From the NCBI GenBank assembly GCA_022842595.1, contig JALHPF010000008.1, positions 1 through 64,000 of the forward strand: a stretch of 64,000 nt of DNA, given 5' to 3'. Under the pieces are notes generated by a model. It had not been told where the DNA came from, did no database searches, and worked only from the letters and a program-made list of their open reading frames with translations. Positions 1 through 64,000 of this stretch are shown here, in pieces. The first letter of the stretch is position 1. The number at the start of each line of letters is the position of its first letter. The DNA is from Rubrivivax sp. (GTDB taxonomy: Bacteria > Pseudomonadota > Gammaproteobacteria > Burkholderiales > Burkholderiaceae_C). The translations under genes were made by a program, and so were the position numbers.

Positions 1-272
1 CACCCCACCTGGGACGGCCGCCGCCGCGCGGCAGCTCGCTACGGGTTACGCCCTACGGGCTTCACCCTCCGCGACCTGCCGCGCACTCAAGGACTTACAC
101 CACTTCCTGGGAGTACGTCCGTGGTGGTCGATCGCTGAAGAAGAAACTGGCCAACGACGAGCCGAAGGGCGAGGCGATCGCCCACCAGACGGCTGCCAGT
201 GCCGGCGTGATTTCCCCGATGCCCACGACGGGCCGGCTGTTCACGCCTGACCCACTGGCATTCGCTGGTACG
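1..272. other. left edge, no supported gene
   Basis: No convincing gene is visible downstream of the YihY-family gene. Short frames exist on both strands, but none has a good start, a recognisable domain or coding-like composition. One plus-strand frame entering from the left edge ends at the TGA at 136-138 and could be the tail of something outside the window. Confidence 0.4.
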
Positions 273-1562
273 TCAGGAATTCCGGCCCTTGCGCCAGGGC
301 AGCAGGCGCGAAACCAGAACCATCGCGACCCCGAGGGCAGCGCCTGCGACGGCCGGCACCAGCAGCGCGGAAGGGCGCTGCCAGGGGGACGCTGGCTGGA
401 CTGAGGACCCGCTTGCACGCCCAGGTGCATGCAACGCCGCGGCATCCTGCGCAGGCCCGGCCTGCAGGCTGGGCATGCCGGCTGCAGGAACGGCGACGAC
501 GTCGAGATTGGACATGTCTTCCTTGCTTCGCTCGGGAATCGGCGGTGCGACGGGCGAGTCCTCTGGCGTGGGCTCGGCCCGATGACGGCGCGATCCGAAA
601 CGCTGCGCGTAGACCCAGGTGAACTCGGCGCCGACCAGGAAGACCTGCGCCGAGTAGTAGACCCACACGAAAATCACCGCAACCGAACCCGCAGCACCGA
701 AGCCGCTGGCCACGCCGGTCTTGCCGATGTACAGGCTGATGAGGAAACGCCCCGCCGTGAAGAGCATGGCAGTGACCGTGGCGCCGACCCACACATCACC
801 CCAGCTCACCTTGACGCGGGGCATCAGCTTGTAGATCAATGCGAAGACCGCCGTCGTCATCACGAACCCGACCACGGCGTTGATGATCTGGGCGAGCACT
901 TCCCAGCCTTCGAACCACCCGCCCCACCATTTGCCCAGCGCTGCAATGCCCGCCCCGGCGACCAGTGACACCATCAGCAAAAAGGCGATGCCCAGGATCA
1001 TGCCGAACGACAGGATCCGGGTGCGGACAAGCGTCACCAGGCCGCTGGTCCTGACGCGTGCAGGAGCCCGCCAGATGCGGTCCAGCGCATCCTGCAATTC
1101 ACCGAACACGGTGGTGGCACCGATCAGCAGCACCACCACACCGAGCACCGTGCCCAGAATGCCGGTGCTGGGCTTGCTGACGCTGCTGAGCAGATCCTGG
1201 ATCGCCCTGGCCGCGTCGGCGCCCATCAGGCCGTCGATCTGCGCAAAGATCGCCCCGCGCACGGCGTCGGCGCCGAACACCAGGCCAGCGACCGAGATGA
1301 CGATCACCAGCAGTGGCGCCAGCGAGAACACGGTGTAGTAGGACAGCGCAGCGCCCATGCTCGGAGCGTAGTCGTCGATCCACGCCACCATCGTCGCCTT
1401 GAGCATGCTCCACCATTCCCGCAGCGACCACCGCGAAGCCTGCTGCAGCGATGCCTTCGCGCCTTCACCGGCGTCGTGGGCCGTGTTGTCGGTGGCGGTG
1501 TCGGCGGGCGCCGGCACTTGGCGGCTCTTGGGAGCGCGCGTGACGCGAGTCACGGATCGCAT
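273..1562 (-). CDS. YihY/BrkB family inner-membrane protein
   Basis: This is a 429-residue member of the YihY/virulence factor BrkB (former 'ribonuclease BN') family. The family is an integral inner-membrane protein of unknown function; the old RNase BN assignment is known to be wrong. A polar N-terminal tail of about 60 residues precedes the family signature WIDDYAPSMGAALSYYTVFS, where an aromatic, Ala/Ser-rich first helix is typical. Several strongly hydrophobic segments follow up to about residue 310. The C-terminus adds a Pro/Ala-rich linker and one more hydrophobic stretch ending in a basic tail, so the protein is longer than the common core of about 300 residues. It is monocistronic here, with divergent or empty sequence on both sides. 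Confidence 0.9.
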   Translation of the reverse strand: MRSVTRVTRAPKSRQVPAPADTATDNTAHDAGEGAKASLQQASRWSLREWWSMLKATMVAWIDDYAPSMGAALSYYTVFSLAPLLVIVISVAGLVFGADAVRGAIFAQIDGLMGADAARAIQDLLSSVSKPSTGILGTVLGVVVLLIGATTVFGELQDALDRIWRAPARVRTSGLVTLVRTRILSFGMILGIAFLLMVSLVAGAGIAALGKWWGGWFEGWEVLAQIINAVVGFVMTTAVFALIYKLMPRVKVSWGDVWVGATVTAMLFTAGRFLISLYIGKTGVASGFGAAGSVAVIFVWVYYSAQVFLVGAEFTWVYAQRFGSRRHRAEPTPEDSPVAPPIPERSKEDMSNLDVVAVPAAGMPSLQAGPAQDAAALHAPGRASGSSVQPASPWQRPSALLVPAVAGAALGVAMVLVSRLLPWRKGRNS

Positions 1563-1896
1563 GTCCAGGACGGCATCTGGGCCTGCGAGATCGGGGATCC
1601 GATCGCCAGGTGTCGGTCAGTGGCTCGGCGGGCGGTTGGCGCGCGGGGGTGGGGACAGTTCATGGAGTTTCCGGTGGCAGCCAGGATTCTTCATCGGCAG
1701 AACTCGAACGGCGACAGCGCAGGGCACTTCAGCTTGTAGGACAAGGCGCTGGCGCCTGCGAGCCTTCGTGCCGCTGCGGCGTGGGGCGCCTGTCGTCCTA
1801 CGCCTACAAACGGTCGGACATCTGTCCGCCTGCATGCCCTGGAGTTCCTGCCTACGATCGATTTCGTCTATCAACAGCCATTCACAGGAGACGGCC
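1563..1896. other. intergenic region, 334 bp
   Basis: This is the divergent space between the YihY-family gene (minus) and the DUF2383 gene (plus), so it should hold both promoters. I see no clear sigma-70 boxes, repeats or coding potential in it. Confidence 0.5.
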
Positions 1897-2325
1897 ATGA
1901 GCCTTCGAGCGAGCGACGCACTGCATGACATTCACACCGCCACCAACGACGTCCTGAAGGGCTACCTGGAGATGTCCGAACGGGCCCAGCCCGACGTTCA
2001 GGCGGTCATCCGTGGGCTGACTGCCATGCACGAGCGGCATGCCGCGGAGCAGGGGGCCGAACTGGCCCGTCTGCGCGAGGCGGGCGGTGGCGATACCTCT
2101 GTGCAAGGCACCGTGAACAAGGTCGTGGTGATCTTGCGCGACTGGCTGTCGAAAATCGACCGGGACGTGCTGCCGGCCGTGCGCGATGGCGAGGAGTCTC
2201 TGCGCGATGAGTATGTCAAGGCGCTGCAGGAAGCGGAAGTCTCGGGGCACCCGTCAGTCGCCACCTTGCTGAAGACGCAGATGGACGCCATCAGCAGCGA
2301 GATCGCCCGACTGCCCAAGGGCTGA
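1897..2325 (+). CDS. PA2169-type four-helix-bundle protein (DUF2383)
   Basis: This encodes 142 residues beginning MSLRASDALHDIHTATNDVL. The sequence is almost entirely amphipathic helix, with the regular acidic/basic spacing of the DUF2383 / PA2169-family four-helix bundle, a ferritin-like fold often linked to stress. The open frame continues far upstream, but ATG 1897 is preferred: it is preceded by CAGGAGACGGCC, a good Shine-Dalgarno, and the family starts there. Length fits the family (about 140-150 residues). The function is unknown, and there is no operon partner. Confidence 0.85.
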   Translation: MSLRASDALHDIHTATNDVLKGYLEMSERAQPDVQAVIRGLTAMHERHAAEQGAELARLREAGGGDTSVQGTVNKVVVILRDWLSKIDRDVLPAVRDGEESLRDEYVKALQEAEVSGHPSVATLLKTQMDAISSEIARLPKG

Positions 2326-2329
2326 GCAG

Positions 2330-2500
2330 GCGTTGACCGCGCATGTGCGGCGGCCCGCGGTGCGGCTGCCGATACACCGGGTCCGAAGCGGTTGCCGGCT
2401 CGGACATCCGGAGCGCGCCGCAGGAGGGACAGAACCCGCGCCGCTTGCCGCTGAACGCCAGCAGCTCGTCGTGGCCGAACTCGGCCGAAGTGCCGGCCGC
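2330..2500 (-). pseudogene. IS91-family transposase fragment
   Basis: In one minus frame the peptide around 2480-2405 reads GHDELLAFSGKRRGFCPSCG followed by ALRMSEPA. That closely matches the N-terminal zinc-binding region of IS91/ISCR transposases (CGHxxLVAFSCKxRGFCPSCGxRRMAxxA). Two expected Cys positions are lost: the CxxC partner upstream, and Ser replaces... the first Cys of the SCK motif, which reads SGK here. Nothing of the catalytic HUH/Tyr region follows. This is a scar of an insertion, next to the decayed iorB fragment. Confidence 0.6.
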
Positions 2501-2599
2501 GGTGTGGGCGACGAGCCACCTTGATGCCTCGCCGCTGACATCTGCCCTCCGTCGCGGGGACTGCGACAGGTGCCTGTGCGTCCCACGGGGCGTGGCGGC

Positions 2600-2873
2600 G
2601 CAATGCCACGGGCTCGGTAGTGGCGGCATGGGCCAACTCGTCGATCAGGCTCCTGAGGGCGAAGGCATTGGTCGACGCATACACAGCGCGCCGCCGCTTG
2701 ACCAGCAGAGGCAGGTGCAGAGCCAGATCGGCCAGGCGCAGGTGCGGCACACTGCGCCTGTAGGCCTCGGGCAGGCCATCCTCGGCCAGCATTTGCGCTG
2801 CCAAGTCGTAGGCGCCCTGGGCCACGGCGCAGTGCACAGTGAGCATGACCCGACTGTCTTTCGCGAGGCGCAC
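2600..2873 (-). pseudogene. remnant of IorB-type molybdenum hydroxylase large subunit
   Basis: The minus-strand frame contains RRAVYASTNAFALRSLIDEL followed by AHAATTEPVALRR. This resembles the C-terminal part of the molybdopterin-binding subunit of isoquinoline 1-oxidoreductase-type aldehyde oxidases (family pattern WRSVxxSxNAFxxESFIDELAHAAGxDPxAxR). Only about 90 residues survive; the remainder of a protein of more than 700 residues is missing, and the frame runs into unrelated sequence with an IS91 fragment. It lies immediately downstream of the decayed iorA copy on the same strand, as in functional iorAB operons. Family assignment is from motif recall. Confidence 0.6.
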
Positions 2874-2994
2874 TCATGCGTTCAGCGCCTGACCGGCGGC
2901 AGCAGCCTCCGCCGCGCTCAGCACGCGGCCGACGCTGGCCTTGGGCCGCCCAGGCGCGGCCTTGGCGGCCGGGCACCAGCCGAGCGCCAGCGTG

Positions 2995-3570
2995 GCGGGC
3001 CGGCTGCGCGCCCAGCCGCATGGCTGCATCGGCGATCGCGGCACGCATGTGGGGCGTACTGACGCAGCAACACCGGTTCGTCAGCGTGGCCTCGACCGGC
3101 GCTGGCGTCGGCGGCCGTTAGGGCTTCAGCAGATCGTTAACGGTCATCAGGAAACCACCCGGGCAGTAACCACATTGATGTACCGGGTGGGCCAGCCAGG
3201 CGTTCTGCAGCGCCCGACCGACACGGTCATGATTCAACGCCTCGATCGTCCTCACCGCGCGACCACCCGCGGCCCGCAGCGGGCGCACGCAGCTGCGCAC
3301 GGCGGTGCCGTCCAGGTGCACGGTGCAGGCACCGCACAGGCCGGCCCCGTAACCGTACTTGGTGCCAGTGAGTTGCAGGTCGTCGCGTAGCACCCGCAGC
3401 AGGGGTGTGGCCGGGTCGGCGCCGACCTCGTGCCTGCGACCGTTCAGGGTCGAGGCGGTTCGCAAGGGTTCCTTCCTCTGTCGGGGTGGGGCCGTCGCGG
3501 GGCGGGGCGTGCGATTGGCGTTGGGACCATGGCTGTGGTGCTGTTGATCCGAGCCGCAAGCCTTGGTCAC
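2995..3570 (-). pseudogene. frameshifted IorA-type (2Fe-2S) subunit of a molybdenum hydroxylase
   Basis: The reading frame encodes DPATPLLRVLRDDLQLTGTK, then YGYGAGLCGACTVHLDG and QCGYCPGGFLMTVNDLL, the two [2Fe-2S] regions of small subunits such as IorA. Several features mark it as dead. The frame stops at 3118, right after LLKP, while the expected next part (matching DAMxGNxCRCGTYxRIRxAI) continues in another frame as TLTNRCCCVSTPHMRAAIAD near 3090-3000. The first plant-type ferredoxin Cys (GCGxxxCGAC) is Tyr, and the CRCG motif is altered. A frameshift plus loss of cluster ligands indicates a pseudogene. Confidence 0.75.
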
Positions 3571-3748
3571 TCGGTGTGACCGCGCAGTGACGGCCTTGCC
3601 AGGGGTGACCCGTCGGCACGGCCTCGCTGTCCCTGCGCTTCCCTCTGGAGAGAGGTCACGCCGCCGTCACGCCGCCTTGCCGACAGTGCCGACCTCGCCC
3701 TACCCGGGGCAACCGCAAGCCCCTTCACCGCTCACCTGAGAGACCACC

Positions 3749-5089
3749 ATGGCGTTGACCCAGCATCCGAATCGCTCCCTGCGCACATACGCGCTGTCAC
3801 TGCTCACCGTGGCGGCCCTGGCTGCCTGCGGCGGTGGTGGCGACGCCGGCCCTACACCGAACCCGCCCGCCCAGCCGCTGGCCTGCCTGGACCTGCCGCA
3901 GATCACATGGCACGCCAGCGCCATCGCGGCGGCCGACTGGAACGATGTGCTGGTCGACCGCCGCAACCGCGTCTGGCTGGCCGGCTGGGCTGAAGGCGAG
4001 GTCGGCCGAGAGCGGCTCGACCCTTCCGGAAACAGCCGCGCCGTCGTTCTTCAGCTCGACACCGACGGGCGCACGTTGTGGGACAGCCGGGCCGAGTTCG
4101 ACTCGCCCGGCACCGACGTGGCCGAGGCCCTGGCGCTGGGCACCGATGGCCGCCTGTACGTGGCTGGGCGCACCACGGGCACGCTGGACGGCCGCGCCAA
4201 TGCCGGTCAGTTCGACGCCTTCATCGCCTGGGCCGATGGCGCCACGCCGGCCACCACCTGGCAGCGGCTGCAGACCGGCACCGAGCGCCCCGAGCGTCCC
4301 CGCCGGCTGGCGGTGGCCGACAACGGCGACCTGCACCTGGCCGGCTGGGACGACGAGTTCGTGCCGACCAACTTCGTGGTCGCCTGGCAGGACCCGATCG
4401 CATTCCGCTTCAGCCGCCAGGGCGATGGTCTGACACAAGCCTGGCGCCACCAAGGTGGTAGTGACGTGCCCGACATCGCCGACGGCTTGGCCGTCGATGG
4501 GGCGGGCAACACCTATTTGGGCGGGTCGGTGCAGAGCGGTGGGCAGCGTGGCATGTTCTTGCGCAAGCTCGATGCCAGCGGTCGAGCCTTGTGGACGGCC
4601 CGGTACACCAGCCTGCCGGTGGACCACATCGCGGCGGTACAGCTGCTGCCCGACGGCAACCTGCTCGTGGCCGGCAGCGTCTACGGCGCGTTCCGCGGCA
4701 ACACCAGCTTTGGCGAGCAGGATGTGTTCGTCGCTCGCGTCGCCGCTGACGACGGCCGCGTGCTGGCCAGCTGGCAGTACGGCGGCGCTGGCAGCGAGTG
4801 GCTGACCGACATGAAGATCGACGCGCAGGGCCGCATCATGCTGCTGGGTGAAACCGACGGCAGCGTGGTGCCAGGCCAAGCCAATGCAGGCGCGGCCGAC
4901 ATCTTCATGCTCAGGCTGGATTCCGAGGGCCAAGTGCTCGCGCGAACGCAGTGGGGCACGGCCGCCGACGAGCAGGCGCGCCGGCTGGCGGCCGACAGCT
5001 GCGGGCGCGTGGTGGCCACTGGGGCCTCGAGTCGCGAAGGCGCAGCCGGCCCCAAGCGCGCCGGCGTGCTGTGGTTCTGGCGGCCCTGA
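3749..5089 (+). CDS. lipoprotein with beta-propeller (SBBP-like) repeats
   Basis: The 446-residue precursor has a hydrophobic signal peptide ending in LAACGGGG at residues 27-34, a classical lipobox with the lipidated Cys at about 30. The mature part repeats units of the form GxxDxFVARVxxDGxVLxxxQxGG, with pieces such as DGNLLVAGSVYGAF and GQANAGAADIFMLRLDSEGQ. These are typical of SBBP-type beta-propeller repeats that make a rigid scaffold or binding surface. It is likely anchored at the outer membrane. The next gene on the same strand starts 104 bp downstream and encodes a giant BTAD regulator, which may control or sense it. The ligand is unknown. Confidence 0.75.
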   Translation: MALTQHPNRSLRTYALSLLTVAALAACGGGGDAGPTPNPPAQPLACLDLPQITWHASAIAAADWNDVLVDRRNRVWLAGWAEGEVGRERLDPSGNSRAVVLQLDTDGRTLWDSRAEFDSPGTDVAEALALGTDGRLYVAGRTTGTLDGRANAGQFDAFIAWADGATPATTWQRLQTGTERPERPRRLAVADNGDLHLAGWDDEFVPTNFVVAWQDPIAFRFSRQGDGLTQAWRHQGGSDVPDIADGLAVDGAGNTYLGGSVQSGGQRGMFLRKLDASGRALWTARYTSLPVDHIAAVQLLPDGNLLVAGSVYGAFRGNTSFGEQDVFVARVAADDGRVLASWQYGGAGSEWLTDMKIDAQGRIMLLGETDGSVVPGQANAGAADIFMLRLDSEGQVLARTQWGTAADEQARRLAADSCGRVVATGASSREGAAGPKRAGVLWFWRP

Positions 5090-5193
5090 GACTCTGGCCT
5101 TGGCGAGGGTGCCGTCGGCCGCAGTTGATTGGGGGCGTCGGTGGCGTGACCTGCCGGCTACGGCAAGAATTCGGCCTTGGATCTGCACCGGCC

Positions 5194-8100
5194 ATGCCCA
5201 CGCTCCACCTCTTCGGCACACCGCGACTGGCCGCCCCCGGCCGGGTCGACCTGACGCTGTCCGCGCGCGAGGCCGGATTGCTGGCCTGGCTGCACCTGGA
5301 AGGTCCCAGCCCCCGGGCGCGTGTCGCCGGGCTGCTGTGGCCTGGGGGCGATGAGTCGCAGGCGCGCGCCAATCTTCGCCAGGCTCTGGTGCGGCTGAAG
5401 CGGGCGGCTGGCGAGGTACTGGCCGAATCCGCTGGCGTGCTGCGGCTGGCCGACGATGTGACCGTGGCACCCGATGGCACACCAGACGCAGGTGACGCGA
5501 AAGCCAGCCTTGCAACGCACCGCCTGCTCGGCCCGCTGGAGTTCGACGACGCGCCCGAATTTTCCGAATGGCTGCAGACACGGCGCGAGGCGGCCTCGCG
5601 CGAGCGTCGGCGACGGCAGTTGGCGATGGCCCGTCAAGCAGTCGACGCCGGTGCGCTTGACGCAGCCCTGGCAGCGGCCGAGGCCGTGCTGGCCGCCGAC
5701 AACGCGGTGGAGGACGCCCATCGGCTGCGCATGGAGGTGTTCTACCTGCGGGGTGACCGTGGCGCCGCCATCACCGCCTGGGACGACTGCCGCGATGCCC
5801 TGCGCGCCGCCTATGGCATCACACCCAGCGCAGCCACCAACGAACTTGGCCGACTCGTGCTGGCCGCCGAAGCGGCGGGCCAGCAGCAAGGCGTGTCGGC
5901 CCAGGCGCGGACCCGGTATGCCGTGGCCGCCGCCGTGCTGCCCGCGGCCCTGCGGCGACCCCCGCATCTGGTCGGCCGCGAAGCCGCGATTGCGGAGATC
6001 GAACGGGCCTTTGCGCTCGGGCATGGTGTGGTCGTGGCCGGGCCAGGTGGCATCGGTAAGAGCCGGCTGCTGGCGCAGGCAGCGGCGGTGATGGAGCCGG
6101 CCGTAATGGTGGGCGCCCGGCCAGGCGACGAACATCAGCCCGGTATGGTGGCCTCGCGCCTCGTGGCGGCTGCGGTCGAACGTTTCGGGCCCGACCTGAA
6201 CAGCGCCACGCGTGCCGACATCGCCCTGTTGCGGCCCGGCGGGCCAGCGCGTGGCCAGGCCCTGCAGTCGGCGCTCGAGCATCGGCGCGTGCTGGCCTCG
6301 GTGGCGCGCACCATGCTGGCCTGCCACGCCAAGGGCATGCGGCTGGTGGTTGTGGACGACCTGCAATTCGCCGATGACCTGAGCATGGAAGCCATCGGCG
6401 TGGTCGTGGGTGGCTGGCTGACACAGCCCCCCGACAGCGCAGCGCTGCCGCTTTTCGGCTGCCGGCCGAGTGAACTGCGTCCACCTGCTGCGGCCCTGGT
6501 GCGCATGATGGATGGCAGCACGCGCAGCACGCGCATCGACCTGGCGCCCTGGTCGGCCAGGGACATCGAGGCCCTGCTCGCCAGTCTGCCGCTGGACTTG
6601 ACCGGTGCCGCTTCGCTGGACCACACGGCGCTGGCTCGGGCGCTGCATGCACGGGTGGGAGGCAACCCGGCTTTCGTGCTCGAATCGGTGAAGGCACTGT
6701 GGCTCAGCGGCCTGGACGCGTGGAAGCAGGGGCAGCCGTTGGTCGTGCCGGCCACGCTGCTGGAGTCGCTGCGCCAGCGGCTGGCGCAGCTGTCCGGCGA
6801 GGCACTGCAACTGGCGCAGCTGGCGGCCGTGGCGGGTGACGATTTCTCCTTGCCGCTGGCTGCATCGGCGCTGGGCCGACCGGCGCTGGCCCTGGCGCCG
6901 CTGTTCGCCGAACTTGAAGCAGCGCAGTTGCTGGACGGCATCCGCTTCAGCCATGACTTGGTGGCTGAGGCCGCTCGCACGGCCTTGCCTTCAGCGCTGC
7001 TGGCGCCGCTGCACCAGCTGGTGGCCGAGCACCTGCGCTCGCAGCGCGGTGCGGCCGCCCGCATCGCCTGGCACCTGCAACAGGCGGGTGACGAGGTGGC
7101 GGCTGTGCCCTGGTACCTGGCGGCCGGGCAGGCCGCACGCGACCGCTGGCAACTTGCTGACGCCGGACGCAGCTTCGAAGCGGCTGCCTTGGGTATGGAG
7201 CGTCGGCGGCTCGAGGGCGGGCCGGCGTTGCCTGCGGAGCATCCGCGTTCGGCCGCCCCCGCCCCTGCATCTTCCAGCCCGACTGCGGCCGGCGCGCCCG
7301 ACAGCATCGCCGGCACCTGGCTGCAGGCTGCGCGCTGGTGGACCGCCGTCAGCGACTACGCCGCCGCGCTGCGGGCGCTGGACCGCGGCCTGGCCACCGC
7401 AGGCACCCTGGCCGAGCGACTGGAACTGCAGGCCAGCCGAGTGGTGGTGCTGCTCAACAGCCAGCGCGTCGACGAAGCCACCGTACAGGCCTTGTCTTTG
7501 GCCGATGCCCTGCAGAGCGAGGGCGACGCCTTGCACGCCGACCGTCTGGCGGCGGCCCTGTTTGCATGCGCCGCCGTCGCGCCGTACAGCCCGCAGCCGC
7601 AGCGCCTGGCCGCGCTGTGCGATGCCGTGCGCACTCGCTGCGAATCCGGGCCTCCGCGGGCGCGCTTGTCTTTCCACCTCGCGGTGGGCACCTGCCTCAA
7701 CTGGCTGGGCCAGCCGCTGCAGGCAGGCTCTGACCTGCAGCAGGCGCGCCGCCTGGCCGACGACTTTCGTGACCACGGCAGCATCGTCAACGTCACGCAC
7801 CAGCAGTTGCGCGGTGCGCTGCTGCTGGGCGATGCCCAAGGGGCGCTGGCCGCCGCGCAGGACTGCGGCAAGGCCGTGCAGGCAGGCGGGTATGGCCTCA
7901 GTTTCCGGCTGCATGCCTGGGCGGCACAGGCCCTGGCGGCACTGGCTGCGGGCCAGCCGGCAGGGGCCCTGGACGCCTTGCAGGCGCTGCAGGGCGGGCT
8001 GGCTGGCGTGGACTTGCGCAGCGAGCCCGAAGTCGCGGCCGCTCGGGCCGTGGCCTGGTGTGCCCTGGGGAGGATCGACATGGCATCGCAGGATCTACCG

Positions 8101-8628
8101 GCATGCGAGGGATGGCTAGCCTTTGCTCACTGGCGCCTCGCAGCGACGGCCACGGCACGTGAGGCTGCGCTGGCCGAGATGGCCAGGCTCTGGCCCGCTC
8201 AAGACGGCATCATGGGCTGTCGGCGCCGCGTACTTGCAGCGACCCTGGCCATGCCCGCGCAGCCGGACGCCGAGGCCCTGGTGGCCGAACTGCGTGGCCG
8301 CGCGCTGTGGCCTCTGGCGCGCCAAGCGCATGGCATCGCAGCGCGATCAGCCCTGGCCGCCGGTGACGGCGAACATGCCGCTGCGCATGCCCGGCAGGCC
8401 CTGGCGCTGGCCGAACATGTCGACCCGTGGTCCGATGACGGCGCGGCGGTGTGGCTCGATGCGGCTGCGGTGCTGCACGCCGCCGGTGAGGTCGCCGAGG
8501 CGGCCGCGGCACGGGAGCAGGGACGCGCCTGGGTCGCCCGGGCGGCTGAAGAGCTTCCTGACGTTGCGGCCCGCGTGGACTGGTGCGACCGTCATCCGCT
8601 GCACCGGGCTCTGCTGGCGGATGGATGA
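5194..8628 (+). CDS. BTAD/AAA-ATPase/TPR transcriptional regulator
   Basis: This is a 1144-residue multidomain regulator. Residues 1-90 are a winged-helix of the OmpR/SARP kind (RVAGLLWPGGDESQARANLRQALVRLK). About 105-250 is a bacterial transcriptional activation domain (helical, ending at YGITPSAATNELGRL). About 260-560 is an AAA/NACHT-like ATPase with Walker A GPGGIGKSRLL near 284-294 and Walker B LVVVDDLQFAD near 384. The rest is Ala/Leu-rich TPR-like helices. ATG 5194 was chosen over the longer frame because the wing domain (MPTLHLFGTPRL) begins there. The architecture suits an ATP-gated signal integrator. It is commonest in Actinobacteria (AfsR-like) but known in proteobacteria. Its target is unknown, and the preceding lipoprotein is the best candidate. 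Confidence 0.8.
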   Translation: MPTLHLFGTPRLAAPGRVDLTLSAREAGLLAWLHLEGPSPRARVAGLLWPGGDESQARANLRQALVRLKRAAGEVLAESAGVLRLADDVTVAPDGTPDAGDAKASLATHRLLGPLEFDDAPEFSEWLQTRREAASRERRRRQLAMARQAVDAGALDAALAAAEAVLAADNAVEDAHRLRMEVFYLRGDRGAAITAWDDCRDALRAAYGITPSAATNELGRLVLAAEAAGQQQGVSAQARTRYAVAAAVLPAALRRPPHLVGREAAIAEIERAFALGHGVVVAGPGGIGKSRLLAQAAAVMEPAVMVGARPGDEHQPGMVASRLVAAAVERFGPDLNSATRADIALLRPGGPARGQALQSALEHRRVLASVARTMLACHAKGMRLVVVDDLQFADDLSMEAIGVVVGGWLTQPPDSAALPLFGCRPSELRPPAAALVRMMDGSTRSTRIDLAPWSARDIEALLASLPLDLTGAASLDHTALARALHARVGGNPAFVLESVKALWLSGLDAWKQGQPLVVPATLLESLRQRLAQLSGEALQLAQLAAVAGDDFSLPLAASALGRPALALAPLFAELEAAQLLDGIRFSHDLVAEAARTALPSALLAPLHQLVAEHLRSQRGAAARIAWHLQQAGDEVAAVPWYLAAGQAARDRWQLADAGRSFEAAALGMERRRLEGGPALPAEHPRSAAPAPASSSPTAAGAPDSIAGTWLQAARWWTAVSDYAAALRALDRGLATAGTLAERLELQASRVVVLLNSQRVDEATVQALSLADALQSEGDALHADRLAAALFACAAVAPYSPQPQRLAALCDAVRTRCESGPPRARLSFHLAVGTCLNWLGQPLQAGSDLQQARRLADDFRDHGSIVNVTHQQLRGALLLGDAQGALAAAQDCGKAVQAGGYGLSFRLHAWAAQALAALAAGQPAGALDALQALQGGLAGVDLRSEPEVAAARAVAWCALGRIDMASQDLPACEGWLAFAHWRLAATATAREAALAEMARLWPAQDGIMGCRRRVLAATLAMPAQPDAEALVAELRGRALWPLARQAHGIAARSALAAGDGEHAAAHARQALALAEHVDPWSDDGAAVWLDAAAVLHAAGEVAEAAAAREQGRAWVARAAEELPDVAARVDWCDRHPLHRALLADG

Positions 8629-8686
8629 GCAGGAAGGCCGGAACGCGGCAGGCGCCGCAGCGATTCCGGGTGAGCGCGCTTCGGGT
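8629..8686. other. convergent gap
   Basis: A short convergent gap separates the BTAD regulator from the minus-strand operon. I see no strong intrinsic terminator. Confidence 0.4.
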
Positions 8687-9148
8687 TCACCAGGGCTGGT
8701 CGCGCCCCGGCCAAGCCACGTGCTGGAAGGGCCACTCAGCCGCCACCCACCGGCGAAACACGGCCCCGAGGCGAGCTTCAAGGCCACCAGCAACGAGGTC
8801 GCTGCGCGCCCAATAGTAGGCCTCGGCGTCGAAGCCTGGGGTGTCGCTCGGATCCAGGTAACAGCAGCCCAGCAGCGTGCGTTGGTCGGGCGACATGACG
8901 GCCCAGTTGAAGGACAGTCGCAGCTGGAACTCCTTCTGGTGCCAGCCCAGGTCCACCAGGTCCTGCATCAGCGTGAGATCAGCCCGCGGCCAACCCCAGC
9001 CCGGGCCAAAAAGCTGCCACAGACGTTCGCGGCTGCTCATCACTGCGTCGTAGTCCAGCACCAGATGGTCGACGCGCAGCGGCGTGAGCATGAACTCGTC
9101 GGTGGCCGGGGGCTCGGGAATCATGAAGTCGCGGGGCAGGAAGGGCAT
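8687..9148 (-). CDS. uncharacterised protein, GNAT-like candidate
   Basis: The 153-residue protein starts MPFLPRDFMIPEPPATDEFM. The order of elements is a Pro-rich lead, then LTPLRVDHLVLDYDAVMSSR, then a core in which an aspartate-rich turn (YLDPSDTPGFDAEAYYWARS) follows a beta-strand (RTLLGCCYL). This resembles atypical N-acetyltransferase-fold proteins, but I cannot confirm catalytic residues. ATG 9148 is chosen because GGGGAACACC lies just upstream and a longer frame would run into the SDR gene. It sits 13 bp downstream of the SDR stop, so the two are probably co-transcribed. Confidence 0.7.
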   Translation of the reverse strand: MPFLPRDFMIPEPPATDEFMLTPLRVDHLVLDYDAVMSSRERLWQLFGPGWGWPRADLTLMQDLVDLGWHQKEFQLRLSFNWAVMSPDQRTLLGCCYLDPSDTPGFDAEAYYWARSDLVAGGLEARLGAVFRRWVAAEWPFQHVAWPGRDQPW

Positions 9149-9161
9149 GGTGTTCCCCGGT

Positions 9162-9956
9162 TCAACGCTGCGGAACCGCCGCACTGCCGGCCATCAGGCC
9201 GCCATCGACGTGCAGTTCGCTGCCGGTCATGTACAGGCACTCGTCGCTGGCCAGCAGCACCGCCAACGCGGCCACTTCAGAGGGCTCGCCGAAACGGCGC
9301 AGCGGTGTGTCAGCCACCATCGCGGCCATCTGCGCCACGCGCTCGGCACCCTGGCCCAGCATCGGTTCCCACATCGGCGTCAGCACGGCCGCAGGCAGGA
9401 TGGCGTTGCAGCGCACCGGAAGCCGCTGCTCGGCGCAGTACAGCGCCACGCTGCGCGTGTGGTTGACGACGGCGGCCTTGCTGGCCGCATAGGCTGCCGC
9501 CGCGGGCACGCCGACACGGCCGCTGCGTGAGGCGATGTTGATGATGCTGCCAGCTTGTGTGCCCCGCCGCATGGCACGCAGCGCATGCTTGCAGCCCAGG
9601 AATACGCCATCCAGGTTGGTGCGCATCACGGACTGCCAGTCGGCCAGTGCAGCGTGTTCGGGGTCATGGGCGGCGCCTTGCTCCAACCCGCTGATGCCGG
9701 CGTTGTTGACCAGCACGTCCAGCCGGCCATGGCTGTCGAGCACGCGCGCCATGGCGCCGATCCAGCCGAGTTCCTCTTGCACATCCAGCTTCAGCCATGC
9801 CGTGCCAAGGCTGTCGGCGGTGGTGCGGCCACCCGGCTCGTCGATGTCGCTCACGATCACGAAAGCGCCTTCAGCAACGAAAGCCTGCGCGATGGCGGCG
9901 CCTATGCCACGCGCTGCGCCCGTGACCAGTGCCACCTTGCGTTCCAGTCGGTTCAT
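9162..9956 (-). CDS. short-chain dehydrogenase/reductase (classical SDR)
   Basis: This is a 264-residue classical SDR, an NAD(P)-dependent oxidoreductase. The nucleotide-binding motif TGAARGIG is at residues 12-19 and NNAG at 84-87. The catalytic Ser is within NIASRSG (about 143), and YAASK gives Tyr156 and Lys160. Asp37/Asp39 at the end of the second strand (IVSDID) favours NAD over NADP. The C-terminal [11 protein letters not shown] segment is the usual family end. Sequence style is that of hydroxysteroid or cyclopentanol dehydrogenases, but the substrate cannot be read from sequence. It overlaps the preceding gene by 4 bp and is followed closely by another gene, so it is the middle of a three-gene operon. 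Confidence 0.9.
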
Positions 9957-10645
9957 GTCGTTTCCTTTCGCACCTGGTTCGGGCTCAACCCAGCGTCAAA
10001 GCAGGGTCGAACAACAGCCCAAGCGCCAGGGTTACCTGGGCAAGGGCGGCCTGCACTTCCTGCCAGCGGCAATGGCGAGCCCGCCAGCGCGTGCTCCGAA
10101 CGGATGTCGATGACGCCGCCGCCGAAGGTCGATTTCCCCTCGCGTGCCTGGCGGGCGGCGGCGCCAGCCCGCCTCGGTTCCGTCAGCTGCAACGCACCAG
10201 ACACGGGCCCGGTAAAGCGGCAACTCAAAGCAAGTGGCCAGGCCGGGGTGTCAATGATGCCCACCGTGACGGCGGTGGCGCGGCCGTCACAGCGCCCTCT
10301 GGCTTCAGGATGCTCGAACCCGACAGACACGCGGTCGAGCCGTAGCCTGTCGAAGACCGACAGCGAGTCGCCTGTGCGCCGGAACGTGACGAGCTGCCCA
10401 TCAAACGTGAAGCGACCGCTGCGACCAGCGCCCAGGCCTTCGAACGGCAACGGCATGACCGCCTCCAGACCTGCCGGCAAGGCCATGCGGGCGGGTGGCA
10501 ACGCGGCGCACGCCACTGGGCACAGGCTGGCGGCCACCAGCAGCGCCGAGCGCCAAGCGTGGTCAGCTGCATTCCGGACAAGGGCTGTGCTGCGACCCGT
10601 GCACGATGGGAAACGGCAGGCTAGGCAGGATGGGTTGGTCGTCAT
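9953..10645 (-). CDS. hypothetical exported protein
   Basis: This is an open frame of up to 230 residues whose stop overlaps the SDR start in an ATGA arrangement, which supports translation. A hydrophobic stretch ([20 protein letters not shown]) near residues 31-50 could be a signal peptide, perhaps with a lipobox-like Cys, if the true start lies inside the annotated frame. The later part is a beta-rich domain ([20 protein letters not shown]). I recognise no family, and the start codon is uncertain. Confidence 0.5.
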
Positions 10646-11451
10646 CGCGGGTCCTGTTGCAGAGGCAGGATTCCAGTGTCGGAACTCTGGCGTGACAGCG
10701 GCGTGACCGCTCTGGGGCGGTTGTCCGCCTCGCCAAGTCTCTCAGTTCAGAGCTCTCCGAAACGGACGGTCCTGAAAAACTGCGGCAGGCCGAGTCGAGC
10801 CAAAGAGAGGCCCAGACTCGTCGCTAGAAACCTGTCTGTCAGGGGCTCGCTGCTGCCAGGCTTTCGAGCGCGGGATGACCGGCAGCTTGGGGCCGGGCGG
10901 AGCCGACGTGAAGCTCAAACTCATTGCCTGAAACCTGCCGCCCGTCGGCGTGGGTAGCGGGGTTTTGGAGCGCATGGCGAAGGACGGTACGTGATCGCGA
11001 GTCCCAGTTCGAGGAATGCGCGGACAGCGGTGCCTTGGCAGGCTTCGCTCGTGCGTCGAGAGTCGGCTCCATGGCGCGCTCTCGTACCCACGTTGCTGTC
11101 AAGGGTTGTCCGACACCTGCCCTCAGGATGGTGCAGTTCGAAGCGTGGCCGCGTGCGCGGGCAGGTGTCCGACAACCCTTGACAACTGCTGACCGATGCG
11201 ATCGCGGCGGTTGGCGGCTCTTCCAACTTGATACGCGTACACATGGCGGCTCGGTATCGAGGCCAGAGGGCCGCGGAGGGCAGATTTCGGGCGCACACGC
11301 GAAGACCCTCACCCGGCCACAACTGGCCATTGGCATGTTCGGATTCGCCGACTGGAAGCGGAAGTTCGATGTCCAGCGCGCGCGCAACGATTGGCGACAT
11401 GGCTGGTTCATGCTGGTGCGCCAGCCGAGCAGCCGTACTGCCTCATTTGAC
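10646..11451. other. gene-poor region, about 800 bp
   Basis: No supported gene lies here. Open frames on both strands have shadow-like composition and no domain. The only clear structure is the long inverted repeat at 11097-11184. The region separates the SDR operon from the end of the purine-degradation operon. Confidence 0.5.
11097..11184. repeat. 24-bp inverted repeat with 40-nt spacer
   Basis: The left arm (11097-11120) and right arm (11161-11184) are reverse complements over 24 bp with one mismatch, both containing TGTCAAGGGTTGTC on the same relative side. The spacer is 40 nt. The stem is far longer than an ordinary terminator and has no U-tract. It could be the ends of a very small non-autonomous element, or a structured RNA. 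No target duplication is evident. Confidence 0.65.
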
Positions 11452-12708
11452 TCAGGCCAGCAGGTCCGCCAGTGCCCGGGCGACAACTTTGGTGGCGCGC
11501 CGCAGGTCTTCGAGATCGATGTGCTCATCGGCACGCTTGGCATTACTCTCCTGCACCGTACGCGGGCCGCAGCCATAGAGCACGGCCGGGATGCCCCGCT
11601 CGCAGAACAGCCGGGCATCGGTGTACAGCGGTGTGCCGGATGCCTCGATGCGCTCGCCGAACACTGCGGTGGCGTGCTCGCATAGCGCCTTCACCAGCGG
11701 CTGGTTGCCGGCCAAGGGCTTGAGCGCGTTGGCCAGCAGCATGCGCTTTACATCCACCGTGATGCCGGCTGAATCGGCCACGGCTTGCGCAATCACACCC
11801 CGGAGGGTTGCCTCCACTTCCGCGGGAATTTCCTCGGGAATCATGCGGCGATCCAGCTTGAGCACGACCTTGCCGGGGATCACGTTGGTGTTGGTGCCAC
11901 CTTCGATGAGTCCGACGTTCAGGTACGGATGCGTGATGCCCTTGACCTCGCTCTTGACCTGCTTGTAGAGCGTGTTCTGGTGGTAAAGCGCGTTCAGGAT
12001 CTTCGTGGCGGCCTGCAACGCGTCGACGCCGGTGTCGGGCACCGCCGCATGGCCCATCTTGCCGTGCACGGTGACTTCCATCTGCAGGCAGCCGTTGTGG
12101 CCTGTCACCACCTGGTAGCTGAAGCCGGCGGCGATCAGCAAGTCGGGCTTGATGAGGCCCTTGCTGAGCAGCCACCCCGGGCCGAGCTCACCGCCGAACT
12201 CTTCGTCATACGTGAAGTACAACTCCACGCCACCTTTGAGCGGCGCCTTCAGCGACTCGAGCGCGCGAGTGGCGAAGGTGAAGGTCGCGAAGTCGCACTT
12301 GCTCACCGCAGCAGCACGGCCGTAGAGCTTGCCGTCCACGACTTCGCCACCGTAGGGGTCATGCGACCAGCCTTCGCCAGGGGGCACCACGTCGCCATGG
12401 GCATTCATGCCGACGGTGCGTCCAGCGCCGTACTTGCGCCGCACGACGAGGTTGGTGATCGTTTCCAGCCCCGCGGCCTTGACCGCAGCTTCCGGGATGG
12501 CATGGCGCTCAGCGTCAAAACCGACGGCCTTCAACAGTTCGGCCGTGCGCTCGGCGTGGGGCGTGTTGTTGCCCGGCGGCGTGTCGGTGGGTACACGCAC
12601 CAGTTCCTGCAGGAAGCGAACTTCTTCGTCGAAGTGGCTGTCGATCCAGGCGTCGAGGGCGGCGTTCTGGGTGGCGTTTCGGGCGGCGTTCTGATCGGTG
12701 GTCATCAT
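11452..12708 (-). CDS. M20 family metallohydrolase (ArgE/DapE-like) of the purine operon
   Basis: This is a 418-residue M20-family di-zinc hydrolase. Visible metal-site motifs are MNAHGDVVPPG (His and Asp ligands, about residues 101-111), the catalytic pair TYDEEFGGE (about 170) and the C-terminal SGTPLYTDAR region. A lid/dimerisation domain interrupts the catalytic domain, as usual. ArgE/DapE-like members hydrolyse N-acyl or N-carbamoyl amino acids. Being last in gntR-puuE-(uraD-allC) and overlapping the fusion gene by 4 bp (ATGA), it probably acts on a ureido intermediate released after allantoate, such as ureidoglycine or ureidoglycolate. That role is inferred from position only. Confidence 0.85.
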   Translation of the reverse strand: MMTTDQNAARNATQNAALDAWIDSHFDEEVRFLQELVRVPTDTPPGNNTPHAERTAELLKAVGFDAERHAIPEAAVKAAGLETITNLVVRRKYGAGRTVGMNAHGDVVPPGEGWSHDPYGGEVVDGKLYGRAAAVSKCDFATFTFATRALESLKAPLKGGVELYFTYDEEFGGELGPGWLLSKGLIKPDLLIAAGFSYQVVTGHNGCLQMEVTVHGKMGHAAVPDTGVDALQAATKILNALYHQNTLYKQVKSEVKGITHPYLNVGLIEGGTNTNVIPGKVVLKLDRRMIPEEIPAEVEATLRGVIAQAVADSAGITVDVKRMLLANALKPLAGNQPLVKALCEHATAVFGERIEASGTPLYTDARLFCERGIPAVLYGCGPRTVQESNAKRADEHIDLEDLRRATKVVARALADLLA

Positions 12709-14483
12709 GATTGTTCGGTAGCAAGTTGATCGAGCAGGTTCTGAAATGCCTGCACGCAGAGTTCGGCGTCGTCGTTGGTGATCGACTCCAGCGGGTTGTG
12801 GCTGATCCCGGCATTGAGGCCGCGCATGAACAGCATCGCCTGCGGCATGATTTCATGCAGCTTCATCGCGTCGTGTCCGGCACCGCTGGGCATGCGGTGA
12901 AGGGGCAGGCCGAGTGCCGAAACGGCACGTTCCCAACGCGATTGCCAGGGCGCCGAGGACGGAGCGGCGGCGGCGCGCACCGTCTCTTCGAGCTTGAAAT
13001 GCAGGCCGCGCCGGACGCAGATGCGCTTCAACTCATCGCGCACATCGCTGGCGCAGGCGTCGCGCACCGCGTTGGTGGTGGCGCGGATGTCCAGGCTGAA
13101 CTTGCAGCGACCTGGCACCACGTTGATCGAACCACTGGGCACTTCCAGCATGCCCACGGTACCCACCAGATGCGGCACTGCTGCAGCCCGCTTCTCGACA
13201 AACAGCACCAACTCGGCCACCGCAGCGGCCGCGTCGCGGCGCCGGTCCATCGGCGTGGTGCCCGCATGGCTGGCCATGCCGACGACCTCGCCGACATAAC
13301 GCACGCTGCCATTGATCGAGGTCACGATGCCCAGCGGCATATCGATCTCGTTGAGCACCGGGCCCTGCTCGATGTGCACTTCGACGAATCCCAGGTACTT
13401 CGACGCATCGCGCGTCAGCTTCGGAATGTCTTCGATGCACAGGCCGGCGTGCACCATCGCCTCCCGCATCGAGATGCCGTCGGCGTCCTTCTGATCGAGC
13501 CAGGCCATGTCGAAGTGGCCGGTCAGCGCGCCAGAGCCCAGGAACACCGCTTTGTAGCGCTGGCCTTCCTCCTCAGAAAAGCCCACCACTTCGAAACCGA
13601 AGGGCAGTCGGCGGCCCTGGGCGTGCAACTCGCGCACGCAGGCCATCGGCACCAGGATACCCAGCCGCCCGTCGTATTTGCCGCCGTTGCGCACGGTGTC
13701 GTAGTGGCTGCCCGTCATCAGGCGTTTGGCGCTGCGGTCGGCGCCATGGTAGAGGCCGACCACGTTGCCCACCGCGTCGATCTCGACCTCGTCGAATCCG
13801 CAATCGGACTTCATCCAGTGCGCCAGGCGCTGGGCGCAGGCTCGGTGCGCATCGGTGAGGTAAGTGACGGTCAGCTCGCCACGCTCGGCATAGCCGGGGT
13901 CGCTGTGGGTGGACAGCCGTTCAGCCCAATCCCAGACCTGGTTGCCGAGGTCGGGCGTGTGGCCGAACTTGTCGTTGAGGCGGATCTCTGCGATGCGATG
14001 GATGTTGCGCAGGCATTCGGCCAGCTCGAAGTCCGGGTGGTTGTCCAGACGCCGCTCGAACGTCGCAATGATCTCGGCCTTGGGCAGACCCAGGCCACGC
14101 GGCCCACGCACGGCCAGAATGAACGGGAACCCGAACCTGGCGTTGTAGTCGGCATTGAGCTGCTGGATCTTCGCGAACTCAGCCGGCGTGCAGTCGGTGA
14201 GGCCGGCCTTGCTTTGCTCGTTCGTGGATTCGGCTGTCAGTGTCTTGCTGACCATGGCCTTGCCCGCCAGCTCTGGGTGGGCGCGGATCAGGCCCAACTG
14301 CGGTTCACGGCCTGCTTGGCGCACCACCTGGGCCAGTGCCAGCTTCAGGTGCACCAGGCTGGCAAAGGGGCGGTGCCCGGCCGCGCGCTCAGCGATCCAG
14401 GGTGAGTGTTCATAAATGCCGTCCAGCAACTCCACGAACTGGGCCACACCGGCGGCATTGATCTGTTCAAGCGTGAGGGTCAC
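12705..14483 (-). CDS. fused OHCU decarboxylase / allantoate amidohydrolase (UraD-AllC)
   Basis: This bifunctional protein has 592 residues. Residues 1-170 are 2-oxo-4-hydroxy-4-carboxy-5-ureidoimidazoline decarboxylase (UraD), with LIRAHPELAGKA, LTAESTNEQSKAGL and FGFPFILAVRG. It makes S-allantoin from OHCU. From about 180 to the end it is an M20-type allantoate amidohydrolase, with zinc-site motif TGSHYDTVRNGGKYDGRLG, the catalytic GFSEEEGQRYK and VEVHIEQGPVLN; it makes ureidoglycine from allantoate. The start is GTG 14483: GGGAG lies at the end of puuE and the UraD fold begins VTLTLEQINAAG. A longer frame would run into puuE. The two activities flank the allantoinase step encoded by the gene just upstream. 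Confidence 0.9.
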   Translation of the reverse strand: MTLTLEQINAAGVAQFVELLDGIYEHSPWIAERAAGHRPFASLVHLKLALAQVVRQAGREPQLGLIRAHPELAGKAMVSKTLTAESTNEQSKAGLTDCTPAEFAKIQQLNADYNARFGFPFILAVRGPRGLGLPKAEIIATFERRLDNHPDFELAECLRNIHRIAEIRLNDKFGHTPDLGNQVWDWAERLSTHSDPGYAERGELTVTYLTDAHRACAQRLAHWMKSDCGFDEVEIDAVGNVVGLYHGADRSAKRLMTGSHYDTVRNGGKYDGRLGILVPMACVRELHAQGRRLPFGFEVVGFSEEEGQRYKAVFLGSGALTGHFDMAWLDQKDADGISMREAMVHAGLCIEDIPKLTRDASKYLGFVEVHIEQGPVLNEIDMPLGIVTSINGSVRYVGEVVGMASHAGTTPMDRRRDAAAAVAELVLFVEKRAAAVPHLVGTVGMLEVPSGSINVVPGRCKFSLDIRATTNAVRDACASDVRDELKRICVRRGLHFKLEETVRAAAAPSSAPWQSRWERAVSALGLPLHRMPSGAGHDAMKLHEIMPQAMLFMRGLNAGISHNPLESITNDDAELCVQAFQNLLDQLATEQS

Positions 14484-14487
14484 GAAT

Positions 14488-15468
14488 TCACTCCCAGACA
14501 AAGGCGGTGTCAGCGTTGAACGGAAAACGGGTCTTCCAATGCCTCGCGATGTCGATGCGCCGCGCCACCCACACGCGATCGTGGGCCTGCACATGGTCGA
14601 GAAAGCGCTGCAAGGCACGCATGCGGCCGGGCCGGCCCAGGATGCGGCAATGCATGCCGATGCTCATCATCGAGGGGCGGTCATCACCTTCGGCGTAGTG
14701 CACGTCGAACGCGTCGCACAGGTAGTGGAAGAACTCGTCGCCATGTGAGTAGCCCTGCGGCAGCGCGAAGCGCATGTCGTTGGCGTCCAGCGTGTAAGGC
14801 AGCACGAGGTGCGGCGCCAGCGCGCCGTCACTCTTGCGCACCTGCAGCCAGAAGGGCAGGTCGTCGCCGTAGTAGTCGCTGTCGTATTCGAAGCCGCCGA
14901 AGTCGGCGACGATGCGGCGGGTGTTCGGGCTGTCGCGCCCGGTGTACCAGCCCAGCGGTCGTTCGCCGGTCAGTGCCTGAATGCGTTGCATGGCCAGTGC
15001 CATGTGCGCGCGTTCGGTGGCCTCGTCGACATTCTGGTAATTGATCCAGCGCCAGCCGTGACAAGCGATCTCGTGGCCCAGTTCCTTGAAGGCAGCGGTC
15101 ACGTCGGGGCAACGCTCCAGTGCCATGCCCACACCAAAAACCGTCAAGGGCAGTCTGCGACGCTCGAACTCGCGCAGGATACGCCAGACGCCGACACGCG
15201 ACCCGTACTCATAGATCCCCTCCATGCTGAGATGGCGGTCAGGGAAGGCTGGCGGACTGAACATTTCCGAAAGGAACTGCTCACTGCCAGCATCGCCATG
15301 CAGGACGGAGTTCTCACCGCCTTCTTCGACGTTCAGCACGAACTGGACGGCCACGCGGGCCTTGCCGGGCCATTGGGCGAAAGGCGGGTTGCGGCCGTAG
15401 CCGCCGAGGTCACGGGGATAACGCGGGTCACGCGGGTCACGCCGATTCAGGGTGGAGGCGTCAGCCAT
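14488..15468 (-). CDS. puuE: allantoinase PuuE (polysaccharide deacetylase fold)
   Basis: The 326-residue protein matches PuuE, the allantoinase built on the carbohydrate-esterase-4 (NodB) fold and unrelated to amidohydrolase-type AllB. It begins with an Arg/Asp/Pro-rich lead, then the family string VAVQFVLNVEEGGENSVLHG, GHEIACHGWRWINYQNV (metal/His region) and RPLGWYTGRDSPNTRRIV. It opens the hydantoin ring of allantoin to give allantoate. It lies 6 bp after the gntR stop and 4 bp before the uraD-allC start, so it is clearly in the same transcript. The length is normal for the family. Confidence 0.93.
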   Translation of the reverse strand: MADASTLNRRDPRDPRYPRDLGGYGRNPPFAQWPGKARVAVQFVLNVEEGGENSVLHGDAGSEQFLSEMFSPPAFPDRHLSMEGIYEYGSRVGVWRILREFERRRLPLTVFGVGMALERCPDVTAAFKELGHEIACHGWRWINYQNVDEATERAHMALAMQRIQALTGERPLGWYTGRDSPNTRRIVADFGGFEYDSDYYGDDLPFWLQVRKSDGALAPHLVLPYTLDANDMRFALPQGYSHGDEFFHYLCDAFDVHYAEGDDRPSMMSIGMHCRILGRPGRMRALQRFLDHVQAHDRVWVARRIDIARHWKTRFPFNADTAFVWE

Positions 15469-15474
15469 CTTGAA

Positions 15475-16200
15475 TCAACCCTGAGGCCGCAGCGCGGCGG
15501 AAAGATCGACGGTATGCGGGTCGAGACGAAGGTTCTTCTCGACAGCCGAAATATGGTGTTCCATCAGCTTGGCAGCCAGGCGCGAATCCCGCTTTTCGAG
15601 TGCGTCCACGATCTGGACATGCTCCTCGAGCGAATGCTCTGCAGAGTGGGAGGACTGGTACATCAGCGCAATCAGCGACGAGCGGCTGAGCAGATCCACC
15701 AGCAACTGTGCCAACACCTCGTTACCCAGCATCCGGGCCAGCACCGCATGAAAGTCGGCCAGCAGCCGGGTGCGGCCCGCCACATCGGTGCGTGCGATCG
15801 CAGCCGCCTCATCACGAAGGTGGGTGCGCAGTTCGGCAATCTGTCGGTCGGTGATGCGGGCGCAGAGCTGGCGTACCAGCGCGCTCTCGAGCATGCCGCG
15901 CACCTCGAACACCTGGCGGGCCTCGTCAACACTGGGCATCGCAACGAATGCGCCGCGCGCCGGCTCCAGCGTGACCAGGCGATCGCGACTGAGCTGATTC
16001 AAGGCTTGCCGGACCAGAGTGCGGGACACCTCGAAGATGTCGGCAAGCTTTTGCTCGGACAGTTTGGTACCGGGCATCAGGCGGCGCTCGACGATGGCGG
16101 TGGTGACCGACTCAACGATGCGCTCGGTCGCACCCGCCGGCGGAGCGCGGTTGGGCGTTGTCGTCGGAACAACTTTGAGTGGTGTGCGAGGTCGAGCCAC
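15475..16200 (-). CDS. GntR/FadR-type regulator of the purine genes
   Basis: A 241-residue GntR-family regulator. An N-terminal winged helix-turn-helix spans about residues 25-95 (GTKLSEQKLADIFEVSRTLVRQALNQL), followed by an all-helical FCD effector domain (EVRGMLESALVRQL, the FHAVLARMLGN metal-site helix, and a C-terminal HHISAVEKNL His pair). It is the first gene of the left operon and faces uraH. A perfect 14-bp palindrome lies 36 bp upstream of its start, so it probably represses both itself and the divergent genes until a purine breakdown product binds. Confidence 0.9.
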   Translation of the reverse strand: MARPRTPLKVVPTTTPNRAPPAGATERIVESVTTAIVERRLMPGTKLSEQKLADIFEVSRTLVRQALNQLSRDRLVTLEPARGAFVAMPSVDEARQVFEVRGMLESALVRQLCARITDRQIAELRTHLRDEAAAIARTDVAGRTRLLADFHAVLARMLGNEVLAQLLVDLLSRSSLIALMYQSSHSAEHSLEEHVQIVDALEKRDSRLAAKLMEHHISAVEKNLRLDPHTVDLSAALRPQG

Positions 16201-16235
16201 GGCTTGAGCTTGATTCAGGTTGAAGGTGTGCGCGC

Positions 16236-16249
16236 AAGTGTATACACTT
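16236..16249. promoter_or_regulatory. GntR-type operator palindrome
   Basis: AAGTGTATACACTT is a perfect 14-bp palindrome inside a longer near-palindrome bounded by GCGC on both sides. It lies in the 146-bp divergent region between gntR (minus) and uraH (plus). The spacing suits autoregulation together with control of uraH. Assignment to this GntR protein rests on position and on the second, partial copy at 16762-16778. Confidence 0.75.
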
Positions 16250-16346
16250 TGCGCCGGCGATCAAGTGATTTCCTTCGGTTTTGTCCAGTCGCCCGAGCGA
16301 CGCGACAGTGCAAGCCATTGCCCCCCTTCACCATCAAAGGAATCCT

Positions 16347-16703
16347 GTGGGACACCTCAGCACCCATGTTCTCGACACCATGAACGGCTGCCCCGCTGCC
16401 GGTATGCGCGTCGCGTTGCAGCGTCTGGACGGCGCTCAAGTCGTCACTCTCAAGACCTTCGCGCTGAACGCCGATGGCAGGAACGACGGCGGTGCTTTGC
16501 TCGATGCGCAAAGCATGGCGGTGGGCCGGTACCGCCTCGTGTTTTCAGTGGCGCCTTACTTCCTGGCCCTGGGCGTGAAGCTGTCAGAGCCCGCTTTCAT
16601 CGACGACGTGTTGCTCGACTTCGGCATCGCAGATGCCGGCGGCCGGTACCACGTGCCCCTGCTGGTATCCCCGTGGGCGTATTCCACCTACCGGGGGTCG
16701 TGA
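16347..16703 (+). CDS. uraH: 5-hydroxyisourate hydrolase
   Basis: The 118-residue transthyretin-related protein hydrolyses 5-hydroxyisourate to OHCU. The first signature is MGHLSTHVLDTMNGCPAAGM and the C-terminal signature is SPWAYSTYRGS, the YRGS tail that distinguishes HIU hydrolases from transthyretin. The start is GTG 16347, with AAAGGAATCCT just upstream. A longer frame reaching 16281 would run into the promoter and would not match the family N-terminus. It is separated from puuD by 211 bp that contain a second operator-like site. Confidence 0.93.
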   Translation: MGHLSTHVLDTMNGCPAAGMRVALQRLDGAQVVTLKTFALNADGRNDGGALLDAQSMAVGRYRLVFSVAPYFLALGVKLSEPAFIDDVLLDFGIADAGGRYHVPLLVSPWAYSTYRGS

Positions 16704-16761
16704 CGCCGGGTCACCTTATTGAGTGCAATCGCGGGTTTGCACCAACTGTGACCTGAATACT

Positions 16762-16778
16762 AAACTGCATACACTTTG
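16762..16778. promoter_or_regulatory. second, degenerate GntR operator upstream of puuD
   Basis: The sequence AACTGCATACACTTTG repeats the right half (ATACACTTTG) of the palindrome at 16236-16249, with a weaker left half. It lies about 140 bp upstream of puuD. A shared half-site in the two regulatory regions of the pathway supports one regulator acting on both. Confidence 0.5.
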
Positions 16779-16914
16779 TCTTCGTCGCCGCGGAGCCCCA
16801 CCAAAGCCTTCACAGGCACAGCGGGTTTGCGACGGATGCTTCTCACAGAGCCCGCTGTGGTGAGAGGAAAGCCAGCCGGATTCGGTTGGCTTTCCCGACC
16901 CTTTGGAGACTCCT

Positions 16915-18120
16915 GTGGACGCATACCTGCTCGACACGGTGAACATGCTGCTGCGCTGGGCGCACATCATCACCGGCATTGCCTGGATTGGTGCATCCTT
17001 CTACTTCGTATCGCTGGACAACAGCCTGACGCCGCCGAAGGACCAGAAAGACGTCGACAAGGGCGTCGGCGGCGAGCAGTGGGGCGTGCATGGCGGCGGC
17101 TTCTACCACCACCAGAAGTACCCGGTCTCGCCCGGCTATGTGCCTGACCAGCTGCACTGGTCGATGTGGGAGAGCTACTCCACCTGGCTGACGGGCTTTG
17201 CCCTCTTCACGGTGCTGTACCTGTTCAACGCCAGTACCTTCCTGATCGACAAGAGCTTGTTCGACTGGTCTCCAGCCGCCGCCATCACGACGGCGCTGGC
17301 CTTCCTGGTTGCGTTCTGGGTGCTGTACGACTTGATCTGCCGCACCCTGGGGCGTGGCAAGCATGGCGACCTGGTGGTCGGTGGCTGCGTGTTTGTGTTG
17401 ATCGTGGTCGCCGCCTGGGCGTCGTGCCACCTGTTTGCCGGCAGGGCCGCCTTCCTGCTGGTCGGCGCCATGGTCGCCACGACCATGAGCGGCAATGTGT
17501 TCTTCTGGATCATCCCCGGTCAGCGCAAGGTGGTCGCAGCCATCAAGGCCGGCCAGCCGGTGGACCCGGTGCATGGCCAGCGCGGCAAGCAGCGCAGCGT
17601 GCACAACACCTTTTTCACGTTGCCCGTGTTGTTCTCCATGATGAGCAACCACTACGGGTTCACTTACACCGCCGAACACAACTGGGTGGTGCTGGTGGCC
17701 ATCATGACGGCTGGTGCGTTGATCCGCTTGTCCTTTGCGCTGCGTCACAAGGCCTTGGCCTTTGGAAAACCCGTGCCTTGGCACTTCGCCGTCATCGGTA
17801 CCGCGCTGCTGATCGGCACCTTGTGGGCCATCCGGCCTGCGCCGCAGCCCGCAGCGCTGGCTGGTGCGCCTGTTGCGCCCGCCAGGTTTGCGGATGTGCA
17901 GGCGGTGGTGGCACAGCGTTGCGTGGTGTGCCACGGCCCAGCGCTGCAGAGCAAGAACGTGCGTCTGGACACACCGGACGAGCTCTCAAAGCATGCGCAG
18001 GCGGTCTACCAGCAGGTGGTGGTTCTCAAGCTCATGCCGATGAATAACGCCACCCAGATCACCGATGACGAACGAGTGCTCATCAAGCGCTGGTTCGAGT
18101 CTGGCGCCCCGAAGAACTGA
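16915..18120 (+). CDS. puuD: membrane-bound urate oxidase PuuD
   Basis: The 401-residue protein is PuuD-like: an N-terminal urate hydroxylase membrane domain with about eight hydrophobic helices and several conserved His residues (LLRWAHIITGIAWIGASFYF; WGVHGGGFYHHQKY), followed by a C-terminal c-type cytochrome domain with the haem motif CVVCH near residue 335 and a distal Met in LKLMPMNN. The family oxidises urate to 5-hydroxyisourate and passes electrons to the respiratory chain instead of making peroxide. GTG 16915 is preferred over the in-frame TTG at 16903 because GGAG lies 7 bp before it. Confidence 0.93.
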   Translation: MDAYLLDTVNMLLRWAHIITGIAWIGASFYFVSLDNSLTPPKDQKDVDKGVGGEQWGVHGGGFYHHQKYPVSPGYVPDQLHWSMWESYSTWLTGFALFTVLYLFNASTFLIDKSLFDWSPAAAITTALAFLVAFWVLYDLICRTLGRGKHGDLVVGGCVFVLIVVAAWASCHLFAGRAAFLLVGAMVATTMSGNVFFWIIPGQRKVVAAIKAGQPVDPVHGQRGKQRSVHNTFFTLPVLFSMMSNHYGFTYTAEHNWVVLVAIMTAGALIRLSFALRHKALAFGKPVPWHFAVIGTALLIGTLWAIRPAPQPAALAGAPVAPARFADVQAVVAQRCVVCHGPALQSKNVRLDTPDELSKHAQAVYQQVVVLKLMPMNNATQITDDERVLIKRWFESGAPKN

Positions 18121-18185
18121 GCCCCCTGCGCCGAGCTCAATCGGTGCCCTTTGCCCCAAGCCACACATTCAGTGAGGAGACACCG

Positions 18186-19703
18186 ATGACGACAACAACT
18201 GTCCACCCCGTGGACGAGAGACTGCCAGCAGGACGCTTGACGACGCTGGGCTTGCAACACGTGCTGGTCATGTACGCCGGCGCCGTGGCCGTGCCGCTGA
18301 TCATCGGGCGTGCCCTCAAGCTCAGTCCCGAGCAGGTCACGATGCTGATCCAGGCAGACCTGTTCTGTTGTGGCATCGTGACCCTGATCCAGTCGTTCGG
18401 CATGACCCGGTGGTTCGGCATCCAGCTGCCGGTCATGATGGGCGTCACGTTTGCTGCGGTGGCGCCGATGGTCTCGATGGCCAACGCTGTCCCCGGCGTG
18501 GAAGGCGCCGGTCTCATCTTCGGCGCCATCATCGGGGCCGGGCTGATCTCCATCCTGCTTGCGCCGGTGATGAGTCGAATGCTGCGGTACTTTCCACCGG
18601 TGGTCACGGGCACGATCATCGCAGTTATCGGCATCAGCCTCATGCGCGTGGGCATCAACTGGATCTTCGGTGTCCCGGTCGGCCCGACGGCACCCCAGAT
18701 CGTGAACCCCGAGCATGCACAGTGGCTGGCCACTGTCAAAAGCATGGCTGGCGCTGCCGTGGCGCCCGGTGCTGCGGCCAGCGCGCCATCTGCCGTTCCT
18801 GCGGTGCCCGCCGGCCTGGCCTTGGTGGGCACCGTGCCCAACCCGAAATATGCGCAGCTGCCACACATCGCGATCGCCGCCGTGTCGCTGGCGTCGATCC
18901 TGCTCATCGCCAAGTTCGCCCGTGGCTTCATCGCCAACATCTCCGTGCTGCTCGGCATCGTGATCGCTGCGGTCATTGCCACGGCTCTGGGCTACATGAA
19001 CTTCGACAAGGTGGGCAAGGCCCATTGGGTCGACCTTGTGTTGCCGTTCGAGATTGCCACACCGGTGTTCGATCCGATCCTGATCCTGACGATGACGCTC
19101 GTGATGATCGTCGTGATGATCGAGTCGACCGGCATGTTCCTGGCGCTTTCCGATCTCACGGGCAAGAAGATCGACCAGAAGCAGCTCTCGGCCGGCTTGC
19201 GGGTCGATGGCCTGGGCACGTTCATCGGCGGCATCTTCAACACCTTCCCGTACACAAGCTTTTCGCAGAACGTGGGTCTGGTGGGCGTCACCGGGGTGAA
19301 GAGCCGCTACGTGTGCGTGGCTGCCGGTGTGATCATGGTCCTGCTGGGGCTGTTGCCGAAGATGGCGGCCCTGATCGAATCGCTGCCCACGTTCGTTCTA
19401 GGCGGCGCTGGGTTGGTGATGTTCGGCATGGTCGCGGCCACCGGCATTCGCATCCTGGCGTCGGTGGACTACAAGGGCAACCGCAACAACCTGTTCATCG
19501 TGGCGGTCTCCATCGGCGTCGGCATGATTCCGCTGATCGCGCCGCGCTATCTGCAGTGGATGTCGCACAGCATCCACCCGCTGATCGAGTCTGGCATCTT
19601 GCTGGCATCGCTGTCGGCTGTGGCTCTCAACCTCTTCTTCAATGGTGCGAGCGGCGATTCACGTGACGCTGTTGAAGCAGCGAAGGCAGCCGACGCGCAC
19701 TGA
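18186..19703 (+). CDS. urate/xanthine permease (NCS2 / NAT family)
   Basis: The 505-residue protein has about 12-14 transmembrane segments and belongs to the nucleobase:cation symporter-2 family. Family marks are HVLVMYAGAVAVPLIIG at the first helix, a conserved QLPVMMGVTFA, IESTGMFLALSDLTG and the NAT signature QNVGLVGVTG near residue 360. An Ala/Pro-rich loop of about 35 residues (near 195-230) is an insertion. ATG 18186 follows GTGAGGAGACACCG, a strong ribosome binding site. Its place between puuD and the porin points to urate as the substrate; xanthine transport cannot be excluded. Confidence 0.9.
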   Translation: MTTTTVHPVDERLPAGRLTTLGLQHVLVMYAGAVAVPLIIGRALKLSPEQVTMLIQADLFCCGIVTLIQSFGMTRWFGIQLPVMMGVTFAAVAPMVSMANAVPGVEGAGLIFGAIIGAGLISILLAPVMSRMLRYFPPVVTGTIIAVIGISLMRVGINWIFGVPVGPTAPQIVNPEHAQWLATVKSMAGAAVAPGAAASAPSAVPAVPAGLALVGTVPNPKYAQLPHIAIAAVSLASILLIAKFARGFIANISVLLGIVIAAVIATALGYMNFDKVGKAHWVDLVLPFEIATPVFDPILILTMTLVMIVVMIESTGMFLALSDLTGKKIDQKQLSAGLRVDGLGTFIGGIFNTFPYTSFSQNVGLVGVTGVKSRYVCVAAGVIMVLLGLLPKMAALIESLPTFVLGGAGLVMFGMVAATGIRILASVDYKGNRNNLFIVAVSIGVGMIPLIAPRYLQWMSHSIHPLIESGILLASLSAVALNLFFNGASGDSRDAVEAAKAADAH

Positions 19704-19771
19704 GCAGACCCGCACGGCAGGCTTCTGGCCAATGACTTCAAACATCCAACGGTGAATCTCAAGTGACACTC

Positions 19772-20749
19772 ATGACTTCAAGCCTCATTCGACAAGTTGC
19801 CGCAGCCGGCCTGTGCGCCATCGCGCTGGGTGCGAATGCACAGAGCAACGTCTCTGTGTATGGCTTGCTCGACCTGTCGGTCGGCCAATTCCAGGCCCCT
19901 GGCGGTGCGTCGAGCAAGGCGGTTGAAAGTGGAAAGATGACCACCAGCCACCTCGGCTTCAAGGGATCCGAGGACCTGGGCGGCGGCCTGTCCGCAGTGT
20001 TCGCCCTCGAGCACTTCCTGCGTACCGACACGGGCGCCGCTGGGCGATTCGACGGCGATGCGTTCTGGGCGCGCAACGCCTATGTCGGCCTCAACGGCAG
20101 TTTTGGCGCAGTCCATCTCGGGCGCATCACGACGTCGCTCTTCGTCAACACGCTGCTCTTCAATCCCTTTGGTGATTCCTTCGGCTTCTCGCCCAGCATT
20201 CGCCACTACTTCACCAGCGGCACGACCACCGGGGACTCTGCGTGGGGCGATTCGGTGCGATACACGTCGCCAAAGTTCGGCGGCGCAACGTTCACGGCCC
20301 ACCTTGCGGCCGGCGAAGGCAATGGCGGACGCAACACCGGTGTCAGCGGCCTGTACTTCGGCGGTCCGCTGAGCCTGTCGGCGGCCTGGCAAAAGGCTGA
20401 GAAGGGCGCGACCCTTGCTGACACCACGACGTGGCAACTGGGCGGCGCCTATGACTTCAAGGTCGCCAAGGTGTTTGCGCAATATGGCCAGGTCGACAAC
20501 GACACGACCCGCAACAAATACAAGATCACTGAGTTGAGTGCCGCGATCCCGGTCACGCAGCTTGGAAAGGCGCTGCTGCAGTGGGGCCAGATCGACCCGA
20601 AGACGGGTGCCAAACGCACCTCCTTCAGTGTCGGCTACGACCACAACCTGTCCAAACGTACCGATCTGTATGGCGTCTACATGAGCGACAAGCTCAGCGG
20701 GCTTTCAACGGGCAACAACTACGGCGTGGGTGTCAGGCATCGTTTCTAG
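19772..20749 (+). CDS. outer-membrane porin (Gram-negative trimeric type)
   Basis: The precursor is about 325 residues: signal peptide MTSSLIRQVAAAGLCAIALG with cleavage after ANAQ, then the first strand SNVSVYGLLDLSVG, LGFKGSEDLGGGLSAVFALE, and a C-terminal strand ending GVGVRHRF with the terminal Phe needed for BAM recognition. This is a typical betaproteobacterial 16-stranded porin. An in-frame GTG 9 bp upstream (19763) is an alternative start. Placed after the urate permease, it is a plausible outer-membrane entry route for urate or allantoin, though such porins are usually not very selective. Confidence 0.88.
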   Translation: MTSSLIRQVAAAGLCAIALGANAQSNVSVYGLLDLSVGQFQAPGGASSKAVESGKMTTSHLGFKGSEDLGGGLSAVFALEHFLRTDTGAAGRFDGDAFWARNAYVGLNGSFGAVHLGRITTSLFVNTLLFNPFGDSFGFSPSIRHYFTSGTTTGDSAWGDSVRYTSPKFGGATFTAHLAAGEGNGGRNTGVSGLYFGGPLSLSAAWQKAEKGATLADTTTWQLGGAYDFKVAKVFAQYGQVDNDTTRNKYKITELSAAIPVTQLGKALLQWGQIDPKTGAKRTSFSVGYDHNLSKRTDLYGVYMSDKLSGLSTGNNYGVGVRHRF

Positions 20750-20845
20750 CCAATGTTCATTTGGACGAAGATTGTCCGGGCATCCAGTACGACATCCACC
20801 GCGCGCAGCCCGGCCGCAACGAGCCGGGCACGGGCGAAACACACT

Positions 20846-20914
20846 ATGACTACCCAACCCCCCAAGATCGGATTCATCGATTTGAAGCTGCCGATCGGCC
20901 AGCAGGCCGCCTGA
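20846..20914 (+). pseudogene. truncated N-terminus resembling tartronate semialdehyde reductase (GlxR)
   Basis: A 22-codon frame encodes MTTQPPKIGFIDLKLPIGQQ and ends at a TGA. The first part copies the start of 2-hydroxy-3-oxopropionate reductases (KIGFIGLGIMGxPM), the enzyme normally just upstream of glycerate kinase in glyoxylate carboligase operons, but only the first strand of the Rossmann fold survives. It may be a relic of a lost glxR gene, or a coincidental leader peptide upstream of the glycerate kinase gene, which starts 21 bp later. Confidence 0.45.
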
Positions 20915-20935
20915 AGCGATGGCACCGGACAGGCC

Positions 20936-22252
20936 ATGACGCTCGCTCATCGACCTGGCGAGGTCCAGGCCAGGGAACTGCTGTCGCTGCTGTTCGCGAC
21001 AGCGATCGCTTCCGCCCAGCCTTCGCGCTGCATCCCGGCGCACTTGCCCCATCCGCAAAGCTTGGGTCGCGGCCGGCTGATCGTCATCGGCGCCGGCAAG
21101 GCCTCGGCGGCCATGGCGCGCGCGGTCGAAGACCACTGGACCGGGTCTCTGGATCAACTCAGTGGTCTGGTCGTCACCCGCTATGGCTATGGCGTGCCCT
21201 GCCAGCGCATCGAGATCGTGGAAGCGGCGCATCCGGTGCCGGATGCCGCCGGGCTGGCTGCGGCGCAGCGTCTGCTGGCTTTGGTGCAAGGATTGAGCGC
21301 AGACGATCTGGTGCTGTGCCTGATTTCCGGCGGCGGCTCATCGCTCTTGCCGCTGCCGCTGCCTGGCCTCGATCTGGAACACAAGCAGGCGGTCAACCGC
21401 TCATTGCTGAAGTCGGGCGCCACGATCAGCGAGATCAATTGCGTGCGACGGCACCTCTCCGCCATCAAAGGGGGACGCCTGGCAGCGGCCTGTCACCCGG
21501 CGCGGGTGCTGACGCTGCTGCTGTCTGACGTTCCGGGTGACAACCCGATGGACATCGCTTCGGGCCCCACCGTGGCCGATCCGACGACTTGCGCCGACGC
21601 GTTGGCCATCGTGCGCCGTTACGGCATCGCGCTGCCGGCCGAGGTGCTGGACATGCTGGAAAGCGGCAGAGGCGAATCCATCAAGCCTGGCGACGAACGG
21701 CTCGCCAGGGTCGAGACCCGCATGATCGCGACGCCGCAAATGGCACTCGAAGCGGCGGCGGCGGCGGCGCAAGGCGCCGGGTTCGATGCCCATATCCTGG
21801 GCGATGCGATCGAAGGCGAAGCCCGCGATGTCGGCAAGGTGCATGCAGGTATCGCACTGCAGGTGGCTGAACGTGCCCAGCCGGTGGCGGCGCCCTGTGT
21901 CTTGCTGTCCGGCGGCGAAACGACTGTCACCGTCATCGGCCAGGGTCGCGGCGGGCGCAACGTCGAGTTCCTGCTGTCTCTGGGCATCGCCCTCAACCGC
22001 CACCCCCGCATCCACGCGCTGGCCGGTGACACCGACGGCGTTGACGGCCAAGAAGAGATTGCCGGTGCGCTGCTCGCGCCGGACAGCCTTGCGCGGGCTT
22101 GGGCCCTGGGCATCAAGCCCCGGGACAGCCTGGCCAACAACGACGGCCACAGTTTCTTCGAGGCGCTGGGCGATTCGGTCATCACCGGCCCGACGCTGAC
22201 CAACGTCAATGACTTCCGCGCGATCTTCATCGATGCGCCAACCACAGAGTAA
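20936..22252 (+). CDS. ttuD: glycerate 2-kinase (GckA/TtuD, MOFRL family)
   Basis: This 438-residue glycerate kinase has the two-domain MOFRL architecture. The N-terminal part contains LIVIGAGKASAAMARAVE and the substrate loop LISGGGSSLLPLP. The C-terminal MOFRL domain contains CVLLSGGETTVTVIG, GRGGRNVEFLLSL, ALAGDTDGVDG and the closing LTNVNDFRAIFI. It phosphorylates glycerate to 2-phosphoglycerate. It overlaps nothing and is followed after 3 bp by pyruvate kinase, so the two form an operon that carries glyoxylate-derived carbon from purine breakdown into central metabolism. Confidence 0.92.
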   Translation: MTLAHRPGEVQARELLSLLFATAIASAQPSRCIPAHLPHPQSLGRGRLIVIGAGKASAAMARAVEDHWTGSLDQLSGLVVTRYGYGVPCQRIEIVEAAHPVPDAAGLAAAQRLLALVQGLSADDLVLCLISGGGSSLLPLPLPGLDLEHKQAVNRSLLKSGATISEINCVRRHLSAIKGGRLAAACHPARVLTLLLSDVPGDNPMDIASGPTVADPTTCADALAIVRRYGIALPAEVLDMLESGRGESIKPGDERLARVETRMIATPQMALEAAAAAAQGAGFDAHILGDAIEGEARDVGKVHAGIALQVAERAQPVAAPCVLLSGGETTVTVIGQGRGGRNVEFLLSLGIALNRHPRIHALAGDTDGVDGQEEIAGALLAPDSLARAWALGIKPRDSLANNDGHSFFEALGDSVITGPTLTNVNDFRAIFIDAPTTE

Positions 22253-22255
22253 TCC

Positions 22256-23674
22256 ATGCGCAGAACACGCAACGCCAAGATCGTCGCCACCCTCGGTCCG
22301 GCCAGTTCGGACCCGGCCGTCGTCCGCCAGCTCTTCATGGCCGGTGTCGACGTGTTCCGTCTCAATTTCAGCCACGGCAGCCATGCCGACCACAGCGAGC
22401 GGTTCAAGACGCTGCGGGCCCTGGAACAAGAGACCGGCCGCCCGATCGGCATCCTGGCCGACCTGCAGGGCCCCAAACTCCGTGTGGGCACCTTCGCCGA
22501 TGGGCCCGCGATGCTGGCGCAGGGGCAGGCCTTTCGCCTGGACCTGGACAAGGCGCCGGGCACGGCCGAGCGCGTCTGTCTGCCGCACCCGGAGATCTTC
22601 GCCGCGCTGGTGCCTGGCGCGGAGTTGCTGCTGGACGACGGCAAGTTGCGCCTGGTGGTCGAGCGCTGCAGCCCCGACTTTGCCGAAACGCGGGTGGTGG
22701 TGGGCGGCAAGCTGTCCGAACGCAAGGGCGTCAATGTGCCCGGCGTCGTGTTGCCGATCACCGCATTGACCGACAAGGACCGCCGGGACCTGGCGCTGGC
22801 ACTTGAACTGGGCGCCGACTGGATCGCGCTGTCTTTCGTACAGCGGCCGGAAGACGTGACCGAAGCACGGGCCCTGATCGGCGACCGCGCGGCCATCGTC
22901 GTCAAGCTCGAGAAGCCTGCGGCCGTCGAGCGCCTGGACGAGATCGTGGCGGTGACCGATGCGGTGATGGTGGCGCGCGGCGACCTGGGTGTCGAATTGC
23001 CGGCCGAGCGCGTGCCTTCCATCCAGAAGCGCATCGTGCGCACCTGCCGTGCCTTGGGCAAGCCGGTCATCGTGGCCACACAGATGCTCGAGTCGATGAT
23101 CGACAGCCCGGTACCCACGCGCGCCGAGGCCTCCGACGTGGCCACCGCCATCTACGAAGGCGCCGACGCGGTGATGCTCTCGGCCGAGTCTGCTTCGGGC
23201 AAGCACCCCGTCTTGGCGGTGGACATGATGAACCGCATCATCGAACAGGTCGAGGCCGACCCGGCCTATCGCCAGTTGATCGATGCCTCGCACAGCGTGG
23301 CGCGGCCGAGTGGCGATGTGGCAGAAGCCGTGTGCTGCGCCATGCGCCGGGCGGTGACGCTGCTGCACGCCGCGGCCATCGTCTGCTACACCAGTTCGGG
23401 CCACACCAGCCTGCGTGCTGCGCGTGAGCGCCCGGAGTCACCGATCCTGAGCCTGACACCCCGGCTGGCCACGGCACGCCGCCTGGCCCTGGTCTGGGGT
23501 GTGCACTCCGTGCACACGGCTGACGTGGACGGCGTCGACCAAATGACCGCGCGAGCCAGTGAAGTGGCTCGTCGCGATCGTTTTGCCGAAGCAGGGCAGT
23601 TGATCGTTGTGATTGCCGGCATGCCCTTCGGCACGCCAGGCACGACCAACCTGATCCGAATCGCCACGGCGTGA
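22256..23674 (+). CDS. pyk: pyruvate kinase
   Basis: The 472-residue enzyme matches type II pyruvate kinase. It starts RNAKIVATLGPASSD, has FRLNFSHGSHADH and GILADLQGPKLRVG, and the active-site signature IVVKLEKPAAVERLDEIV followed by VMVARGDLGVELP. QMLESMID and the C-terminal allosteric domain follow. It makes pyruvate and ATP from phosphoenolpyruvate. Location right after glycerate kinase is the known ttuD-pyk arrangement of glycolate/glyoxylate and tartrate loci, so this is probably a pathway-dedicated second pyruvate kinase; whether another copy exists cannot be seen here. Confidence 0.93.
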   Translation: MRRTRNAKIVATLGPASSDPAVVRQLFMAGVDVFRLNFSHGSHADHSERFKTLRALEQETGRPIGILADLQGPKLRVGTFADGPAMLAQGQAFRLDLDKAPGTAERVCLPHPEIFAALVPGAELLLDDGKLRLVVERCSPDFAETRVVVGGKLSERKGVNVPGVVLPITALTDKDRRDLALALELGADWIALSFVQRPEDVTEARALIGDRAAIVVKLEKPAAVERLDEIVAVTDAVMVARGDLGVELPAERVPSIQKRIVRTCRALGKPVIVATQMLESMIDSPVPTRAEASDVATAIYEGADAVMLSAESASGKHPVLAVDMMNRIIEQVEADPAYRQLIDASHSVARPSGDVAEAVCCAMRRAVTLLHAAAIVCYTSSGHTSLRAARERPESPILSLTPRLATARRLALVWGVHSVHTADVDGVDQMTARASEVARRDRFAEAGQLIVVIAGMPFGTPGTTNLIRIATA

Positions 23675-24245
23675 TGCCCTGCGATCCCGTCCAACCGGGA
23701 CTGTCATGAGGGCCATCACCCACATCCGAGGGCTCGCGACACTCCATGCGCGCGGCAGGCAGCCGTCCCCTGAGCGCCCTTCGGTCTCTAGCCAGATTGA
23801 GCGACTGGCGCGGCCAATGGATATTCCGAAGCCCGACAGCGGACAGTCGTGAACGACTGCCGTGGTCGATTCGAGCCCGTCGCGTCGGTTGAACAGCTGA
23901 CACTCAGGCCAATGGCTGCGATCGCGACAGTCGTAGCGTCGGTGGCTGTGATCGTGAGTACGTGCGTCGACGGTTGCCATCAGCAAGCGCTGGAAACTGT
24001 ATGAGAACAGCTTGCAATCCCGTTCGAGGTACCACCGGGCGGCATGGGCTTGCTGCGGAATACACATGGACGTTCGTGGCCACAGTGTGCGCACGAGAAG
24101 CTCATGTCCTTGTTCCGCGTACCGTCGCCGCGATGGTCGACGGTTTCAAAGCAAGCGGGACGGACGCGACGTTGTCCGAGGCCTACCTGTTTGCTGACGG
24201 GCAGCGTGAACTTCGTCCCGGGCCCGCGCGCCGAAGCATCACGGC
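23675..24245. other. gene-poor region, about 570 bp
   Basis: No supported gene follows pyk. Small frames occur on both strands without a domain or ribosome binding site. The region ends where the IS-like inverted repeat begins at 24246. Confidence 0.5.
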
Positions 24246-24456
24246 TGTCAGGCGACATGAAAGACTAACCCCTTGGCAACATTGAGAGCTGGCGGCCTCC
24301 ACTCACGGTGAGGCGACGCCGCACCGGTCGCAACAGCCATGACCCGCGCGCTGGGATGTGGTCGTTGATTTCCAGCATCCCCAACTGGCAAGGCGTGATT
24401 GTCAAGCGACATCCAGAACTGATCCCCAGGGGGTCAGTTTTTCATGTCGCCTGACA
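24246..24456. mobile_element. 211-bp non-coding element with IS21-like terminal repeats
   Basis: The left end (24246-24272) and right end (24430-24456) are 27-bp inverted repeats that differ at two positions; both start TGTCAGGCGACATGAAA when read inward. A third, more divergent copy in direct orientation lies at 24400-24427 (starts TGTCAAGCGACATCC). Multiple transposase-binding repeats at the ends are typical of IS21-family elements. No transposase gene is inside, so it is a miniature or deletion derivative. No clean target duplication is visible. Confidence 0.65.
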
Positions 24457-24674
24457 ACGAGTTTCCTCTATGCGGTTCGCAAGACCGTTTGCCACACATC
24501 GCGGGCAACGGCCGGAAGCACCGATGAAGAACCTCCGGGGCAGCGTGGAAGTTGGCGCGGGCGTAGGGCGAGCTGGCGCGGAATGCGGCGCTACGACAAC
24601 GGTCGGTCAAAGCTGAAGTACGGCAGGCCCATCAGACCCAAAACTGGCACCAGCCCATCCCAGAAAGCAAAAAA

Positions 24675-24698
24675 GTCAGCAGGCGCTAACCTGCTGAC
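24675..24698 (-). terminator. intrinsic terminator, original downstream of tRNA-Asn
   Basis: GTCAGCAGG and CCTGCTGAC form a perfect 9-bp stem with a 6-nt loop. Read on the minus strand it is followed by TTTTTT. It lies just beyond the 50-bp copy of the tRNA-Asn 3' end at 24706-24755, so it was probably the native tRNA terminator, moved 5.2 kb away by the insertion. Confidence 0.8.
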
Positions 24699-24705
24699 CC
24701 TTGCA

Positions 24706-24755
24706 TTTCTTGGCTCCTCGACCTGGGCTCGAACCAGGGACCTACGGATTAACAG
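24706..24755. repeat. attL: 50-bp copy of the tRNA-Asn 3' half
   Basis: This is a perfect 50-bp match to 29864-29913, in the same orientation. It covers the tRNA-Asn 3' end from the anticodon loop outward, plus a few flanking bases. It lacks the 5' half of the tRNA, so it is the att duplication left by integration, not a second tRNA gene. Confidence 0.9.
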
Positions 24756-24867
24756 GGGCTTGAAGCCCATATTTATCAACGACTTAAGCCCGTCTTCGCT
24801 CGCTACGCACCACCGAGCTTCGTCAAAACGGTCACGTTCAACTTTACGCGGTGGCTGCTGAATCCAT

Positions 24868-26166
24868 CTATTTGGGGGAGTCCTCGGTGGCCGCCGTTCC
24901 AGGACTTGCTCGTCCCGGGTTAACTGCGGCAAGTGCTCGGCCTGCCAGGTCCCGAACTTGTGCCGCAAAGTCTGGTACGGCTCGTACTGCTTCCTTGACG
25001 ACGTTTGATGACGCGAGTTCGTGCCAGGGGCTTCCGTGACTGTCGGCCTCAACTAAGCGCAGTGGTAATTCGTCCAGTCGACTCAAGGCAGAAGCAAGCA
25101 AGCGAGCTTCCATGTCCTTGTCGAAACGGGACGCTTCGCGGCGGAACCCTTCGTATGCACGTGAGATCGACGCCTTGAATGCGTAGTCCTCTGAGAGGCG
25201 AAAACGTTGCCCGATCTGTTTCGTGGCTAACCAGCCAAACCAAACCGGCGCCCCTACCGAAAGTAGAGATAGCAGTAGGTTCAAGAAAACTACGGCAGTT
25301 GTCACATCGGGTTGCCTGAACAACTCAGAGAGGGTCTTTAGTTGAGCAGACCCGAAGTAGCTGCCGGCGGCAAGTGCCACTACTAGGCCGATGATCCAAA
25401 ACCACATCGACTTGGAAAGCGCATCAGAGCGCTCTCCAAAGGCAGCGGCCAATCCAACACTGGTAGAGGCAGCGTAGGCGCTTTCGCATTGCTCGATCAC
25501 TCGTTTTGCTTCCTGCGCGCGCTCTCGTAGCTGTTTGTCGAGCTCTATAGAGTCGTCCTTGATTCCCGCAAGCCGGCCGTGGTCTTTGGTCGCATCGCGT
25601 AGCAGATCTTCAATTTGACTACGCGCCTCAGCAAGCGATTCGACGTCGGTGGGCAGCTGATCGGCGGCAGCGTTCGCCTGTTCAATGCGCTCAACCATCG
25701 AGGCGAGGGAGCCCGTTCGCGGCTCCAGGCCACTCAGCCGTGCCTCCATTCCGCGTAGCTTCGTCGTCAAGCTGCGCAGCATGGTCACAGCCTCGGCGTG
25801 GCCATCTCGCTTCAGTGCGGGAGCAAGGGCTTTTTTTAGTCCGCCTAAGGTGAGCATGTACGCGGAGGCTGCCTGGCCCCCGTTGCCGCTCCACATCTGG
25901 CCAACCGTGTTCGTTCGGAGAAAATCAAGGCGACGACCATAGTCGGCTAGGCGAGTGGCTGTTGCCGTGTCGAGCTCGTCTGCCCCTTCTTCTTGAATGA
26001 GATCGATGATGGACTGAGCCTCTTCCATGAACTCCGCGCGGGTCAGGCCTGGAAGGTTCCAGCTGCCGTGCGCGAGGCCGATCGGCTCGTCGCTCGGCAT
26101 AGCGCTTTGGATCTGGTTGATCAGCGTTTTCAGTTGACCTTGGACTGTCGTCAGCGTCGAGTGCAT
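24868..26166 (-). CDS. coiled-coil protein with two central transmembrane helices (cargo)
   Basis: The 432-residue protein is of no family I can name. The N-terminal half (about 1-230) is highly charged, with heptad-like helices (MVERIEQANAAADQLPTDVE, LDKQLRERAQEAKRVIEQCE). Two hydrophobic segments follow at about 255-275 (FWIIGLVVALAAGSYFG) and 290-315 (TAVVFLNLLLSLLSVGAPVW). The C-terminal part resembles a conserved block seen in uncharacterised membrane proteins (SEDYAFKASISRAYEGFRRE). A GGGAG ribosome binding site precedes ATG 26166. It diverges from a soluble gene across a 101-bp intergenic region, which suggests a functional pair; an antiphage or signalling role is only a hypothesis. 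Confidence 0.75.
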   Translation of the reverse strand: MHSTLTTVQGQLKTLINQIQSAMPSDEPIGLAHGSWNLPGLTRAEFMEEAQSIIDLIQEEGADELDTATATRLADYGRRLDFLRTNTVGQMWSGNGGQAASAYMLTLGGLKKALAPALKRDGHAEAVTMLRSLTTKLRGMEARLSGLEPRTGSLASMVERIEQANAAADQLPTDVESLAEARSQIEDLLRDATKDHGRLAGIKDDSIELDKQLRERAQEAKRVIEQCESAYAASTSVGLAAAFGERSDALSKSMWFWIIGLVVALAAGSYFGSAQLKTLSELFRQPDVTTAVVFLNLLLSLLSVGAPVWFGWLATKQIGQRFRLSEDYAFKASISRAYEGFRREASRFDKDMEARLLASALSRLDELPLRLVEADSHGSPWHELASSNVVKEAVRAVPDFAAQVRDLAGRALAAVNPGRASPGTAATEDSPK

Positions 26167-26267
26167 CTTTTTCTCCCGGTCGGATTCTCGCAGGAGGTTG
26201 GTCGAGCCCTCAGGGGCAGTGGGCCGACGCTCACAGCCGCAGGGATGCTAGCGCTAAGCTGGTCGGT

Positions 26268-27173
26268 ATGGACACACCGGCTGCCCTCGTGGACGTTTCT
26301 AGCGCGCGCATGTTTTTGGCCGCTGTCGCCCCTGAGTGGGAGTGGCTTTTGGCGCAGATCGAGGCAGAGGGGGGGTACGTACGCTTCCCGAGGCAGCTGT
26401 CGGTGACCATCAAGAATCTCAAGATTGAGAGCTACCCGCGCCTATATGAGAACGAGGCAGCAGTCGGCGCGCTGGTCGGCAGGGCGCTCTTGGGGCCGCA
26501 GGGCTTCGAAGACCTTGACCGCGAGGCGGCGGCAGCGTCGCCGAAGGAAAGAGGTCAGTTTGTGGTCGACTTCATGAAGCAGTTGAGTGCGCTCGACGCT
26601 CCTTTTACGCTGCCGAAAACTCCCTCCGAAGAGCGCGCAGCGCAAGCGGCGTTTGAGGCTCTCGCCCCCGATGAGCAGAAGTCGCAAGTGCGTGTGTGGC
26701 AGCACCTGTTGATGGGCTTCTTGGTTACCTTTTACCAGCACCTGTCCGTGGCGGTGCACGGCGAAAAATTGTCGGCGCTTGTGGCACAAGCCAAGGCTGG
26801 CGACACTTTAGCGTTTGCGAAAGCGGTGCAAATCGATAAGCGCGTCTTGACTGAAATTCCATTCTTTAGAGAACGATATGCGCAGGCCGCCATGGAGTCG
26901 GACTCGCGTCTCTTGGACGAAGTAGGCCGCAGGCTCAGCGCGCCACCTTATCGAGGTCGCATCCGGCACAAGGCTCTCTGGCTCACATTCGCCGCCCTGG
27001 AGACGCTTGGGCTACTGGACGACTTTAAGCACGAAGAGCTGCTTGACTTCTGCGACAGCATCGGAATTGGTCGGCACAAGAACCGGATCGACGATGTGAA
27101 GAACCTCTCGAAGCGATTGGCAGAGTACCGTCGCTTTCAGGGACGCGGGTTGGTGGTCGAGTCCACGCCCTAG
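26268..27173 (+). CDS. uncharacterised soluble helical protein (cargo partner)
   Basis: This 301-residue protein is without signal peptide or membrane segment. It is mostly helical and acidic at the N-terminus (MFLAAVAPEWEWLLAQIEAE), with a Lys/Arg-rich C-terminal helix-rich part (IRHKALWLTFAALETLGLLD, IGRHKNRIDDVKNLSKRLAE). I recognise no catalytic motif. It starts 101 bp from the divergent coiled-coil membrane gene and ends 101 bp before the replication gene. Its position in the cargo slot of an integrated element, and the lack of a housekeeping match, make it a candidate for an uncharacterised defence or fitness function. Confidence 0.7.
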   Translation: MDTPAALVDVSSARMFLAAVAPEWEWLLAQIEAEGGYVRFPRQLSVTIKNLKIESYPRLYENEAAVGALVGRALLGPQGFEDLDREAAAASPKERGQFVVDFMKQLSALDAPFTLPKTPSEERAAQAAFEALAPDEQKSQVRVWQHLLMGFLVTFYQHLSVAVHGEKLSALVAQAKAGDTLAFAKAVQIDKRVLTEIPFFRERYAQAAMESDSRLLDEVGRRLSAPPYRGRIRHKALWLTFAALETLGLLDDFKHEELLDFCDSIGIGRHKNRIDDVKNLSKRLAEYRRFQGRGLVVESTP

Positions 27174-27274
27174 ACATTCTTTTCACGGCGTCGCCGCAGA
27201 AGGGCGTCGTGTAGAGAGTCCGTATCCGTTGCAGGAAGCCGATTCGGCATGCCTGCCGCGGACAAGGATCTCTC

Positions 27275-28570
27275 GTGACTCAGTCTTCAAAACCAACCGC
27301 CGTCGTTTCTGACGGACGCGGAGCGGCCGGCGGAAATGATGGCGGAACAGGTGCGCCGCCTAGTAACACAGCACCTGATACCTGCAACACTGCCTTCTTG
27401 CCCTTGCGTTGGGGCATCGACAGCCTCTACCTCTCCTACCAAGGCGAGCTGTCTGATCACCGTGAGGCTCAGCTCAGGAAACTGAAGCAACTGGCCCAGT
27501 CGGCACCGCATGAGGCCGCTGAGGCCCAACTGGCGATCGAGGGGCACGTCTTCGAGGTCAGAGACAAGAGCTCTGGACTTTTCGCTTTCACGTTGGTGGA
27601 CGGCTCCTACATGATTCGACTGTCGGGCCGGCGGTCGAAGAAGACGCCGATGGCCTACGTGCAGGTTTCCAGTGGTTTGCTCGCCTACAAGACCGTGTTG
27701 GAGATCGTGGTCGAGCTGAGAGCCATCTTGGAGTCACTCGGCGACATTGAGCGGCCCAGGGTCAGCCGCGTTGATCTGTTTGCCGACTTCTGCACCGACG
27801 TGGACGTGGAGAGCTGGAACCGGCGGGCCTGGGTGACTAAGGCAGCGGCCATTCATCAGTACGCAGAAGGGCCTGTGTTCACAGGCTGGTCAATCGGCGC
27901 TGGTGGTCCGCTGATGGCCCGGATGTACGAGAAACTGATCGAGACGCGCAAGAGCGGCAAGACCTACCTCCATGACCTCTGGAGCCGCGCGGGCTGGGAC
28001 GGGGAGCGATCCGTTTGGCGGCTCGAGTTCGAGTTCAAGCGCGAGGTGTTAGGGCAGCTCGGTCTGGACGATGTCCACGCAGTGCTGGGCGGTCGTGGCG
28101 GGCTCTGGCAATACGCCACAGAGCAATGGTTGCGTCTGTCGGTGCCGAGCGAGAGCGACACCACACGCAGCCGCTGGCCGACCCACCCTTTGTGGGCATC
28201 TCTTGCCTCGATCGACTGGAGCGGTGAAGGCGGCGAGTTGTTGCGAAGCTACAAGCCTGTGAGGTCGCCCAGTCTCGACTACCTCGGATCTCGTGCAGCA
28301 GCCTTGATCGCGTCAATTGGGGCGGTCATGGGCGAGGGTGACTTCGAGGCCGCCGCACGGGCGACGGCGGACCTGGCCTGGCAGGAGCTGGCGCGCCGTG
28401 GCAACCCAGGCTTCCTAGGCGCCGATCAGGTCTTCACCGAAAAGGTCGCCTTCCTGGCCCGTGGATACAACACGCGCATGAATGCGCCGGAGGTCGTGGT
28501 CCCTGACCCTGAAGACCCGATCTACCTCAACCCTTACTTCCGGGCCAAGCGGGGCTTGAAAGAGCTGTGA
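27275..28570 (+). CDS. replication initiation factor (Rep_trans / rolling-circle type)
   Basis: The 431-residue protein starts at GTG 27275 (MTQSSKPTAV) and has a low-complexity Gly/Ala-rich lead of about 45 residues. The following domain fits the replication initiation factor family of filamentous phages and small elements (RstA-like, PF02486): RWGIDSLYLSYQGEL, then RVSRVDLFADFC and SVWRLEFEFKREVL, spaced as in those proteins. It should nick and replicate the excised circle. The stop overlaps the next start (GTGATGG), consistent with translational coupling to the AlpA-like gene. Confidence 0.8.
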   Translation: MTQSSKPTAVVSDGRGAAGGNDGGTGAPPSNTAPDTCNTAFLPLRWGIDSLYLSYQGELSDHREAQLRKLKQLAQSAPHEAAEAQLAIEGHVFEVRDKSSGLFAFTLVDGSYMIRLSGRRSKKTPMAYVQVSSGLLAYKTVLEIVVELRAILESLGDIERPRVSRVDLFADFCTDVDVESWNRRAWVTKAAAIHQYAEGPVFTGWSIGAGGPLMARMYEKLIETRKSGKTYLHDLWSRAGWDGERSVWRLEFEFKREVLGQLGLDDVHAVLGGRGGLWQYATEQWLRLSVPSESDTTRSRWPTHPLWASLASIDWSGEGGELLRSYKPVRSPSLDYLGSRAAALIASIGAVMGEGDFEAAARATADLAWQELARRGNPGFLGADQVFTEKVAFLARGYNTRMNAPEVVVPDPEDPIYLNPYFRAKRGLKEL

Positions 28571-28989
28571 TGGACGATCCGGACCTGCCTTTGCCTGTCG
28601 TCCGCTGCCTGTCCAGAGAACAGGCAGCGGTGTATCTGGGGATCGGGGTCACGCTCCTGGCTCAGCTCGACGTGCCCTGCATCCGCTTCGGGCGGCGACA
28701 GGTCTTCGACCGGGTTGACCTCGACGCCTGGCTCGATGACCATAAGGGCGAGCGAAGGCGGGCCGGAAAGGAGGATTTCCAATGGCCCGTACAGAAGGAA
28801 TCTACAAGCGGCCGGACTCCGGCTTCTGGTGGATCAATGCAACGCTCCCCAACGGCCAGCGCATACGCCAAAGCGCTGGGACTGAAAACCGAGAGGATGC
28901 CGAGGCGCTGCTTGCCAAGCTCAAGCTCGACGCCTACCGAGGGCATCACTTCGGGATCAAGCCCCAGCGTTCCTGGCAAGAGGCCGTGA
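28570..28989 (+). CDS. AlpA-like helix-turn-helix protein overlapping the integrase
   Basis: The first 65 residues form a small winged helix-turn-helix of the AlpA/excisionase kind ([40 protein letters not shown]). The frame has no stop at the usual place and continues into a Ser/Pro-rich tail that overlaps the integrase start by 208 bp in another frame. The probable role is control of excision, or regulation of int. Start ATG 28570; a GTG at 28567 is an alternative. The long out-of-frame tail is probably a by-product of the overlap. Confidence 0.7.
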
Positions 28990-29825
28990 TTCGGTATCTC
29001 GACATCAAGAGAGGCTTGCGAAGCTTCAAGGACCTGCAGCGCATCTGTCGCCTGCTCGATCCCTACCTGGGCACCATGACGCTCAACCAGATCAACGGTG
29101 ACGTGGTCTGGCGTGTCGTGCAGGGGGAGTCGAAGAAGGGCAACAAGCCTGCAACGGTGAATCGCTATCTGGCAACGATGCGCAGCGTGCTCCGCATGGC
29201 GCGCGACGAGTGGCAGTGGCTGGACACCATCCCGAAGATCCGCATGCTGCATGGCGAAGTCGAGCGGGACCGGTGGCTGACGCGCGTAGAGGCGGATCGG
29301 TTGATCGCGTGCTGCGCGCCACACCTGGCGGCCCTGGTACGGTATGCCCTGGCGACAGGCTGCCGTGCTGCTGAGATCACAGGCCTTGAGTGGGACCGGG
29401 TCGACCTGGCGAGGAATACCGCCTGGCTGAACCAGACCAAGAACGGCACACCGAGGGGGGTACCTTTGAACTTAGATGCAGTGCAAGTGTTGAGAGAGCA
29501 GATCGGCAAGCATCCGCGGTTTTGCTTCACCTACGAAGGCCAGCCCTTGCGGGCGGACGTGACCAACACGGCCTGGCACACGGCGTTGAAGCGGTCGGGG
29601 ATCACGGACTTCCGCTTTCACGACCTGCGGCACACCTGGGCTTCTTGGCATCGGCAGGCGGGAACGTCTTGCGACGAGCTGAAGGATCTGGGAGGCTGGA
29701 AGTCGCGGCAGATGGTGGACCGCTATGCCAAGTTTGCGACCGAGAACCTGTTGTCCGCGGCGTCCCGTATCGAGAGCGGGGGAGGGCGGGACGTGACCCA
29801 GCGGTCACGTTTTCGTCACGCCTAG
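28782..29825 (+). CDS. tyrosine integrase of element 1
   Basis: The 347-residue tyrosine recombinase begins [20 protein letters not shown] (arm-type N-terminal domain), then has an SAM-like core-binding region at about 60-150 and the catalytic domain. Visible active-site residues are Arg195 in TGCRAAEI, His-x-x-Arg283 in [11 protein letters not shown], the HxxH-type GGW and Tyr315 in VDRYAKF. A strong site AAAGGAGG precedes the start. It ends 43 bp before the intact tRNA-Asn, the usual position for the recombinase that made the 50-bp att repeats. Confidence 0.92.
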
Positions 29826-29835
29826 AAGGTCAAAA

Positions 29836-29857
29836 GCCCTGCACTCGCGTGCAGGGC
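29836..29857 (-). terminator. intrinsic terminator of tRNA-Asn carried by element 1
   Basis: GCCCTGCAC and GTGCAGGGC make a perfect 9-bp stem with a 4-nt loop, followed on the minus strand by TTTT. It ends the tRNA-Asn transcript and replaces the native terminator that now lies at 24675-24698. It may also end int transcription on the plus strand. Confidence 0.75.
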
Positions 29858-29863
29858 CTTGAT

Positions 29864-29913
29864 TTTCTTGGCTCCTCGACCTGGGCTCGAACCAGGGACC
29901 TACGGATTAACAG
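29864..29913. repeat. attR: 50-bp repeat inside the intact tRNA-Asn
   Basis: This copy is identical over 50 bp to 24706-24755 and lies within the intact tRNA gene. The sequence at this end restores the full 3' half of the tRNA, so the host gene is preserved. Confidence 0.9.
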
Positions 29914-29944
29914 TCCGGCGCTCTACCGACTGAGCTATCGAGGA
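29869..29944 (-). tRNA. tRNA-Asn(GTT)
   Basis: The gene is 76 nt and encodes CCA. On the minus strand it begins TCCTCGATAGCTCAGTCGG and has anticodon GTT in the loop of CTGTTAATCC, with a normal T-arm (GGTTCGAGCCC) and acceptor end GAGGAGCCA. The acceptor stem and all arms are complete. It is the integration site of element 1 and lies only 59 bp from the left end of element 2. Confidence 0.95.
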
Positions 29945-30003
29945 ACAGCCTCGCAGTATAGCCTGAAATTCTGCTGCTTTGACGAGTGACGCACTGCGCA
30001 GTC

Positions 30004-30018
30004 CTGGCGGAAGGGGCG
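30004..30018. repeat. distal att of element 2: 15-bp copy of the tRNA-Ser 3' end
   Basis: CTGGCGGAAGGGGCG here is identical and co-oriented to 44796-44810, which is the 3' end of tRNA-Ser. It continues as a perfect 9-bp hairpin (CGGAAGGGG-CGT-CCCCTTCCG, 30008-30028), which could serve as a terminator. The repeat defines the likely left end of element 2. Confidence 0.65.
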
Positions 30019-30150
30019 TCCCCTTCCGTAGAACTTTACGACATCTCACGACACCTCATCGCACCCTGAAATCGACCGCCCAGCATAGGTGGATTGCGTT
30101 TCGGGTCGACTCTCGCCGAAACACGGCATATCATCCAGTCGCATGTGATT

Positions 30151-30171
30151 TGGATGGGAAGGTGGATGGGA
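30151..30171. repeat. inner repeat, left copy (overlaps int start)
   Basis: The 21-bp sequence built of TGGATGGGA-AGG-TGGATGGGA is identical to 44733-44753 and in the same direction. The left copy contains the AAGG ribosome binding site of the integrase and reaches its ATG. Being near both ends of the element, it may be an arm-type integrase site or an alternative crossover core. Confidence 0.7.
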
Positions 30172-31358
30172 TGCCGAAGGTTTCCGTAGAACTGGGCGCG
30201 CTGGCTGTTTCACGAATCAACGACCCCGGGCTGCACTTTGTGGGTGTGATTCCCGGCCTGGCGCTGAACGTGACACCTACGGGTGCGCGATCGTGGGTGC
30301 TCAGGGCCCGCGTGGGTGGCAAGCGGCGCGACATGGGCCTGGGTTCCTATCCGGCCGTTCCACTGGCCCTGGCCCGTGAGAAGGCCCGTGAGGCGCGCGA
30401 AGTGATCGCGAAGGGTGGCGACCCTGTGGGCGAGCGCCACGCGGCCCGTGCAACAGCCAAGGCAGCGGCTGCAGCCGCGCGCACCTTCAAGCAGTGCGCC
30501 GCCGCGTACATCGAAGCCCACGAGGGCGGGTGGAAGAACGCCAAGCACGCCCAGCAGTGGCGTAACACGCTCGAGCAGCATGCATACCCGGTACTGGGGC
30601 CGTTGCGCGTATCAGACGTCGGGCTGTCTCACGTCATGCGCGTGCTGGAGCCCCTGTGGTCGACCACAACGGAGACTGCCGTGCGACTGCGCGGCCGCAT
30701 TGAACTGGTGTTGGACTGGGCCACGGTGCGTGGCTACCGCGAAGGCCCGAACCCTGCGCGCTGGCGCGGCCACCTCGACAAGCTGCTGCCGAAGCCCACC
30801 AAGGTGTCCAAGGTCGAGCACCATGCAGCGCTGCCTGTGGCTGATGTGGCCGCCTTCATGACCCGCCTGCGGGCCGCGCCGGGGATGGGCGCACGTGCGC
30901 TCGAATTCGTCGTGCTGACCGCTGCGCGCAGTGGCGAGGTACGCGGGGCGACGTGGGCCGAGATCGATCTGGACGCCGCCCTCTGGACGGTACCGGCCGC
31001 ACGCATGAAGGCAGGCAAGGAACACCGCGTGCCACTGTCACCGCCGGCCGTCGCGCTGCTGAAGGCGCTACCGCGCATGGCCAGCGTCGACCTCGTGTTC
31101 CCGGCGCCGCGCGGCGGAACGCTCTCGGACATGACCCTCACCGCCGTGCTGCGCCGACTGGAGGTTCCTGCGGTGCCGCACGGGTTCCGCTCGACCTTCC
31201 GAGACTGGGCGGCAGAGCGCACGCACTACCCCGGGGAAATGGCCGAGATGGCACTCGCGCACACCGTCGGGGACAAGGTAGAGGCCGCGTACAGGCGAGG
31301 CGACATGCTCGAGCGCCGCGCCGCGATGATGGCCGAGTGGGCGGAGTTCCTGGCATGA
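30171..31358 (+). CDS. tyrosine integrase of element 2 (DUF4102-type N-terminus)
   Basis: The 395-residue P4/prophage-type integrase starts at ATG 30171 (MPKVSVELGALAVSRIND). The N-terminal DUF4102-like arm-binding domain contains GLALNVTPTGARSWVLRARV and RDMGLGSYPAVPLALAREKA. A core-binding domain and catalytic domain follow, with Arg253 in TAARSGEVRG, His-x-x-Arg340 in PHGFRSTFRDW and Tyr374 in EAAYRRGD. It shares an ATGA overlap with the next gene. The open frame extends upstream through the 21-bp repeat, but no better start is seen there. It is at the distal end, not beside the intact tRNA-Ser. Confidence 0.9.
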   Translation: MPKVSVELGALAVSRINDPGLHFVGVIPGLALNVTPTGARSWVLRARVGGKRRDMGLGSYPAVPLALAREKAREAREVIAKGGDPVGERHAARATAKAAAAAARTFKQCAAAYIEAHEGGWKNAKHAQQWRNTLEQHAYPVLGPLRVSDVGLSHVMRVLEPLWSTTTETAVRLRGRIELVLDWATVRGYREGPNPARWRGHLDKLLPKPTKVSKVEHHAALPVADVAAFMTRLRAAPGMGARALEFVVLTAARSGEVRGATWAEIDLDAALWTVPAARMKAGKEHRVPLSPPAVALLKALPRMASVDLVFPAPRGGTLSDMTLTAVLRRLEVPAVPHGFRSTFRDWAAERTHYPGEMAEMALAHTVGDKVEAAYRRGDMLERRAAMMAEWAEFLA

Positions 31359-31825
31359 CCACACCCCAACACCTGCGCGACCTCGAGGCGCATGGATTGC
31401 GGCTGGTGCCTGTCGGGGGGCGACCGCCGAAGACTGCCCGTGACGTCGCTGTGTATCTCGCCGCGTGCTGGTTCGAAGCCGGCGCAGCGGGCAAACGGCC
31501 GAAGGTAGGGCAGGGCGTGGTCGACCTGTGGCAGTCCAAGGCCTACCGCGGGATAACAGACCCGGCGCACGTCGTGGCACGCAAAGCACCGGCGCTGCGG
31601 GCCGTCGGTTCTGACCACATCGTGTTGGACTTCAAGGGCACCGGCACGACACGCGCAAGGGTAGGCGAGGGCGCAGGGGTGCTGCTGCTGCCCGCGGCCA
31701 GCTATGCAGATGACAGCGCCGGCACGCTGCAGATTCAAGGGCCAGTGTGGTCGTGGGCCTATGGTGCCGAAGAGGCAGAACACTTCGACGCGACTGGCGT
31801 CGTGAGGTATGGACCGAGAGCCTGA
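31355..31825 (+). CDS. hypothetical protein coupled to the integrase
   Basis: This 156-residue protein of unknown family starts MTTPQHLRDLEAHGLRLVPV and overlaps the integrase stop by 4 bp (ATGA). It has two recognisable halves: a helical first part, and a Gly/Ala-rich beta part (SDHIVLDFKGTGTTRARVGE). The translational coupling suggests a role with integration or regulation, but no motif supports a specific one. Confidence 0.55.
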   Translation: MTTPQHLRDLEAHGLRLVPVGGRPPKTARDVAVYLAACWFEAGAAGKRPKVGQGVVDLWQSKAYRGITDPAHVVARKAPALRAVGSDHIVLDFKGTGTTRARVGEGAGVLLLPAASYADDSAGTLQIQGPVWSWAYGAEEAEHFDATGVVRYGPRA

Positions 31826-31914
31826 ATTCAAGGCAAGAAACGGTTTCTTGTCTCCCAACTGACTGGGTCGGAACCTACCGTGGGGAATCAGCAACCCTCA
31901 CGAGGCATAGCCCC

Positions 31915-32205
31915 ATGTCACAGTCCACCGCACCCGCCGCGCTGCCCGTCACTGGGTACCTGCGGCAGCCCGATCTCATCGGCGAAAAGCCGGTAACCGC
32001 CGAACAGGCCCAGGCCAACATGGCTGCCGGCCGAAGTCCCGTGAGGCCTCGGCCGGGCCGCGCGGGGCTGGTGCCCTTCAGTGCACCGACGCTGTGGCGT
32101 CGAGTCAAGGCTGGACAGTTCCCGGCACCCGTGAAGCTCAGCGAACGCGTGACCGCGTGGCGCGTGGAGGACGTGCGCGCCTGGATGCAGCAGCGCGCAG
32201 CGTGA
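31915..32205 (+). CDS. AlpA-like DNA-binding protein
   Basis: The 96-residue protein has the AlpA/MerR-like fold seen in satellite excisionases and regulators: a long flexible lead, then VPFSAPTLWRRVKAGQFPAP and VKLSERVTAWRVEDVRAWMQ, the typical 'choose-helix, wing, W-x-x-xDVxxWM' pattern. Start ATG 31915. The stop overlaps the next start (GTGA), so the two are coupled. It probably controls int or the replication module. Confidence 0.8.
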   Translation: MSQSTAPAALPVTGYLRQPDLIGEKPVTAEQAQANMAAGRSPVRPRPGRAGLVPFSAPTLWRRVKAGQFPAPVKLSERVTAWRVEDVRAWMQQRAA

Positions 32206-32510
32206 AGCCCGCCCCACCACCCGGTCACGTGCGTGTGGCTGACCTCATCGGCCGCCGTGCCGTGACGCCCGCCCAGGCCGACCACAACCGCAAGCACTGG
32301 CCGGCCTGGCGCCTCATCCACGGGCTGAACCCTCGCGACGCCGCGCCGGGCCTGACCTACTACCGCGAGGCCGTTGAACTCTGGGCCGCCGTCGAGCGCG
32401 GGGAGTTCCCGCCGCCCACTGCCGGGCCCTGGGGGCTGTCATGGCCACGCGCCGACGTCACCACCTGGGCGAATGCCCGCCGACCAAGAAAAAGCCCCGG
32501 AACGCATTGA
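32202..32510 (+). CDS. second AlpA-like DNA-binding protein
   Basis: The 102-residue product starts at GTG 32202 inside the previous stop. It keeps the same elements in a looser form (GRRAVTPAQADHNRKHWPAW, FPPPTAGPWGLSWPRADVTT, then WANARRPRKSP). The resemblance to the upstream AlpA-like gene suggests tandem duplication followed by divergence. A role as an excision or replication regulator is inferred. Confidence 0.65.
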   Translation: MKPAPPPGHVRVADLIGRRAVTPAQADHNRKHWPAWRLIHGLNPRDAAPGLTYYREAVELWAAVERGEFPPPTAGPWGLSWPRADVTTWANARRPRKSPGTH

Positions 32511-32536
32511 ACGCCCGGGGCCTGAAGGAAACAACT

Positions 32537-32857
32537 ATGCAAACGAATCATAACCCTGAATGCGCCGGCTGTGGTGAGACCGCGCCGCCGGAAGTGGCCA
32601 ATCGGGCCGCCGGGCGCCGCGCCGTCTTGGTCTGCGGCGACTGTGTACAGCGCGCCAAAGACTCCGAGGCGTTCGCCCGCCAGCTGAGCGGCGCGATCGG
32701 CTGCGGCACGACCGTGCCGCAGCTGCGCGGGATCTTCGGCCGCCTGGGCCTGAGCGACATCCCGCACGACCTCGCCCAGGTGGACCGGGCCATGGCACTG
32801 CCCGCCGGCACTGCCTCCGATGCCATGCGCGAGTTCCTGCGCACCGGCCGGTACTGA
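32537..32857 (+). CDS. small zinc-finger-like protein
   Basis: The 106-residue protein begins MQTNHNPECAGCGETAPPEV and has two CxxC pairs, CAGC near residue 9 and CGDC near 34, which should bind one zinc ion. The rest is helical. AAGGAAACAACT precedes ATG 32537. Located between the AlpA-like pair and the primase, it is probably part of the replication or regulation module, but no specific family is recognised. Confidence 0.65.
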   Translation: MQTNHNPECAGCGETAPPEVANRAAGRRAVLVCGDCVQRAKDSEAFARQLSGAIGCGTTVPQLRGIFGRLGLSDIPHDLAQVDRAMALPAGTASDAMREFLRTGRY

Positions 32858-32916
32858 CCTCCGAGACAACAGCACCCGCCGTGGCGTGGCCAGCGCGGGG
32901 CACAACGAGAAGCAAC

Positions 32917-35133
32917 ATGAACCAACCCGCACCGCGCGCAGGCCTGCAGCCGCTCGCCGAACTCAACCAGTGGCTGCCCGTGCTGCTCGTGCCGAAGGCT
33001 GGCGACAAGACGGTTAAGTTGCCAGTCGACCACCGCACCGGCAGCCCGATGCCGAAGGACACCGGCGGCGCCCACAACCCCCACTATTGGACGTCCTATG
33101 TGCGCGCCGCGGCACTGGCCGCGGCATGGGGTCCGACCTATACCGTGGGCTTCGTACTGACATCTGCCGATCCCTTCTTTGTGATCGACATCGACGACGC
33201 GCTGCAGGCTGACGACACCTGGTCGGACCTAGCCCGGCAGATCGTGGCCAACATGCCCGGCTGCATGGTCGAGGTGTCGCAGTCTGGGCGGGGCTTGCAC
33301 GTGTGGGGCTGCTATCCGAACCCGCCGCCGCACGCAAAGAGGAACATCCCTCTGAAGATCGAGTGCTACACCGACAAGCGGTTTGTCGCCCTTGGGACCA
33401 ACCAGACCGGTGAGATCGCCCCGGTCTGCCCGAACCTGCCAGCGCTGATCGAGCAGCTGTTCCCGCCTAAGGAAGGCTGTGGCCAGGATCTGCCCGACGA
33501 CGGCCCTGATCCGCGATGGAAGGGGCCTGATTCAGACGAAGAGCTCATCAGGCGGGCCATGCGATCGCGGAGCCACTCCCCGGAAGCTGCATTCGGGGGC
33601 GGCAAGGCGTCATTCGCCGACCTGTGGCACGCCAACGTCGACGCCCTGGCCCGCGCCTATCCAGACAGCGGAGACCGCCCATATGACGCCTCGAGCGCCG
33701 ACGCCGCGCTGGCCCAGCATCTGGCCTTCTGGGCTGGCCGCTGGCCGTCGCGGATCGAAGGCTTGATGAGGCAGTCGCATCTGTCCCGCGACAAGTGGGA
33801 CAACCGCGGGGACTATCTCGCGCGCACCATTGCCAACGCCTGCAAGCTGCAGCGCGACGTCCTGATCGATAAGCCCCTCGTTCCCGCCATCACCGCCGCG
33901 CAAAGCGACGCCGCCTGGTTCACTGGCGCCGGCATCTCTGGCAATCGTCTGCCCGCCGACATCACCACAGTGTTCGACACGCTGCAATCGAAAGAGTCAG
34001 GCGCGAGGATCGCACTCGACGCGTTCCAAGATCAGATCATGTTGGACGGTGGCGACGGGAAGTGGCGGGCCTTCAAGGACAGCGACTATGGCCACCTCCG
34101 TGCAGACTTCGGCCGCCGTGGGTTCAAGCCGATCTCTGCCGAAGTCATGAAGACCGCGGTGCTGATGGCCGCAGAGGTGAATCAGTTCGACTCGGCCATC
34201 AACTGGTCGGCGCAGCTGCTGTGGGATGGCGTGCCCCGTGTCGACGCGATGATGGCCACACACTACGGGGCCCAGGACACGCCGTACACCCGCGCTGTCA
34301 GCGCATACCTGATGACGGCCGCCGCGGGCCGCCTGGTGCAGCCTGGGTGCCAAGCTGACATGGCGCTGGTGCTGGTCGGTCCGCAGGGCACGGGGAAGAC
34401 GTCAGGGGTGCGCGCGCTGTGCCCGGAGCCCGCGTTCTTCGCTGAGATTGACCTGCACAAGCTGGGTCGCAAAGACGAAGACCTCGCGCGATCGCTGCGC
34501 GGGAAGCTCATCGGTGAAATCGGGGAACTGCGGGGCATGTCGGGCCGCGACCAAGAGTCCATCAAGGCCTGGGTGTCACGTCGCAATGAACGCTGGATCC
34601 GCAAGTACTTCGAATTCGAAGTGGACTACCCGCGGCGCATCGTGCTCATCGGCACCACCAACGAGTCGGAGTTCCTGGCCGACGCCACCGGGGAGCGCCG
34701 GTGGCTGCCTGTGCGAGTCGGCGCTGTCGACGTGCCCGCGATCGAGCGCGACCGGGAGCAACTGTGGGCCGAGGGCCTGCACCGGTTCCGGGCCGGAGGC
34801 GTGGCCTGGCAGGCCGCGGAAGAACTGGCGCGCGGGGAGCACTCGCAATTCAAGCTCGCCGACCCGTGGACAGACATTGTGGCCACGTGGTTGGAGTCGC
34901 CGCAGCCGCCGCTCGATACGCTGAGTACGAAGCGGCCGCCGCCCAACACTGCGCCGTTCACGCTCGAGGCTGTCGCGTTCGGAGCGCTGAAGATGTCGGC
35001 GCGCGATCTCGGCAAAGGCGAGCAGCGCCGCATGGGTGCAATTCTTCGCAGCCTGGGCTATCACAACGCCCAGTGCTGGATCGACGGCAAGAACAGGAAG
35101 AGATGGGTTCCGCTATCCGCTTCTAGCCTCTGA
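32917..35133 (+). CDS. primase-helicase (AEP primase plus VirE/D5-like ATPase)
   Basis: This 738-residue replication protein has an N-terminal archaeo-eukaryotic primase-like domain: DPFFVIDIDDALQ gives the metal-binding DxD near residues 89-92, and SQSGRGLHVWGCY the conserved S-x-x-GxGxHxx strand. The C-terminal half is a virulence-associated-E/D5-like ATPase, with P-loop GPQGTGKTSGV near 487-495, Walker B-like KLIGEIGEL and an Arg-rich sensor region (DATGERRWLPVR). ATG 32917 is preferred over the longer frame because it follows GAGAAGCAAC. Such primases start replication of satellites and prophages after excision. Confidence 0.85.
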   Translation: MNQPAPRAGLQPLAELNQWLPVLLVPKAGDKTVKLPVDHRTGSPMPKDTGGAHNPHYWTSYVRAAALAAAWGPTYTVGFVLTSADPFFVIDIDDALQADDTWSDLARQIVANMPGCMVEVSQSGRGLHVWGCYPNPPPHAKRNIPLKIECYTDKRFVALGTNQTGEIAPVCPNLPALIEQLFPPKEGCGQDLPDDGPDPRWKGPDSDEELIRRAMRSRSHSPEAAFGGGKASFADLWHANVDALARAYPDSGDRPYDASSADAALAQHLAFWAGRWPSRIEGLMRQSHLSRDKWDNRGDYLARTIANACKLQRDVLIDKPLVPAITAAQSDAAWFTGAGISGNRLPADITTVFDTLQSKESGARIALDAFQDQIMLDGGDGKWRAFKDSDYGHLRADFGRRGFKPISAEVMKTAVLMAAEVNQFDSAINWSAQLLWDGVPRVDAMMATHYGAQDTPYTRAVSAYLMTAAAGRLVQPGCQADMALVLVGPQGTGKTSGVRALCPEPAFFAEIDLHKLGRKDEDLARSLRGKLIGEIGELRGMSGRDQESIKAWVSRRNERWIRKYFEFEVDYPRRIVLIGTTNESEFLADATGERRWLPVRVGAVDVPAIERDREQLWAEGLHRFRAGGVAWQAAEELARGEHSQFKLADPWTDIVATWLESPQPPLDTLSTKRPPPNTAPFTLEAVAFGALKMSARDLGKGEQRRMGAILRSLGYHNAQCWIDGKNRKRWVPLSASSL

Positions 35134-35462
35134 GATTTGGTGCATAGGCTAGAACTTCTTCATAGGTAAATCACAGTTCCTATCTTCTCTATCTTCTTCT
35201 TAAAGAGAAAAGATGAAGAGAGAAATACATAGAACTTCTGAGACGGAGGTTCGGAGAGGATAGAGGGGCTAGGAGCGGATAGCCCGTGTGGCTGCCTGGG
35301 CCGTGCGCGCCAGATTGCGTTAGAACGAAATAACGCCGAGATAGCACGACAGAACTATGCCACACGGGCACTTTCCATCGGTGCACGCACGCTGGCGAAG
35401 CCCCGGCAGTCGCGGCAATCTGCACGTGCGGCGCCATTGCCGCGACTGCCGGAGACCATCGC
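35134..35462. other. AT-rich non-coding region, candidate origin
   Basis: This gap after the primase is strikingly AT-rich compared with its neighbours. It has a direct repeat TAGAACTTCT at 35150-35159 and 35230-35239 around an interrupted dyad of TCTTC/GAAGA units at about 35185-35222, then G-rich GGATAG repeats, then a strong hairpin at 35403-35452. An AT-rich, repeat-containing segment directly behind a replication initiator is the usual place for an element origin. No gene is seen. Confidence 0.5.
35403..35452. repeat. 17-bp perfect inverted repeat (hairpin)
   Basis: CCGGCAGTCGCGGCAAT (35403-35419) and its exact reverse complement at 35436-35452 are separated by 16 nt. There is no T-tract, and the hairpin ends 10 bp before the next start codon. 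It could act on translation or transcription of 35463, or be a replication structure. Confidence 0.7.
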
Positions 35463-35693
35463 ATGCTGACCCTTCAACGCCACGACACCGACCGCTGCCC
35501 GTGTGACCTCGACGCGCTGGTGGCCTACCGTCTGGCCGATGACCCGGAGCTACGCACCGACCGCGCCGGCGCACTGGCCTGGGGGCTACGTGGCCAGCCT
35601 GGACGCATCGAGAGCTACGTCGTGCTCGAGGTGTCAGCCGCAGGCGGCAGCGGCCGCAAGCGTGAGCAGCCCAGTAGACTTACAGCGCTATGA
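35463..35693 (+). CDS. small hypothetical protein
   Basis: A 76-residue acidic protein starts MLTLQRHDTDRCPCDLDALV. Its stop overlaps the next start (ATGA), supporting translation. No family is recognised. It lies just downstream of the large hairpin and may be controlled by it. Confidence 0.45.
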   Translation: MLTLQRHDTDRCPCDLDALVAYRLADDPELRTDRAGALAWGLRGQPGRIESYVVLEVSAAGGSGRKREQPSRLTAL

Positions 35694-36031
35694 CAGAACA
35701 CATCCGCCTTCGAGTACTGGCTGAGCTCAAGCGCCAGGCCAAAACCACAAAGTGGCTCGCGGAACAGCTCAACGTGCAACCGTCGGCTGTCGGGATGTGG
35801 AAGTCCCGCGGCGTGCCACGAGCTCAGTACATGGCGATCGCCCAGGCTCTGGGACAGAGCGTTGCTTGGCTGATGGGTCAAGCCGATCGCGAGGCAGAGC
35901 GCCCCCTGTCGCCGGCTGCATTGCGAATCGGTCGGGAGTTTGATCGGATCACCGATCCCAGCAAGCAACTCGACGCACTGGCCCGCTGCCTTACCGCGAT
36001 CGGCAAAGCGATCGATGACGAGCCAGCCTAG
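35690..36031 (+). CDS. Cro/C1-type helix-turn-helix regulator
   Basis: The 113-residue protein has an N-terminal Cro-like helix-turn-helix (KWLAEQLNVQPSAVGMWKSR, then GVPRAQYMAIAQALGQSVAW). A helical C-terminus follows, rich in charged residues. The pattern of a tryptophan-bearing recognition helix and a short tail fits phage Cro/CII-type regulators. It overlaps the previous small gene by 4 bp and is followed by about 420 bp without a gene, so its own promoter or operator sites probably lie around it. Confidence 0.8.
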   Translation: MTEHIRLRVLAELKRQAKTTKWLAEQLNVQPSAVGMWKSRGVPRAQYMAIAQALGQSVAWLMGQADREAERPLSPAALRIGREFDRITDPSKQLDALARCLTAIGKAIDDEPA

Positions 36032-36448
36032 GGCCCGCCACGTGGGCGGCTGACTGCTGACGCAGCACCTCTGCGACCTCTACCGCGCGATGGCAACACG
36101 CGCTGCGCTTGCTGCCCCCCACAAGACGCACAGCAACACCTGCGGCCCGCACACGCCGGGTGTGCCCTGGCCCCTGCCGCGCGTCCGATCGCGCCGCCAC
36201 GGGCCGGCGCTGCGCGCTGCGCACCGGTCTCGCAGACAACGAGAGGCTCCTGGCGAGTTCGAGCAGGGTGCGGGTGGAGACAGGCCCGACCGTCAAGAGT
36301 TTTGGCCCTCTGAAAATCTTGAATATCAGCTTCGGCTGATTTATACGTAGAGACCGCCGGCCGCTGCGGCCCGTGCGCGCCGCCGCGCCCACCCGTTTCC
36401 GAAATTTTCTCGCTGGATTCCGTGCAACGCCTGCACGAGAGTCTCGGC
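36032..36448. other. gap of about 420 bp with a UUCG hairpin
   Basis: No gene is supported here. ATCAGCTTCGGCTGAT (36326-36341) forms a 6-bp stem with a UUCG tetraloop and is followed by an AT-rich stretch, a weak terminator or mRNA structure. GC-rich sequence elsewhere in the gap has shadow-like frames on both strands. Confidence 0.5.
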
Positions 36449-36679
36449 ATGAAAACCCCGCACCCCTTGCACATCGGCGAGCCGCTGCTGACCCGTGCGG
36501 CCGTGCTGGCGCGCGCCGTCGGCACCGACACCCGCACGCTGATCCGCGACGCTGAAGCCGGCCGGCTGCCCGTCGCGCTGCAGGTGCACCACATCGGCCA
36601 GCAGCGCGTCGCCATGGTCTGCACGGCCCAGGCGCGCGCATTGATCGCTGCCCTACATCCCGCCATGACCACCACCTGA
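36449..36679 (+). CDS. small helix-turn-helix-like protein
   Basis: A 76-residue product starts MKTPHPLHIGEPLLTRAAVL; a GTG at 36422 would add 9 residues. The pattern LLTRAAVLARAVGTDTRTLI followed by DAEAGRLPVALQVHHIG looks like a small MerR/AlpA-type winged helix. GAGAG lies upstream. It opens a run of five tightly packed small genes. Confidence 0.5.
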   Translation: MKTPHPLHIGEPLLTRAAVLARAVGTDTRTLIRDAEAGRLPVALQVHHIGQQRVAMVCTAQARALIAALHPAMTTT

Positions 36680-36695
36680 CCGGAGCACCACCCCT

Positions 36696-37049
36696 ATGGA
36701 CTACGAAGAAATGATCAAGATCCTCACCGATGGCGGAATGACCCGCGACGAAGCGCAGCGGTTCATCGAGCTCGAGAACCGTGCGGCCCACGCAGGCCGA
36801 CCCGACGCCCAGCGCGCCGCGGTAGCCGAGTGGCGCGACATCGCCGCAGTCTGCAGTGTCGTCGGTGCGCCGAAGCTGGCCAGCCGGTTCCTGCAAGCCG
36901 GGCTGTCGCTGAGGGCTTGCCGCGAGATGCTCATGATGAATGTGACCGTCAAAGGAGCAAAGCCCTTGACGATGACGCCGGCAGCCTGCGAGGCCGTCAG
37001 CATCAACCTGCTGGCCCTGGCCCACAACCGCGGGAGGCTCGCAGCATGA
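36696..37049 (+). CDS. hypothetical protein in the small-gene train
   Basis: This 117-residue helical protein starts MDYEEMIKILTDGGMTRDEA, with a ribosome-binding GGAG just upstream. Its stop overlaps the next start (ATGA). The first half has an EF-like, charged helix pair (MTRDEAQRFIELENRAAHAG). No family is recognised. Its function is likely tied to the four following coupled genes. Confidence 0.55.
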   Translation: MDYEEMIKILTDGGMTRDEAQRFIELENRAAHAGRPDAQRAAVAEWRDIAAVCSVVGAPKLASRFLQAGLSLRACREMLMMNVTVKGAKPLTMTPAACEAVSINLLALAHNRGRLAA

Positions 37050-37483
37050 CCGCGCCCGAATACAACCAGCGCCGGCTCATTGGCCTCGAGCGGCAGCTGG
37101 AAGCCGGCACCGCCGCCGTGCGCGGGATGCTCGACCTGATCGACGCTTCGCGCGACCCCCTGTCCCGTCAGCGTACGGAGGCTCTGAGCTTCTCGCCGAT
37201 CCCCTGGCCCGCGTCTGGCTCCATGCCGGAACTCGCCGCGAAGCTGGAGACCGAGCTCGAGCGCGTAACGGCCGACCCGAAAGCGCACCCGCGCAATGCG
37301 TCGCAATGCCGCACCGCGCTGGCCCTGGTGTACAGCGTGATCGACGGGCAGGCACGTATGGCCGCGCTGCGAGCGGAGGTCGACCAGAAGCACGCCGAAT
37401 TGGCGCCGCTGCGGGCCGTGGTTCGTGCGTGTCAGGCCCACATCGGCCGCGACGATTTTGTGATTCTTGGAGTTGCACGATGA
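37046..37483 (+). CDS. hypothetical helical protein
   Basis: The 145-residue protein starts at ATG 37046 inside the previous stop and ends in an ATGA overlap with the next gene. It is helical throughout, with long Arg/Glu-rich segments (QRRLIGLERQLEAGTAAVRG, MAALRAEVDQKHAELAPLRA). No domain is recognised. Confidence 0.55.
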   Translation: MTAPEYNQRRLIGLERQLEAGTAAVRGMLDLIDASRDPLSRQRTEALSFSPIPWPASGSMPELAAKLETELERVTADPKAHPRNASQCRTALALVYSVIDGQARMAALRAEVDQKHAELAPLRAVVRACQAHIGRDDFVILGVAR

Positions 37484-37983
37484 GCAAGGCAATGCTGACA
37501 AAGCAACAGGATTCGAACCGCGCCAAGATTGCCGCCACCCAGCGCCGACGCGCGGAGGTGGAGAACGCGAGGCAGGCCCCGGCCGAAGTCTCGGAGGTTA
37601 TCCGCGCAACCTTGGTGAAGCAGGAAGCCGAACGGGCCCGCGTTCTGCGCTACCAACTGGCCGCGCTGGGCGCTGGCGAGTACGCCGAACCCTTCACCGT
37701 ACGCGCTGCCGGTAGCACTGCCCGTGTGGATGTCGGTGATGTGCTTGTCGGCCTCCTGGGCGTCGATCGCATGATGGAACTGCTGCAGCCTCATCTCGAC
37801 ACGTTGCCCGACGGTCTGACCGCAGAGCAGCGCCGGCAGCAATTGGCCGAGATCGACGCCGAACTGCTCGCGCTGGGCCACGCGGAAATGGACCTAATCG
37901 AGCAATGCGAGGCTGAAGGCGTGCCATTCACGTGGCGCGCCAACATGGACCCGGCAATCGTGCTGCGCCTCGCACGCCAGTGA
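37480..37983 (+). CDS. hypothetical coiled-coil protein
   Basis: The 167-residue protein starts MSKAMLTKQQDSNRAKIAAT and has a strongly charged N-terminal helix, a small beta-rich middle (PFTVRAAGSTARVDVGDVLV) and an acidic helical tail. Start and stop both overlap neighbours by 4 bp. Some phage tail-assembly or scaffold-like proteins look similar, but I cannot assign it. Confidence 0.55.
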   Translation: MSKAMLTKQQDSNRAKIAATQRRRAEVENARQAPAEVSEVIRATLVKQEAERARVLRYQLAALGAGEYAEPFTVRAAGSTARVDVGDVLVGLLGVDRMMELLQPHLDTLPDGLTAEQRRQQLAEIDAELLALGHAEMDLIEQCEAEGVPFTWRANMDPAIVLRLARQ

Positions 37984-38108
37984 CCCCCAACGACATTGCC
38001 GCCGCGGCGCTGGCCACTATGGCCGCGGGGCTGCTGCGGGCGCCGACCTGGTGCCCGCCGTTCGATGCACACCAACGAGAGGCCCACCATCGTGGCCGCT
38101 TCATTTAA
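37980..38108 (+). CDS. very small ORF closing the gene train
   Basis: A 42-codon frame starts at GTG 37980 inside the previous stop (GTGA) and encodes MTPNDIAAAALATMAAGLLR followed by a short Pro/His-rich tail. Coupling to its neighbour is the only support. It could be a short membrane or regulatory peptide, or chance. Confidence 0.35.
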   Translation: MTPNDIAAAALATMAAGLLRAPTWCPPFDAHQREAHHRGRFI

Positions 38109-38557
38109 GCCTCTAGTGAACTGGAGCCGTGGGCTAGTGTGTTGCGCCGAGAGTCCATGGATCTATCAGCGCCGAGCGATCTGGGCGTCAACGCGGACCG
38201 GCTTGACGCTGCCAAGAATTTTCCATGCTTCGTCAGCGACCGTAGTGCGGCGTCTGCCTAGACTGGTCGCTCCGCAGGATTGCGGCTATCGTGTGCCGCA
38301 ACGCCACGCAAAACGTCGCCGGAAGGAAAAAGCGGAAGGACTGGCATGCCGAGGATTCTTGGCAGCCCGTTGCAAAGGGCGGAATCGCCCGTCGCGGGAG
38401 TCGCGGAGGGCACTCCTACGGGGGCCAAAGTTCATCCGAACGGGCCCCTTTCGGCTATGCGTCAGCTACGTCGCTGGGCAAAACCAACCTCGCGCATCCG
38501 ACAGGGTTGGACCACTGTATGTTAGGCCTCAGGACACCGCACAGATACCTCTCCACC
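38109..38557. other. gap of about 450 bp before the HNH cassette
   Basis: No gene is supported. The left integron-like half-site GTTAGGCCTCAG lies at 38521-38532, 26 bp before the HNH gene. Sequence to the left has no matching 5' attC half that I can see. Confidence 0.5.
38521..38532. repeat. left integron-like half-site (GTTAGGC)
   Basis: GTTAGGCCTCAG begins with the consensus integron core GTTRRRY and is the exact reverse complement of 39238-39249, which ends in the complementary RYYYAAC core. The pair flanks one gene of about 700 bp, as in a mobile gene cassette. Confidence 0.55.
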
Positions 38558-39241
38558 ATGAGCAAAAGAGCCTTTTCGCAATCCGAGCGGTTTGCCGTCC
38601 ACGTAACGCATGGAGAGAAGTGCTATTTGTGCTCCAAACCTCTTGATCTACAGTCGATGGAGGTGGATCACGTTGTGCCTGAGACCCTTGAAGGCAATCC
38701 GATACGACTTGCGCAGGTCCTTCTCGAGCTTGGCAGATCAAGCGATTTTAATATCCAGTCTTTCGCGAACTGGTTACCTGCATGTCGCAGGTGCAACGGC
38801 AAGAAGCTGGACACAATCTTTCAGCCTAGCCTTCTTGTGCAACTGTGTCTCCAACGCGCAGCCAAGCATGCAGCCAAAGCTGCTGCCATGGCAGAGGAAT
38901 TAGTCACTAACAGGAAGATATCCAACGCACTCGGCGTACTTCTAAGAGCCGACGAGAAGGGGCTTCTTTCCGAGGAAATGAAGAACGCTATCATTCCGCT
39001 GATCGAATTCCAGACTACGCACCGTGCACCAGAGGTAGTAGGCGAGCCGATTCGCCTTTCTCCTTTGTACGAGGTTTTGAGCGACAACGGCCAGATCCAA
39101 ATAGTTCGCGGTCCACATGGCGTCGGCGGAAGGCCGACTCCAAGGGCAGGCTTCTCGCCACAAGGATGCGTGAGTTGTGGTTCGATAGCCGCATGGAATG
39201 GAATACGGTGCGTAATATGCGGGCAAGTCGACGACGACTGA
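38558..39241 (+). CDS. HNH endonuclease (cassette-borne)
   Basis: The 227-residue protein has an HNH nuclease centre: EKCYLCSKPLDLQSMEVDHV supplies the first CxxC and the catalytic DH, and NWLPACRRCNGKKLDTIFQ the Asn and second CxxC. A C-terminal zinc ribbon-like end (CVSCGS...CVICGQ) is unusual and may bind nucleic acid. The start is ATG 38558; the upstream extension of the frame is not coding-like. GC content is much lower than the adjacent replication genes. The gene is flanked by 12-bp integron-like half-sites, suggesting recent arrival. It could be a restriction-like or defence nuclease. Confidence 0.85.
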   Translation: MSKRAFSQSERFAVHVTHGEKCYLCSKPLDLQSMEVDHVVPETLEGNPIRLAQVLLELGRSSDFNIQSFANWLPACRRCNGKKLDTIFQPSLLVQLCLQRAAKHAAKAAAMAEELVTNRKISNALGVLLRADEKGLLSEEMKNAIIPLIEFQTTHRAPEVVGEPIRLSPLYEVLSDNGQIQIVRGPHGVGGRPTPRAGFSPQGCVSCGSIAAWNGIRCVICGQVDDD

Positions 39242-39249
39242 GGCCTAAC
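39238..39249. repeat. right integron-like half-site (GCCTAAC), start of a partial attC
   Basis: CTGAGGCCTAAC is an exact inverted copy of 38521-38532. The following sequence to about 39330 (CCCCTCACTGAACCC..., then CAACGGCAGGCCGC) has the look of the 5' half of attC sites known from Xanthomonas-type integron cassettes, but no matching GTTRRRY 3' end follows, so the site is truncated. Confidence 0.55.
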
Positions 39250-39488
39250 CCCTCACTGAACCCGAGCGTCAACGGCAGGCCGCACGCCCGTGCTGCCATT
39301 GAGACTTCACTCAATCAGCAGCCTTGCAAGATCCTCGGGTATCGAAAACTCTTTTAAGTATCTGCCCAGCTCAAACGCAACCAAGTCCATGGTGTTGCAC
39401 ACTAAGTTTGAGACCGACGAAAATTCCTCTGTTTGAAAGCGGTTCAGCTAGTTCGCTCCGCACCAACCGCGGCCATTCGTTTCCCAAT

Positions 39489-39890
39489 ATGCTCGCAGCC
39501 CTCTTCGCACGTCGAAAACTCAAAACCACGTTCTGTCAAAGCTGCGTAGTATTGATACGCATGCAGTTTGTATTGGCCCGCACAGATCCGCATGCGATTC
39601 AAGTTGACCCGTGGGCATTAGGATATATCTATGGGGGAGCGACTGCACTACTTGATCGACTTGGAGTGGCACCCAGTCCTGAAGCCTACAAGCTTCTTGA
39701 ATCCGGGTACGGCGCGATTTTTGATCAAGAATTGCTGGGAAGGGAAATACTAACTTTGACCATGGAGTTGAGAACGAATAGCCAATTCGCGGAGGGTCAG
39801 CAAATTGGAGGAAGCGAACTGCTGCACTGCCAACCCTCCGATCCTGCACCAATGGCATTAGGTGCGCATCTGACCTCGACGCGAGTGTGA
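39489..39890 (+). CDS. possible cassette ORF of unknown function
   Basis: The frame of 133 codons contains DPWALGYIYGGATALLDRLG and SPEAYKLLESGYGAIFDQEL, with credible helical composition, and ends 2 bp before an attC-like site. ATG 39489 or ATG 39561 could be the start; no clear ribosome binding site is seen. A minus-strand frame covers the same bases and looks less protein-like. Cassettes usually carry one small gene followed by an attC, which fits. Confidence 0.4.
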   Translation: MLAALFARRKLKTTFCQSCVVLIRMQFVLARTDPHAIQVDPWALGYIYGGATALLDRLGVAPSPEAYKLLESGYGAIFDQELLGREILTLTMELRTNSQFAEGQQIGGSELLHCQPSDPAPMALGAHLTSTRV

Positions 39891-39891
39891 T

Positions 39892-39986
39892 GCCCAACCA
39901 CTCACTCAAACTTACCCATGCAGCAATGGCGCAAGCCCGTGCTCACGCCGCTCGACTCGCCGGTCAGCTCAGCTCGAACGCTAAGT
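39892..39986. repeat. attC-like recombination site
   Basis: The site begins with GCCCAAC and passes through CACTCACTCAAACTT, a central region of partial dyad symmetry and CGGTCAGCTCAGCTCGAACG, ending at a degenerate GCTAAGT instead of GTTRRRY. The flanking CTCAACTCGAACGTTAGGC-like ending is typical of 59-base elements. It follows a small open frame, as in a gene cassette. No integron integrase is in the window. Confidence 0.5.
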
Positions 39987-40147
39987 GTTCGGGTATAGAT
40001 CTCGAGCTCGGGCTAGCGAACTGCAGGAGTGGGTAGGGAGGCGTCGACCGGCCGCCCCAGCCATTCCGCCCGTGCTCGCCGCCAGCGTTCGCGGGCTCAG
40101 GCAAGGCGCCGCCCGGCGCGTCGCACACCTACCCGTCGAGATCGACC

Positions 40148-40483
40148 ATGGATGACCACAGACTGCAAGCACTGCGCGCCCAGCGCGAGCTACACACCGC
40201 CCAGGCCGAGGGCGGCCGGGCACGCTGCGAAGCCGAGGCCGCCCAGGCTGTGGCCGCTGCGCGCGCCCTTGGCCAGAGCCTAGCCGCCGCTACGATGACC
40301 TACCCGCAGATGGTCGACTGCGTGCAGCAACTGGAGATGCTGCGGCAGGTGGCGTGGGTTGACCACTGGGTGCACTCGTGGGAGATGCTGCAGCAGCGCT
40401 ACGGGTGGGCCGTGCAGCCTCGCCGCCGTGAGGAGTGGGTGGCGTTCCTCGAGGGTGTGGCCGATGTGCACGCGCTGGTGTGA
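40148..40483 (+). CDS. hypothetical helical protein
   Basis: A 111-residue protein starts MDDHRLQALRAQRELHTAQA, with an Ala/Glu-rich coiled-coil first half and a Trp-rich second half (WVDHWVHSWEMLQQRYGWAV). No family is recognised. It lies between the cassette region and the HEPN genes and reads toward the first of them. Confidence 0.55.
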   Translation: MDDHRLQALRAQRELHTAQAEGGRARCEAEAAQAVAAARALGQSLAAATMTYPQMVDCVQQLEMLRQVAWVDHWVHSWEMLQQRYGWAVQPRRREEWVAFLEGVADVHALV

Positions 40484-40498
40484 GGCTACCGGAGTTAT

Positions 40499-41728
40499 CT
40501 AGCCTCTGCGGTACTTGAGCGCCTGCCGGATTCGCTTCGCTTGCAATTCCAGCTTGCCCACATCAGGTGAGTGACCCATAAACTGGGCAGCATCGGCACG
40601 GGAAATGAAGCCGAATCGGTTCACGATGTGAAAAACCAGTAGTTCATCGACATACTTCTTCAATTGAAAAACCAAGGATTCAATATCCTCTGTTTCTGAG
40701 CCGACATGAACAAATCGATTCCGATGGACAGTCAGGTTCGACAAAATCAAGTTCGATAGCTCGCGATCTGAGAATATGAAAGCGGCGCGACGGGTCGCTA
40801 CTTTGTACCCGTCGTGGGTGCTATCTGTGAGGTGTTCAAGCAAGCTCCACAGCCGCAGAAAAGCATCATTCAGATCTGCAGAATCTAAAGCGCGAACGTA
40901 ACGGACCAATGCCCGTTCTAGGTCTACCCGATACGCATGGTGCGCAAGATGCACACGAAGCTTCTCAGCGAAAGCAAGGAGCTTGTTAAACTTTCCTTTG
41001 TCAGTGAACAAGAGCGCAGGGCGCGAGTAGCCGGGATCAAACCAGAACGCTTCTGTGGCCAATGCCCCATTTGCAACGTGAATCGTATGAAAGGGTGACA
41101 ACCTTATTTCATTCACCGGTGTGGGTCGTCCGCTCGAGTGCCTCCAAGACTTGCTGCGATTCAATGCCAAGTTCCAGCTTGCTCTCACAAGATCAACAGC
41201 ATCTAGGGATCTCTCGGCCGCTTCGGGTGCGGAACGAGCCAACACATAGGTCGACACCTGCATGTACCCAGAAGGAAGATCGTGGCCGAGTATGCCCTTA
41301 GACTTTCCGGCGAGTTCGGCGCGCTGTGCAAAGCCTTTGGCAAGCTTTGGCAAGAAAGTGACAGTGACTTGCCCAACCTTAATTCGAGGGACAGACAGCG
41401 TATGGCAAATTGATATCTCGGTAAGCAATCGATGCGGCACAGGTGTGCGCTTTAGAAATTCGTGCTCGTATCTTGAGCAGACCTGAAGAATGCCGTTTGC
41501 TGTTATCTTCTTTGAAAGGGATTCATGGCGAGCAACTCGCCTCAGAATGCGCTTTTGCTCAGCTTCTGGCAGTGCAGGGTCAAAATCAATGCACCCTCCA
41601 AGGATGATCGCAAAGTCTGAATAGAAGATCTTTCCAGACATGAAGCCTTCTGGGTCGCCCTCAGAGCGTGCCCTCTCAGCCCGGGCGGCAAGGCCAGGCA
41701 GATCGGAGTCTTTGCGTTGAAAGGCCAT
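40499..41728 (-). CDS. HEPN-domain protein (ApeA-like), putative RNase
   Basis: The 409-residue protein has an all-helical C-terminal HEPN domain with AFLRLWSLLEHLTDSTHDGY and the motif VHRNRFVHVGSETED, which supplies the R-x4-H catalytic signature near residues 335-341. The N-terminal half is mixed alpha/beta and of unknown type. ATG 41728 is chosen because GAGGGAATCC precedes it directly; a longer frame exists. HEPN proteins with this arrangement include ApeA-like abortive infection RNases. GC content is low. Placed in an integrated element beside a second HEPN gene, an antiphage role is plausible but unproven. Confidence 0.7.
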   Translation of the reverse strand: MAFQRKDSDLPGLAARAERARSEGDPEGFMSGKIFYSDFAIILGGCIDFDPALPEAEQKRILRRVARHESLSKKITANGILQVCSRYEHEFLKRTPVPHRLLTEISICHTLSVPRIKVGQVTVTFLPKLAKGFAQRAELAGKSKGILGHDLPSGYMQVSTYVLARSAPEAAERSLDAVDLVRASWNLALNRSKSWRHSSGRPTPVNEIRLSPFHTIHVANGALATEAFWFDPGYSRPALLFTDKGKFNKLLAFAEKLRVHLAHHAYRVDLERALVRYVRALDSADLNDAFLRLWSLLEHLTDSTHDGYKVATRRAAFIFSDRELSNLILSNLTVHRNRFVHVGSETEDIESLVFQLKKYVDELLVFHIVNRFGFISRADAAQFMGHSPDVGKLELQAKRIRQALKYRRG

Positions 41729-41770
41729 GGATTCCCTCGTATATGAGCCGTCGTCCGACATCGCGACGGC

Positions 41771-42022
41771 CTACTGCGTCCCGCGCCGCCACGCATCCGT
41801 CATCGCGAATTCATGCGGCCCGTCTGGCACCAGACGCCGCTCGAGGCTGCCCGGTAGAGGCGTGGCCTGGGGGTCGATCCACATCGCGACCTCGGCCGTC
41901 ATCAGGTGGCGAGTCTTGGATGTGCGGCCGGTCTCAGGGTCAGTGAGGCGCCAGCGGTAGTAGTCGACGGTGTGCATGTGGAGAGCATGCACGGGCAGTG
42001 GCTCAGGGGGTGAGCCATCCAC
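41771..42022 (-). CDS. small hypothetical protein between the HEPN genes
   Basis: An 83-residue protein; the conserved-looking part begins MHTVDYYRWRLTDPETGRTS and continues with HLMTAEVAMWIDPQATPLPG. Similar short proteins are common in betaproteobacterial integrated elements, but no function is known to me. It lies between the HEPN genes on the same strand with small gaps, so it may belong to their transcript. Confidence 0.55.
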   Translation of the reverse strand: MDGSPPEPLPVHALHMHTVDYYRWRLTDPETGRTSKTRHLMTAEVAMWIDPQATPLPGSLERRLVPDGPHEFAMTDAWRRGTQ

Positions 42023-42024
42023 CC

Positions 42025-43077
42025 CTACATGCGCCTAACGATTGTCCTTATCCAAGACATAGCGGCTTCAATCGCCCAGTCAGTCTGCGCCAGGCTCAAA
42101 GAGGGCATGGGGTCTGAACCAGGCCCATGTCCGAGCGAGTTTCGCACCTTGCGAAAATAGTCCTTGAGCATCTCGCCTTCCCAAACCGCAAGGTAGGCGC
42201 CATTCGCTTTGCTCACCAAGTTGTCGATGTAATTGCTTGCCCCGCCCTCTGTGCCTTTCGTCCACTGTTTCGAATCCGACACTATTTTTATAGCACTCTC
42301 GAGCGCTTTAGCTGCGAAGAAAGCTGGATCTTTACCGTTCGCGTCCCGCTGATCTAGTGCCTCCTTCATATCTATATCAACGTTATTCCACAGCGGAGAA
42401 GACAATAAGTCCCAGAATGGTTGTGCCACTGTTGCATCAATCACTACATCTGTTGCCAACTGGAAGAATCCGTTGTGGTAGCTGAGTGGGGCCTTAGCAC
42501 GGCGGAACCTCTCATTTATCTCTTCGACCTGAGCGCGAAACACAGAGTTAACCGCAAGATTGGCAGCCTGGACCTGTTCAACGAAGCGATGGCTTTTGCC
42601 ACCCCACTGTGGGTTTTTACTCTCATAGAACGACGCTCTTGAAAGTGCGTTAGGAAGGTCTGAATTTGCTTTTTGGATTTCCTCGCCACGCAGCCTTAGA
42701 GCGAGTTCAATAAAACTCAGCCGTTCTTTGATAAATTTGTCAGGATCCTGCATGCGATACTTCTCTTTAACAAAGCTGCCGCACACAAAATCAATTGAGT
42801 AGTAGCCGGATACGGGCATATCCTGATTTAAGGCATTCTTCGTCGTGTACGAATAATATCGAGGTGCAAGATTATCAACGCCGAGCTCCCGGGCGAGGCG
42901 GTCGTGGAGCGCCTCCCATTTCGCTTGCTGCCCCAAACTTTCCTTGCCATCAACTTTGCATGGCAGCGCGTCAAGAGTAACTCCAAATGCCTGATATAAT
43001 AGGACTTGTTCGCTTGGCGTGAACACCTTCCAAATAGGGTTATTCAAATACCGGTACGCAAAAATGTCAGTCAGCAT
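42025..43077 (-). CDS. AbiJ-like HEPN protein, putative abortive infection RNase
   Basis: The 350-residue protein begins MLTDIFAYRYLNNPIWKVFT, a start I recall from AbiJ-like proteins, and ends in a helical domain with FRKVRNSLGHGPGS near residue 310, a likely R-x4-H HEPN motif preceded by AKALESAIKIVSDSKQWTKG. ATG 43077 is chosen over the longer frame because GAGATATCGC precedes it and the family start matches. It is low-GC and in tandem with the ApeA-like gene. Such proteins cleave RNA on phage infection; the inference here rests on motif and context, not on a database match. Confidence 0.65.
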   Translation of the reverse strand: MLTDIFAYRYLNNPIWKVFTPSEQVLLYQAFGVTLDALPCKVDGKESLGQQAKWEALHDRLARELGVDNLAPRYYSYTTKNALNQDMPVSGYYSIDFVCGSFVKEKYRMQDPDKFIKERLSFIELALRLRGEEIQKANSDLPNALSRASFYESKNPQWGGKSHRFVEQVQAANLAVNSVFRAQVEEINERFRRAKAPLSYHNGFFQLATDVVIDATVAQPFWDLLSSPLWNNVDIDMKEALDQRDANGKDPAFFAAKALESAIKIVSDSKQWTKGTEGGASNYIDNLVSKANGAYLAVWEGEMLKDYFRKVRNSLGHGPGSDPMPSLSLAQTDWAIEAAMSWIRTIVRRM

Positions 43078-43090
43078 GCGATATCTCGAA

Positions 43091-43399
43091 TCAAGAAATT
43101 TCGTATCGCGCGCTGAACGGCCCGACCACACAGGACTGCCACGCCCGCAGCAGCGCGTCCCGTGCCGGCGGCTGCCGCACTAGCTGCCAGTCGCTGGGAT
43201 CCATGCCGCGATCGAACGCCGACGCCAACAGCTGGCCGAATTCGCCGCAAGGGTCTAGCGCATCGGGGCCGAGATCGACGAGGCTGCCTGTCCGCTGTTT
43301 GAAGCACGCGTCGAGGACGCCCAGGGCCGGCGCCTGGGGGTGACTGCGCCGCAGGCCTATGGCCGCGCGCACGACGTCTGGGCTGATGGTTCCTTGCAT
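43091..43399 (-). CDS. hypothetical protein
   Basis: A 102-residue protein starts MQGTISPDVVRAAIGLRRSH. It is richer in GC than the HEPN gene that follows 13 bp later, so it may be an older element gene with its own function, or the first gene of the HEPN transcript. No family is recognised. Confidence 0.5.
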   Translation of the reverse strand: MQGTISPDVVRAAIGLRRSHPQAPALGVLDACFKQRTGSLVDLGPDALDPCGEFGQLLASAFDRGMDPSDWQLVRQPPARDALLRAWQSCVVGPFSARYEIS

Positions 43400-43509
43400 G
43401 CGACGGGATCGTAACGACTCGTTGCGCCGCGTCTACCCCGTCGGCAGGTTGGCCTGGAGGGAGTCTGCGCCGGATTCGCGGGGCCGGCGTGTGGCCCTAG
43501 GATGCGCCG

Positions 43510-44694
43510 ATGGGCAAGCAAGTCGCAGTCATCTGCCACGGCGTGGAGTACACAAGCATCAAGGCGTTGGCCGAAGCTTTCGGGCTTGCCCCGGCAAAAA
43601 TCGTCCAAAGAATTGCGCTGGGCTGGACCTCTGAACAGGCCGTCGGCCTCAGCGAACGTGTCCGCAAGCCCAGCACCGGCAAGCCTGTCGAATTCGAGGG
43701 AGTGCGATATGGAAGCCTCGTCGAGGCGTCCAGAGCTCTGGGGTTGAGCCCGGATGCAGTAGCGGCCCGTGTTGCGCACGGGTACTCAACTGATGAAGCG
43801 CTGAGCGGGAAATTGAAGCCGCGTGTCGGCCACAGAAGCAAGCCGGTTAGCTTCGCGGGGAGCACCTACCCGAGCCGTGAGGCCCTATGCGCTGCGCACG
43901 GTCAAACCTGGAGCAACGTAACGCGCAGGGTAGGCCGCGGCTGGACGATGGAACAAGCGCTGCTTCTACAACCGCCGCCGCCACGCTTCCGAAACATCGA
44001 GGGGCACGCCCGCGACCAGAAGTGGAAGGAGGTGCGCATCGCGGACGGGAAGGTCGAGCCGGTACCAGACGGGGAGGGCTACAAGCTCTACCTGGTCACC
44101 AACACGGTAAACGGAAAGGTCTATGTCGGCCTCACGATCACCTCACTCGAGCAGCGCCTCAAGCAGCACTTCGCCGCTGCGAGGAAGGGCCGCAAGACTG
44201 CCTTCGCGAATGCAATGCGCAAGTATGGCGAGGGAGCATTCAAGATCGAGCTGATCAAGGCCGACGCCTCGACCTACGACGAACTGCAACGCCAAGAGGT
44301 TGAGGAGATCCAGAAGCGCGATGCGATCCGTAATGGCTACAACAGCGCAAAGGGCGGAGCGATCGGAACATCCAAGGATGTGACCATCGCCGGAAGGGTG
44401 TACCCCAGCTACGCTGCAGCCGCTCTGGCCTACGGCGTCGACCCGGTGGTTTTCTCTCTCCGGCTGGGCCGCCTGAAGTGGTCACCCGAGGAAGCTGTGG
44501 CGCTCGTGGCGCGACGCAGCTACGGAATCAGTGCAGAGGTGACGATTCGCGGGACGACCTACCCGAGCCTGCGAGCCGCTGCGGCTGCACTCGGCGTTGT
44601 GTACGGCACGGCCTGGGATCGATACCGCAAGAAGGGGTGGACCGTCGAGCAAGCCCTGGGCGTCGAGCCGCCGCCGCGGACACTTGCCCCATAG
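43510..44694 (+). CDS. GIY-YIG nuclease flanked by five DNA-binding-type repeats
   Basis: The 394-residue protein has a GIY-YIG nuclease at about residues 188-281 (YKLYLVTNTVNGKVYVGLTI; catalytic-type Arg in LEQRLKQHF; NGYNSAKGG). Around it lie five copies of a 40-residue unit with consensus V-x-f-x-G-x-x-Y-x-S, about 20 variable residues, then R-x-x-x-GW-x-x-EQA. Three copies precede the nuclease (about 7-46, 57-98, 110-150) and two follow it (about 290-330, 343-384). They resemble NUMOD-like DNA-binding modules of homing endonucleases. It ends 38 bp before the right inner repeat, suggesting a role in element maintenance or site-specific cleavage. Confidence 0.8.
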   Translation: MGKQVAVICHGVEYTSIKALAEAFGLAPAKIVQRIALGWTSEQAVGLSERVRKPSTGKPVEFEGVRYGSLVEASRALGLSPDAVAARVAHGYSTDEALSGKLKPRVGHRSKPVSFAGSTYPSREALCAAHGQTWSNVTRRVGRGWTMEQALLLQPPPPRFRNIEGHARDQKWKEVRIADGKVEPVPDGEGYKLYLVTNTVNGKVYVGLTITSLEQRLKQHFAAARKGRKTAFANAMRKYGEGAFKIELIKADASTYDELQRQEVEEIQKRDAIRNGYNSAKGGAIGTSKDVTIAGRVYPSYAAAALAYGVDPVVFSLRLGRLKWSPEEAVALVARRSYGISAEVTIRGTTYPSLRAAAAALGVVYGTAWDRYRKKGWTVEQALGVEPPPRTLAP

Positions 44695-44732
44695 CGGCGC
44701 GGCTGGCGAGGGCCGCCCAATCACTTCGCGGG

Positions 44733-44753
44733 TGGATGGGAAGGTGGATGGGA
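44733..44753. repeat. inner repeat, right copy
   Basis: This is identical to 30151-30171, 21 bp, in the same direction. It lies in non-coding DNA 43 bp from the 3' end of tRNA-Ser, whereas the left copy contains the integrase ribosome binding site. Its retention at both ends without a coding reason suggests an integrase-binding or crossover function. Confidence 0.7.
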
Positions 44754-44796
44754 AGAAATCAAAAACACCTAAGAACCCGCGCAAACGCTCGCTAAC

Positions 44797-44887
44797 TGGC
44801 GGAAGGGGCGGGATTCGAACCCGCGGGGGGCTGTTAACCCCCACACGCTTTCCAGGCGTGCGACTTAAGCCGCTCATCCACCCTTCC
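44797..44887 (-). tRNA. tRNA-Ser(GGA)
   Basis: The gene is 91 nt and encodes CCA. On the minus strand it starts GGAAGGGTGGATGAGCGGC and has anticodon GGA in CCTGGAAAG, a long variable arm (GTGGGGGTTAACAGCCCCCC region), T-arm GGGTTCGAATCCC and the end CTTCCGCCA. All arms are complete. Its 3' end is the right boundary of element 2. Confidence 0.95.
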
Positions 44888-44904
44888 GAGGCCAGCCAGT
44901 GAGT

Positions 44905-45282
44905 TTAGCCCACCGGCTGGACCGCGTGCTGTCGCAGCCAGTCCAGCAGAACGTACTCCAGCGCCTTGGCATGGGTGCTCTCAAGCACCACTGGGGGCGC
45001 GCAGCCCGCTTCATAGGCTTCACGCCAGCGCAGCGCGCACACGCACCAGCGGTCACCCGGCTTCAGACCCTTGAAACGATGTTCGGGCCGAGGCGTGATC
45101 AGGTCGTTGCCACGTTCCATCTGGAAGTTGAGAAAGCCCACCGTCACCTTCGCACAGACGACATGACTGCCGTGGTCCTGCTTGTCGGTGTTGCAGCAGC
45201 CGTCGCGGTACCAGCCTGTCAGGGGGTCGAACGAACAAGCCACCAGGGGCGTGCCCAGCACATTGACGGCCTGCTCGCTCAT
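44905..45282 (-). CDS. DUF2237 family protein
   Basis: A 125-residue protein of the DUF2237 family, whose members are small and Cys-rich (GWYRDGCCNTDKQDHGSHVV, then CVCALRWREAYEAGCAPPVV). The family has no established function. Its start overlaps the SPFH gene stop by 4 bp, so the two are translationally coupled, a link worth noting since the SPFH protein is membrane-associated. Confidence 0.85.
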   Translation of the reverse strand: MSEQAVNVLGTPLVACSFDPLTGWYRDGCCNTDKQDHGSHVVCAKVTVGFLNFQMERGNDLITPRPEHRFKGLKPGDRWCVCALRWREAYEAGCAPPVVLESTHAKALEYVLLDWLRQHAVQPVG

Positions 45283-46202
45283 GGTGTCGGGCTCTTCGCG
45301 GGTGCGTGCTTCAGCAGGGCCATTGCCGTGCCGATGAGGGCGGACACTTCTGTCATGTTGCCTGGCACGATCATGGTGTTGTTCTTCTGCGCCAGCTGGG
45401 CATAGGCTTCGACGGCCTTTTCGGCCACCTTCAGCTGAACCGCCTGCTCGCCACCGGGTTCACGGATCGCCGCAGCGATCTTTCGGATGGCGTCGGCCGT
45501 GGCGTCGGCCACGGCGGTGATGGCCGCAGCCTCGCCCATGGCATTGTTGATCTCGGCCTGCTTTTCGCCTTCGCTGCGCGCGATGAAGGCCTCGCGCTCA
45601 CCGGTGGCTATGTTGATCTGCTCCTGGCGCCGGCCCTCCGACGCTGCGATCAGTGCACGCTTCTCGCGTTCGGCGGTGATCTGTGCCTGCATGCTGCGCA
45701 GGATCTCCGCCGGAGGCGTGAGGTCCTTGATCTCGTAGCGCAGCACCTTCACGCCCCAGGTCAGTGCCGCCTCGTCCAGCGCGTTGACGACGCTCGCATT
45801 GATGAGGTCGCGCTCTTCGAAGGTTTTGTCCAGCTCCATCTTGCCGACCACGCTGCGCAACGTGGTCTGGGCCAGCTGGGTGATGGCCATCAGGTAGTCG
45901 CTGCTGCCATAGCTGGCCCGCATCGGGTCGGTGACCTGGAAGTACAGGATGCCGTCGACCTGCAACTGCGTGTTGTCGCGGGTGATGCACACCTGGCTGG
46001 GCACGTCCAGTGGCACTTCCTTCAGCGAATGCTTGTAGGCCACGCGCTCGATGAAAGGAATGACGAACTTGAGCCCGGGTGTCAAGGTGCGGTCGTACTT
46101 GCCCAGCCGTTCGACGACAAAGGCGTTCTGCTGAGGCACGATCTTGATCGTGCGCACCACAAAAATGATGGCGATGATGGCCAGGACGACGGCGATTTCC
46201 AT
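45279..46202 (-). CDS. SPFH/band-7 (stomatin-like, QmcA-type) membrane protein
   Basis: The 307-residue protein has one N-terminal transmembrane helix (MEIAVVLAIIAIIFVVRTIK) followed by the SPFH/band-7 domain (VPQQNAFVVERLGKYDRTLT through DLTPPAEILRSMQ) and a long coiled-coil rich in Ala/Glu (AAITAVADATADAIRKIAAA). This is the stomatin/QmcA type that oligomerises into membrane microdomain scaffolds and often pairs with an NfeD protein. The nfeD-like gene lies 36 bp upstream, and the DUF2237 gene overlaps its end, giving a three-gene operon. Confidence 0.92.
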   Translation of the reverse strand: MEIAVVLAIIAIIFVVRTIKIVPQQNAFVVERLGKYDRTLTPGLKFVIPFIERVAYKHSLKEVPLDVPSQVCITRDNTQLQVDGILYFQVTDPMRASYGSSDYLMAITQLAQTTLRSVVGKMELDKTFEERDLINASVVNALDEAALTWGVKVLRYEIKDLTPPAEILRSMQAQITAEREKRALIAASEGRRQEQINIATGEREAFIARSEGEKQAEINNAMGEAAAITAVADATADAIRKIAAAIREPGGEQAVQLKVAEKAVEAYAQLAQKNNTMIVPGNMTEVSALIGTAMALLKHAPAKSPTP

Positions 46203-46238
46203 GGGAATTGGGGTGTGCGCTTGCAGGAAGTGGAAGGT

Positions 46239-46682
46239 TCAGTGGCCGGGCGCAGGCTTCACGCCCAGCCAGCCGCTCTGGACGGAGACGATCACGTGCG
46301 CGCCCGGTGCGGGCACCCCCGTGCCCGCGAAGCGCACGGCCCAGGTGGTACCGCGGTAAGCCACACGTGCCGACCCGTCGGGCAGCCAGGCTTGCACTTG
46401 CACGGCCGCGCCGATGTCGATGTTGACGTCCTGGTTGGCGGCCGCGGGCGCTGATCGTGGCGCCCGCGCCCGCTGCAGGTGCCAGGCAGCCGTGCAACCG
46501 GCCCCCACCAAGGCCGCCGTGACCCATTGGCCTGTCGGGCCCAGGCCCAGGTGGGCCGCCACGGCGCCAGCCGCCGTGCCCAGGGCCAGCATCAGCAGGT
46601 AGAAGGTGCCGGTGGCCAGTTCAGCGGCCACCAGAGCCCCTGTCACCAACCACCAGGTTGTGGGCGCATTCCAGTCCATCAC
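46239..46682 (-). CDS. NfeD-like membrane protein
   Basis: The 147-residue NfeD-like protein has two to three N-terminal membrane segments (WLVTGALVAAELATGTFYLL onward), then a C-terminal OB-fold region (AVQVQAWLPDGSARVAYRGT ... VIVSVQSGWLGVKP). It is the short form without a protease domain, which co-occurs with SPFH proteins and is proposed to stabilise their assemblies. It is the first gene of the operon. Confidence 0.9.
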   Translation of the reverse strand: MMDWNAPTTWWLVTGALVAAELATGTFYLLMLALGTAAGAVAAHLGLGPTGQWVTAALVGAGCTAAWHLQRARAPRSAPAAANQDVNIDIGAAVQVQAWLPDGSARVAYRGTTWAVRFAGTGVPAPGAHVIVSVQSGWLGVKPAPGH

Positions 46683-46822
46683 ATCGTTCCTCGGCCAGTT
46701 CCCGGGCGTTCTTCGGGCATCAACCAGTTTAGCGACACACCTTCAATCCCGCGCCGCCCCTACACTGCGCGCACTTTTGTCTGCCGCCGCACCCTGCGAG
46801 CGGCATCGCCCCGAGGTTGCCC

Positions 46823-49087
46823 ATGCTGCGTTTCCGCTTCCCCATCGTCATCATCGACGAGGACTACCGTTCCGAGAACACCTCCGGCCTGGGCATCCGC
46901 GCCCTGGCGGACGCCATCGTCAAGGAGGGCTTCGAGATCCTGGGGGCCACCAGCTATGGCGATCTGAGCCAGTTCGCCCAGCAGCAAAGCCGGGCCAGCG
47001 CCTTCATCCTGTCGATCGACGACAACGAATTCACGCCTGGCCCCGAGCTCGACCCCGCAGTGCTGAGCCTGCGCAAGTTCATCGAGGAGATCCGCTTCAA
47101 GAACGCGGACATCCCCATCTACATCTACGGCGAGACACGCACCAGCCAGCACCTGCCGAACGACGTGCTGCGTGAATTGCACGGCTTCATCCACATGTTC
47201 GAGGACACGCCCGAATTCGTGGCCCGGCACATCATCCGCGAGGCCAAGAGCTACCTCGACGGCCTGGCGCCCCCGTTCTTCAAGGCCTTGATGGACTATG
47301 CGCAGGACGGCAGCTACTCATGGCACTGCCCCGGCCACAGCGGCGGAGTGGCGTTCCTGAAGAGCCCGGTCGGCCAGATGTTCCACCAGTTCTTCGGCGA
47401 GAACATGCTGCGCGCCGACGTCTGCAACAGCGTCGAGGAACTCGGTCAGCTGCTCGACCACACCGGCCCGGTGGCGCAGAGCGAACGCAATGCGGCGCGC
47501 ATCTTCAATGCCGACCATTGCTTCTTCGTCACCAACGGCACGAGCACGAGCAACAAGATGGTCTGGCACCACACCGTGGCGCCGGGCGACGTGGTGGTGG
47601 TCGACCGCAACTGCCACAAGAGCATCCTCCACAGCATCATCATGACCGGTGCCGTCCCGGTGTTCCTGACGCCCACGCGCAACCACTACGGGATCATCGG
47701 GCCCATTCCGCAGAGCGAGTTTTCGCCGGAAGCCATCCGCCGCAAGATCGCCAACAACCCTCTGCTGGCTCATGTGGACCCCGCCACCGTGAAGCCGCGC
47801 ATCCTGACGCTGACGCAGAGCACCTATGACGGCGTGCTCTACAACACCGAGACGATCAAGCACGCGCTCGACGGCTACATCGACACCCTGCACTTCGACG
47901 AAGCCTGGCTGCCGCACGCCGCCTTCCACACCTTCTACGGCAGCTTCCACGCCATGGGCAAGAAGCGCCCGCGCCCGAAGGACCAGCTGGTGTTTGCCAC
48001 GCAAAGCACGCACAAGCTGCTGGCCGGCATCAGCCAGGCGAGCCAGGTGCTGGTGCAGGACGCGCAGGAACGCAAGCTGGACAGGCATCTGTTCAACGAG
48101 GCTTACCTGATGCACACCAGCACCAGCCCGCAGTACGCCATCATCGCCAGCTGCGACGTGGCTGCGGCGATGATGGAAGCGCCCGGCGGCCCGGCCCTGG
48201 TGGAAGAGAGCATCCAGGAATCGCTGGATTTCCGGCGTGCCATGCGCAAGGTCGAGCAGGAGTTTGGCGACAAGGACTGGTGGTTCACGGTCTGGGGCCC
48301 CGACGCCCTGGCGGCCGAAGGCATCGGCCACAGCCGCGAATGGGTGCTGAAGGCCGGCGAGACCTGGCATGGCTTCGGCGACCTGGCCGAGGGCTTCAAC
48401 CTGCTCGACCCGATCAAGTGCACCATCATCACGCCGGGCCTGGGCATGGCCGGCAATTTCTCGGAAAGCGGCATTCCGGCCAGCATCGTCACCAAGTTCC
48501 TGGCCGAACATGGCGTGGTGGTCGAGAAGACGGGGCTGTACTCGTTCTTCATCATGTTCACCATCGGCATCACCAAGGGCCGCTGGAACACGCTGCTGAC
48601 GGCGCTGCAGCAGTTCAAGGACGACTACGACCGCAATGCGCCGATGTGGCGCATCCTGCCGGAGTTCTGTGCCGCCCACCCGCGCTATGAACGCATGGGG
48701 CTGAAGGACCTGTGCCAGGCGATCCACCAGCACTACGCCCAGGGCGACATCGCCCGCCTCGTCACCGAGATGTACCTGAGCGACCTGCAGCCGGCGATGA
48801 AGCCCAGCGACGCGTTTGCCTACATCGCGCACCGCAAGACCGAACGCGTGGACATCGACGCGCTGGAAGGGCGCATCACTACGGCACTGCTCACGCCCTA
48901 TCCGCCGGGCATCCCGCTGCTGATTCCGGGCGAGCGTTTCAACCGCAAGATCGTCGACTACCTGAAGTTCACGCGTGCCTTCAACGCAGCGTTCCCGGGC
49001 TTCGATACCGACGTGCACGGCCTCGTGGAAGACGACAGCAGCCCGGACGGGCAGCGCCGCTATTACGTCGACTGCGTTCGAGACTGA
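46823..49087 (+). CDS. Orn/Lys/Arg decarboxylase, PLP-dependent (biodegradative type)
   Basis: The 754-residue enzyme has a wing domain of the response-regulator fold (FPIVIIDEDYRSENTSGLGI), a PLP core and a C-terminal domain. The Schiff-base lysine lies in FATQSTHKLLAGISQ near residue 398, and the preceding DEAWLPHAAFHTFYG includes the Asp/His that hold PLP. The C-terminus ends DVHGLVEDDSSPDGQR, as in Burkholderia-type enzymes. It decarboxylates arginine, lysine or ornithine; substrate cannot be decided from sequence. ATG 46823 follows GAGG with good spacing; an in-frame TTG is 6 bp earlier. Confidence 0.92.
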   Translation: MLRFRFPIVIIDEDYRSENTSGLGIRALADAIVKEGFEILGATSYGDLSQFAQQQSRASAFILSIDDNEFTPGPELDPAVLSLRKFIEEIRFKNADIPIYIYGETRTSQHLPNDVLRELHGFIHMFEDTPEFVARHIIREAKSYLDGLAPPFFKALMDYAQDGSYSWHCPGHSGGVAFLKSPVGQMFHQFFGENMLRADVCNSVEELGQLLDHTGPVAQSERNAARIFNADHCFFVTNGTSTSNKMVWHHTVAPGDVVVVDRNCHKSILHSIIMTGAVPVFLTPTRNHYGIIGPIPQSEFSPEAIRRKIANNPLLAHVDPATVKPRILTLTQSTYDGVLYNTETIKHALDGYIDTLHFDEAWLPHAAFHTFYGSFHAMGKKRPRPKDQLVFATQSTHKLLAGISQASQVLVQDAQERKLDRHLFNEAYLMHTSTSPQYAIIASCDVAAAMMEAPGGPALVEESIQESLDFRRAMRKVEQEFGDKDWWFTVWGPDALAAEGIGHSREWVLKAGETWHGFGDLAEGFNLLDPIKCTIITPGLGMAGNFSESGIPASIVTKFLAEHGVVVEKTGLYSFFIMFTIGITKGRWNTLLTALQQFKDDYDRNAPMWRILPEFCAAHPRYERMGLKDLCQAIHQHYAQGDIARLVTEMYLSDLQPAMKPSDAFAYIAHRKTERVDIDALEGRITTALLTPYPPGIPLLIPGERFNRKIVDYLKFTRAFNAAFPGFDTDVHGLVEDDSSPDGQRRYYVDCVRD

Positions 49088-49115
49088 GACTGGTGCCTTG
49101 GGGGTGCTGTCGCCC

Positions 49116-49904
49116 TCAGGCCGAGGCGCCCGGCACGCTCATGACCTTGCTGAAGCCGCCGTCGACATAGGTGATCTCGGCGGTGATGCCAGCGGCCAGG
49201 TCTGACAGCAGGAAGGCGGCGACATTGCCGACGTCGTCGATGGTGACGTTGCGGCCCAGTGGCGCCTGGCTTCCCACGACTTCCAGCATCTTTCCGAAGT
49301 CCTTGATGCCCGAAGCTGCCAGGGTCTTGATCGGTCCGGCGCTGATGCCGTTCACCCGCACGCCCTTCGGGCCCAGGCTGCTGGCGAGATAGCGCACGCT
49401 GGCTTCCAGCGACGCTTTGGCCAGACCCATCGTGTTGTAGTGCGGCACGGCGCGTTCGGCGCCCAGATAAGACAGGGTCAGCAGCGCGCTGCCGCGCCGC
49501 AACCGGGGCAGGGCGGCCTTGGCCAGCGCCGGGAAGCTGTAGGCCGAGATGTCGTGCGCAATGCGGAACGATTCGCGGCTCAGGCCGTCCAGGAAGTCGC
49601 CGGCGATGGCTTCGCGCGGCGCAAAGCCGATGGCGTGGACGAAACCGTCGAACTCGGGCCAAGCTTCGCCCAGTTGCTCGAACAGCCTCTGGATCTGGGT
49701 GTCGTCGCCGACGTCACAGTCGAAGATCAGGGAAGTCCCCAGCTTCGCTGCGAGTTCTTCAGTTCGATCGCGAAAACGCTCACCGACGTAGCTGAGGGCA
49801 ATCTCGGCGCCGTGGGCCACGCAGGCGCGGGCAATGCCGTAGGCGATGGAACGGTTCGACAGCACGCCGGTGATGAGAAAGCGCTTGCCAGTGAGGAAAC
49901 TCAT
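49116..49904 (-). CDS. fabI: enoyl-[acyl-carrier-protein] reductase (NADH)
   Basis: The 262-residue enzyme is FabI, the last reduction step of fatty acid elongation and the target of triclosan-type inhibitors. It starts [20 protein letters not shown], and the catalytic set Tyr146 (LTLSYLGAE), Tyr156 and Lys163 (YNTMGLAK) falls at exactly the E. coli positions. The NADH-binding region follows the [11 protein letters not shown] pattern of FabI rather than a plain GxxxGxG. ATG 49904 is preferred to a longer frame because GGAGCAC lies upstream and the family begins there. It converges with the decarboxylase gene. Confidence 0.95.
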
Positions 49905-49979
49905 GCGTGCTCCAGGGGGCGGTTGTGACAAAAAGGCGCCGGATTCTGGCATGCAAGAGCGGCTTCCCTAGGCGGAGTC

Positions 49980-50008
49980 TTGCCCGGGTTCGAACCCCGG
50001 TCTATAAT
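49980..50008 (+). promoter_or_regulatory. sigma-70 promoter of the rimP-nusA-infB operon
   Basis: TTGCCC at 49980-49985 and TATAAT at 50003-50008 are separated by 17 bp, so the -10 box is perfect and the spacing optimal. The spacer contains a palindromic GGGTTCGAACCCC. It faces the rimP gene 326 bp downstream, and the terminator-like hairpin at 50033 lies just after it. Confidence 0.8.
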
Positions 50009-50032
50009 GCGTTTTTTCCGGGTAAAGCTGCG

Positions 50033-50062
50033 TGGGCGGATGACTTCCTGCCCATTTTTTTT
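50033..50062 (+). terminator. leader terminator/attenuator of the rimP operon
   Basis: TGGGC and GCCCA form the base of a hairpin closed by further pairs around GATGACTTCC and followed by eight T. It starts 25 bp after the -10 box, so most transcripts would end here unless antitermination occurs. NusA, encoded in this operon, is an elongation factor known to regulate its own operon in E. coli, so attenuation is a reasonable inference. Confidence 0.65.
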
Positions 50063-50334
50063 GCTCGATCGTCTTGCGGTGCTGGATCCTTCGAAAACAT
50101 TCGATCCATCCAGGCCTGCGCTGTTCGGTTGAGACGCTTCGCCCGAAGTCTAGACAACGGGCAACTAAGCGGGTAGGCAGGTTTTACTTGGGCGTCAGCG
50201 GACAACACGGCAAGGCGGGCAGCAAGCGCAGCGGGGGCGGAAAGCCCGGCGCAGGCGTTGGCAAGCGTGCGCCCGCTCGCGCTGCCGCCCCGGTCGAGCG
50301 GCCGCTGAAGCTGGACGCCGCCGGTCTGGTGGTG

Positions 50335-50910
50335 ATGCGGCCGGGCTGGCGCGAAGCCATCGAACGCACCGTGACTGGCCTGCACTACGAACTGGTCGAC
50401 GTCGAACGCGCAGCGCGGGGTCTCTTGCGCGTGACCATCGACCGGCTGCCGGCGCATGCCTACCCGGTCGAGAGCGAGTTCGTCGTGGTCGAGGATTGCG
50501 AGCTTGTCACGCGCCAGCTGCAATATTCGCTGGAAGTCGACGGTGTCGACTATGCCCGGCTCGAAGTGTCTTCGCCTGGTCTGGACCGCCCGCTGAAGCG
50601 CGAAGCTGATTTCGCCCGCTTCGAAGGCCAGGCGATCAGCGTGACCCTGAAGCTGCCGTTCGAAGGGCGCAAGGTCTTCAAGGGCGTGCTGGGCAAGGCC
50701 GAATCAGAAGGCTGGACGCTGACCTTCAGCGCCGGCAAGCTAGAACAGGTCCTGGGTTTCACCCTGGACGAAGTCCGTGAGGCCCGGCTCGTGCCGGTGC
50801 TCGATTTCAAGGGCCGTCGCAGCAGCAAGCCTGCCGACGTGCCGGCAGCCGATGGTGTTGCTGCTCCGGGCGATGCGCCCGCGGCAACATCCGGCGTCAA
50901 TGGAGGCTAG
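50335..50910 (+). CDS. rimP: ribosome maturation factor RimP
   Basis: The 191-residue core matches RimP, which helps 30S subunit assembly. [48 protein letters not shown] and [15 protein letters not shown] are the expected order of the N-terminal and Sm-like domains. The C-terminal tail is Ala/Pro-rich. The frame stays open to upstream of a TTG at 50188 (a basic, Gly-rich extension of about 49 residues), so the start is uncertain; ATG 50335 gives the family start. nusA follows 7 bp later, as usual. Confidence 0.85.
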
Positions 50911-50917
50911 GGAATCG

Positions 50918-52396
50918 ATGAATCGCGAAATGCTCATGCTGGTGGACGCCATCTCGCGCGAGAAGACGGTGGACCGCGAAGTCGTGTTCGGCGCCGTTGA
51001 AGCAGCGCTGGCTTCGGCCAGCAAGAAGCTGCATGGCGGCGAAGTGGACATGCGCGTGGCGGTGGACCGCGACACCGGCGAGTACGAGACTTTCCGCCGC
51101 TGGCTGGTGGTGCCCGACTCCGCCGGTCTGCAGAACCCAGACGCCGAAGAGCTGCTGTCCGAAGCGCTGGACCGCATTCCCGACATCGAGGAAGGCGACT
51201 ACATCGAAGAAGCCGTCGATTCGGTGACGATCGGCCGCATTGGCGCTCAGGCCGCCAAGCAGGTCATCCTGCAGAAGATCCGGGACGCTGAACGCGAGCA
51301 ACTGCTCAACGACTTCCTCAGCCGCGGCGAGAAGATCTTCGTCGGCACGGTCAAGCGTCTGGACAAGGGCGACATCATCGTCGAGAGCGGCCGCGTCGAA
51401 GGGCGGCTGAAGCGCAGCGAGATGATCCCGAAGGAAAACCTGCGCACCGGCGATCGCGTGCGGGCCTTCATCCAGGGCGTGGACCCCACCCAGCGTGGCG
51501 CGCAAATCATGCTGTCGCGCAGCGCGCCGGGCTTCATGATCGAGCTCTTCGCCCAGGAAGTGCCTGAAATCGAACAGGGCCTGCTCGAGATCAAGAGCTG
51601 CGCCCGTGACCCTGGCAGCCGTGCCAAGATTGCCGTCGTCAGCCACGACCGCCGCGTCGACCCCATCGGCACCTGCGTCGGTGTGCGGGGTTCGCGCGTC
51701 AACGGCGTCACCACCGAACTGGCGGGTGAACGCGTCGACATCGTGCTGTGGTCGGAAGACCCGGCGCAGTTCGTCATCGGCGCGCTGGCGCCGGCCAACG
51801 TACAGAGCATCGTCGTCGACGAAGAGCGCCATGCCATGGACGTGGTGGTCGACGAGGAAAACCTCGCCATTGCCATCGGCCGCGGCGGCCAGAACGTGCG
51901 CCTGGCGTCCGACCTGACTGGCTGGCGCATCAACATCATGACGGCCGAAGAGTCGCAGGCCAAGCAGGCCAACGAAAGCGAATCGGTGCGTGCGCTCTTC
52001 GTCGACAAGCTCGACGTCGACGAGGAAGTGGCCGACATCCTCATTGCCGAAGGCTTCACCAGCCTCGAGGAAGTGGCCTATGTGCCGCTGACCGAGATGC
52101 TGGAGATCGAAAGCTTCGACGAAGACACGGTGCATGAGCTTCGCACCCGTGCCAAGGACGCCTTGCTGACGATGGAGATCGCCCGCGAAGAGCAGGTCGA
52201 ACAGGTCTCGCAGGACCTGCGCGACCTCGAAGGCCTGACGCCTGAACTCATCGGCAAGCTGGCCGAGGGCGGCATCCACACCCGCGACGACCTGGCCGAT
52301 CTGGCCGTCGACGAGCTCACCGACATGACCGGCATCGACGATGAAGGCGCTCGCGCCCTCATCATGAAAGCTCGCGAACACTGGTTCACCGCCTGA
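50918..52396 (+). CDS. nusA: transcription termination/antitermination factor NusA
   Basis: This is NusA, 492 residues. It starts [20 protein letters not shown] (RNA polymerase-binding domain), then S1 ([20 protein letters not shown]), two KH domains ([37 protein letters not shown]) and two C-terminal acidic repeats ([18 protein letters not shown] and ...[20 protein letters not shown]), as in proteobacteria. It controls pausing, termination and rRNA antitermination. rimP ends 7 bp upstream and infB begins 44 bp downstream. Length and domain order are normal. Confidence 0.96.
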
Positions 52397-52440
52397 TGGT
52401 GAAACCAGTCCGCTTGCACACACTCTAGGAATACCGACAC

Positions 52441-55335
52441 ATGGCCGTGACGACTGTCGCCCAGTTCGCGCTTCAGCTCAATCGACCGACGAATGCACTG
52501 CTTGAGCAGTTGCAGAGCGCCGGTGTGACCAAGCAATCCCCCGATGACGCGCTCACCGAGGCCGACAAGGAGCGCCTGCTCGACTTCCTGCGCAACGCCC
52601 ACGGCACGACTGCCAGTGCCGAGCGCAAGAAGATCACGCTGACGAAGAAGACCAGCACCGAGATCAAGCAGGCCGACTCCAGCGGCCGCGCACGCACGAT
52701 CCAGGTCGAGGTGCGCAAGAAGCGCGTCTTCATCAAGCGTGAAGACGGCCCGGCCGGTGCCGAAGACGCCACCGGTCCGAGCGCCGAGGACCTGGACCTG
52801 CAGCGGCGCGAGGAAGAAGCCCGCATCGAGGCCGAGTCGATCCGCCAGCAGGAAGCCGAGCTGGCCGAACAGCGCCGCCTGCGCGAAGAGCAGGAACGCC
52901 TCGCCCGCGAAGCCGCACAGGCCGCTGCAGCGGCTGCCGAGGCTGCAGCCGTCAAGGCTGCTGCTGAAGCCGCCGAGCGCGAGGCTGCCGCCGCACGTGT
53001 TGCTGCTGAAGCCAAGGCCGCCGGCAAGGGCGCCGCCGCAGAGGCAGCGCCGGCGCCCATGGTCGAAAAGCCTGCAGAACCCGCCGTCGAGGCGCCGAAG
53101 GCCGCGGAAGCGCCCAAGCCGGTGTTGCGCATCGTCAAGGCCGCCGACAAGGCCGCCGAGGAAACCGCCAAGTCCGACGATCTGGCCCGCCGCCGCAAGG
53201 CTGCCGAAGCCGAAGCTGCCGCGATTCGCGCCATGATGTCGGCGCCCAAGAAGGTGCTGCTGGCGAAGAAGCCGGAAGAACCGAAGCCGGCCGAGGTGGC
53301 CAAGGAAGCGATCAAGGGCACGATCCACAAGCCCACCGCCAAGCCGGGTGCACCGGGCGCTGTTGCCGCCGTGGCCAAGCCTGGCGACAAGAAACAGGTC
53401 AAGAGCGAGAAGCTTTCGTCCAGCTGGGCCGACGACGCTGCGAAGAAACGCGCGGCATTGAAGGGCCGCAGCGACTCTTCCGGCTCACGCGCCGGTTGGC
53501 GCGCGCCGCGTGGCGGTGGCCGCCGCGGCGAACGTGGCGACAACGGCCCGGGTTTCACGCCCACGCCCGAACAACTGGTGCAGGAAGTGCATATCCCGGA
53601 AACCATCTCGGTGGCCGACCTGGCGCACAAGATGAGCGTGAAGGCCAGCGAGGTCATCAAGCAGCTGATGAAGCTGGGCCAGATGGTCACCATCAACCAG
53701 CAGCTCGACCAGGAGACGGCGATGATCGTCGTCGAGGAAATGGGCCACAAGGCGCTGACCGCCAAGCTGGACGACCCGGAAGCCTTCACCGAAGAGGAAA
53801 CCGCGCTGCACGACGCTGCCGAACAGCTGCCACGAGCGCCGGTGGTCACCGTCATGGGTCACGTCGACCATGGCAAGACCAGCCTGCTGGACTACATCCG
53901 CCGTGCCCGCGTGGCCTCGGGTGAAGCCGGCGGCATCACCCAGCACATCGGTGCGTACCACGTGGAGACCCCGCGCGGCATGATCACCTTCCTCGACACC
54001 CCCGGCCACGCGGCGTTCACCGCGATGCGTGCCCGTGGTGCCAAGGCCACCGACATCGTCATCCTGGTGGTGGCGGCCGACGACGGCGTGATGCCGCAGA
54101 CCAAGGAAGCCATCGCCCACGCCAAGGCGGCGGGTGTGCCCCTGGTCGTGGCCATGAACAAGATCGACAAGCCCGACTCGAACCTCGAGCGCGTGAAGAG
54201 CGAGCTCGTGGCCGAAGGCGTCATCCCCGAAGAGTTCGGTGGCGACTCGCCGTTCGTCGGTGTCTCGGCCAAGATGGGCACGGGTGTCGACACCCTGCTG
54301 GAACAGGTGCTGCTGCAGGCCGAAGTGCTCGAGCTGCGTGCCCCGAAAGACGCGGCCGCCAAGGGCCTGGTCATCGAAGCGCGCCTCGACAAGGGCCGCG
54401 GCCCGGTGGCCACCATCCTGGTGCAGAGCGGTACGCTGAAAAAGGGCGACGTCGTGCTGGCCGGTTCCAGCTTCGGCCGCGTGCGCGCCATGCTGGACGA
54501 AGACGGCAAGAGCATCGAATCGGCCGGGCCTTCGCTGCCGGTGGAAATCCAGGGCCTGACCGAAGTGCCGCAGGCAGGCGACGAGTTCATGGTGCTCAAC
54601 GACGAGCGCCGTGCACGCGAGATCGCCACCTTCCGCCAGGGCAAGTACCGCGAGGTGACGCTGAACCGCCGCCAGGCTGCCAAGCTGGAAGGCATGTTCG
54701 AGAACATGGGCGAGACCGCCGCGCAGACGCTGAGCCTGATCGTCAAGGCCGACGTCCAGGGTTCGCAGGAAGCGCTGGCGCAGAGCCTGCTGAAGCTGAG
54801 CACGCCAGAGGTCAAGGTCCAGATCGTCCACGCCGCCGTCGGTGGCATCAGCGAGTCGGACATCAACCTGGCCATCGCCAGCAAGGCCATCATCATCGGC
54901 TTCAACACGCGGGCCGATGCCGGTGCGCGCAAGCTGGCCGAAGGCAACGGCGTCCAGATCAAGTACTACAACATCATTTATGACGCTGTGGACGAGATCA
55001 AGGCGGCCATGGGCGGCATGCTGGCGCCCGAGCAGCGCGAGGAGCTGATCGGCACAGCCGAGATCCGCACCGTGTTCGTGGCCAGCAAGATCGGCACCGT
55101 CGCCGGCAGCATGATCACCGCCGGCCGTGTGCTGCGCGGCGCCAAGTTCCGCCTGCTGCGCGAGAACGTCGTCATCTACACCGGCGAAATCGAATCGGTG
55201 AAGCGCATGAAGGACGATGTGCGCGAAGTCAGCGAAGGCTTCGAGTGCGGTATCAAGCTGAAGAACTACAACGACATCAAGGAAGGCGACCAGCTCGAAT
55301 TCTTCGAGGTCAAGGAAGTGGCCCGGACGCTGTAA
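52441..55335 (+). CDS. infB: translation initiation factor IF-2
   Basis: The 964-residue IF-2 starts [20 protein letters not shown] (IF2 N-terminal domain), then a long Ala/Glu/Lys-rich linker (about residues 100-340), a second IF2N domain ([20 protein letters not shown]), and the G domain with G1 GHVDHGKT near 473-480, G3 DTPGH and G4 NKID. The EF-Tu-like domain II and the fMet-tRNA-binding C-terminal domain complete it. The linker is long, as is usual in betaproteobacteria. It brings initiator tRNA to the 30S subunit. Confidence 0.96.
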
Positions 55336-55356
55336 CGGCGGATTTGCCTTCACCCG

Positions 55357-55388
55357 CAAACCCCGCCTCCCCAAAGAGGCGGGGTTTG
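55357..55388. terminator. strong hairpin between infB and rbfA
   Basis: CAAACCCCGCCTC (55357-55369) and its perfect reverse complement (55376-55388) form a 13-bp stem with a 6-nt loop, 21 bp after the infB stop. Only a short T run follows inside the second arm, so it may be a partial terminator or an RNA-stabilising structure that adjusts infB versus rbfA-truB expression. Confidence 0.65.
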
Positions 55389-55419
55389 TACTTGAGGGGA
55401 CCCGCCACAGGAACACCCC

Positions 55420-55785
55420 ATGCGACACAAGAAATCCACCGTCAACCGCAGCTTTCGCGTCGCCGACCAGATCCAGCGCGACCTGGCCGAGCTCATCCGC
55501 GAGTTGAAGGACCCGCGCGTGGGGATGGTCACGCTCAACGCGGTCGAAGTGACGCCTGACTACGCGCACGCCAAGGTCTACTTCAGCGTGCTGCTGGGCG
55601 ACCCGGCTGAATGCACCGAAGGCCTGAACGAAGCCGCCGGTTTCCTGCGCAACGGCCTGTTCAAGCGGCTGTCGATCCACACCGTTCCGACGCTGCATTT
55701 CCAGTACGACCAGACGACCGAGCGCGCCGCCGACCTGTCGGCGCTGATTGCCCGCGCCAACGCCACCCGGGCCAAGGAAGACTGA
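55420..55785 (+). CDS. rbfA: 30S ribosome-binding factor RbfA
   Basis: A 121-residue RbfA, a KH-fold cold-shock and 30S maturation factor. It starts [20 protein letters not shown] and contains [26 protein letters not shown] and [20 protein letters not shown] ribosome binding site (CAGGAACACC) precedes ATG 55420. The stop overlaps the truB start (TGATG), so translation is coupled. Confidence 0.94.
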
Positions 55786-56777
55786 TGCCGGCCAACGGCA
55801 AGCCACGTCAAGCCCGCCGTGCGCTGCACGGTGTGCTGCTGCTCGACAAGCCGATCGGCTTCACGAGCAACGATGCCTTGCAGAAGGCCAAGGGCATGCT
55901 GCGCGCCGAGAAGGGCGGACATACCGGCACGCTGGACCCGCTGGCCACCGGTCTGCTGCCCTTGTGCTTCGGCGCGGCCACCAAGTTCAGCCAGGTCAGC
56001 CTGGACGCCGACAAGGGCTACCGCGCCACGCTGCACCTGGGCCAGCGCACCAGCACTGGCGACGGCGAAGGCGAAGTCGTTGCCGAATGCCCGGTCGACG
56101 TCGACATCGCGGCGATCACGGCCGCCTGCGCCCGCTTCAGCGGCCGTATCGAGCAGCTGCCGCCGATGCATTCGGCGCTGAAGCACGAGGGCAGGGCGCT
56201 CTACGACTACGCGCGTGCAGGGGTCACGATCGACCGCCCCACCCGCGAGGTGACGATTCATCGCATCGACATCGTCAGCTGGCACAGTCCCCAACTCGTG
56301 ATCGATGTGCAGTGCAGCAAAGGCACCTACATTCGCACGCTGGCTGAGGACATCGGCAGCGCGCTCGGTTGTGGTGCCCATCTGTCGGCGCTGCGGCGCA
56401 CGTCCGCCGGCCCGTTGCAGCTGGGCGAGGCCGTGACCATCGACGAACTGCAAGCCATGACCGAGGCCGAACGTGAAGCGCGGCTGCTGCCGCCAGACGT
56501 GCTGCTGCAAGCCTGGCCCGAAGTTCGCTTACCCGATGACGAGGCGGGCCGTTTCCTGACGGGGCTGCGCCGGCGTGTGCAGCTGGCCGATGCGCCCAGG
56601 GTGCGCGTCTACCGCGTTGCCAACGCCGACCCCGACGACGGTGGCACTGCCGAGGCCGCCAAAGAACGCGCGCGTGATTTCCTCGGCACCGCCCACATCA
56701 CCGCCGGCGAACTGATCGCTGACCGCCTACTCAGCCCTCTCGAGGTGCAGGCCCAAATCTCTGCCTCCAGGCTCTAG
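55785..56777 (+). CDS. truB: tRNA pseudouridine(55) synthase TruB
   Basis: The 330-residue enzyme makes pseudouridine 55 in the T-loop of tRNAs. [20 protein letters not shown] and [19 protein letters not shown] hold the TruB signature and the catalytic Asp. [20 protein letters not shown] is the usual helix after the insertion, and a PUA-like C-terminus follows. ATG 55785 overlaps the rbfA stop. typA follows after only 7 bp, so rbfA-truB-typA are co-transcribed. Confidence 0.95.
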
Positions 56778-56784
56778 AAACACC

Positions 56785-58623
56785 ATGTACAAACAAATCC
56801 GCAACATCGCCATCATTGCCCACGTCGACCACGGCAAGACCACCCTCGTCGACATGATGCTGCGCCAGAGCGGCACCTTCCGTGAAAACGAGAAGGTCGC
56901 CGAACGGGTGATGGACAGCAACGACATCGAACGTGAACGCGGCATCACAATCCTGGCGAAGAACTGTGCCGTCACCTGGAAAGGCACGCACATCAACATC
57001 GTCGACACCCCGGGCCACGCCGACTTCGGCGGTGAGGTCGAGCGTGCGCTGTCGATGGTCGATGGCGTGGTGCTGCTCATCGACGCCCAGGAAGGCCCGA
57101 TGCCGCAAACGCGCTTCGTCACGAAAAAGGCGCTGGCGCTGGGCCTCAAGCCCATCGTCGTCGTCAACAAGGTCGACAAGCCGGGCGCGCGCCCGGACTA
57201 CGTCATCAACGCCGCCTTCGAGCTGTTCGACAAGCTCGGCGCCACCGAAGAGCAGCTCGACTTCCCGGTGGTCTACGCCTCGGGCCTGAACGGCTGGGCG
57301 TCGCTGACCGAAGGCCCGGCGGGCGAGCAGTGGGGCCCCGACCTGTCGCCGCTGTTCGAGACCGTGCTGAGCCACGTGCCCACGCACAAGGGCGATCCCG
57401 ACGCGCCCCTGCAGTTGCAGATTTCGTCGCTCGACTATTCCACCTTCGTCGGCCGCATCGGCGTGGGGCGAGTCACCGCCGGTACGCTGCGGCCGATGCA
57501 GGAAGTGCTGGTCTGCGAAGGAACACCCGAAGAAGGGGGCAAGACCTTCAAGGGACGCGTCAACCAGGTGCTGACCTTCGAAGGGCTGGAACGCGTGCCG
57601 GCCACCGAAGCCGGCCCGGGCGACATCGTGCTCGTCAACGGCATGGAGAACATCGGGATCGGCGTGACCATCACCGACCCGGTGAACCCGATGCCGCTGC
57701 CGATGCTGCATGTGGACGAGCCCACGTTGACGATGAACTTCTGCGTCAACAACAGCCCGCTGGCCGGCCGCGAAGGCAAGTTCGTCACCAGCCGCCAGAT
57801 CTGGGACCGCCTGCAGAAGGAACTGCAGAGCAACGTCGCATTGCGCGTGAAGGAATCGGGCGAAGACGGCATCTTCGAAGTCAGCGGCCGCGGCGAACTG
57901 CACCTGACCATCCTGCTCGAGAACATGCGCCGCGAAGGCTACGAGATGGCCGTGAGCAAGCCGCGCGTGGTCTTCCAGACGATCAACGGCGAGAAGTGCG
58001 AGCCGATCGAGCTGGTCACGGCCGACATCGAGGACGCCCATCAGGGCGGCGTGATGCAGGCCTTGGGCGCCCGCAAGGGCGAACTGGTCAACATGGAAAC
58101 CGACGGCCGCGGCCGTGTGCGTCTGGAGTACCGGATTCCGGCGCGCGGCCTGATCGGCTTTTCCAACGAGTTCATGAACCTCACGCGGGGCACTGGCCTC
58201 ATCAGCAACATCTTCGACGGCTACGAGCCCTACAAGGGTGAGATCGAAGGCCGCAAGAACGGCGTGCTGATCAGCATGGACGACGGCGAGATCTTCACCT
58301 ACGCGCTGGGCAAGCTGGACGACCGTGGCCGCATGTTCGTCAAGCCGAACGACCCGGTCTACGAAGGCATGATCGTCGGCATCCACAGCCGCGACAACGA
58401 CCTCGTGGTCAACGCCACGCGCACCAAGCAGTTGACGAACTTCCGTGTCAGCGGCAAGGAAGACGCGATCAAGATCACGCCGCCGATCGACCTGACGCTG
58501 GAATACGCGGTGGAATTCATCTCCGATGACGAGCTCGTCGAGATCACGCCGAAAAGCATCCGCGTGCGCAAGCGCCACCTGAAGGAACACGACCGCAAGC
58601 GGGCCTCGCGCGAGGGCAGCTGA
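56785..58623 (+). CDS. typA: ribosome-associated GTPase TypA/BipA
   Basis: The 612-residue TypA/BipA GTPase starts [20 protein letters not shown] with G1 AHVDHGKT, G2 [10 protein letters not shown]3 DTPGHADF and G4 NKVDKPGA, then EF-G-like domains III and V and the BipA-specific C-terminus ([11 protein letters not shown]). It acts in 50S assembly and stress adaptation. It follows truB by 7 bp and is the last gene of the translation cluster. Confidence 0.95.
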
Positions 58624-58636
58624 CACCCCCTTGACG

Positions 58637-59536
58637 ATGAAGCTCACACACCGCAACGCGGTGTGGGTGATGGTGGCCGCGACCCTGCTGTGGAGCATCG
58701 CCGGTGTCGTCACCCGCCATCTTGAAGCCGCGCGCAGCTTCGAGCTGACCTTCTGGCGCAGCGCCTTCAACGCGCTTGCGCTGGTGGTGTTGCTGTCGTG
58801 GCTGCGCGGGCCGGCAGTCTTGTGGGCCAGCCTGCGCGACGGCGGTCGCCCCTTGTGGATCTCGGGCGTGTGCTGGGCGGTGATGTTCACCGCCTTCATG
58901 GTAGCGCTGACCTTGACGACGGTTGCCAATGTGCTGGTGACGATGGCCATCGGCCCGCTGCTGACGGCGCTGGGTGCGCGCATCGCGCTGGGTCACAGGC
59001 TGGCCGCACGCACCTGGTGGGCGATTGCGCTGGCCGGCGCGGGCATCGGCTGGATGTACGGCCATGAATTCGCTGCGGGTGACCCACGGCTGCTGCTGGG
59101 CACGCTGGTGGCGCTGGCCGTGCCGGTGGCGGCGGCCGTCAACTGGACGCTCCTGCAGCATCTGAAGGGCCATGACGACCCGCCGGACATGCTGAGCGCC
59201 GTGCTCGTGGGCGCCTTGCTGTCGGCGGCCGTGACCCTGCCGCTGGCCTGGCCGTTGTCAGCGTCGCTGCACGACATCGGGCTGCTGGCCACGCTGGGTG
59301 TGTTCCAGCTGGCCATCCCATGCCTGATGGCCGTGGCCGTGGCGCGGGTGCTCAGCGGCCCCGAGATCTCTCTGCTGGGCCTGCTCGAAGTGATGTTCGG
59401 CGTGCTCTGGGCCTGGCTGGGCGCCGGTGAATCACCCGGGCCCGCCGTGCTGGCGGGTGGCGCGCTGGTGCTTGCCGCGCTGGTGGGCAACGAAGTGCTG
59501 GCCTGGCGCCAGCTGCCGCGTGTTCAGAAGGCCTGA
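58637..59536 (+). CDS. DMT (EamA) family permease
   Basis: The 299-residue protein has ten hydrophobic helices in two repeated EamA halves, starting MKLTHRNAVWVMVAATLLWS, with the usual GPLLTALGARIALG in the first half and GLLEVMFGVLWAWLGAGE in the second. It is a drug/metabolite transporter-superfamily exporter; the substrate is unknown. A TTG at 58631 would add two residues. It starts 13 bp after the typA stop on the same strand, perhaps as a read-through gene. Confidence 0.9.
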   Translation: MKLTHRNAVWVMVAATLLWSIAGVVTRHLEAARSFELTFWRSAFNALALVVLLSWLRGPAVLWASLRDGGRPLWISGVCWAVMFTAFMVALTLTTVANVLVTMAIGPLLTALGARIALGHRLAARTWWAIALAGAGIGWMYGHEFAAGDPRLLLGTLVALAVPVAAAVNWTLLQHLKGHDDPPDMLSAVLVGALLSAAVTLPLAWPLSASLHDIGLLATLGVFQLAIPCLMAVAVARVLSGPEISLLGLLEVMFGVLWAWLGAGESPGPAVLAGGALVLAALVGNEVLAWRQLPRVQKA

Positions 59537-59537
59537 T

Positions 59538-59831
59538 TCAGCGCGGAACAGCGGCCACGACCAGAGCCTTTGGCAAAGTCGTCCAACGCACGCTGGTCGG
59601 CGGCTGCACCAGGAACGTGTTGCTGTCCGGGGCCTGGGCTGCGGCCCTGCCGGAGACCAGCACGGCGGGATGTTCACCGTTGCTGTGCCCGTTTTTCCAG
59701 GTCGGGCTCGCAGGATGGCCGACGATGAATGTGTTCGGGTCGATGCTGCTCGTGGCCGGGGCCGCCTGGGCGAAACCGGCGGCAGCGCACAGCGCCAAGG
59801 CCAGCGCTGAAGTGCGAGTGGTGTTGTTCAT
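59538..59831 (-). CDS. small exported protein
   Basis: The 97-residue precursor has a clear signal peptide (MNNTTRTSALALALCAAAGF, cleavage after AQA). The mature 74 residues hold two related motifs, SSIDPNTFIVGHPASPTWKN and PDSNTFLVQPPTSVRW, of the form D-x-N-T-F-x-V-x-x-P-x-S, a tandem duplication. No family is recognised. A palindrome at 59851-59878 sits where its promoter should be. Confidence 0.75.
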   Translation of the reverse strand: MNNTTRTSALALALCAAAGFAQAAPATSSIDPNTFIVGHPASPTWKNGHSNGEHPAVLVSGRAAAQAPDSNTFLVQPPTSVRWTTLPKALVVAAVPR

Positions 59832-59850
59832 GTCGGTGGGTATCTTGAAT

Positions 59851-59878
59851 TAGGGTTAACAGCTAAGTGTTAACCCTA
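59851..59878. promoter_or_regulatory. palindrome upstream of the small exported protein
   Basis: TAGGGTTAACA and TGTTAACCCTA (59851-59861 and 59868-59878) are perfect 11-bp inverted repeats around GCTAAG. They are in a non-coding, AT-richer stretch 20 bp upstream of the start at 59831, suiting a dimeric repressor operator. A bidirectional terminator is the alternative, but the T-runs are poor. Confidence 0.55.
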
Positions 59879-59977
59879 GTATGCACCGACTGTCAGGTTC
59901 AGTTCAGCCTTTGATGGGGGATGTTTCCCATTTGAATGACGGCATTTGCAGGCCGAGACGGATTTAGGCCCGGTGCG

Positions 59978-60862
59978 TCATACATGCTCGCGGCGACGCA
60001 ACTGCCAGGCCAGCGCCAGCAGCGCAGCACTGAGCAGCACCCCGGTCGACGGCTCGGGCACGCTGCTCACCGCGAAGTCGTGGCCGCTGGCGCCGATGGT
60101 GTTGAGGCCTGCGATCGAGGGCGCCAGCGCATAGCGGGCGGTATGGAAGAAGTCGGCCTCGGCGCTGCGGCCGGTTTGGGCGTAATGCGTGACGCCTGCC
60201 GAGGTGTTGAGCAGGCCGACGAACTGCAGCGTGTGCCCCACTTGAGTGGCCAGGGTCAGCGAGTACTGGCCCGTGGCCTGCCGACCGGCTTGCCAGTCGA
60301 AGCTGACTTGCTGGCCACTTTGCAGGTCGGTCAAGCGCGCCGTGGCACCAGCGCTCGCGCTGAGAAACCCCCCGATCTCGAACGAGGGCGAGGACAGCGT
60401 GCCGTCGATGCTGAATTCGACCCGGTAACTCACCGGTGTGCCCATGGCCAGGCCGGCGCCACCCACGACGATCGCGTCGGCGAAACTGCCCTGGGCGGTG
60501 GCGCTGCTGTAGCCCGTGAACAAGCCGACACCCTGTGCGTCGTAGCCGTAGGCGAATGCTGCGAAGGAATAGGCCTTCAGCGTGCCGATGGAGCCCTGGA
60601 ACTTGGCGGTGGCCGTGCCACCATTGTTGACGGTGGAGACCCCGCTCAGGGTGGTGGGCAGCAAGGCCTGGGGCTGGCCGTTGAAGTTGAAGTTGTCGAC
60701 CTTGGTGATGGCCTGTTGGGGCTGGCCCGGCAGGTTCAGAACGGTCGTGGCGTTGATGGCGGCCGAGGCGCCCCAGCTTTGCGCGCCGGCGGCCAGCGGC
60801 AACAGCAGGAATGAAACGGACAGGGCCAGGGCCTTGGATGGGAGCAGCGGCAGGCATGACAT
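59978..60862 (-). CDS. PEP-CTERM sorting domain protein
   Basis: The 294-residue precursor starts with a signal peptide (MSCLPLLPSKALALSVSFLL, cleavage after AGA) and ends with the PEP-CTERM tail: VPEPSTGVLL, a hydrophobic stretch and the basic terminus RRREHV. This is a substrate of the exosortase/EpsH export and anchoring system. The middle is Ser/Thr/Gly-rich, beta-structured and low in Cys, fitting a surface or biofilm-matrix protein. ATG 60862 follows AAAGGACCC. It diverges from an ECF sigma factor across 119 bp, which may control it. Confidence 0.85.
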   Translation of the reverse strand: MSCLPLLPSKALALSVSFLLLPLAAGAQSWGASAAINATTVLNLPGQPQQAITKVDNFNFNGQPQALLPTTLSGVSTVNNGGTATAKFQGSIGTLKAYSFAAFAYGYDAQGVGLFTGYSSATAQGSFADAIVVGGAGLAMGTPVSYRVEFSIDGTLSSPSFEIGGFLSASAGATARLTDLQSGQQVSFDWQAGRQATGQYSLTLATQVGHTLQFVGLLNTSAGVTHYAQTGRSAEADFFHTARYALAPSIAGLNTIGASGHDFAVSSVPEPSTGVLLSAALLALAWQLRRREHV

Positions 60863-60981
60863 GGTGGGTCCTTTGAAAGGGCGGCCGAAAATTCGGCCTA
60901 CCCAGGCCAACGCAAGCCCGCTTCGGATCCGGACAAATATTTGTGGCTCGGCTTGAGGAGCCAGCCCATGCCTGGGTGAAG

Positions 60982-61539
60982 ATGCCGGGCATGACCGGCA
61001 AGCTGCCTCCCCACCTCGAACCGGGGTGGCCGTCCGTCTGGCCCGAAGCCTATGCCGAGCTCAGGAAGATCGCCAGCGCCCGTCTGCATGCGGCGGGCTC
61101 GCAGCGGGGCATGCAACCCGGCCTCAACACCACGGCCTTGGTCAACGAAAGCTATCTGCGGCTCGCCGGGCGTGTCGCGCAGCTCGACTTCCCGAGCCAG
61201 GGCCACTTTTATGCCTATGCCGCCCAGGTGATGCGTTCGGTGATCGTGGACGAACTCCGTACGCGCATGGCCGAGCGCCGCGGCGGTGGGGTCGCCCATG
61301 TGACGCTGGACACGGCCGTCTCCAACCAGCTGCTGGCCGACAACGACGAAGCGCTGCAGGTGGACGCAGCCCTCAACGCCCTGGCGCAGGTGGAGCCGCG
61401 TCTGGCTCAGGTGGTCGAGATGCGCTACTTTGCCGGGATGACCGACATCGAGATCGCCACCGCGCTGGGGCTCACCGACCGCACCGTGCGGCGCGACTGG
61501 GAAAAGGCGCGAGCCTTGTTGCGGACCATGGTCGGATGA
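60982..61539 (+). CDS. ECF-type RNA polymerase sigma factor
   Basis: A 185-residue ECF sigma factor. Region 2 (YAELRKIASARLHAAGSQRG, YLRLAGRVAQLDFPSQGHFY) and region 4 (QVVEMRYFAGMTDIEIATAL, TDRTVRRDWEKARALLR) are present, without region 1.1 or 3. This matches the ECF group often found beside PEP-CTERM genes and large kinases. The GTG at 60943 would add 13 residues; the exact start is uncertain. The kinase gene starts 37 bp downstream on the same strand. Confidence 0.9.
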   Translation: MPGMTGKLPPHLEPGWPSVWPEAYAELRKIASARLHAAGSQRGMQPGLNTTALVNESYLRLAGRVAQLDFPSQGHFYAYAAQVMRSVIVDELRTRMAERRGGGVAHVTLDTAVSNQLLADNDEALQVDAALNALAQVEPRLAQVVEMRYFAGMTDIEIATALGLTDRTVRRDWEKARALLRTMVG

Positions 61540-61576
61540 TGTCCGCGCAGGGCCTCGTCTTCCGTTGGCTCGGGGA

Positions 61577-64000
61577 ATGACGCCGTCCTTGCCTTGTCCT
61601 GCCGAGCTGTGGCCACGTTTCAGTGCCCGGCTCGACGAGTTGCTGGCCCTGCCCGCTGCCGACCGGGCCGCCTGGCTCGCAGCCCTCCCTGAACAAGACG
61701 TCCCTTTGCGCGCCAGCCTGGCGGCCGTGTTGGCCGGGCTGGACGATGAGGACCCCGGTTTTCTCAGCGCGCCGCCGCTGTGGGTGGCGCCGCCCGGGCC
61801 ACCCAGCCCCCACCACCCGGGGCAGCAGATCGGGCCCTACGAACTGCTCCGTGAACTGGGCCGGGGGGGCATGGGCGTGGTGTGGCTGGCGCGCCGCTCG
61901 GACGGCGCCTTCGCTCGCGAAGTGGCGCTCAAGCTCCCGCACGCGCACCTGCTGGCTGGCGCCGTGCGCGAGCGCTTCGATCGCGAGCGCAACATCCTGG
62001 CGGCGCTGGACCACCCGCACATCGCACGTTTCTTCGACGCCGGCCTTGGCGTCGACGGCCAGCCCTACCTCGCACTGGAGGCCGTCGACGGCCAGCCGAT
62101 CACCGATTGGTGCCGCGAAAAGGCGCTGCCCGTGGCGGCGCGGCTGGGCCTGTTTGCACAGGTGGCCGATTCAGTGAGCCACGCCCACGGCCAGCTCATC
62201 GCGCACCGCGACCTCAAGCCGGCCAACGTGCTGGTGACAGCCGAAGGCCAGGTCAAGCTGCTCGACTTCGGCATCGCCAAACTGCTGTCCGCCGACCCTG
62301 GCACCGCCACCGACAGCACCGCCCTGACCCGTGCCGATGGCCTGCTCGCCACGCCTCGCTACGCCGCGCCGGAACAGCTCAGCGGTGGCCCGGTCAGCGT
62401 GGCCACCGACGTCTACGCGCTGGGGTTGATGCTGTTCGAGCTGCTCACCGACCGCCTGCCGCCGGCGCCCGGCGAGCCCGTGCCTGCGCCGTCTCGTGCC
62501 GTCACCGATTCGACACTGCGCAAGGCGTTGCGCGGGGACCTCGACGCCATCGTCGACCGCGCCCTGCAGCCACACCCGCAGGACCGCTATGCCAGCGTGG
62601 CCGCCCTGGCCGAAGACCTGCAGCGCCACCGTGAGCACCGGCCCATCCAGGCCCGCCATCTGAGCCCCTGGTCCCTGGCTTGGCGCTACGTGCGCCGCCA
62701 CCGCCTGCCGGTGGCGATGACCACGGCGCTCGTGCTTTCCCTGGCGGCCGGCAGCGCGGCCGTGGCCTGGCAGGCCCAGGAGGCCCGCACGCAGGCCCGC
62801 CGCGCCGAGGCTGTGAAGGACTTCCTGCTCGGCGTCTTCACCGCCGCCGACCCGCGACTGGCCGGCGGCAAGCCCGATGGCCAGACCACGGCCAAGACCC
62901 TGCTCGACCGGATTGCTGCGCGCATCGACGGTCAATTCGCCAACGACCCGGTGTTGCGCATCGAGCTGCTGCGCACCGCTGCCGACATCTACCGGGAACT
63001 GGGCGACAAAGAAGCCCACGAAAGCCTGCAGGCGCGACAGCTGGCCCTGGTGCGCGAGCACTTCGGTCCACTGCACGACAACGTGCTCGACGCCGAGCTG
63101 GAAGCTGCACTGCGCGCCTACCAGCGCGGCGACCTCGCCGCCTGCCGCACGCTGCTGGCCGAGTCCGACACCCACCTGCGCGCCGCCGGTCGCGACAGCG
63201 GCGCGCAACGAGCCCATTGGTGGACGATGCGCGGCATGTGCCTGCGCGACCAGTCCGACCAGGCCGATGCCCGGATCGACGCGCTGCAGCGTGCCGAGGC
63301 GCTGTTTTCCCAGGTGGAACCTGGTCAGCGGGGGCATGTCACGGCGCTGTGCGAAATCGCCACCGAGCACAGCGGCCAGATGCGCCTGACCGAAGCCGCC
63401 GCCACCAACCGCCGCGCCATCGCCATGTCGAGGGCGTTGCCTCAACGCAACGAGGCGGAGTTGCAGACCCTGCACGGCAACCTGGGCCTGGTCTTGATGC
63501 AGCAGGGCGAACTGGCCGGCGCGGCCGAAGCGTTCGGCGAGGCTGCCGCGGTCGCCCAGCGCACCAGCGGCGCCGACTTCAGCACCGCCTTGCTGCCGTT
63601 GGCCCGCCAGGCGCGCACGCTTCACCTGAGCGGAGAACGTGAACCTGCCGATGCCTTGTTCGACCGCCTCATCGTGCAGATCGAGAAGTTCGAGGCCACG
63701 ACGGCCGACGCCGACAGCGTGCGCGAAGACGCCGGTGAGCGCCTTGCGGCCGAGGGCCGCCCGGGCCTGGGCCTGCCGCTCCTGCAGCAGGCGCTGGCTG
63801 GCCAGCGGCAGCGGGGCCAGTTCGAGTTTGCCCAGCGCCGCGTGCAACGCCATCTGGCCGACGCCCTGGCACGCCTGGGCCGCCACCAGGAAGCCCTGGA
63901 CCTGTTGACCACCGCCTTGGCCGCCCACGAGGCCGCCGAGCCACCCGACCGCCAACCGACCGCCGCCAGTCGTGAGCGCCTGGGTCGGCTGCTGCTGGAC
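61577..64000 (+). CDS. serine/threonine protein kinase with TPR-like region (partial, runs off the end)
   Basis: The frame is open from ATG 61577 to the window end (808 codons seen, 3' end missing). The N-terminus has a Hanks-type kinase: glycine loop LGRGGMGVVWLA near residue 93, lysine in REVALKLPHA, catalytic HRDLKPANV near 210 and DFG near 229. One transmembrane helix follows (VAMTTALVLSLAAGSAAVAW, about residues 375-395), then a long Ala/Leu/Gln-rich helical region with TPR-like periodicity. It has no visible PASTA repeats. Coupled with the ECF sigma factor upstream, it may relay an extracellular signal to it. Confidence 0.9.
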   Translation, partial: MTPSLPCPAELWPRFSARLDELLALPAADRAAWLAALPEQDVPLRASLAAVLAGLDDEDPGFLSAPPLWVAPPGPPSPHHPGQQIGPYELLRELGRGGMGVVWLARRSDGAFAREVALKLPHAHLLAGAVRERFDRERNILAALDHPHIARFFDAGLGVDGQPYLALEAVDGQPITDWCREKALPVAARLGLFAQVADSVSHAHGQLIAHRDLKPANVLVTAEGQVKLLDFGIAKLLSADPGTATDSTALTRADGLLATPRYAAPEQLSGGPVSVATDVYALGLMLFELLTDRLPPAPGEPVPAPSRAVTDSTLRKALRGDLDAIVDRALQPHPQDRYASVAALAEDLQRHREHRPIQARHLSPWSLAWRYVRRHRLPVAMTTALVLSLAAGSAAVAWQAQEARTQARRAEAVKDFLLGVFTAADPRLAGGKPDGQTTAKTLLDRIAARIDGQFANDPVLRIELLRTAADIYRELGDKEAHESLQARQLALVREHFGPLHDNVLDAELEAALRAYQRGDLAACRTLLAESDTHLRAAGRDSGAQRAHWWTMRGMCLRDQSDQADARIDALQRAEALFSQVEPGQRGHVTALCEIATEHSGQMRLTEAAATNRRAIAMSRALPQRNEAELQTLHGNLGLVLMQQGELAGAAEAFGEAAAVAQRTSGADFSTALLPLARQARTLHLSGEREPADALFDRLIVQIEKFEATTADADSVREDAGERLAAEGRPGLGLPLLQQALAGQRQRGQFEFAQRRVQRHLADALARLGRHQEALDLLTTALAAHEAAEPPDRQPTAASRERLGRLLLD

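Follow-up and report, generated by a model that had tools for sequence, protein, structure and literature searches.

Two integrative elements in the adjacent tRNA-Asn and tRNA-Ser genes of a Rubrivivax genome: a putative small replicon with a cargo slot, a satellite-like island and a probable rearrangement

In this work, we describe two integrative elements lying back to back in the genome of a Rubrivivax sp., within a window of 64,000 nucleotides, the whole stretch of DNA that was analysed. The account that we hold to be very probably right is that they are unrelated and occupy two different tRNA genes: element 1 (24706-29913, in tRNA-Asn) is a 5.2-kb rolling-circle replicon with a cargo slot, element 2 (30004-44810, in tRNA-Ser) is a 14.8-kb satellite-like island, and the two tRNA genes were made neighbours by a rearrangement. 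Element 1 points to a plasmid-type rolling-circle replicon in Gram-negative chromosomes, and its family is a simple, well-bounded place to seek new anti-phage genes, because delimited members are 4.7-10.3 kb long, their ends are an exact tRNA half, and the backbone is constant, the remainder being cargo. The arrangement also calls for caution: tRNA genes touching in one genome need not be a shared hotspot, since a rearrangement can produce the same picture.

The repeats that had been predicted at the ends of both elements were all found at the expected positions. ARAGORN reports a tRNA-Asn(GTT) at 29869-29944, the only complete copy reported in its own genome, and a tRNA-Ser(GGA) at 44797-44887, both on the minus strand. 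Element 1 is bounded by an exact and maximal repeat of 50 bp, which is beyond chance, made up of the 3' half of tRNA-Asn (45 bp) and 5 bp of 3' flank: the distal copy lies at 24706-24755 (plus strand), the other one within the intact gene, from the anticodon loop to the 3' end, at 29864-29913 (minus strand). The repeat of element 2, also exact and maximal, is 15 bp long, 14 of them belonging to the tRNA-Ser 3' end (distal copy at 30004-30018, plus strand; copy within the intact gene at 44796-44810, minus strand). This 15-mer has three matches in the window, two exact and one with 2 mismatches; in shuffled windows, allowing up to 2 mismatches, the mean was 0.56 and three matches were reached in 1 out of 100. 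The spacing of 59 bp between the 5' end of tRNA-Asn and the left end of element 2 (29945-30003) was likewise confirmed, and the proposal of two independent insertions is supported, each element having its own, different tyrosine integrase.

An empty tRNA-Asn site, joining where predicted, is present in the relative G092, and element 1 is therefore a true insertion. In G092, G100, G001, G033 and G034, the host flank at 24644-24705, which contains the tRNA-Asn terminator hairpin, leads in whole or for the most part into an intact tRNA-Asn. Of 41 genomes of the genus, 16, the present one included, have detached tRNA-Asn copies that end at the same base to within 3 bp; matches visibly at contig ends were left out of this count.

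The integrase of element 1 (28782-29825, plus strand; PF00589, 2e-32) has its catalytic residues present by eye, and is overlapped by 208 nt, in a different frame, by a putative excisionase, Xis (28567-28989, plus strand), with a weak HTH_17 match below the cut-off. The rep gene (27275-28570, plus strand) is preceded by the backbone gene ORF301 (26268-27173, plus strand), and the cargo is a single gene on the minus strand (24868-26166), encoding a 432-aa protein which matches PHROG 34659 (1.8e-72). Among these five ORFs, we found neither virion genes (PHROGs) nor an FtsK/SpoIIIE Tra or coupling protein.

Rep was recognised by its predicted structure (model pLDDT 80): a Foldseek search returned six matches at E ≤ 0.001, all to rolling-circle initiators (3e-9 to 4e-7), and the modelled fold is shared with staphylococcal RepDE and with Rep of Geobacillus. 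By sequence, neither Pfam nor PDB gave a significant match to any replication family, and none of 36 Rep proteins significantly matched Pfam Rep_trans (PF02486; best E 0.11). These 36 sequences, the window plus 35 of the 58 loci reported below, were aligned, loci that were short, partial, not tried or of odd frame (e.g. L216) being left out, and R216, Y218 and K220 are invariant among them; Y218 may be the catalytic tyrosine. Sequence relatives of Rep are found on plasmids of 1.7-1.8 kb. None was found in phage records, nor among the 32 pattern matches obtained in IMG/VR with two short peptide patterns as query.

The Rep-Xis-Int-tRNA backbone recurs mainly in Betaproteobacteria. Rep loci number 58, or 59 with the window: of these, 50 have an int and 34 a match resembling xis, and at 31 a tRNA gene lies no more than 200 bp from int, on the other strand. 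Searching the 50 loci for att sites, repeats of a tRNA half of 38-102 bp were detected at 28 (threshold 38 bp); three loci with repeats of 15-19 bp were not counted, and 19 had none, several of these being cut by contig ends. The same backbone is present in the close relatives G027 and G006, with integrases 94 and 90% identical to that of the window; in these, DRT3 genes stand in place of the window's cargo. No description of the family was found in the open PMC literature, as represented by titles and abstract openings among the matches listed.

Considering the family's own cargo only, the slot gives a strong PADLOC match (E ≤ 1e-45) in 9 of the 27 relatives that were delimited: L179 and L181, both DRT3, L184, L191, L193, L203, L211, L221 and L223. 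The scans also covered the DRT3 genes of G027 and G006; those of L179 and L181 were scanned as L151 and L150, taken as the same contigs on the basis of lengths and coordinates, and for L150, whose Drt3a-like frame is in two pieces, only Drt3b was scanned. Five further elements (L199, L215, L219, L227 and L228) match ATPase/nuclease-type or candidate models with E values of 2e-16 to 2e-32, L217, matching a TPR model alone, was not counted, and 13 of the 27 have no counted match among the matches listed; the sample consisted of 64 ORFs in a joint PADLOC scan, considered for the first 25 families, and 30 of these ORFs were rescanned singly. The window's cargo protein has no convincing PADLOC match (best JetC, E 0.0012) and a poor structure model (pLDDT 50); by eye it appears as a coiled-coil with a hydrophobic hairpin, and relatives of its gene occur in prophages, viral contigs and plasmids. 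Only its position makes it a candidate for a role in defence.

We lean, with some reserve, towards the view that the small integrative replicons to which element 1 belongs form a family not yet described, found mainly in Betaproteobacteria. In this family, a plasmid-type rolling-circle Rep would be linked through gene order with Xis and Int, which would act on the anticodon-loop half in tRNA genes of at least seven kinds, and a single slot would be specialised for anti-phage cargo; on this reading, the 432-aa gene would be a new defence gene, and so would the cargo without matches in roughly half of the delimited relatives. Int and the putative Xis would recombine the 45-bp tRNA half, from anticodon loop to 3' end, regenerating tRNA-Asn, and after excision the circle would be replicated by Rep, whose predicted fold is that of rolling-circle initiators. 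Beyond the backbone, the slot would take up genes that can replace one another: many relatives have defence genes there, and the window has the single coiled-coil gene.

The integrase of element 2 (30171-31358, plus strand) has an arm-binding domain and, by eye, the catalytic residues, and is located at the end away from tRNA-Ser. It is followed, on the same strand, by an AlpA-like excisionase or regulator (31747-32205; PF05930 just above cut-off), a primase-helicase with profile matches to the NrS-1 HBD and VapE domains (32881-35133), a CI-type repressor (35690-36031; PF07022 just above cut-off) and an HNH nuclease ORF (38291-39241, profile match). Two genes on the minus strand come next: a 420-aa protein, HEPN-like only by eye, which matches none of Pfam, PHROGs and PADLOC (40499-41761), and an AbiJ_NTD4 protein (42025-43131; PF18863, 1.3e-12), without PADLOC match, which from its domain is probably abortive-infection cargo. 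A GIY-YIG endonuclease with profile matches (43510-44694, plus strand) closes the series. No capsid-remodelling or packaging PHROGs were detected among the 14 ORFs scanned.

That element 2 is real follows from comparison of related integrases. One exact copy of the 15-mer precedes the integrase start by 152 bp, and a copy of the tRNA-Ser 3' end (up to 3 mismatches) is found 154-205 bp upstream of 15 of 25 related integrase genes, window included (25 of 26 places, the partial G024 being left out); in 200 rounds of shuffling of the upstream DNA, the mean was 0.6 and the maximum 3 out of 25. The full layout is also found in G081. Six of the ten integrases lacking the core have instead a CCGCCA tRNA-like 3' end 135-183 bp upstream, in opposite orientation; as to the other four, G023 has a weaker copy by eye and three have nothing. 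Element 2 would be a satellite-like island that combines Int, AlpA, CI and primase-helicase with a gene of abortive-infection type; it would occupy the terminal 14 bp of tRNA-Ser, its int lying at the end remote from the tRNA.

Two other views of the nature of the elements were considered. Element 1 could be an integrative and mobilizable element (IME) that moves with the aid of a conjugative helper, in which case its Rep would be a MobT-like relaxase: the predicted Rep fold is of the Rep_trans kind, and streptococcal IMEs with Rep_trans proteins have been shown to need them for transfer (PMC7563843). We regard this as possible but doubtful, given the failure of Rep to match Pfam Rep_trans significantly, the lack of a coupling protein among the five ORFs scanned and the occurrence of sequence relatives of Rep on tiny plasmids. 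That both elements are ordinary prophage remnants, as might be suggested by the integrases, and by prophages and viral contigs that carry relatives of the cargo gene of element 1, is highly improbable: no structural or terminase match (PHROGs) was obtained among 19 ORFs scanned, and no Rep relative is found in phage records, nor in viral contigs at the sensitivity of that scan.

A different question is how the two tRNA genes came to be adjacent. According to the original prediction, they were ancestral neighbours hit independently, forming a 20-kb hotspot, as the mere 59 bp between tRNA-Asn and element 2 would suggest. We compared their positions across 56 relatives: in all 11 having both on one contig they are 41-546 kb apart (8 at 41-61 kb, 2 at 150 and 167 kb, and 1 at 546 kb); in the remaining relatives, the two fall on separate contigs or one of them was not detected. 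Far-apart tRNAs, which had been named beforehand as evidence against the prediction, are therefore what relatives display; old neighbourhood is left unsupported, and we reject the shared hotspot on synteny, ancestral adjacency being quite improbable. The empty-locus comparison gave the predicted junction for element 1 in G092, but no empty site with the tRNA pair spaced by 59 bp was seen among the 56 relatives, a count limited by contig ends. In addition, host block A, the usual upstream neighbour of tRNA-Asn, is beside it in 30 of 33 relatives read (25 of 28 and 5 of 5 further ones; L126, L170 and L175, among the 25, were counted from a collinear match beginning further in; of the three without it, L157 has too short a contig, L171 and L172 differ), and in the present genome lies on a different contig from tRNA-Asn. 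The blocks separating the two tRNAs in relatives (displaced blocks A, B and C) are indeed located elsewhere in this genome. Of 17 loci read in relatives, no more than 8 have block C downstream of tRNA-Ser, so that the case for their former neighbourhood draws on part of the genus; no conserved host neighbour downstream of tRNA-Asn was found among 25 sequences.

Near-identity of the window to G092 ends at 29968, and a rearrangement breakpoint therefore falls within 29969-30003; no second copy of this stretch is reported in the genome. The adjacency seems, on synteny, to have been made by a rearrangement in this lineage, which brought together tRNAs that would otherwise lie tens of kb apart. We infer that it probably preceded the arrival of element 2: sequence to the left of 30004 should be what followed tRNA-Ser when the element arrived, and the two tRNAs may thus have stood side by side in this lineage immediately beforehand. 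In the reverse order, element 2 would have entered tRNA-Ser at the ancestral location, and a later rearrangement would have cut no more than 35 bp from the left att site of the element, perhaps because the element's integrase recombined a second site. This would account for a breakpoint right beside the att copy, but is unlikely, as it requires a coincidence or an unusual reaction, and visual inspection of contig C7 shows no core copy where blocks A and C end. An assembly misjoin between 29968 and 30003, in this genome of 75 contigs, may also be the source of the adjacency.

Several known systems resemble the two elements in part. AICEs of the pSAM2 type share with element 1 a rolling-circle Rep, a tyrosine Int and the rep-xis-int-att order (PMC3218068); in contrast, element 1 has no FtsK-like Tra that we could find in its five ORFs, belongs to a mainly betaproteobacterial family with defence cargo in many members, and has a Rep of predicted RepDE/Geobacillus type, whereas AICEs use RepSA-type proteins. 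Streptococcal Rep_trans/MobT IMEs are similarly small and integrated, with a tyrosine integrase, as element 1 has its own, tRNA targets in some cases and a protein related to rolling-circle initiators (PMC5357655, PMC7563843); element 1 differs in showing no significant PF02486 match and no TcpA-like coupling protein in the same scans, in its hosts and in its 45-bp repeats starting from the anticodon loop. The Pseudomonas tmRNA islands I23, I44 and I55 are alike in featuring Int, direct repeats and phage-defence cargo, with no recognised transfer genes, but have a tmRNA site, a 14-bp repeat, sizes from <20 to >70 kb and other core genes (PMC12595487). As for element 2, P4-type satellites carry capsid-remodelling/packaging genes, while PICMI satellites lack capsid-remodelling genes, and none were found among the 14 ORFs of element 2 that were scanned. 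Int, AlpA and primase occur together in element 2 as in the PICMI core (PMC10803314); PICMIs, however, are described from a fis site in Vibrionaceae with a six-gene prototype, whereas element 2 occupies tRNA-Ser, spans 14.8 kb and carries abortive-infection-type cargo.

The source genome measures 5.46 Mb in 75 contigs, of which C8, the window's contig, accounts for 173,172 bases. Both repeats and both tRNA genes lie exactly where the original prediction placed them: 50-bp repeats (24706-24755 and 29864-29913) delimit element 1 in tRNA-Asn (29869-29944, reverse strand), and 15-bp repeats (30004-30018 and 44796-44810) delimit element 2 in tRNA-Ser (44797-44887, reverse strand). Element 1, the more interesting of the two, is a genuine insertion. 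Its integrase (28782-29825) adjoins an intact tRNA-Asn, and its repeat spans from the anticodon loop to just beyond the tRNA 3' end. The expected empty site, with the flanks joined at att, is present in the related genome G092, where matches of 95% to window positions 24644-24755 and 96% to 29858-29966 overlap at the att sequence, with no DNA between them; in four other relatives (G100, G001, G033 and G034) all or most of the same flank leads into an intact tRNA-Asn. On the left, only 5 of 40 same-genus relatives have a long DNA match (at least 1.3 kb, 70-89%) to the pyruvate kinase gene (22256-23674), and this flank may itself be accessory; an inverted pair at about 24239-24291 and 24423-24461, apparently a small repeat element lying between this gene and element 1, recurs at 5 places in G030 and at one each in G035 and G004.

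tRNA-Asn is a genus-wide hotspot on its own, since 16 of 41 same-genus genomes, the window's genome counted, contain a detached copy of this tRNA half whose end falls within 3 bp of the same base, and the sequences downstream are nearly unshared, a long stretch being common to one pair only among 25. On contig C2 of G000 (242427-242522), far from the locus, a decayed copy of the 3' half of tRNA-Asn, accompanied by a terminator of the same type (84%), suggests a trace left by an older element or by the rearrangement. In G022 (contig C68, 47598-47674) the acceptor-stem halves of tRNA-Asn pair via G-U, as if an element had swapped the 3' half for a foreign version.

The two tRNAs had been proposed to be old neighbours, hit independently; comparison of their places in 56 relatives speaks against this. 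In the eleven relatives where both, or tRNA-Asn and the gene beside tRNA-Ser, are found on a single contig, the spacing is 41-61 kb in eight (G012, G022, G028, G061, G081, G082, G085 and G100), 150 kb in G090, 167 kb in G065 and, with the two genes on opposite strands, 546 kb in G067: judging from these arrangements, the genes were probably not ancestral neighbours. The order in G022, G012 and G028 is tRNA-Asn, host blocks A, B and C, and tRNA-Ser, the two tRNAs being 44-53 kb apart, and in G022 and G012 block D comes after tRNA-Ser. In the window's genome D also follows tRNA-Ser, B lies farther along C8 (85.7-102.3 kb), and contig C7 carries both A and C. In 25 of 28 relatives, and in five more, the DNA after tRNA-Asn is block A; after tRNA-Ser, block C is present at only 8 of 17 loci, with different DNA at the rest, a variety consistent with a hotspot, which yet weakens the C-Ser side of the synteny argument. 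In 17 of 18 loci from relatives, homology with the window is lost no more than 8 bp from the 3' end of tRNA-Ser; the 18th has no tRNA-Ser. At one locus, in G085 (contig C2, 49419-49510), tRNA-Ser is inverted between its usual neighbours, beside about 3 kb without match to contigs C7 and C8.

In G092, where tRNA-Asn stands beside block A, 99% identity to the window extends as far as 29968, which places the break in the window's genome within 29969-30003. The simplest order of events, and the one we infer, would be rearrangement first and element 2 afterwards, because the DNA left of the distal att would be what followed tRNA-Ser when the element arrived.

Element 2 (30004-44810) is real too, and chance does not explain its 15-bp repeat: a 15-mer resembling the tRNA-Ser 3' end (at most 3 mismatches) was found 154-205 bp before 15 of 25 related integrase genes in the genus, the window's counted; when that upstream DNA was shuffled 200 times, the mean was 0.6 and the maximum 3 out of 25. 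Among the ten integrases lacking this core, in six a tRNA-like end, CCGCCA, lies 135-183 bp upstream in the opposite orientation, one has a weaker copy, recognized by eye, and three have nothing. The full layout (core copy, integrase, AlpA match and tRNA-Ser 10.5 kb off) is repeated in G081. The gene set, comprising Int, AlpA, CI, primase-helicase, HNH, AbiJ_NTD4 and GIY-YIG, is satellite-like, and none of the 14 ORFs scanned matched a capsid or terminase in PHROGs.

The backbone of element 1 is widespread. Two same-genus relatives at tRNA-Asn, G027 and G006, keep Rep at 73 and 52%, Xis at 92 and 81%, and Int at 94 and 90%, respectively, and neither has a copy of the window's cargo gene: at that position G027 carries both DRT3 genes, and G006 carries Drt3b next to a Drt3a-like frame in two pieces. 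A Rep profile search of named genomes yielded 58 loci, mostly in Betaproteobacteria, with Nitrosomonas, Nitrotoga, Herbaspirillum, Methylovorus and Rhizobacter among the hosts and a few loci labelled Gammaproteobacteria, Thermodesulfobacteriota, WOR-1 and others. With the window's locus included, an integrase is found in 50 of 59 and a xis-like match in 34, and in 31 int is followed within 200 bp by an opposite-strand tRNA (Asn, Met, Lys, Arg, Thr, Leu or Pro); a second copy of the tRNA region, 38-102 bp long, was found in 28 of 50 loci. Delimited relatives measure 4.7-10.3 kb, and 24 of 27 hold a counterpart of ORF301 (26268-27173) in a similar place before rep, many of these merely 10-36% identical to the window's. 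Within the order, Rep is carried by 23 of the 399 genomes drawn, in 16 of 165 genera, four of the 23 having partial matches only, near E 1e-27. In all 30 family members examined the xis frame (28567-28989 in the window, where the two genes overlap at 28782-28989) stays open into int for 121-226 nt, and in 27 of these 30, which are related and so not independent, it outlasts the third frame; at one locus, L204, it opens just 56 nt before int. A conserved long overlap of the two genes is possible on this frame analysis.

Rep itself (27275-28570) is poorly recognized by sequence: 36 members gave no significant match to Pfam replication families (best Rep_trans, E 0.11), and a PDB sequence search returned one insignificant match only. 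Its structural model (pLDDT 80) gives six matches in the PDB at E <= 0.001, every one a rolling-circle initiator (Geobacillus 4cij and staphylococcal 4cwe/4cwc). Sequence relatives are found on four 1.7-1.8-kb plasmids of Mesotoga and Synechococcus, the Rep-like gene taking up nearly the whole Mesotoga plasmid, and none in the phage collection. These results fit an integrative replicon that would be copied by a rolling-circle mechanism after excision.

Within the element 1 family alone, the cargo slot has a strong PADLOC match in 9 of 27 delimited relatives, namely DRT3 (two), type IIG restriction-modification (two), a cytosine methylase, PD-Lambda-2, Upx, a retron reverse transcriptase and the candidate PDC-S49; matches are weaker or more general in five, and none was counted in 13. 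The window's cargo protein (24868-26166) has no convincing PADLOC match, and its gene is a likely defence gene, judged by position alone. The gene is scattered, being found in 10 of 399 genomes, every one of a different genus, and relatives occur in a Providencia phage, on plasmids of Agrobacterium and others, and in four viral contigs. A further relative belongs to a P2-like prophage carried by a Klebsiella plasmid and lies there between the portal gene and replication genes, where P2 has its tin locus, which is noted for anti-phage genes.

The order rep-xis-int-att is common to element 1 and to AICEs as outlined in PMC3218068, where the latter have an FtsK-like transfer protein; none was found in element 1. 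In streptococcal IMEs, Rep_trans proteins serve transfer, according to PMC7563843 and PMC5357655. Defence genes are found on tmRNA islands of Pseudomonas, of which I55 is mobilised by jumbo phages, according to PMC12595487. We do not assign element 1 to any of these three groups: by analogy, it would work like an AICE stripped of transfer genes and provided with a defence slot.
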